From Spirogloea muscicola (Eukaryota > Streptophyta > Zygnematophyceae > Spirogloeales > Spirogloeaceae), in assembly GCA_009602725.1 (NCBI GenBank), contig WELB01000319.1, positions 45,161 to 73,382 of the forward strand: a stretch of 28,222 nucleotides of DNA, read 5' to 3'. The position numbers were made by a program, and so were the translations under genes. This document shows, piece by piece, positions 1-28,222 of the stretch (the stretch's first letter is position 1; each line of letters begins with the position of its first letter). Under the pieces are notes generated by a model. It was not told the origin of the DNA and made no database searches. It worked only from the letters and a program-made list of their open reading frames with translations.

Positions 1-2
1 CT

Positions 3-367
3 GTGTCCCGCAGACGCGGCGAGCCAGCCGACTTCAACGCCGCGGGCTCGTGGGCTCAGGTATATCGGATGCGCCTCTCTGTATCCCTGCAGCGGTCCAT
101 GGCCCACGCTCTGCATCTGCGAGCTGGCCGTGCTCTCGCTGCGGGCTCTGGCTTTCGTCAGGGTGATAGCTTCCCGGCAGCTAGTCTGTCGGATCTGAGG
201 CTCCTCACTCGTACTTATTGAGTGATCCATCCTCCCCCTGTTTTACCATTGCATCCTCAGGCCCCTTCGTAGCTGCTCACCGCTCTTAGGCCCCTCTGAA
301 CCTTTGTGAATTCTTTTTGGGCTGGCTTTTCGCAGCCCTTGCCCCCATTGGGAGTGCCACTTCTTCT
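3..367 (+). mobile_element. Retroelement 3' fragment (ORF C-terminus plus 3' UTR)
   Basis: An open frame enters from the window edge and stops at 221. It encodes a tail containing AQVYRMRLSVSLQRSMAHAL and ends SDLRLLTRTY. The same tail, diverged, recurs at 945-1121, 13321-13430, 16137-16391, 24690-25040 and in several inverted copies, so this is a dispersed element and not a host gene. It is joined to about 145 bases of 3' UTR with a hairpin (GGGCTG at 319-324, CAGCCC at 333-338) and a terminal TTCTTCT at 361-367, after which the sequence is unrelated to the 13.5 kb copy. The C-terminal pattern matches the end of a reverse-transcriptase polyprotein carrying a restriction-like endonuclease (see 12056-12965). 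The assignment to a non-LTR element is inference from that longer copy. Confidence 0.7.
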
Positions 368-507
368 TTTCTGCACGGAAGCCAGGGGAGGGGGCCGAGG
401 TGGGCGCCCGTCCGCAGGCAGACGGTGGCCGCCAAGTGTCAATAGCTGCGGGGCCGGTTTACTTGCCAATGAGTCGGGTACAAGATTTCCCGCTAAGTTT
501 TCCCGCT

Positions 508-660
508 GAGTGATTTGTAGCTGCTTTGTTTCTGTGCGCTTGTTTTCCTTAGCGCTTCCCCTGGCCCCCTTCTCATACTCTGTTCAGTCTTTTTTGGGCT
601 GGCTTTTTTGGGCTGGCTTTTCCAGCCCCTATCCTCAATGGGCGAGCACTTTCTTCTAAG
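508..660 (+). mobile_element. Retroelement 3' tail only
   Basis: About 150 bases match the 3' UTR that follows the retroelement stop codon at 1121 (shared GTAGCTGCTT, TTAGCGCTTCCCCTGGCCCC and the GGGCGAGCACTT end). No coding part is attached. The hairpin half-site TTTTTTGGGCTGGC is duplicated in tandem here (597-603 and 610-616). The second copy pairs with CCAGCCC at 622-628. The copy ends in TTCTTCT near 657. Confidence 0.65.
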
Positions 661-944
661 TTTTGCCTTGTAGTTGGAGTCCGTGAGCCTCTCCGGCTGA
701 CTCCAGCCAATAGATTGCCAGTGTCCAGCCACTCGCTGGCTGCTGCGCAGGGTGCCTAACCCGGAGTGTGACTCGGTGTCAAACAAGGTGAAGACTGATA
801 GGACCACTACTTCGGACATCCTCATGGCCTCGCATATAGCCCTCCGTTTTGCACCATGGGTGCCTCTCTAGTGAAGCTCAGGTGTGCGGGGCGGCCAAAT
901 TTTGGAGCTCTGAGCTACAAACCTCTCCAGAGCATCTCAAAGGA

Positions 945-1260
945 GGCCTTTCGGGAAGGTAGTTTACCATATACGCCTGGCCGTCTTGCCGCAGAGGTCT
1001 GTTGCCCGCGCGCTGCACCTTTGTGCCGGCACAGCTCTCGCTGCTGCCTCTGGCTCTGGCCAGGGGAACCACTTCCAGGAGCCTAGCATCTCAGATCTTC
1101 GGCTGCTTAGCAGGGGTTACTGAGTGTTCCGTAGCTGCTTAAGTACTTTTTGTGCTTGTTTTTCTTAGCGCTTCCCCTGGCCCCCTTCTTATACTTTGTC
1201 TCTTCTTTTTTGGGCTGGCTTTTCCAGCCCCTATCCTCAATGGGCGAGCACTTATATCTC
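945..1260 (+). mobile_element. Retroelement 3' fragment (ORF C-terminus plus hairpin tail)
   Basis: One frame from about 1000 to the stop at 1119-1121 encodes SVARALHLCAGTALAAASGS and ends SDLRLLSRGY. This is the same C-terminus as the fragment at the window start but a diverged copy; upstream the frame is shifted. The 3' UTR follows directly, with the hairpin GGGCTGG (1212-1218) / CCAGCCC (1224-1230) and the GGGCGAGCACTT end near 1252. The TTCTTCT terminus is altered to TATATCTCTTC. It lies just beyond the 3' end of the ArfGAP gene, in convergent orientation. Confidence 0.65.
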
Positions 1261-1261
1261 T

Positions 1262-1695
1262 TCCGGGACTGTGGTCTTACTGCAGGTTCTCAACCTGCAA
1301 CGAGAACACAGACACTGAACTCCGTGCCCAGAGGCCCCGCCACTGATAGCCCTTCTCGCTGTCAGAAACATGTCGAGAACGCCTATAGGCTCTGACGACC
1401 AGACAAGGAAGCACTGCATGTACGAGAACTCAGGGCAGCGATAGCAGCAACAGCACGAGTCTATAAGAGCCCCCCGCAGAAAGCAACCGTTCCTACTCAC
1501 AGCAGCCTGACTGAAATTGCAGCAACTACTCTGTCAAGACCTACATAATGAAGAGTGCCGGCTCATCATCATCAGCTGCTCCTGCATTGTACTAACCTAT
1601 CCTGGTGGTGAAAGACCACAGTCTAGCTGTCCATAGCTGGCAAATAGTACGAGCACCAAGAGTGAAGAGCTCCTCTACGTCATGTATGCCCAAGC
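1262..1695. other. Probable 3' flank/3' UTR of the ArfGAP gene
   Basis: No reading frame or repeat that I can support lies here. It follows the ArfGAP stop codon (read on the - strand) and so probably holds its 3' UTR. I saw no AATAAA on the - strand. Confidence 0.35.
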
Positions 1696-4600
1696 CTAGC
1701 CGAATGGATTGCCTTGCAATGGAGGCTGCTGCGGCGCAGCATATGCGGGGGCTGCATGGAAAGACCCGCCTGGCAAGCTGCAATAACAAAGAGTGTGGTT
1801 AAGCTGCATCAGCACTGGTCAACAGATACTTATGGACGTGCTGCGTAGGATACCAAAGTCATGCTTTGTTCCATATCTGTGATTCTTGCTGCTACATATG
1901 CTCATTGCGTTGCTAGGACACTGTCACGAGAAATGGGACTCTCACGTGTTTGGTGGCGCTTGCATGGCTCCTGATTGTTGCACGTAACCTCCTGCACCAG
2001 AAGCAGCACATAGATGTGAGACCTCGAGCATATGGCAATGCTATTGATTGATAAATTAGACAAAAGTGCAAGAAAGGCTGTAGGAGCACCTGATTATACC
2101 ATTGCAACATCAAAAACAATGAGGTCAGAACCGAGTGATGTAAAGCAGGCAACTCACCAGGTGGGAGGTAAGCTACAGGGGGCTGGTGCGAGGGAAGATA
2201 AGTGGGAGGTAGAGTGCCCCATGAAACTGGGGTCAAAGTTGGCGGCTGAGTATAAGGTGGCAGAGCAGCTTGCACAGAGCCCATATTGGGAAACGGCTGT
2301 CATGCATGATGCACCCAACATGTGAGATACAAGCAAGATATGCATGAAGTACTGCTTATTCGGGCAGCCTATCTCCCTGACAAATGCAAATAGCTTGATT
2401 ATGCACAGTTAACTAAAGCTGGCTGACCATGAGAGCTTGTCTGCTAATGTGAAGTGGATTGGATAGCAACAGCACTGCAAGCTTCAGACATAAGATGAGA
2501 GATGTCAGCGAGGATCACAAGAGCTGCAACAGCCAAGTCAAAGCAGAATACTTACTGGCTGCACAACAGGATCAGAAGCAGGCCCTGGAGGGTCATCGAA
2601 TGGGTTCCTCGACTTGGGTGGCTGTGAAAAGGCTGGCATTGAGCCCTGCATGAGCAAGAGCACACATAGTCTTGGGAATCTGACAAGCATTCAATATCCC
2701 ATCTTCTGCAACATGAGTGCCACACATCGTACCGATATCCCAAGTAATCTTAATGCCCATAAACCAGCTATTCACTGGGCCATGAAGGTCAATGGACTCA
2801 CAGGGATCACTGAGGTGAAAGGGGCATATGGAGGGGGGGGTACTCCATAGAGCTGGCTGACGGCCACTGGCGGGTATATTACGCCAGGGACGACCGGCGG
2901 CATGAAGCTATCTGGCACAAAGAAATCCTGCAAAATGGGGGTATCACACGTGGTTATGCCTTCCACCCAGCAAGTCACGCGTCTCTGATTGGATGATGAT
3001 CAGCACTGCCCAAAAACGGCAGTGCTAAGAAAGTAATGGAAACTGGCACTTCGTGCTGAATGCAAGGACTTGGCAAACTACTTGTCTCAAATCTTACACC
3101 AAAGTGATTGTCAGTGACAGGCAAGTGGTGCAGCACCTCTGGACATACCTCTGGTATCTCTCTTCGTTCAGCAGAGACCTGCTTTGGCGTCTCCGCTGGT
3201 ACCAAAGAATCTGAGTCTCCAGAAACTACACCACCCTGCTGGTGTGATTGGCCAGAGGCAGCGGAAGCTTGCGGCTGCAGGTGTGCAGCCTGGGTGAATG
3301 TGTCCAATCGTTGCTGCTGCCCAGGCTCAGGTTGCTGCTGCTGGACTGCACCTGGCTGGTGCTGATCAAAGGGCTGCATCGGCTGCTGCTGCTGCTGCTG
3401 CTGCTGCTGTGTTGCTGCTGCCTGAGGTTGCTCTACAAGCCCTTGTGGTTGCGGTAACTGAGGAACAGGTTGCTGCTGGTGTTGTCCCTGTGTTTGTCCT
3501 GCAATATGTTGCTGTTGCAAATGTGGCTGCTCGTTCATATACCCCTGTTCTTGGAACTGCTGTTGAGGCTGCTGAGGAAACTGCACCTGTGAAACGGGTG
3601 TGGGCTGGAAAAATTGGGACTGTGGAGGCTGACTCTGTTGCTGGGAGGGCTGCCCACTGCCAAATTGCTCGGCTGGGGCACCAGAGTCCCCAAAGGCAAT
3701 CCACGCCTGCTGTTGCTGCTGCACGGGTGGCCGCTGTTGCGGCAGCAGCTGGGGCTGCTGTTGTTGCTGCTGCTGCTGCTGCTGCAGCTGCGGTTGTGGC
3801 TGCTGCTCCTGCTGTTGCTGCAGCTGTGGTGGCTGCTGTTGGAAAAAATACTGCTGCTGTGGTTGTCCCTGCATCTGCAGTGAGAAAGCCAAGCTGCTTA
3901 CATTAAGAGCTTAATTTTTCAGCATACAAGCCGTGTGCAACATGTCAAGTACTCAGCATACAACGTCAACAAGCATACAAGGATCCAACAAAAGGCACAG
4001 TGAAGGACCATAACTCAGACCATGCAGGCTCAATACGAAGTTGCTGACCACTTTCTTAGCCTATCAGCACTTCAATCATCTGTAATCACTGGCACATTCT
4101 TGCCTGGTATGGAAGAGGTAAGTGCGGCTGGCTAGGAGGAACACCAAACAAGCCGCCCATGCCTCCGGAAAGCGGGGCCAACTGAGCCTGTGCTGCCCAA
4201 GGAGCCATGGGGCCAAGCCCAGCTGGTGCTTGGAGAAAGGGAGCAGCAAATCCGGGCCCGGCAACTGGAGCCGCGCCAAAACCTGGGTTGCTGTCAAAGG
4301 TTGCCCAACTGGTCGTCGGCGGAGCTCCAAACTGGTCCCCACCAAGCTGCGGCCCAGGTGTGGTGGCCGTCGCTAGAGCAGCAAAGGGATCTGCAACTGG
4401 TTGTTGCTGCACACTCGTGGCTGTGCTCTCAGACTCGGCTGCGAAGTCTATGAGGCTGCCCGCAGTTTGGCGGTTGAGATTCTCGCTCTCTCGGTTTGAG
4501 CCGGTCACCTCGTTCTGGGTGGTGCTGTCTTTCCTACCCGGAACCTGCACCATAATCAGAAATCAGATGTAAAAGTTTGCGCCGGTTGAGGTAAGCTGAC

Positions 4601-6801
4601 TTCATGAAGCACTCTCAGTCCCAGTGCATTTGCTGCACCTTGATAACATGGCTGAAACGCTATAAAATGCCTCGTGTATAAAGCATCAAACTTTTGGTAT
4701 AAAAGCATAATATGAGAGCTTGATAATAGGACTAGAAGGCTTGACCGGGCAACTTAAGCCGCAACCATGCAATTTACGACAATCTCCGCACATCTGCCAG
4801 ATGCATGTCTTCATGAGCAACAAGCAGCTTACTGGAGATCCACGGGAGGCCTGGGAGAGGGTGTCGTCATCATAGTGCCCATTGGACTGGCCAAACTCCC
4901 TGCTCCCAATGCGCAGCTTGGCGTCCTGACCCAATATGTCCCTTACGGGCCTGAGAGGTGGAGAATCGTCATAACCTTGGGACCTGCGTGGATCGTTACG
5001 AGACGACCTACGATAATCGTCAAAGGGCGGATCACTCCGCCGATTCTGATCAGTGTATGACCTCCGGTCCCTAGGATCCACCCGTCTGTCGTTGGACGGT
5101 CGATCGTCGTACTCTCTGTCCCTGCCATCAGAGTCCATCCGACCAACAACCCCAGATGCTCGCTCGTCATAGCGCCGGTCCTCATAGCGCCGGTCCTCGT
5201 ACCGGCTGCCTCTGTCGGAGTCAGCTCGCCGAGGTGCAAACCTCTCACTCTCTTGACGACCTCCCCGGGTGTCTGAGAATCTTCGTGGGGGTATTAATTC
5301 GTCCCTGTCGGCCTGACAACAAAGGCAACCATCACTGCAGTCTTCAGTGCAGTGATCACATACTACTTGCCTGATACCTATGTCTTGGCCAATGTCCATG
5401 AATGCCAGCATGTTCCATGCGAACACTAGATTGCAACTTACTGAGCGCGTCGTCTTGGGTGGTGGCCTTTCTCCAGTGTACCGCTTATCCACGTAGACAG
5501 CCCTGATGAACTCCCGTAGTCTGTCTGGGTTGCTGAAAGGCGAACAAAGACTTTGCACCAGTGAGCTGGACATAATGAGCATGTGCCAATAGCAACTTCG
5601 TCATTCTCGAGAAGCAGTCCTTGGATGAGCAGGCACGTAAAGCCAAAGGAGGTTCAGTGTTATCCCAATAAAGCACGCAGAGATACATAGTTCCTGAACC
5701 TACTTATTATCTGGCAAGCCATTGCGTTCAACGTCGTACTCTCGCATCAAAGTCTGCCGAGCTCTCTGCAAAACCACCAATGCAGTGGCGGATGTCATCC
5801 CCAACAACAAGCACCTGTGAAGTCAATGTCAACTTAGACACCAATACCTCCTGTTTGTCAGGTTGTCAAATAGGAGTTCTAATGTAAGCTCTTCTGATAT
5901 CTAGGGCAGGACATAACTCAATGCAAATCTGCAGGATTTAACCATTCAAACTCTGTGGATTGGCAGTAGCCAAACTCTCTAACCATAACAAACTCACCTC
6001 GTTCCCGCCAGCTTGTAGGGCAGCTACTTCATCTGGCGTGAAGTTTGACATGGAGACTGACTTGATCCGGTGGGAGAACTCCCGACTGCAACGGCAAGAC
6101 GAGGTCACTTGCAGACGGCTCTCTCTCAAAGTCATCAGCCAGACTTCAAAGTAACATCAGACAAACAGTTATAAATAGAGGTATGGTAATGGCAAGTGTG
6201 CAAATACTTGCTCAGCTTTGCTATTATCACTGTATTTATCACCAACTCAATGCAAAGCTGTAGCCCTGCTTGGTAAAGCCCTGCTTATGGTGAAAAACTC
6301 ACTGCACTCCGCTGCAGGCAGTGCAGACATAGACAGAAAACGTAGAGCAGACATATTGTGGTCCCTGCAGAGAGAATAGACAGCCAATCCAGAGATAAGC
6401 GATCTAGATGGCTCAAGTGAAGCCAAGAGCACACAGGCTGCCTTCAACGCTTCTTAAAGGCAGACACACACTACACATGATTCTTCTTAGTGTGATGTGT
6501 CTTTGTGATGCTGACATCAGGTAGCTACATAAGGAGAACACTGGAGAATGAGAAGCCGATAATACAGTGCTTGGCAGTGCACATGCCTTTCATACATGAC
6601 TCGTTGACTAGCAGCTGTTCAAGGTCCATACTCTCAAGGATGAAGACAGAAAGCTGAGACAGTGTACACACAAACGGCGGCCTGGTGAGGGCAAAAGGCA
6701 CTCACCAGGCTGCCACAGTTGATGCAGTTGCGGTTCTCCGGCAGCCTGACCAGGCCGCGAATGATCTTCTCGTGCTTTTCCGCCTCTTTCTTGGCTGCCA
6801 T
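1696..6801 (-). CDS. AGD14: AGD14-type ArfGAP with long Q-rich and NPF-bearing tail, 13 exons
   Basis: Exons, read 5'->3' on the - strand: 6801-6706, 6364-6303, 6085-5998, 5765-5704, 5532-5442, 5312-4833, 4544-4104, 3874-3149, 2927-2802, 2645-2556, 2296-2158, 1991-1946, 1777-1696. All phases agree and sum to 2529 nt (842 residues plus stop). Residues 1-120 form the ArfGAP zinc finger: C26-x2-C29-x16-C46-x2-C49, then GVHR with the expected arginine finger R54, then HRIKSVSMSNFTPDEVAAL and REFIRAVYVDKRYTGE. These match the plant AGD14/animal AGFG class that stimulates GTP hydrolysis on Arf at Golgi or endocytic membranes. The tail has an R/D-rich part (exon 6), SLIDF and DPFAAL segments, a Q-rich exon 8 (242 codons), IPE-DFFVPD, NPFDD, an MGSVQAALP motif and a final GNPFG. 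NPF motifs bind EH domains in this family. The ATG at 6801 is the first in frame; Arabidopsis AGD14 is shorter (about 650 residues). Intron 7 uses a GC donor (CAG|GCAAGA). No transcript was available to confirm the model. Confidence 0.92.
3149..3874 (-). repeat. Polyglutamine/CAG-CAA low-complexity exon of the ArfGAP gene
   Basis: Exon 8 of the ArfGAP gene is one 242-codon block dominated by CAG and CAA codons. It includes a perfect CTG/CAG run around 3381-3409 and several Q5-Q10 runs broken by P, F and H. On the + strand it creates spurious long open frames rich in Ala, Val or Leu. The block stays in frame over its whole length and ends in AERREIPE, which joins the conserved DFFVPD in exon 9, so it is genuinely coding. 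Confidence 0.85.
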
Positions 6802-7640
6802 CTTGCTCCTGAGCCAAATCACCAGAGGCTCACTGAAGTATGAGCGAGGTCTGGAGGAGACCTCGACAAGTAGGTCGTTAGCTGCAGGACGCCATTACAG
6901 TCGCTGCAGGACGCCATTACAGTCGCATGGCACGGCGAGCGAGAGCTACCGCCGAAGACGAGGAACGAGGTCATCAGCGAGGACGGGCCAGGTCAAGGAC
7001 GAGCTGAGGCGGCTGATGCTAATTAAGGCACAGTGCTATCTGATTTGCATCATACTAGGTGCAACCGATACCAAGCAAGCCTGTGGCCGTTCACTTCGGC
7101 CCGTCTTTGTAATGGCCTGAAGGACGACAGATTGGCCTGGGCGCGAGGAGTCGCTACTTGCCGGAGTGCCCGGCGGAGCGCGAGGCGCGGCCCGCCCGCC
7201 CTAGGCCGGCAGCGGCGGCGCTGCTGGCCGGCGCATCGCCTGGCGGGAGCTGNGGCCGCCGCGAGGCGCGCCGCCGGGAAAGCGGCGGCCTTGGAAGGCG
7301 TTGGGGGGGGGGCTGGGAGGGGCGGTTACGGAAGCGGTTAAGAGGGACCTATTGCGGTTATGGAAATGGGTTAGCCGGAAGGCCCCCAGGAACCTGCTGC
7401 AGGGACCCCCCCCCCAAATCGCTCCCGGTGTGACGAGAGCATATTGCATAAATCAATGAACTTGGTCTTTAACCTACAATGAGCTCTTGACTGATTGAGC
7501 GCGAGGCCCCCCGTTAGCGCGCCGTTACCGTCACCGCGACGGCGGCCGCAACGGCGGCCGCAGGTCGTGAGTTGAATCCCAGACCAGCGACGTCATGTTG
7601 ATGCAAAACTTGGGGACTGATCCGTTCCGTTTAATCAATC
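6802..7640. other. GC-rich 5' flank of ArfGAP gene, probable promoter region
   Basis: No supported gene. It contains a perfect 22-base tandem duplication (6881-6924), an ambiguous base at 7253, a G run near 7303, a C run near 7405 and a direct repeat of CGGCGGCCGCA near 7540-7561. It lies between the start codons of two divergent genes, so it probably contains the ArfGAP promoter and perhaps part of the methyltransferase promoter. No TATA box could be assigned with confidence. Confidence 0.4.
6881..6924. repeat. 22-bp perfect tandem duplication
   Basis: GCTGCAGGACGCCATTACAG plus TC occurs twice back to back (6881-6902 and 6903-6924), about 80 bases upstream of the ArfGAP start codon on the divergent side. 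It may lie in the 5' UTR or promoter. Confidence 0.85.
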
Positions 7641-7654
7641 AACGACTCGCAACG

Positions 7655-7890
7655 GCCTCCCGGTCAATCTACCGTTCGACGAAAGACATAAATTGGCCTC
7701 TCCCAAAAGAGAGAAGGCGCGCGGGGCGCATGAATTGAAAGGGAGGCCAATTCAAGCCAATACATTGTTCATTCAAAAGGGGGCAAGGGCTGTGAACGAG
7801 AGAAGTGGCATCTCCCAACGGGGGGCAATGGCTGTGGCAAGCCAGCCCGAAAGCACTTGACAAGGTCCGAAGGGGCCCAAAAGCGCCATC
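7655..7890 (-). mobile_element. Retroelement tail fragment, RPARLL-type segment
   Basis: Read on the - strand, this stretch matches parts of the repeat at 23500-23680 (-) and 26320-26500 (+). It shares a GGCCTCC..TTTCA.TTCATGCGCCCC block that would read PPFxFMRPARLL, and hairpin-tail remnants (TTTCGGGCTGGCTTGCCACAGCC, in pieces). Two degenerate tail ends, with AGTGGCATCTCCC in place of AGTGCTCGCCC, are recognisable near 7803. It sits in the intergenic region between the divergent ArfGAP and methyltransferase genes. Confidence 0.5.
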
Positions 7891-8062
7891 TCCGTTACCA
7901 CTCCTGCGTTGGAGTTGCAGGAAACAGTTCGAATGGGTGAAGAAAGAGGTCACCATTGACAGACACTGTCGGAAGCCAAGTCTGAGGGCCTCCATCTCCA
8001 TGCTCACTCCGTTTTTTTCATGTTCTTGGCGGTAAATCAAAACTGAGCTTCTTATCCCATCA

Positions 8063-8431
8063 TTGATCACAAGCACAAGCATCGGCCACAGCGGACCTTC
8101 GGTGTGCGTATGCGGCCCTGGTTGGAGTTTAAGAGTCAGTCGCTGTCTGCAAGTTGTCTCAAGCCGTGGACCTGCCGCAATGGCCCACACCGCCGCTGCC
8201 GCCGCCGTCGGCGGCGGCGGCGGTGGCTCGGTCCGCCTCGGCCGCCTGCAGCTGCCGCTGGAGCCCGTCGTGGACGCCTGCGAAGAGGTGGCCTGGCGGG
8301 CAGCCCTCGCTCGTCTCACAATCCTCAATCCCAGCTCGCAAAAGCAGAGATCCTTACTTCCCAGCTCACATTGCAGTGTGGCAGGCGAGCCGTCCTTCCA
8401 GCACGCTAAAAGAGCGGCGGCGGCGGCGGCT
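8063..8431 (+). other. Ala/Gly-rich open frame in phase with the methyltransferase start
   Basis: The frame is open and in phase with the methyltransferase exon 1. From ATG 8180 it encodes an Ala/Gly-rich stretch, then RLQLPLEPVVDACEEVAWRA, then an unconvincing Ser/Gln-rich link to the conserved domain. It could be an N-terminal extension such as a targeting region, a 5' UTR, or a separate short upstream exon. The methyltransferase fold is complete without it. I favour 5' UTR/promoter with moderate uncertainty. Confidence 0.3.
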
Positions 8432-10695
8432 ATGGTGGCGCAGGTGATGCTGCGGTGGGGCCTGCAGGACCCTCTGTCCCAGCGGCCCAACCGCTTCGTG
8501 GCCCAGGCGGCGCCACACCTGGCGCTCGATGCCGCCGGCCAGCACCTGCGCGTCCTCCAGGCGCCCTCGGCGCTGGTGCGAGCTTCCAGCATATAGCCCA
8601 AGCCCTGTCTAAACCCTATACCCTGAAGTGTAAATTCCGAACTTCTAAATCCCTGAACCCTCAGTTTTCTATAATCTTAAGCCCTAAAGCCTTCAAGCCG
8701 TCAAATACAAGCATACGACCGACTAGAAACAGCCCTGACCTTAGACCTTTAGACTCTAGTACTTGAATCTTACACCTTAGCCTCTTGGCAAACACCAGGT
8801 TCAGCCTGTGTGACAGCTTCGTCGCCGATGTCGGCGGTGGTTGTCTGGTGCAAAACAGCGTTGGCAATGGTCTTTGCACAAGTGTCTGTTTCACAGTGGT
8901 GGTGCCTGTGCCACAAAGTGTCTCTCCCACAGCAGCAGTGCATTTCCTGGCATCAGCACTTTCCCCTGTTGCGCTGCACAATCTGAGAACATTCGCTGTC
9001 CATCTGGTAACCAGGCTCTTACAGAAGCATCAATACTGCATAGGAATTGAAGTTGCAAGAAGATTTTGCAGAGAGATATAGCACCCGCCAGCTTAAGGTC
9101 AAATGTCGCATGTGTGCTGGATGCCTCTCCTCTTCCTCGAGGGGCTGACAACCTTATCCTCAATCTCAGACACAGTTGTGGCTGGTCCGAAATTACAAAA
9201 AGCCGCAACTAGAACATGACAGCTTGGACGTAAGTTGGTGCTGTATCGCGCTGTACTTACACATACTGCACCTTTCCTCTCAAGCTCGCATCAAGTACTC
9301 TGATGCACGCTCCATTTCATGGTTGGCAGATGAAGGCTGGTGTGACGGGCTCTGTCCTCTGGGACAGTGGCGTTATCCTAGCCAAATTCCTGGAGCATGC
9401 TGCAGACACAGGGGCGCTGAGCTTGAAGGGCGCCTCGGTGGTTGAGCTTGGGGCAGGCTGCGGACTCGTGGGGTGAGTAAGAAATGTCATAGTTTCATTG
9501 GAGCTAATGCTGTTCCCTTTGCAGTTGCTTGTCTATTGGAAAGAGTCACGGAGATCTGCCAATTTACCACTATCCATTGAGTACTATCCTTTAATTTAGC
9601 TCTGCGGTTTGGCCGGTCGGCTAGTCACAAGAGCACATTTCTGGGTATAGGGTTTGGTGTTTAGGGGTTTAGCAATTCAGGGATGCCAATCCATCAGACA
9701 TCGTTTAACAGCACCTGTTGTCTCTGGCGCCACAGCTGACAAGTCGCAGCAGCTGTGTGGCAGCCCTGCTGGGAGCTCGTGTGGTCCTGACTGACGTCTT
9801 CGGCCAGCTTGCGCTCCTGGAGAAGAACCTCAGGGAGAACATTCCCGAGCTGGTTGCCAGCGGCTACGCCACAGCCAGAGAGCTGACCTGGGGAGATGAA
9901 ATCGATGCCGACCTCGTATCGCCAGCTCCAGATTACGGTGAGGCAGGATGCAAGTCCATGTACTTGTCCATTACTCAATAGAAACAACAGTGATGGCAAC
10001 AGGAATACCTCAGCATTTGTAGCATTGAATCATTCAGCCTTGGCATGGAAGTTGAAGAAACAGAAACATGCTCCTATATTGCCACCATCGGTACCTGCAC
10101 CTGCACCAGCTTCTCTTCTTACTTGCTGTACTTTTTCTGTCAATGTGTCATTATTGAGTAATTGAATGCCCCCTCTTTATCCTGGCCAGCTAGCTGCTCA
10201 GTACAGGGGTGCATACCTTTTCTATATATGCAGTGGTTGCATCTGATGTCGTCTTCAGCCACGAGGCCGTAGGCAGCCTCGTTCACACACTGGAGGCACT
10301 TAGTAACGACGGAACGACCATCATCATCTCGGGGGAGCTCCGAGACCGTAAGTTCTCTGCAAGGACTTGAGATCTTCCTGGATCTTGCGTAGTGGCTTAC
10401 CTGACCTAAAAACGTCAAGCTATGAATCAAGGCTTGATCCTTTCACAGCAGATGTGTCAAGGTAGAATGGAAGCCACCCATGGTTTTGGACAGTTCTATC
10501 TAAACTTCATGATAGACCTTATCTGAGCGTCATGACACTTTGGCTTCTGCAGATGCTGTCTTACAATTATTCCTGGACAATGCTTTAGTGCACTTTGACA
10601 TTGGGAGGGTGGCAGAGACCCAGTTACATCCGGACTTCACAAGTTGCCGCATTGCTGCGTATGTGCTTCAATTGAGAGGTGCTTTAAAGAGCTAG
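8432..10695 (+). CDS. METTL21: METTL21-type protein-lysine methyltransferase, 5 exons
   Basis: Exons: 8432-8575, 9330-9472, 9753-9937, 10234-10347, 10553-10695. Phases agree and the sum is 729 nt (242 residues plus stop), close to the usual 220-240 of the family. Residues 35-48 give the opening strand (AGQHLRVLQ). Next come GVTGSVLWDSG (52-62), SAM motif I VVELGAGCGLVG (85-96), post-I ARVVLTD (104-110), ELTWGD, ASDVVFSHEAV (160-170, the family's D-x-x-Y/F motif with F) and a C-terminal GRVAETQLHPDF. This order is that of seven-beta-strand SAM-dependent methyltransferases of the METTL21 group, which methylate lysines on chaperones and other cytosolic proteins. The substrate here is unknown, and the sequence resembles the land-plant member. 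All donors are GT. The open frame continues upstream in phase (Ala/Gly-rich, to about 8063), so a longer N-terminus starting at ATG 8180 cannot be excluded. An optional in-frame 60-base exon at 9170-9229 is possible but not needed by the family alignment. Confidence 0.88.
8600..8775 (+). repeat. Degenerate telomere-like (CCCTAAA) sequence in intron 1
   Basis: The start of methyltransferase intron 1 is a series of imperfect CCCTAAA-like units (AAGCCC, CTAAACCCTATACCCTGAA, AATCCCTGAACCCTCAG, AAGCCCTAAAGCC and so on). The spacing is irregular, as in an old interstitial telomeric tract. Confidence 0.55.
9641..9673 (-). repeat. Degenerate telomere-like motif in intron 2
   Basis: TATAGGGTTTGG and TTTAGGGGTTTAG give about three imperfect units of the TTTAGGG repeat within methyltransferase intron 2. 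Confidence 0.5.
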
Positions 10696-11720
10696 AGTTT
10701 ACTTGCCCTGAAGGGATTATATAAGGTAATGCGTGCGCTGTCATCACTCAAGCCAGAAGCTCAGAAGCGCTTCAGCTCATAAGCAGGGCAAAGAGGGCTC
10801 TGATTTGAGATGTAAATATGAAGGTACTGTCCCATCCAGTTGCTTACCTGTTACCTGATTGCCCATTCAGCCCTTTCTTTCTGAAGACCATGAGTTGTGG
10901 ACGTGAATGCTGTTGTCATATCTTGCCTACAGAGGGTGTTCAATCTTGCTTCTCAGCTTCAAGAAGTTCTCCTTTTTACCACCTCATCATATCTTCGCCC
11001 TTGCATTGCAAGCATCTACCTCAGACAAAGCAATGCCCACTACGTTCACATGTCATTGAGGCCTTCTTAGCCAAATGGCACCAAGCCCTCCTACTATGTA
11101 TCTTCATTTTTGGTGTGATCTTTACATCAGCTGAATTGTCAAAGGCTCAATGACAATAGCACATTGATAAGAAAACTTCAGAGACGATGTCAAGTGCACC
11201 ATGAGCACTGTGAGATGAAAGGCCTAGAGCTGCTGGAGACATGAAAGCTACAGAGATTATTCTGCTTCTGTAGAAGAGACCCACCTACGGCCAGGCCTGT
11301 CATGGCAAGAGCATACCACCTCATGGGCATACACCGGATGTTTGTTTATACTTGACACTCCGGAGGTGATCAAGTGCAGTGCAGGGCTACAATGAAGTGC
11401 CATGGAGGAACTTAGGTGGCGTCCTTGCTGACTGGCACCTTTGCAGCGCTCTTGTTTATTCTCCAAGTTAGGCTCCTAAGCAGCCACTGGCACGCATGAG
11501 AATCTAGCTCAACTCTTTTCTTGCTTGCACCTCTTTTGTCAAAGGGACTGTCCTTCTTGTCAGCCCACATGCCATTGCCTGTGTCATGGCAGCTCCGCCA
11601 GTGCCGTGGACTTAGGAGGCGCTCACAGCCATCCTCTTACTACGAGCCGCAGCTTGTCTACTTGTCGCTTAGTGACCCTCTCCTTCCATTACCTGCAGTG
11701 AGGCACGCCCTTCGGAAACG
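10696..11720. other. No gene recognised
   Basis: This kilobase after the methyltransferase stop has only short open frames with no recognisable family and no long repeats. Its first part should hold the methyltransferase 3' UTR; I saw no AATAAA, only a TGTAAATATG near 10811. Confidence 0.35.
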
Positions 11721-11725
11721 AAGTG

Positions 11726-11790
11726 CTCGCCCATAGAGAAGAGGAGCTGGCAATGCCAGCCCAAAAAGAATGGACAATGTCCACAGCCAA
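11726..11790 (-). mobile_element. Retroelement hairpin tail, inverted
   Basis: AAGTGCTCGCCCATAGAGAA begins an inverted copy of the 3' tail. The hairpin is GAGCTGGC/GCCAGCCC (11744-11762), followed by AAAAAGAATGGACAATGTCC, the reverse of the usual GGACATTGTCCATTCTTTTT side. There is no coding part. Confidence 0.55.
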
Positions 11791-12055
11791 AGAAAGAAAG
11801 AGGTGCCGCTTGCAAGAGCTCACTTCTTAGAAAACAGCCACGTTCTTTTCAATTGAGCCTCTCCTACTCGTCCACTTTTCCTCTTCGAACTTTCTTTTTC
11901 TGCCAAATCACAGCCATCGCCCTCTATTGGAAGATTGTTGCCTCCCTTTCTCCCAGCTTTTCCTTGTCCCTTCTTCCGGCAGGCCAGCGAGCGGCGGCCA
12001 GGTCTGCCAGGCTTCTATGCTGCCTGCTCCTTGCCCAGGAATTTCGCATAGGCTG

Positions 12056-12965
12056 GCGGTCTCACTCCGCAGGAAGATGAGCGCCGCAGATGGTTGAGGA
12101 GGCTGCCAGAGATTCAGAACAATCCAAGGAGCCTGGCAAGACTTACTTCTCTTGCCACAACTGGTGTCACCGACTGGATCATCTCATACGCCGTCGCCAA
12201 CGCCTTCAGCTCCAGCTCCAAGGCCTTTCGGACGTCGCTTCAACTCTTCCTCGGCCTCCCACCTACATGCCTGATTGGGGTGCGCAAGTGTGAGTGTGGC
12301 CTCTGTGCAGAGGGTGCTGAGTTCGCCACTCACATGCTGCGTTGCCCTACTGGACCGGAAGTGGTGGGCTCTCACAACCTCCTCCGCGATGCCCTAGCGG
12401 GTTTGATGCGCAACGCCCGGTACCGTGCCGTTGTGGAATTGAATCACATGCATGCCTATCACCACGGATGCTCAGGGACGTCATCATGGCCGCACACTTG
12501 ACATTGTGGGCGTGTAACCTGGTAGAGGACCACGGGCCTCTGTCGATGTTGTTGTTATCGAGGCCTATACAGGTCCACCATCGACACACATCGTTGGCCA
12601 CGCAGTAGGCAGTGCAGAACAAAGAAAGCTGCAGCACTACTCTGATTGCCCCCAATGCGATCAGCTCCTGCCAGCGGCAGTCCACATCTTTGGCTGCTTA
12701 GGTCCTGCTTTTCACACTCTCCTTCAGCATATAGCCAATCTAGGCTACACGCGACATGCAGATGTGTTCCCGGCTGAGATGGGCTTGCCAGCTGCATATC
12801 TGTCGTTCTTGCAACGAAGAGTTTCGGCCCGCAGCATGCTCAGGCTAATGCTTTGCACCGGAAAGCTGGGCGAGCTCTAGTTGGTGACAGAAGGGCTTAG
12901 TAGCTGCCATCTAGTATTCAGGCATCAATTAGCGATCTTTTTGCATTGACCCGTGGTTACTGAGC
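12056..12965 (+). pseudogene. Broken retroelement: RT C-terminal zinc knuckle plus restriction-like endonuclease
   Basis: This is the longest retroelement remnant. Residues RRLPEIQNNPRSLARLTS (12095 on) lead to FRTSLQLFLGLPPTC, a zinc-knuckle-like KCECGLCAEG..FATHMLRC (C-C-H-C) and NLLRDALAGL. In another frame from about 12490 come LDIVGV, a stop (near 12514), VDVVVIEAYTGPPSTHIVGH, LLPAAVHIFGC and PAAYLSFLQRRVS. The order CCHC knuckle, (R)PD-like, then a D in VDVVV is that of the restriction-like (PD-D/ExK) endonuclease at the C-terminus of some non-LTR retrotransposons, which nicks the target before target-primed reverse transcription. Frameshifts near 12440-12490 and about 12840 and internal stops show it is dead, and the RPD site reads RTLD. 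The reverse-transcriptase core is absent (5' truncation). The final SDLFALTRGY stops at 12960-12962. Confidence 0.72.
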
Positions 12966-13070
12966 GGGTCAATCTGCTGTAGATTATGTAGGTCTTCAAA
13001 TGTGCTTGCCTTTGTACTTGGCTCATTTGGCCTTCGTTTGTTCCAAATACACGATAATCATTCCAGTAGA
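12963..13070 (+). mobile_element. 3' UTR of the endonuclease-type retroelement
   Basis: After the stop codon the sequence GTGCTTGCCTTTGTACTTGG followed by C and a downstream GGCCTT matches the sequence after the homologous stop at 17623 and, inverted, 25160-25200. This supports a shared element 3' UTR of at least 90 bases. Confidence 0.55.
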
Positions 13071-13320
13071 TGGGCGATGGCTATGATTGGCATGCCCAAG
13101 AGAAGAACGAACACACTTAAACGGGGCCAAAAAAGCGTTGAAGCCCATCATAGCCCTCGGGCCCTAAGAAACAGCCCTCACTTCCCGCTTTTTTTGCAGT
13201 GAGTATACCGTAGCATAGGGCTTCGTTACATGTAAACCCATTTTAGCACTAGTGCTTCGCCTGAACAATGTTATTGGCTTAAACTTGGCCACCCTTTACA
13301 GCCGATGCGCACCGCCTTCT

Positions 13321-13578
13321 CTCTGTCTGCGAGCTGGCCGTGCTCTCGCTGCGGGCTCTGGCTTTCGTCAGGGTGATAGCTTCCCAGCAGCTAGTCTGTC
13401 GGATCTGAGGCTCCTCACTCGTACTTATTGAGTGATCCATCCTCCCCCCTGTTTTACCATTGCATCCTCAGGCCCCTTTGTAGCTGCTCACCGCTCTTAG
13501 GCCCCTCTGAACCTTTGTGAATTCTTTTTGGGCTGGCTTTTCGCAGCCCTTGCCCCCATTGGGAGTGCCACTTCTTCT
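13321..13578 (+). mobile_element. Retroelement 3' fragment, near-identical to the copy at 117-367
   Basis: Aligning this with 117-367 by eye shows two substitutions and one single-base length change in about 250 bases. It contains the ORF end (stop near 13431), the 3' UTR, the hairpin (GGGCTG 13530-13535 / CAGCCC 13544-13549) and a TTCTTCT end at 13572-13578. Both copies diverge completely just after TTCTTCT, which places the element's 3' end there. Confidence 0.75.
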
Positions 13579-14623
13579 GTCTCCACGCTGCCAGCCACTT
13601 GACCTCTGGAGTTGACCGGGGCCAGCAAACCGCACTTTCCGGCCAACTTGCCGACGCGCCGTGGCAGCAAGCTGCCAGGTACCCTTTTCGACGCCAACTG
13701 CGCACAGCCGGCCACGTGGCGGGCTCAGGTGAGGTTGCCCGCCCTTGCGCGCCGAGCTCCGAGATTCACGGCAATATGGCACGTGGGGCGCGCGCCGAGC
13801 CCGCGCTCGTGCCACGCGGTCCGCAGCTGATCGCCGCCCCGGGCGGTCGTCGGGGGAGCCGGGGAGCGTCGGCCGGCCGTCGATTCTGGGGCGCCCTGGC
13901 GGACGGTGGCCGCCGGCCGGCCGACGATTGTGGGGGGGGATCCCCGCCGACGGTGCGGGGATACCGCGCCGCGGCGGCGCCACATGGGGAGCTTCTGATC
14001 AATTTGGATGCGGCCCAGTGGGGCGGGCCGTTGGAGGCGACGTGGGCGGCGCCTTTGGGGGACGGCGGGAAGGGGAGGGCCCCCCCCCCGCCGGTCAAGC
14101 GGGGCCGCGGGGCGTCCCACGTAGGGAACCTTCGGCTTTCGGGCCCCCCGGATCCGCCTTTCCCAGACCCCTCCTCCCTCTCTCCTCTCCCCTCACTCTT
14201 CCCCTCTCTCTCCCTCTCTNTCCCCTCTCTCTCCCCCTCTCCCGATCCCCTGGTCTTCTCCTGCCCTCCCTCCGCCATAAACCGGCATAAAGTAGAGTAC
14301 CCACTTCCCGGAAAAGCCACACACGCCCCCCCTCCTCCGCAGCGCCGCCCACAACGCGCCCACCCGGCCCCCGCATCCTCCTCGCTCCCCGCTCTCGTCG
14401 CAGGCTGCCCTCGCCGCCGCCGTTGCCGCCGTTGCCAAAGGCGTCACCGCTGCCTAGCTGCTGGGAGCGCCGCTTGCTGTTGAGACCTTGGGGCTTCTCT
14501 GGGCGCCGGCGGCCGCAAATAGCGGGAAGGACCATCTACCTGTGCACTGAGGAGGGTACCTCCCCGAGGCCGAGCTGCCAAGCAGGGGCCTTGAAGAAAG
14601 GGGCCGGACGCAAGTAGTCAGCC
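13579..14623. promoter_or_regulatory. GC-rich upstream region with CT-rich tract, probable promoter/5' UTR of the 14624 gene
   Basis: The long overlapping open frames on both strands look like GC-rich shadow frames: Arg, Pro and Gly composition and no recognisable motif. A long C/T tract at about 14161-14250 (with an ambiguous base at 14220) resembles the pyrimidine patches near plant transcription starts. A weak TATA-like GCATAAAGTAG lies at about 14286, roughly 330 bases before the ATG at 14624. Confidence 0.4.
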
Positions 14624-15202
14624 ATGGCCGCCGTCGCCGCCACCTCCGCTCCTGCGGCCGCTCACGCCGTGCCCAGATCGAGCTTTGCTGGCGAGGTCCT
14701 CGCTGAGGGTCGGCGGCGACCGCAGCCCATGGTTGTCTCCAGTGGCAGCCCCGCCAGGGCCGTGGTCGCGGCGAGTCTGGAGCAGCAGCAGCACCAGCAG
14801 GCGCACCATGGCGCCGCCAAGCAGCAGCACATGGCCGGTGGCGTCCTGCACATGCTGCGCGCCAGCGGCGGCGGCGGCAATGGCATCGTTGGCGCCAGCG
14901 ATGGCGGCGCGGCCAGCAAGTGGGTTGCGCCGCTCGTGACGGGCCCGCCGCCGGAGGACTGGTCTGGGGCCCCGCTGTCGCGGCGGGCCGCCTCGGCCGC
15001 TGCTGCGGTCGCCTCCTTCAATGTCGTGGCGGGATCCGAGGATGGCGGTGCTGATTCGCAGCAGCACCGTCTCAGTGGCGGTGCCTTCACTGCCGAGAAG
15101 GCCCGGCTGCTGCGCCAGAAGATGCGCGCCTCCTCGACGTACCACGACACCATGTACCACTCGGGCATCGCCTCCCGCCTCGCCTCCCCGGATTGCTTCT
15201 AG
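14624..15202 (+). CDS. Unrecognised 192-residue Ala/Gly/Gln-rich protein, single exon
   Basis: The ATG lies in a good context (GTCAGCCATGGCC) and the frame stops at 15200-15202. I do not recognise the family. The N-terminal half is low complexity (Ala-rich start, then QQQHQQAHH near residue 54). Next comes a KWVAPLVTGPPPEDWSGAP segment (about 99-117), Ala-rich again, and a charged C-terminus with EKARLLRQKMRASSTYHDTM followed by YHSGIASRLASPD, which looks like a conserved helical motif. There is no signal peptide or membrane segment. A CT-rich upstream tract and a downstream AATAAA (15576) frame it as a real transcription unit. The codons are strongly GC-ending, unlike the neighbouring retroelement debris. 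A regulatory or scaffold role would be a guess and I do not assign one. Confidence 0.7.
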   Translation: MAAVAATSAPAAAHAVPRSSFAGEVLAEGRRRPQPMVVSSGSPARAVVAASLEQQQHQQAHHGAAKQQHMAGGVLHMLRASGGGGNGIVGASDGGAASKWVAPLVTGPPPEDWSGAPLSRRAASAAAAVASFNVVAGSEDGGADSQQHRLSGGAFTAEKARLLRQKMRASSTYHDTMYHSGIASRLASPDCF

Positions 15203-15575
15203 CCCTTGATGCTAGTCCTCGCACCGCTGTGGGCCAAGGTCGGCTCTTGGTCGTGGCGAGCAGGGGCCCAGCTTGTACAGGCTTTCAAAATATGCCCGAG
15301 ATGTTGATGAGTGTTCATAAGTTGTAGTCTGGCACTAGATATGCCCCTCCGCCATCGGAGGGGTCATTCTTTGCAGGTGACAGGCAGACCGGCACAAGCC
15401 GCTGGCTGCCCTGCTGTGTTTAGCGTGTGAGGGTGTGTGTAGAGATGCGGCCGTATGTTGAGAATCTCGCTTGCGGCAAAGATTTTGCTTCCATTTATTT
15501 GTGTGCACTGCTGTGTCGGCCTTGCACACACACAGCTCTTTTGAAGCTGAACAGCTTTATTGTCGTGCATCATTC

Positions 15576-15581
15576 AATAAA
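15576..15581 (+). terminator. AATAAA polyadenylation motif
   Basis: AATAAA lies 374 bases past the stop codon of the 14624 gene, in an A/T-richer stretch with GT-rich sequence before it (GTGTGTAGAG near 15435). The position suits a 3' UTR of about 390 bases. Confidence 0.45.
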
Positions 15582-15599
15582 AAGAATCTGTGACTTATC

Positions 15600-15990
15600 T
15601 TCCGCTCGATCAGGATAATCCTCTCTTTGGCCTCCTTGGACAGGAAGGTTCAGGTCGTGCTCCCTGTCAATGAATAGGGAGAGTGGCATCTCTGACCCCT
15701 GAGCAGCTTGCTATTACAAATTTTCCACTGTGAAGTGCTGACACACAGCGCGTAGCAAGCAGACAAGGAGGCTTGCATATCTTGACCCTCCTCGAAAAAG
15801 AGGTAAGCTATTATCATCATGAAATACAACATGCGTTATGACTCACCAAATGCAAGTCATAGATATTGCCACTTAGCTCCCAGAAACAATTATGCAACGC
15901 AAGGGAATCCATAGAACTATGTTGTTCATCTTGCAAAAGTACTTCATTTTTAACTACGACTACCATGAATAGTCCGCTTTCTAGTGATCA
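15600..15990. other. No gene recognised
   Basis: The sequence is A/T-richer than its surroundings and has only short frames. A possible splice-donor-like AAAAAGAGGTAAGC occurs near 15800, but no coding sequence that I recognise precedes it. Confidence 0.3.
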
Positions 15991-15992
15991 TG

Positions 15993-16060
15993 GCAAAGCG
16001 ACGCACATAGTCAGATGTAAAATAGCAAAGTGACGCACATAGTCAGATGTAAAATAGCAA
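15993..16060. repeat. 32-bp tandem duplication
   Basis: A unit beginning GCAAAGCGACGCACATAGTC and ending GATGTAAAATA is present at 15993-16024 and again at 16025-16056 with one base change (AAGC versus AAGT). A third unit starts (GCAA) and breaks off. Confidence 0.85.
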
Positions 16061-16136
16061 TGCATACAAACAACGCGCCTCAAGAGTTGCACGAGAAGTT
16101 ACTGTTACTGTTGAATTCATCTATTGAAAGGGATAC

Positions 16137-16510
16137 TTGCTCCACCGCCTGGCGCAGCGTGCAGCGGCCCGCCGCCTCGGGCAGCAGGGCGAGCAGCCCG
16201 GCTTCAACGTAGCCGGGTCCCTCGCTCAAGTTTTCCGTATGCGTTTGGCCGTCTCGATGCAGCGGTCCCTCGCCTTCGCTGTTCACTTGCGCGCAGGCCG
16301 AGCTTTGGCGGCGGCCTCCGGCTTCCGTCAGGGCGACGTCTTTCCGCCATCTAGCTTCTCGGACCTGCATCTCCTGTCTAGAGGTTACTGAGCGTACCCT
16401 GGCTGATGTCTTAGTCCTAGTCGTTCGCACTCAGGCTCCCTCAGACTTTGTCCATTCTTTTGGGCCGGCCTTTCCCAGCCACCAGTCAATCTGGCCGCGC
16501 TTCCTTTGCT
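16137..16510 (+). mobile_element. Retroelement 3' fragment (ORF C-terminus plus tail), right-facing arm of an inverted pair
   Basis: The frame from 16137 to the stop at 16389-16391 encodes GFNVAGSLAQVFRMRLAVSM, then AGRALAAASGFRQGDVFPPS and SDLHLLSRGY. It has the best-preserved copy of this C-terminus in the window, with no internal stop. The tail follows (GCTGATGTCTTAGTCCTAGT), with the hairpin-like GGGCCGGCCTTTCCCAGCC (16462-16480) and a different 3' end, CAATCTGGCCGCGCTT. It is therefore a distinct subfamily from the TTCTTCT-ended copies. Confidence 0.7.
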
Positions 16511-17045
16511 CCTTGTACATTCTTGAGATGGCTCCCTGTACAAGTTTGACTATGACCATGATAATAATTTCTTTGTGCAAGAGGAACTTTTTGCACGCTA
16601 GAGCTTAAGGGCGGCAGCAAAGCACAGAAATAAAGCGGCACCCATGCCTGTCGCAAGCCCGAAATATAGCATGAGTCAACACCTTCACACAGAGAGAGTG
16701 CATGAATGTGCATGAATGAAAGAGAGGCCAGATTACGCCTATGCACTTTTCAGGCAAAAGCTAGTGCATAGGATGGGACTACACAAAGCAAAAGCCCTAT
16801 GCTGAGAGGGATGAAGGTAACATTGCAATAGCCGGCTGAAAAATGACTTCAGTACCTACCAGTAGCACAAGCAGTTCGACAGGCTAAGTTGGGGAGCAGC
16901 CACGGAATGGAATGCAAGTGTGCCCAAGCTGCCCTATTGAGTACGGCGGCGGACGTCTGTTAGCTAAGTCAGATGCTGGAGGAGGGAGAACCACTATTTG
17001 AAGGACCATTCCACAGTAGCAGCCCTGACTGTTCATAGCGTTCGG
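16511..17045. other. Spacer between inverted retroelement tails; no gene recognised
   Basis: This is the loop between the inverted tails at 16363-16506 and 17050-17195. It has only short frames; no conserved motif was seen. Confidence 0.35.
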
Positions 17046-17206
17046 ATAGAAAGAAAGCGCGGCCAGATTGACTGGTGGCTGGGAAAGGCCAGCCCAAAAG
17101 AATGGACAAGGTCTGAGGGAGCTTGAGTGCGAACGACTAGGACTAAGACATCAGCCAGGGAACGCTCAGTAACCTCTAGACAGGAGATGCAGATCCGAGT
17201 AGCTGG
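17046..17206 (-). mobile_element. Retroelement tail, left-facing arm of the inverted pair
   Basis: Read on the - strand this is about 96% identical by eye to 16363-16506: it encodes SDLHLLSRGY, then the stop, TGATGTCTTAGTCCTAGTCG, and the hairpin GGGCTGGCC/GGCTGGG. Upstream of SYSDLHL the similarity stops abruptly and joins the MGRK-type sequence (see 17166-17336). Confidence 0.7.
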
Positions 17207-17336
17207 CGTTCGGATAGGAGTGGTGTCTTCGAGAGTGGTCCTTGTAGTACCTCTCCTCAATGTGCTGCGTGTGGGTTGTTGCCCAGCCAGGCACAGGCGG
17301 CGTGGGCCGCGCCTTTTCCTCGCCCTTCCGGCCCAT
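17166..17336 (-). pseudogene. MGRK-type reading frame fused to a retroelement C-terminus
   Basis: A 56-residue frame starts at ATG 17336 (ACCACCATGGGCC). It encodes MGRKGEEKARPTPPVPGWAT and a His/Tyr/Arg-rich middle (HIEERYYKDHSRRHHSYPN), and then reads without interruption into the retroelement end SYSDLHLLSRGY. The first 44 residues are unrelated to the retroelement copies elsewhere. The region around the ATG is repeated at 18585-18700. I do not recognise the protein. It may be the 5' end of a host gene truncated by insertion, or a chimeric gene; no evidence of expression is available. Confidence 0.4.
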
Positions 17337-17489
17337 GGTGGTGATGGCAGCGGACTCGAAGGAAGCAGGCCGACAGCATACTCTAGCGCGGGTGCTTGCA
17401 AGTAAAGAGGAGCTGTGGGTGAGAGAAGCTCCGTGGCCTCTGATGGTAGTGACTGAGCACGGGTCCACCGAAACCCCTTCTTATGTCTT

Positions 17490-17735
17490 GTCTGCAGCGA
17501 GCTCAGGCTCATGCGTTGCATCAGAAAGGTGGTCGAGCCTTAGCTGGTAGCTCAAGAGCTTGTCGATTGCCGTCCGGTATTCGGGCATCAGTTAGCGACC
17601 TCTATGTGCTGACTCGTGGTTAGTAGTAGGTCAGCTTAGCAGCAGGCGGTGCACATTTGTCAATGTGCTTGCCTTTGTACTTGGCCACACAGGCCCTTCA
17701 TCTCTTAATACACACGCTTTTCTTTCTTATGATGT
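17490..17735 (+). mobile_element. Retroelement 3' fragment (endonuclease-type C-terminus plus 3' UTR)
   Basis: The frame reads LQRAQAHALHQKGGRALAGS and ends SDLYVLTRG with a stop at 17620-17622. It is homologous to the end of the broken element at 12840-12962, and the shared 3' UTR motif GTGCTTGCCTTTGTACTTGG follows at about 17664. A CCCTAAA doublet lies directly after it. Confidence 0.65.
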
Positions 17736-17740
17736 CATTC

Positions 17741-17756
17741 ACCCTAAACCCTAAAC
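17741..17756 (+). repeat. Interstitial telomere-like repeat (two units)
   Basis: ACCCTAAACCCTAAAC is two perfect units of the plant-type telomere repeat, placed just after the retroelement 3' UTR ending near 17735. Confidence 0.7.
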
Positions 17757-17759
17757 AGC

Positions 17760-18535
17760 TCATCATGCAGATGGTCCCAGCTGAGGAGACCAGCTCGGGG
17801 GGCTGGCCTAAGGGGGCCAGCCAGAAAACCGTTAAGTGGCGGCCAGCACAACCTTCTGCACGTGCAGGATGGGGCGTGATGACAGGGACTGACTGCCCTT
17901 GGGGCCGCCCTTGTGTGCTCAGTACCTTGTTCAGATGTAACTTTGTGCTGCAGAAGAACTTTGCAGCTCTGTTTCCTGAGGCATCAGATGTCCTTTCCAG
18001 CTCTGCCTCCTTTTGGGCTGGCCTAGTGCACCTGTTCAAACACCATCGTCCCTCTGGAGGTTGTACTTGTATACCTTGGCGCTTGATTCTGTCATTGCCT
18101 GTCCACTTCACTGTGGTGTGGAGGCTACATCGCCTCATATCCTTCTGGAGAATGTGCATGCAGCAAGTTGAGGCGGTCTCCAAATCAGGTCTCTTGGGTG
18201 CAGGGCTGAAGGAAGGCTTCAATAGTCAGGAGCTTAGAGAGGGAGTATTAAGAAGAGGCATCATCCTTCCCTGCCTATCAGCCCTCGACACTCTCTGACC
18301 TTCCTAAGTGGGGCGCTTGTCGCCTCTGAAGGCGGCTTGCCCGAGCTACCTGGTTGCCACGAAGTCCCACACTTGCACTGAATTTAGCGCTTATGTAGAC
18401 GTACACACTGGCTCACAACACTCTTCAGGCTGGCCCCTCGGGCCGGCCCCCTTCGAGCTGCGCCGACCCTCGGGGCCGGCCCCACCAAGGCCAGTGCCCT
18501 CTGCGTGGATTTGCCTAATCTGTTATAAGGGGGTC
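17760..18535. other. No gene supported; hairpin remnants
   Basis: A 213-codon frame (17657-18298, +) crosses this stretch but starts inside a retroelement 3' UTR, runs through telomere repeats and shows no motif, so I do not call it a gene. The stretch holds a strong 8-bp hairpin (GGCTGGCC 17801-17808 / GGCCAGCC 17815-17822) and a direct repeat of CTCGGG(G)CCGGCCCC near 18437 and 18473. Both look like decayed retroelement-tail material. Confidence 0.35.
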
Positions 18536-18536
18536 A

Positions 18537-18822
18537 GTGGGCCTGTGCCCACTTACTATCAACATGGGTCACCAAGATCCTTTCACCCACTCCTCGCTTG
18601 CAAACTCTCATGCCACCTTCCTTGAGCTGCTGCCGGCCTGCTTCTTTGGTTTCTGCTGCAATCACCACCATGGGCAGGAAGGTGGAAGAGGAGCTCGGCA
18701 CCACCTCAAAGAGAGCCACTTCTCTGTCGCCTGAGCCCCAACTGACTGGTGGTGATACTAATGCACCGGAGCTTTCATATAGCTTCCAACGAACACGACA
18801 AGGAGCCCCTTCCAACAGGTAA
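18537..18822 (+). repeat. Second copy of the MGRK-type sequence
   Basis: About 18585-18700 resembles the - strand of 17300-17420 (CCGGCCTGCTTCTTTGG, then GCTGCAATCACCACCATGGG, GGAAGGTGGAAGAGGAG). In the matching frame it reads MGRKVEEELGTTSKRATSLS and continues to 18822. The similarity extends upstream of the ATG, so it is a DNA duplication and not only a shared peptide. Function unknown; it may be a duplicated gene 5' end. Confidence 0.45.
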
Positions 18823-18865
18823 TGGGCCCACACGCTTTTTCCGAGGTCACTGAGATGGTAACAGA

Positions 18866-21800
18866 TCATTCCTCATCTGAGTCTGCAAATTTGATAGAAT
18901 GACTCTGCAGATCAATCGCCCCTCCTCGGTATGACCCACGCTTCTTCTTCGTCTTCTCGTGCCGGAAGTTCCTGAGATGCAGAAGCAAAGCAGAGCCGCA
19001 CAAATGAGCTTCTTGTAAAGCAGGCTAGCAAAGCAGCTCAGGGTAGTTGCTAGCCAAGCCACATGGCTAGAGAGCTGACAGACAAGTCACTTAACTAGAG
19101 AGCTATTGGACCAAGTTAAGATTGAGGTCCTCCAAAGCATCACAGAAAGAAGAGCCAGTCAAGTGATGGCAGCATAATTGTTGGGGATCGAGTAACTTTT
19201 GATGCTGCTCAATGCACCAGACATGGTTTTGTGAAGCTGAAAATTTTGTCCGAGTAAGGCAGTAAGGTCAGGTCCTTACTTCCCCCTCACTGTACCAAGG
19301 ACTTCCTGCGCTTTCGCTCCCCAGCCAACATCGGCGCCTCCCTGCTTGTGCCAGCACGCATCCTTGCCATTGGCCTCACAGACTATCAAACTAAGAACCC
19401 AGACTGTGCGCTAGTACAAGTCTTTGATGTGTTGGTGTAATGACGTGATATTTTAATGTTATATTGATAATTGAGGGGTGATGCACTCAAGTCTCATGGA
19501 TAAGCACAGGTGTATTGCGACTCACAACTTGGCTTCAATGACCAACTTTCAGCTGGATTAGGTCTTCTACTTTGCAATGCATATTGTGGAAGTAAATAAA
19601 AAGTCAAATGACGCAATCAGCAGTTGCTCCTCTTGCCTTGGCCCAGTAGGAATTGTCCTTCAATCGGGGATCCTTGAACTCGACCTGCACAGAAATAAAC
19701 ACGGCTGGCTGTTTGTCCGTTCTCTTTCCTCTCCATGACCAGTAATCTGGTCTCTCACATGAATGATAATTTCAGCTAACCACAATTTAGAAGGCATCTG
19801 AGGCCTCTCCTCTGGGAGGTAGGAAAAGCGCCACTCCTGGTAGCTCACTTGCCATGCGACATCAATCATTATGCAGGATTCTGCAGCAATGCACGTGCAG
19901 CATGGAATACTGATGTGGCTGATAACAATTTCTCGGTATGACATCAATTTGCCTGAATATCAATGCATACGCGCAGGGCAGCAAGCAGCAACGCACTTGT
20001 GTGGGGTCCACTCGCTGAAAGGCTCTCGCGGCTGTCCCCTGAGAGACGACTCAGCGTTGGCCAGTCAGACGGTGCAGAGCCAGGGTTTACAGCGTGAGGC
20101 CTAACTCTACCCTATACCCTAAATCAAGGGTATGCTGCTCGTCCCATAAGGCCGTCATGACCCAGCAAAAGTAAGAGAAGAGGACAACCATGTGAATGTT
20201 CTCATCCTCCCTATTGGTTGGTAGATGCAACCATTGCGCTATTGCACTGACAATGCCACGTGCCCGGCTTTTGGCTTCAGACTGGGATTGTGGTGAAGAT
20301 GCCAGCTTGCCTTTGCTTCGCTGCCACGCCCATTCTGCTGCACCGCTTTTGCCAAGGGTTTGTCATCAGGGGCCGTCTCTGACTTGGGCTTCAGCTCGGT
20401 TGCTGCTGAGCGCTTGCGCCCCAAGCCGGCCTGCTTCTCCCTGCTAGCGCATTCTTCCCGCCCCTCTGTTGCTTTCTTCCGACGGCCCTTGGTGGCTTTT
20501 TCTTGCTGCTGCTGCTGCTGCTCTTCCTTCTCCTCATCCTCATCATTGTCCTCCTTGTCTTCCGCATCACCGCTAGTGACGCCGTTGGTTCCAGAGCTCG
20601 TGGGGGCAGGCGCGCTGGCAGCAGCCGTAGCCTCCTCGTCCTCCCCATAGCTGGCGCTCTCCTCCTCGTCATTGTCACCAGCATCACCTTCAGCAGCAGC
20701 AGCAGCAGCAGCGAAGCCAGCAGTAGTATCCTCATTGCCTTCGCTAGGACTCTCCTCATCCTCCTCGTCGCTGTCGTCGTCGCTGTCATCCCCCTGTGCA
20801 GCAACAGGCTCTGTGGCAGCAGCCGTGGCCTCCTCATTCTCCTCCTCCTCGTCCTCCTCCTCCTCCTCCACCTCCTCCTCCTCCGCCTCCTCCTCCTCCT
20901 CTTCCTCCTCCTCCTCCTCCTCCTCTTCTACAGCACTGGCAACTGGGGATGCCTTGCTCTCGACCACCGCTTGCGGGTCACCGTCATCATCATCATCCTC
21001 TTCCTCGTCTTCGTCCAAGCCCTCGTCCTTGGCGGCGACGCCACCTCCATTGACCACGCCGCCATCCTCCTCATCGCTGTCATCCTCCTCGTCACTGTCG
21101 CTGTCGTCGCCTTCCAACTCCTCCAGCAGACTCATAGCGCTGGCCTGCACAGCCGCCTCCTCTTTGGGGTCCTCGTCGCTATCGTCCTCGTCCTCGTCCT
21201 CGTCCTCGTCTTTGTCCTCGTCCTCGCTGTTCTGATCGCCAACATTTTCCTCGTTCACATCGCCGTCCTCCTCGACCTCGTCATCCTCGTCTTCGTCGCC
21301 CTCGTCCTCCTCTGGCTCCGCCATCGCTGCAGCTTTCCGCTTTGCTGGCACCTTCCCGTTGGCCACAACACCCATCTTCCCACCGGCTTGCCCCTTCCGC
21401 CTTTTGGCAGCAGGCCCATCTGCCTCTACTGGGGCCTCCTGGCCCTGCTTCCGCTGTCCCTGCAATCTGCACGAGGAGAAGTCCTTCATGCAGGCAAGTC
21501 AGCAGCTTGTGCTGATAGTGAGGGGCTCCTCATCGGAAGCTGGAGTACATGGTAAATATTATATTCAAGTAGGGGTCTGACCTTCCAGGTGCTAACACAT
21601 CTAAGACTGAAGGTTTCCAAAAAGGCAATTTTCATAAGTGGCAAACCATATTGGATAATTGTACCTACATACTGAATTATACTGAGAGCGAGAGCCCAAA
21701 CCACCTTTAAGCCTAATTGCTGACTTTAGAACAGCGGATGCAGATGAGATTTCTGGATGTCTGTCCAGACTAATACATCTGTTGATATGCCTAGCCTCCG

Positions 21801-22357
21801 CACGTTGCACCTCAACCGTGGGGCCGAACACTTGAGGCTTCCCTACGAAGCTCTGAACTCTAGCACCATTGACGTCTGCGAGTGCTCTTTGGATGCGCAC
21901 CAATGCTGGCACGGGACCCGAGTGCAAACCCACCCGGAACTTAGCGGCAGTGCCGGGGCCCGCCGTCTGTGACTGTCAGAAAACTCAAAGAACTGACTGA
22001 ATAACCACTGGCGAGCAAGGCGAGGGGCTGACCTTTGCTGGCGCTGAAAGTGCGCGCAGAAGATGGCCAGGAGGTCGTCCGCGCCCTCGGGCGGGCCCGC
22101 CTCATCGGCCTGGCCAGCATCCCGGGTTGAGGGTTTAAGGTTTTACTTGAGTCCTTCCCAGCGCCTGCCTGTGAGGTCTCCAGCGCCAGGCCCCCATGTT
22201 CTTATCGTCAGAATGGTCCTAATATGCGAGCTCGCGAGCGGCTCACCAGATGGGCTTCACGGCCCAGCGCGCGCAGCGTCCGCGCCAACCCTCGGTCGCG
22301 CAGGAATCCGGCGACGTATGATAGCAGCGCCTCGGGCGTTCCCGCCGGCGGCGCCAT
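18866..22357 (-). CDS. SRP40: LisH / SRP40-C nucleolar phosphoprotein (Nopp140-like), 7 exons
   Basis: Exons on the - strand: 22357-22247, 22109-22033, 21466-20311, 20038-19997, 19684-19637, 19341-19280, 18971-18866. Phases agree; total 1602 nt, 533 residues plus stop. Residues 10-37 form a LisH-like helix pair (LLSYVAGFLRDRGLARTLRA), as at the N-terminus of Nopp140/SRP40. Exon 3 (about residues 64-448) is an intrinsically disordered acidic block rich in E/D and S with basic patches (AAKRRKG), typical of nucleolar chaperones phosphorylated by CK2. Exons 4-7 build the SRP40-C domain: AFQRVDPTQVEFKDPRLKDN, SYWAK, GWGAKAQEVLGTVRGK, NFRHEKTKKKRGSYRGG and IDLQSHSIKFADSDEE at the end. The family acts in nucleolar and Cajal-body snoRNP assembly and ribosome biogenesis. 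Introns 3 and 5 have GC donors (AAG|GCAAG). The ATG at 22357 follows retroelement-derived sequence and precedes the LisH domain without gaps. A telo-box-like motif lies about 60 bases upstream. Confidence 0.9.
20102..20128 (+). repeat. Degenerate telomere-like motif in SRP40 intron 3
   Basis: CTCTACCCTATACCCTAAAT contains about three imperfect CCCTAAA units inside the intron that has a GC donor. Confidence 0.5.
20500..21320 (-). repeat. Acidic low-complexity GAG/GAC-repeat coding tract
   Basis: Runs of GAG, GAA and GAC codons (seen as CTC/CTT/GTC on the + strand) encode the poly-E/D block of the SRP40-like protein. On the + strand this gives spurious poly-Ser and poly-Leu frames up to 350 codons long. 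The longest homogeneous run is around 20835-20930. Confidence 0.8.
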
Positions 22358-22414
22358 GGCAGCGGGCGCCGCCGCCGCCAGCTCCCGCTCCGACGCGAGC
22401 TCACACCCGGAACC

Positions 22415-22435
22415 TCCTAAACCCTGAAACCTAGG
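22415..22435 (-). promoter_or_regulatory. Telo-box-like motif upstream of SRP40 start
   Basis: TAAACCCTGAAACC (about 22419-22432, + strand) resembles the plant telo box AAACCCTAA, which is known from promoters and 5' UTRs of ribosome-biogenesis and ribosomal-protein genes. It lies about 60 bases before the ATG of a nucleolar gene, and a second degenerate version (CCTTAAACCCTCAACC on the - strand) occurs in intron 1. The match is imperfect. Confidence 0.4.
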
Positions 22436-22440
22436 GGTCT

Positions 22441-22690
22441 CGTATCCCCGAGAAGAAGTGGCTCTCCCAAAAGGTGGCAAGGGCTGTAACAAAAGGAAGC
22501 GCGGCCAGATTGACTGGTGGCTGGGAAAGGCCAGCCCAAAGGAATGGACAAGGTCTCAAGGAGCCGGAGTACGAAGGACTAGGACTAAGACATCAGCCAG
22601 GGAACGCTCAGAAACCTCTAGTCAGGAGATGCAAGTCTGAGTAGCCAGCCGGCGGAAAGACGTCGCCCTGTAAACAGCCAGCCCGAAAAG
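22441..22690 (-). mobile_element. Retroelement tail (GGCCGCGC-ended subfamily) with ORF end
   Basis: Read on the - strand: GDVFPP..YSDLHLLTRGF, stop, TGATGTCTTAGTCCTAGTCC, the hairpin GGGCTGGCC/GGCTGGG (22517-22538) and CAATCTGGCCGCGCTTCC. It is a third member of the subfamily at 16137 and 17046. A degenerate TTCTTCT-type end (GAAGAAGTGGCTCTCCC) adjoins at 22452. The copy lies directly upstream of the SRP40 gene start. Confidence 0.6.
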
Positions 22691-22846
22691 TATCTACTCT
22701 CGGATCCCGAAGGCAGCCAGCTCAAGACTTGTGCATCTTGGGGCCCTTCTATTCTTTCTATGCATGTAATCAGAGCTTCTTGCGACACTTGTTGGGCTGG
22801 AAGCTCAGAGACACATTCTCCTTCCTCGTTTTTCAATTGCGGGTTA

Positions 22847-22882
22847 CTCCGACTTGCTGCTGCTCACCCGTGGTTACCAAGC
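22847..22882 (+). mobile_element. Short retroelement ORF-end remnant
   Basis: TACTCCGACTTGCTGCTGCT reads YSDLLLL and continues TRGYQ, matching the element's C-terminus SDLRLLSRGY with the stop codon lost. The copy is about 36 bases long and recognisable only by comparison. Confidence 0.4.
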
Positions 22883-22923
22883 TTCCATCTGCCGTTGTAA
22901 GAAATGAGGATCGCCAGAATCGT

Positions 22924-22944
22924 CTAAACCCTAAACCCTAAACC
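22924..22944 (+). repeat. Interstitial telomere-like repeat (three units)
   Basis: Three consecutive plant-type units (CTAAACC, CTAAACC, CTAAACC) without mismatch. This is the longest perfect telomeric tract in the window, close to the retroelement remnant at 22847. Confidence 0.8.
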
Positions 22945-23029
22945 AGATTTCTTCACGTCTGCTTTCGCCGGTTTCAGAGTAGCGAGCCCTCTATTTAAAT
23001 CCAAAGAGCTACAGGAGAATCACTCAGTA

Positions 23030-23215
23030 ATTTCTGCTAAGCAGCCGCAGGGTGGAGATGCTAGGGGTTGAAGTGGGTCCCCTGGCCAGAGCCAGAGGCA
23101 GCAGCGAGGGCTCTGCCGGCATGAAGGTGCAACGCCCGGGCCATAGACCTCTGCAGCGAGACGGCCAGGCGCATTCAATACACTTGCGCCAGCGACCCGA
23201 CTGTTTAAGGCTCGC
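23030..23215 (-). mobile_element. Retroelement ORF C-terminus, diverged and end-truncated
   Basis: On the - strand the frame around 23170-23060 reads QRSMARALHLHAGRALAAAS followed by GSGQGTHF, then a premature stop where other copies continue to SDLRLLSRGY. Downstream, TCGGATTT is lost but the CTGCGGCTGCTTAGCAG portion of the end can still be read. The left side joins the coiled-coil segment at 23205. Confidence 0.55.
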
Positions 23216-23441
23216 ACTTCGCTTGCCTCTTTGGAATGCATAGAAGCTTGCCCAACAATTTCTTTTGCTTTATCCAACTCCTGCCAAAGATCATTCCGTT
23301 CAGCTTTGAGTCGCTGGACCTCCGCCGACAGCACTTCCATGGCAGAGATGACCGCCTGATTGCGTGCCATGTCAACACCGTCTCCCGGGTCCGGTTCTTT
23401 CTCATCCCCGACCGGGTCGGTTTCCGCCTCCAAGAGAAGAA
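23205..23441 (-). CDS. Coiled-coil fragment between two retroelement pieces
   Basis: Inside a longer frame (23020-23670, -), about 75 residues look like genuine protein: an acidic lead (DPVGDEKEPDPGDG), then MARNQAVISAMEVLSAEVQR and LKAERNDLWQELDKAKEIVG, a heptad pattern (L/V/L spaced 3-4) typical of a coiled coil. Upstream on the same strand is a complete retroelement 3' tail (23441-23670), and downstream it joins the retroelement C-terminus in a shifted frame. It resembles the N-terminal coiled coils of Gag-like/ORF1 proteins, so it may be the start of an internally deleted element. A captured host fragment is the alternative. It is probably not a functional gene. Confidence 0.4.
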   Translation of the reverse strand, partial: FFSWRRKPTRSGMRKNRTRETVLTWHAIRRSSLPWKCCRRRSSDSKLNGMIFGRSWIKQKKLLGKLLCIPKRQAKCEP

Positions 23442-23690
23442 AGTGCTCGCCCATTGAGAATAGGGGCTGGAATAGCCAGCCCAAAAAAGAATCAACAAAG
23501 GACGAGAAGGGGACCAAGAGCGCCCCTCTGCCACGTTCACCGGCGCCCAACAGCTGCGGCCCTTTAGGACCAGTGGACTCCCCCACGATAGCTGCGAGAG
23601 GGACATCCAGCCGCTCGTTCGTAGAGAGAAGGCGCGCGGGGCGCATGAAATGAAATGGAGGCAAATTCAAGCCGATACATTTTTCAAGCA
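23436..23690 (-). mobile_element. Retroelement 3' UTR with RPARLL segment and hairpin tail
   Basis: From about 23690 downward on the - strand: TTGCCTCCATTTCATTTCAT, GCGCCCCGCGCGCC, a spacer, then TTTTTTGGGCTGGC with the hairpin GGGGCTGG/GCCAGCCC (23463-23482), GGGCGAGCACTTTCTTCT and the 3' end at about 23436. The first part is shared with 7655-7890 and 26320-26400, which extends the known tail of this family to about 250 bases. Confidence 0.6.
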
Positions 23691-23699
23691 GAGTCTAGG

Positions 23700-24230
23700 G
23701 CCAACTAAACAGGGCTACATAACACGGGAAAAACGCTCGTTCGCAGGAGGGGTGGCCACGGTATTCGGCCACTCGCTCGCAGGGGTGGTGGCCACTGCGA
23801 CCGCTCCCTTGTTATGGCCTGGCCAGGACCCAGCCACTGCCCCTCGTGCAGGACAAGATTAACTCGCTTGAAGTCCTGTCGAACTGGCCTTGCTCAAGCA
23901 GCCACTTTCTTGGTGAAGCTGCGAAGCCATGGGTCGATCTGCTAATCACCAGCCCGACGCCCATCTGTGATTTGGCAAGCCTTGGCCCTTTTTCGATGGT
24001 CTTCCCGGTGTAAGTGCGCTTGCCCTCTCCAAGAGGAGAGATGACTAGGTGTTATGTACACGGCCAGCCTTGTCAACTGAGAGAAATAAAGGAGAACGCC
24101 AAGAGATGGTATCTGATTTTAATGGCCAGTGACAATTGTTGTATCCATCCAGGCAATGAAAGCTAGCCCTTGAGGAAGAGTCGAAGACCGAATTGAGGTC
24201 CTGGGAGCACAGAGAGCCCCACCCTTCCCC
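23700..24230. other. No gene recognised; short direct repeats
   Basis: Around 23730-23800 the pattern CGCTCG(T)TCGCAGGxGGGGTGGCCAC occurs twice with changes. The rest has only short frames. A GAAATAAAGG occurs near 24083. Confidence 0.3.
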
Positions 24231-24420
24231 TTCGGACCTTCTTGTTCCTTTTCGGGCTGGCTGTTCACAGACTTTGCCACCTTTGGTAGAGGCACTTTCT
24301 TCTGAAGGGGGCGAGGACTGGTGATTAGCCAGCCCAGAAAGAATGAAAATGCTCGCCCACAGAAGATAGGGAAGAAAGGGCAAGGTCCAAAAGGCGGCAA
24401 GGCCGTAAAGAAGAAAGCTA
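24230..24420. mobile_element. Two retroelement tails in convergent orientation
   Basis: A + strand tail (TTTTCGGGCTGGCTGTTCAC at about 24247 to GAGGCACTTTCTTCT at about 24304) faces a - strand tail (TTAGCCAGCCCAGAAAGAAT, AATGCTCGCCCACAGAAGAT). The two 3' ends lie within a few tens of bases of each other. Confidence 0.5.
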
Positions 24421-24581
24421 TGCAAAATAACAGCGGATGGTATTGTAGAATCCCGAGGCAGCAGCCGCAAGTCGGAGTAACTTGCGGCTGGATAGAATCT
24501 GCCTTACGAGACCCAGAAGTAGCAGCCAAAGCGCGGCCTGCCCGCACTGCCCTAAAGCTAAAGAGCCACTTGATGTAGGTA

Positions 24582-25090
24582 ATGCTTACAACTTCCTACC
24601 TGCTGACTTCAGATTACTCTCGTTGTACAGGGCCAACGAGAGGGTGGGGCAAAGAAGAAAGGGTGGGGCTCCCCCACCACGACGCAATTGACCGCTTTAA
24701 TGCACGGCTCTCTGCCTCAAAGGCTGGCCATGCAGCTGCGAACGCCGCTCGTGGCAATGCCGCTGACTACGTGGACCACCCGGAAGGGACGTATTTGTCC
24801 CATTGGCCACCGAGTTGCACGAGGCTTTCGGGTCTCGATGGCAAGACCTGCTGGCCCGGCTTGCGGGAGTCGCTGTGGTCCGCAGGTGAGGGTAAGCAGT
24901 CCGACTTCAATGCCGTTGGCTCGCTCGCTGAGGTCTTTCGCCTGCGCCTGTCCAAATTCACTCCAGCGGTCCATGGCCCACGCCTTGCATCTGCCTGCTG
25001 GCCGTGCTCCAGCTGCAGCCTCTGGCTTTTCCGGCTGCTAGTATTTCTAAATTGCGGCTCCTCACTTGAGGTTGCAAGTGATCATCCTAC
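24582..25090 (+). pseudogene. Retroelement ORF fragment, frameshifted
   Basis: The frame 24582-25115 carries AIDRFNARLSASKAGHAAAN and then FNAVGSLAEVFRLRLS, the same C-terminal domain as 3-221 and 16137. After an insertion at about 24950 the match continues in the +1 frame as SLQRSMAHALHLPAGRAPAA, ending AAASGFSGC. The SDLRLLSRGY end is still recognisable as DNA (AAATTGCGGCTCCTCACTTG) but broken. It extends about 200 bases further 5' than the other fragments of this subfamily and may help to rebuild its upstream sequence. Confidence 0.55.
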
Positions 25091-25149
25091 CGGGAAAGCT
25101 TTGACAGAGCACTAGTGGTCCCTTCGGAAGAGCTTACCTTCTATAGCAT

Positions 25150-25200
25150 ATGAAATTAATGCTGGACGGCCTGAGTGGCCACATACAAAGGCAAGCATAT
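25150..25200 (-). mobile_element. Inverted copy of the endonuclease-type 3' UTR
   Basis: The reverse complement reads TGTCAATATGCTTGCCTTTG followed by TATGTGGCCACTCAGGCC, matching the sequence after the stop codons at 12962 and 17622. No coding part is attached. Confidence 0.5.
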
Positions 25201-25204
25201 TGAC

Positions 25205-25560
25205 AGATGCAAGGGGGCGGGGGCTTGTGAAAGCCAGCCCGCAAAGAAAGTTCTCCAAAAAGGGGCGATGGCTGTGATGGCCAGCCCAAACACAGCACTT
25301 CCAAGGATGATAAGGTCCGAAGGGGCCGGAAAGCGCAAAACCACACAGAGAAACAGCTCTTCCGATGTAAGGCAGTGGCCGTGAGAGGCCAGCCCACCCC
25401 ACACAGAAAAGTCAGTCCCAACAAGGTACAAGAAGCGCTTCCAGGCGTGGACAATGGAGTGTGTATTGAGTGATGGAGGGGCCTGAGTGGCAAGCACAGG
25501 GGTACAGAAGGAAAAGCTCGCCCATAGAAGAGAGGGGCTGGCAGAAGCCAGCCAAAAAAG
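25205..25560 (-). repeat. Array of diverged retroelement tail hairpins in one orientation
   Basis: Four hairpin half-sites follow one another in the same orientation: AAAGCCAGCCCGCAAAG (about 25229), GATGGCTGTGATGGCCAGCCC (about 25267), CAGTGGCCGTGAGAGGCCAGCCC (about 25374) and GGGGCTGGCAGAAGCCAGCC (25534-25553). Only the last has a full AGCTCGCCCATAGAAGAGAG end. They probably arose by repeated insertion of short 3' tails next to one another, or by tandem duplication followed by drift. Confidence 0.5.
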
Positions 25561-25569
25561 AATGGACAA

Positions 25570-25960
25570 ACGGTAGAGAGGGCTGCGCAACTACCAGAGC
25601 ACGGAGCACTCCGGGCAGGGGCCACCTGGCGGCCCCCACCCACTCCAGGATTCCGCCTGGCCAGCACGTGCGGCCAGCCTGGCCACCGTGGCCCAGGTTG
25701 ACATGCTTTCCACCTGGCACCCTGGTTGCGGCACCCCACGCCCTTATTGGTCAAGGTGCCACCTGCCGTCCAGCAGAGGCGGCCGGCAGCTTATCTCCCG
25801 GCTCCACAACATTGCCGCCCAGGGTGCCAGCTGTACGGCAGTCCTTGTCGGCTTGGCAGGCGCCAAGCGTGACTTAATGGCGACCTTTGACCGCCGGTTA
25901 GGCGGCCCTAACTCGCCGCTTGACTAATGTTGTGACCTGGGTTAGCGCTTTTGAAAGATC
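25570..25960 (+). other. GC-rich stretch with weak open frames, no gene recognised
   Basis: Two overlapping frames (25470-25877 and 25688-25927) are open. The second ends VLVGLAGAKRDLMATFDRRL plus GGPNSPLD, which looks more protein-like than its surroundings, but I do not recognise it and there is no full-length counterpart. It may be an internal fragment of one of the elements. Confidence 0.25.
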
Positions 25961-25984
25961 TCGGGTCGATGGCGTTTAGATCAC

Positions 25985-26225
25985 GGGCGACCTCTCCGAC
26001 CTGCGGCTGCTTAGCAGGGGTTACTGATGTAGCTGCTTTGTTTCTCTGTGTGCTTGTTTTTCTTAGCGCTTCCCCTGGCCCCCTTCTCGTACTCTGTTCA
26101 TTCTTTTTTGGGCTGGCTTTCCCAGCCCAAAAAAAAAGCCCTTCTTTTTTTCCAGCCCCTATCCTCAATGGGCGAGCACTTTCTTCTATAAGCCAGTTCA
26201 ATGGGCGAGCACTTTCTTCTTCTTT
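25985..26225 (+). mobile_element. Retroelement ORF end plus 3' tail, with a partly duplicated end
   Basis: CTCTCCGACCTGCGGCTGCT reads LSDLRLL and continues SRGY with a TGA stop at about 26024. The 3' UTR (TTAGCGCTTCCCCTGGCCCC) follows, then the hairpin GGGCTGG (26110-26116) / CCAGCCC (26122-26128), a poly-A-like insertion and GGGCGAGCACTTTCTTCT. The last 28 bases are then repeated (CAATGGGCGAGCACTTTCTT) at about 26199-26219. Confidence 0.65.
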
Positions 26226-26319
26226 GTCCGGCCCCCCGCCCTCTGCCCTGAACCCAGTCCAGGAACCTAATTTTGACCATCCGCTGTAGTCTCTTGCAGA
26301 GCAGTGTGATTTTGGCGCT

Positions 26320-26503
26320 TTTTAGCCCTTTGCATATTGGCCTCCATTTCATTTCATTTCGCCCCGCTCGCCTCCCCCCCCCATTGTCCACTTCTTGGGC
26401 TGGCTTTTGCAGCACCCGCCCCCTTCTCGTACTCTGTTCATTCTTTTTCGGGCTGGTTGTTCCAGCCCCTATTCTCAATGGGCGAGCACTGTCTTCTGTT
26501 TAC
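26320..26503 (+). mobile_element. Retroelement 3' UTR with RPARLL segment and hairpin tail
   Basis: ATTGGCCTCCATTTCATTTC matches 23620-23680 (-). A truncated hairpin tail (TTGGGCTGGCTTTTGCAGC, near 26397) is followed by a full one: TTCGGGCTGG (26450-26456) / CCAGCCC (26462-26468), TATTCTCAATGGGCGAGCAC and TGTCTTCT. It ends about 130 bases before the stop codon of the convergent Myb/SANT gene. Confidence 0.6.
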
Positions 26504-26633
26504 ACTTGGTCAAGCGGTCACGCACGTGCTGACCGCGGGGTCAAGGGTTTGGTCACTGCCACGGAGGCCGAGGTGGTGCCACGTGCGGTATCACCTCCCA
26601 AACCCCGCCAGGTCGGATCGGCTGCCCGGCGCG

Positions 26634-27027
26634 CTAGGGCAGCAGCTTCAAACCCCCGCAGCAGCGCCGCCTCCCGCCGCCTGGTCGAGCGCCCCCGCAG
26701 GCGCACGCTCCCCCCTCCTGCTGCCGACCAGGCCTGCAGGCATGGGTCCCGAGCGGAGGCGGATCTGCTGCATCACGATAGCCGTCCTGGCCCGCTGGCA
26801 GCTGTGCCCGGCGGAGGCGGAGGCGGAGACGGAGGCGGAGGTGGAGGCGGAGGTGGAGGCGGAGGTGGAGGTGGAGGCGGAGGCGGAGGCGGATCTGCTG
26901 ATGCTGTTGTTGCCGTTGCTGATGGTGTTGTTGCTGTTGCATATGCTGTTGTTGCTGTTGCATAAGCTGTTGTTGCTGTTGCTGATGCTGTTGTTGCTGT
27001 TGCATATATTGTTGCTGCTGTTGCTGG

Positions 27028-27062
<35 letters not shown>

Positions 27063-27848
27063 TTCTACCATGTGAGTCAGTAAGGTCTCCAGCCGACTTG
27101 TCTGTTCGTCGGCCTTCCTCTTCCGCTGACTTGTCGAGGCCTCCTCCCTGGGCGCCATGCCCGGAAGATCGGTCGAGCAGCCGGTGCTGTCAAGATGTGC
27201 TGTTGTGCAAACATTTGGCATCGATCCCTGGTATGAGTCGATGGTGTCAAAGACCTCGGCCGCAGTGCCACGAAGAGTTGGTGCCGCCTCGCCGCTCGTG
27301 CCCCTCTTCCTTTCTTCCGCCTTGTAGAATTTGTCGAGGCGCTTGTACTTCTGCCGGCAGGCTTGAATATCCTTGTCAAAGCTCGGATGCTTCCCGACGA
27401 TGGCTGTGAGTATTTGCTTCCACTCAGCCAGCGCTTGGCCTGAAGCAGACAAGAAAAGGCGGTCAGTGGCTCAGTGACACCTGTTGTCGCGGAAGACCGT
27501 TCGCAATGATGGTGCAATAGTGCAGCCCTTGTGCTCACCTTGCTTGACCACGCCGCTCTTCTTGGCCAAATCAGCGGCTCCCTTGGCGTGTACGAGTGTG
27601 AGTACCCACTCATGTCTCCACGAGCCCCGGCCGTCATCGCCGGGGCTGCTACCTGCGCCAGCACCGGTGTTTCGCCCTTGCTGCTCCCGGATGGAAATGT
27701 TGAGGTCGAGGATGCGAACTGGCTCCATGCCCCCGCGCAGCGGAGTGCCCCCACCAGCTGGCGCTGTTGGCGCTGGTGGAGGTGTCACAGGCGACGAGGC
27801 AATGTTGCCGCTCTCGAAAACTACGGGCGGTATGTCAGCTGCTGCCAT
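26634..27848 (-). CDS. Myb/SANT-like DNA-binding protein with long polyQ tract, 2 exons
   Basis: Exons 27848-27539 and 27439-26634 (- strand) join in phase 1 to give 371 residues. Residues 76-150 form a Myb/SANT-like (trihelix-type) domain with the spaced tryptophans and a final basic helix: SWRHEWVLTLVHAKGAADLA, EWKQILTAIVGKHPSF and ACRQKYKRLDKFYKAEERK. Such domains bind DNA as transcription factors or as products of domesticated Harbinger-type transposon genes. A basic KRKADEQ segment precedes a Q-rich region (about residues 195-265) encoded by CAG/CAA repeats. The next ~30 residues are an unusual L-R/L-H alternation encoded by a GGAGGC/GGAGGT minisatellite, and the last ~60 are Arg/Gly/Cys-rich. 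The start is the ATG at 27848; the frame is open farther upstream but loses protein character. The C-terminal third may include sequence that in reality is spliced out. Confidence 0.75.
26815..27065 (-). repeat. GGN minisatellite next to CAG/CAA polyQ repeat
   Basis: On the + strand, 26815-26890 is a GGCGGA/GGTGGA hexanucleotide array, and 26895-27065 is a GTTGTTGCTGTTGCT-type array. Both lie in the second exon of the Myb/SANT gene and change the protein composition from polyQ to (L-R/H)n without losing frame. Confidence 0.8.
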
Positions 27849-28222
27849 GGCAGCCACCAGCTGCTGCTGCCCTGGCGACTGCGGGACTGCGCGGCCTTTG
27901 GCAATCAGGACGGCGCTATGACAGCGCTGCAGGCCAGAGCTGCCGGGAGGGAGGCGGGAGGGGAGCACGGGCGGGGGACTTTCGTATTTGAAAACCCGTG
28001 TATTCTGAAAGAAAGCGGCTGCTGATATGAAAGAATCGGCTGTGAAATGCCAGCCAGATGCATACAGGTGTTCATGACGGAGCCAAAGGCTAGGCAGACA
28101 GGGCGCCCTCAATACCCCCGTGTCAGCAGTAGGAAGTCAGATGAGCTGAGGGGAGGAAGAGCAACCCCGCTGCGCAAGCCAGAGGCTGCTGCAAGGGCGC
28201 GACCAGCGCGGCGGTGCAAAGC
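27849..28222. other. Upstream region of the Myb/SANT gene; no further gene seen
   Basis: The frame stays open to 28112 but the translation lacks motifs. It probably holds the 5' UTR and promoter; no TATA box was recognised on the - strand. Confidence 0.35.

Follow-up and report, generated by a model that had tools for sequence, protein, structure and literature searches.

Hairpin-bearing tails as probable 3' ends of related non-LTR retrotransposons in Spirogloea muscicola

A hairpin-bearing repeat recurs on both strands of the window, the 28,222-nucleotide stretch of the Spirogloea muscicola genome analysed here, and its recurrence is real and above chance. We consider it highly probable that its copies form the 3' ends of non-LTR retrotransposons of one lineage, with at least three families, that the encoded reverse transcriptase recognises a module of about 70 nt, and that copies devoid of coding sequence are the shortest truncations. 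Of the interpretation given in a preliminary description of this DNA, the non-LTR 3' ends, a probable recognition tail and truncation are retained, while a SINE partner and covariation of the stem are not. To our knowledge, the selection of RNA by non-LTR reverse transcriptases is understood in detail for few elements, mostly animal; with its constrained tail beside a drifting adjacent UTR, this algal lineage is a clean set on which to test how tails are recognised.

Abundance and layout of the tail

The pattern GGGCTGG-N2..14-CCAGCCC occurs five times in the window, against 0.00 expected from 100 shuffles. A profile built from 14 tails retrieved 28 window matches at E<0.05, some being fragments of one tail, and none at that threshold from the reversed window (best E 0.27), and a covariance model of the same 14 tails retrieved 15 strong matches of 48.6-80.7 bits on both strands and 18 weaker ones, up to E 10; these counts are partly circular, because 14 of the 15 strong tails form the training set. 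At least a dozen tails on both strands had been described previously, and all nine positions then given fall on strong tails. The repeat and its copies were thereby borne out, while a single layout and structural conservation were not found as described. CCCTAAA-type repeats, intron-like gene structure and base composition in the window suggest a green alga as the probable source.

The module of about 70 nt consists of a T-run, a near-invariant 5' arm (GGGCTGG in 12 of 14 aligned tails), a variable loop and a CAGCC-type 3' arm, and it ends near CTTTCTT. At least three families (A, B and C) are represented in the window: seven of the 15 strong tails belong to family C and five to family A, and family B occurs at 16462, 17095(-) and 22537(-). 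An exact CTATYCTCAATGGGCGAGCA closes only the tails at 610, 1212, 26148, 26450 and 23482(-), and variants of it close two further family C tails at 25554(-) and 11762(-); the family A tails at 319 and 13530 have CAGCCC as 3' arm, with TTGCCCCCATTGGGAGTGCCACTTCTTCT as the remainder. The full layout first proposed therefore fits family C, one of the three, with family A departing from it at 319 and 13530 and family B having gone unlisted.

Exact tail patterns had no match in a collection of viral contigs (viral_contigs), and protein searches of viral_contigs and genome_contigs yielded no confirmed outside relative. Matches to a 19-base tail pattern in six prokaryote MAG contigs were taken as chance or bacterial sequence, because the surrounding sequence shows no tail beyond the pattern.

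Constraint on the tail and pairing of its stem

Comparisons between families A, B and C, using one representative of each, gave z values of 14-17 for coding sequence and 6-12 for the tail. The interior of the 3' UTR gave z 0.6-2.4 between families (0.3 and 0.8 for two further pairs) and 14-24 within a family, so that across families the tail is conserved beyond the adjacent non-coding sequence (z 6-12 versus 0.3-2.4). Since the tail can be aligned between families but the 3' UTR above it cannot, it is most likely the recognition signal of the reverse transcriptase. The RNA of an element would end in the tail module of about 70 nt, to which the element's reverse transcriptase would bind; by target-primed reverse transcription, cDNA synthesis would start at the end of the module on nicked target DNA. 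Early arrest would be common and would leave 5'-truncated copies, of which the coding-free tails would be the shortest. We infer that the encoded enzyme recognises the tail and that it may read it as structure, not as sequence.

Earlier, the stems had been said to stay paired. Across 14 tails, 86.7% of hairpin cells are indeed paired, but shuffles pair equally well (87.4%; 500/500), because 12 of the 14 rows share the 5' arm GGGCTGG, and the outermost and innermost pairs are broken in six and five rows, respectively. The covariation anticipated in the preliminary description did not appear: two-sided, compensatory changes were absent from the seven hairpin pairs (14 tails), from the five pairs of the predicted consensus structure and from 17 pairs in seven family C tails, in tests whose power is low because the arm is nearly invariant. 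In seven of 14 tails the minimum-energy fold contains the named hairpin, either as given or slightly displaced; five A tails and two of the three B tails favour other pairings, the GGGCTGG arm in four of five folded A tails pairing with AGCC or GCCA plus GCCC further down. Fold z values lay above -1.1 in nine of the 14 tails, and three of six folded family C tails beat their shuffles strongly (z -6.83, -4.26 and -3.11). Family C has, in addition, a second, outer helix around the hairpin, absent from the preliminary description, with 87.1% of cells paired in seven tails. It is formed by TTGTCCAT and ATGGGCGA in the tail at 11715..11782(-) (70.7 bits; z -3.11), and by GTTTGTCCAT and ATGGGCGAGC, enclosing the hairpin GGCTGGC/GCCAGCC, in that at 25506..25574(-) (73.3 bits; z -6.83).

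A possible, though rather unlikely, alternative is that GGGCTGGC and the rest of the tail are conserved as linear sequence, serving to bind a protein or to direct 3' processing, the complementarity of the 3' arm being incidental or only sometimes formed. The absence of compensatory changes, the uniformity of the 5' arm and the minimum-energy folds that differ from the named hairpin in seven of 14 tails speak for such conservation; against it, the 86.7% of cells paired falls to at most 65.3% when the partner is slid by one to three columns, the outer helix of family C is well paired and three of its six folded tails have z below -3, and two copies are rearranged at the hairpin itself. One of these carries a 14-nt tandem duplication of TTTTTTGGGCTGGC (590-603 and 604-617, within the family C copy at 502..655), the other a 13-bp snap-back palindrome, TTTTTTGGGCTGG/CCAGCCCAAAAAA, in the rearranged tail of the family C copy at 25992..26187(+).

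A more elaborate structural version, slightly more doubtful again, is a two-helix 3' signal in which the near-invariant GGGCTGG arm would pair with a partner that differs between families, CCAGCCC in family C and AGCC or GCCA plus a downstream GCCC in family A, and, in C, be closed by a helix involving GGGCGAGC. Its stem would also trap the reverse transcriptase, and the snap-back palindrome at 26110 and the duplication at 590-617 would be examples of what such trapping produces; if so, rearrangements of this kind at the stem would seed new tail variants.

Coding remnants, insertion signatures and coding-free copies

Seven of the 15 strong tails lie behind an ORF C-terminus that is conserved among families, their hairpins beginning 71-99 nt past its stop codon. 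Such C-termini were counted at 14 places, two of which rest on short matches (22848-22877 and 25992-26024); weak coding matches at 8232-8285, 25655-25684 and 27489-27596 (E 0.017-0.037) were excluded. A family A C-terminus at 3..221(+), ending SDLRLLTRTY-stop, precedes the tail at 299..369(+) (hairpin at 319; 80.7 bits), and a family C C-terminus at 962..1123(+) precedes that at 1191..1259(+) (hairpin at 1212; 77.5 bits). The family B copy at 16128..16510(+) comprises a C-terminus (16128-16391) and a tail (16443-16510), and the family C copy at 25992..26187, whose rearranged tail scores 50.1 bits, retains an ORF end (25992-26027). Tails were not recognised beyond a family C-like C-terminus at 23027..23198(-), 84% identical to 971-1126, or downstream of a decayed C-terminal region at 24675..25066(+). 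At 28038..28222(-) a C-terminus of a further family, F (28222-28112), is followed by a diverged hairpin, GGCTG/CAGCC, that matches the covariance model weakly (16.5 bits); stems are present both here, at 28056, and in family C at 25554.

The ORF pieces recognised are all C-terminal. No reverse transcriptase was matched among ten window proteins scanned with Pfam, the scanned pieces gave nothing above cut-off in Pfam or NCBIfam, and the full-length elements proposed as a check in the preliminary description were not recognised in the window, nor was any 5' end; no long terminal repeats were noticed in the window's repeat listings, which contain no full-length copy. For a frameshifted ORF remnant at 12052..12868(+), 5' of the C-terminus of a family D, neither NCBIfam nor Pfam gave a match exceeding the cut-off, and PDB gave no match at all. 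It holds a CCHC-like knuckle, CX2CX8HX3C (12295-12345), followed in another frame by a stretch resembling a restriction-like endonuclease, LD..VDVVVIE..KLQHY, read by eye in this one frameshifted copy. Both motifs were judged by eye against PMC5678591, whose excerpted text gives, for LINEs encoding a restriction-like endonuclease (RLE), a knuckle CX2-3CX7-8HX4C (one residue longer than that seen here) upstream of a PD-(D/E)XK-variant endonuclease with KX2KY. The likeness suggests that the elements may carry a restriction-like endonuclease. A single-sequence structure prediction of the endonuclease-like piece was discarded (mean pLDDT 40.4).

Most copies end near CTTTCTT(CT) or its family equivalent, and their 5' starts vary. 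Target-site duplications (TSDs) were sought at the homology boundaries of 12 copies (ten hairpin tails and two copies of another repeat, E). Repeats of at least 6 bp flank six of the 12, with lengths of 12 bp (null P 0.0025), 9 (0.008), 7 (0.026), 7 (0.056), 6 (0.083) and 6 (0.11); these P values are uncorrected, and after multiplication by 12 only the 12-bp repeat remains below 0.05. The other six copies had none. The TSDs previously suggested as a check are found at two of the 12 copies (12 and 9 bp), with four weaker candidates of 6-7 bp. The 12-bp repeats, CTATCCGAACGC, lie at 17206-17217 and 17038-17049 around a 5'-truncated family B copy (17050..17205, minus strand), and the 9-bp repeats, CTAAGTTTT, at 493-501 and 656-664 around the copy at 502..655(+) (hairpin at 610; 71.5 bits). 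Candidate 7-bp repeats are TCTGTCT at the family A copy 13325..13579(+), whose 5' truncation falls within the ORF C-terminus (97% identity between 13321-13587 and 109-377), and CTCTTGG at 23520 for the non-coding family C tail of about 82 nt at 23435..23516(-) (80.6 bits), for which the alternative is a 9-bp repeat 600 nt upstream. A wider scan of 21 tail ends for exact repeats of at least 8 bp within 1500 nt returned, besides those at 17095 and 610, several 8-9 bp repeats that were left uncounted because their distances or offsets fit no copy.

A family B copy at 22490..22667(-), with a 6-bp candidate TSD, TTACAG, interrupts a family A tail in its hairpin loop. The two parts of that tail (about 22697-22668 and 22483-22451) score 38.8 bits when joined, against 15.2 and 16.3 separately, and then form a perfect 6-bp stem. 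The TSD-bearing insertions sit in dissimilar sequence, one inside the tail of another element.

Coding sequence is absent directly upstream of eight of the 15 strong tails, as the earlier remark on many such copies implied. Copies without it include family A tails at 7800..7868(-) (51.2 bits) and 25240..25309(-) (48.6 bits) and family C tails at 11715..11782(-), 25506..25574(-) and 26418..26498(+) (72.2 bits). TSDs were looked for and not found at 7800..7868, 11715..11782, 25506..25574 and 26418..26498, nor at a family A tail at 24234..24304(+) (60 bits) that adjoins a minus-strand tail remnant (24305-24388). That such copies are extreme 5' truncations of related elements, one of two options offered previously, is supported, because only about 5 nt separate the start of the copy at 610, beside its 9-bp repeat, from the stop codon and because the coding-free copies have no common head.

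The other option, a SINE-like partner, would make them a separate short gene family with its own promoter and head and a borrowed element tail, comparable to Chlamydomonas SINEX. Eight coding-free tails, and green algal SINEs with LINE tails described in the excerpt of PMC3747384, give this some appeal, but we judge it very unlikely. By blastn, matches among the 700-nt stretches upstream of the eight tails are either unequally distant from the tails or are themselves tails; for one pair (575/25240) the match is almost in register, at 236 and 225 nt upstream, and the matching stretch is another tail in both. No tRNA (ARAGORN, 0) or Rfam match was found in the window, and the TSD-flanked start of the copy at 610 lies almost at the stop codon. 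The E repeat, at 7708-7771(-), 23623-23686(-) and about 26338-26375(+), was rejected as a SINE head because its position relative to the tails varies (126 and 55 nt before two, downstream of a third); two of its copies share an end point of their own. Nesting of the copy at 7771 within a tail is weak: a partial tail scoring 9.8 bits gains little when the flanks are joined (14.2 bits). Short coding-free copies of a tail, then, need not be SINEs.

That one segmental duplication or tandem array produced non-independent copies is scarcely credible: clusters of several copies do occur at 24.2-26.5 kb and 0.3-1.3 kb, but the copies lie on both strands with differing 5' ends, TSDs and a tail split by a nested insertion, and self-comparison showed no common flanks past the element boundaries in most of them.

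Comparison with known elements

The model mechanism is that of UnaL2 (L2 clade) and R2, in which a 3' RNA structure is recognised by the element's own reverse transcriptase (see works cited in PMC3747384); the mechanism suggested here is proposed by analogy with them. A knuckle followed by an endonuclease-like stretch at the C-terminus recalls Utopia and other RLE LINEs (R2, R4, NeSL, HERO and CRE), as set out in excerpts of PMC5678591 and PMC4640811, but no single fixed target is seen here, TSD insertions lying in unlike sequence.

Stringent-type plant L1 LINEs (the LINE1-1_ZM group) and ZmSINE2/3 likewise combine a conserved 3' end bearing a putative hairpin with divergence elsewhere, in the account excerpted from PMC3747384. 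The conserved CGAG placed there 3' of the stem has a counterpart in family C, where CGAG occurs in GGGCGAGC about 15-20 nt after the stem. In that account the stem letters vary with compensatory changes, whereas the tails described here combine a nearly invariant 5' arm with a variable loop and show no compensatory change, and no SINE partner is seen.

Dualen/RandI elements are likened to these by description, not by sequence: no reverse transcriptase, APE or RNase H is seen here, and the knuckle is CX2CX8HX3C as against CX2-3CX7-8HX4C. The probable host group, green algae, is shared, Dualen being present in all core-Reinhardtinia species studied according to the excerpt of PMC8226300. Dualen encodes both APE and RLE (PMC4640811, in excerpt), and its RLE may correspond to the CCHC and LD..VDVVVIE..KLQHY stretch described above. 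A further likeness is the use of 3' repeats other than poly(A), for which the excerpt of PMC3747384 lists (CTATTT)n within the RandI group and, for SINEX-2, (CTTT)n.

Tail families and their association with a reading frame

Copies of the approximately 70-nt 3'-end module (tail) were located by near-matches to two short motifs, and an alignment of 14 of them served to build a plain profile as well as a covariance model. The pattern GGGCTGG-N2..14-CCAGCCC itself occurs five times in the window, against 0.00 expected from 100 shuffles. The covariance model retrieved 15 matches scoring 48.6-80.7 bits, here called strong, and another 18 of lower score at E up to 10; the strong set consists of the 14 training tails plus a rearranged tail (26105-26187). 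With the plain profile we obtained 28 matches at E<0.05, some representing pieces of a single tail; the reversed window yielded none at this threshold, its best match having E 0.27. All nine sites named in the preliminary description are among the strong matches, which divide into three types, lettered by us: C (seven tails), A (five) and B (three). The tail end CTATYCTCAATGGGCGAGCACTTTCTTCT noted earlier holds, exactly or as a variant, for the seven tails of family C, but A and B end differently, in TTGCCCCCATTGGGAGTGCCACTTCTTCT and CCACCAGTCAATCTGGCCGCGCTTTC, respectively, and similar sequences.

Fragments of an ORF C-terminus (consensus ~LQRSxAxALHLRAGRALAAASGxRQGxxFPPxSxSDLxLLTRGY-stop) occur at 14 places in the window, a count that includes two short matches and leaves out three weak ones. 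Such a C-terminus immediately precedes seven of the 15 strong tails (299, 1191, 13510, 16443 and 26105 on the plus strand; 17047 and 22489 on the minus strand), with the hairpin 71-99 nt past the stop codon; eight have none (575, 24234 and 26429, plus; 7800, 11715, 23435, 25240 and 25506, minus). Conversely, three C-termini are without a recognised tail (23198-23027, minus; 24675-25066 and 22848-22877, plus), and another (24547-24453, minus) has only a partial one of 24 bits.

Further repeats have different 3' ends. Self-comparison placed type D near 13,000, 17,660 and 25,200 (12831-13035 and 17492-17700, plus; 25168-25209, minus); two copies carry the C-terminus of the same kind of ORF but a different tail, AATGTGCTTGCCTTTGTACTTGGCCACACAGGCC, likewise terminating in a small GGCC hairpin. 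Type E is a 64-bp repeat (7708-7771 and 23623-23686, minus; about 26338-26375, plus), of which two copies are 92% identical and two share the end GCGCGCCTTCTCTCT; it is possibly the 3' terminus of a separate element, and one copy is perhaps inserted into a family A-like tail. Type F is a diverged hairpin-bearing copy at 28038-28222. The window also contains short interstitial CCCTAAA/TTTAGGG-like repeats resembling those of plant-type telomeres (9650-9690, 17742-17756, 22925-22944), and long alanine-, acid- or glutamine-rich repetitive reading frames on triplet-repeat runs (3298-3906, 20239-21489, 26634-27452). The scans made of the viral and genome contig collections found no relative, and keyword searches of open-access literature, where absence means little, returned no title on these particular tails.

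Insertion signatures and coding-free copies

Direct repeats were sought at the homology boundary of 12 copies (ten hairpin tails and two E repeats) and compared with random boundaries. Target-site duplications flank family B copy 17095(-) (CTATCCGAACGC, 12 bp, P 0.0025) and family C copy 610 (CTAAGTTTT, 9 bp, P 0.008); all P values given here are uncorrected, and only the 12-bp repeat stays below 0.05 when multiplied by 12. Weaker repeats occur at 13530 (7 bp, P 0.026), 23482 (7 bp, P 0.056), 22537 (6 bp, P 0.083) and E copy 7771 (6 bp, P 0.11), and none at the remaining six (26450, 25554, 11762, 7848, 24254 and E copy 23686). Directly behind the tail ends at 656, 17049 and 23436 (copies 610 and 17095, whose duplications are the clearest, and the weaker 23482), the target begins with CT, possibly a cleavage or priming preference.

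Coding-free copy 610 begins about 5 nt ahead of the stop codon and is therefore an extreme 5' truncation, one of two origins proposed earlier for such copies. A family B copy (22490-22667, minus) interrupts a family A tail within its loop; the flanks of that tail score 38.8 bits when joined, versus 15.2 and 16.3 apart, and then form a perfect GGGCTG/CAGCCC stem. Together, the repeats, truncation and nested copy are of the kind that target-primed reverse transcription by a non-LTR element leaves; a single segmental duplication as the source of the copies does not fit them. Elsewhere, tails 24305-24388 (minus) and 24254-24304 (plus) abut end to end in opposite orientations.

The other proposed origin, a SINE-like partner, found no support in the window. 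Comparison of the 700 nt upstream of the eight coding-free tails revealed no common head, mutual matches lying at differing distances or being other tails; the sole near-register match (236 and 225 nt upstream of tails 575 and 25240) arises because another tail happens to sit there in both. Searches of the window detected no tRNA and no Rfam family. A SINE may exist elsewhere in the genome; Chlamydomonas has such SINEs, according to PMC3747384.

Hairpin structure

The stems do stay paired, as first described, with 86.7% of cells in the 7-bp stem of 14 tails forming standard pairs versus at most 65.3% when the partner is slid by one to three columns, but column shuffles give 87.4%. Compensatory change, the check proposed for the hairpin, did not appear: the 7-bp stem has no two-sided change across the 14 tails (covariation score matched by 468 of 500 shuffles), and the RNAalifold consensus keeps five pairs, none with two-sided change. 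These tests are low in power because the 5' arm barely varies. Minimum-energy folds of single tails gave the named hairpin, in place or slightly shifted, in seven of 14 (all six C tails folded and one B), while the five A and two B tails pair the same arm otherwise; fold z ranges from +0.39 to -6.83, with nine of 14 above -1.1. Family C folds add a second helix around the hairpin (TTTGTCCAT with ATGGGCGAG and the like), paired in 87.1% of cells (seven tails), again with no two-sided change.

In copy 26110 the tail hairpin forms the centre of a perfect 13-bp snap-back palindrome (26095-26150) with further tail fragments behind it, an arrangement that looks like fold-back copying, and a 14-nt tandem duplication lies at the hairpin at 590-617. 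A reverse transcriptase that stalls or folds back at the stem could have produced both.

Tail constraint and comparison with known elements

We compared one representative each of families A, B and C piecewise. Both the last 153 nt of coding sequence (65-70%, z 14-17) and the tail (76-81%, z 6-12) are alignable between families, whereas the 51-77 nt from stop codon to tail are not (z 0.6, 2.0 and 2.4; 0.3 and 0.8 in two more pairs with copy 26110), their raw identities of 56-70% over 46-51 columns being the level expected from free alignment of short unrelated pieces. This stretch is long enough to test, since it gives z 14-24 within a family. It follows that the tail is under constraint.

Upstream of one type D C-terminus, a frameshifted stretch encodes a CCHC-like knuckle and the motif run LD..VDVVVIE..KLQHY, similar to what PMC5678591 describes for the restriction-like endonuclease of R2-type LINEs; domain-library and PDB searches gave no support, so that this putative identity is only a lead. 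For the tail, the best reading is that it would be recognised by the element's own reverse transcriptase, by analogy with the stringent-type LINEs described in PMC3747384.
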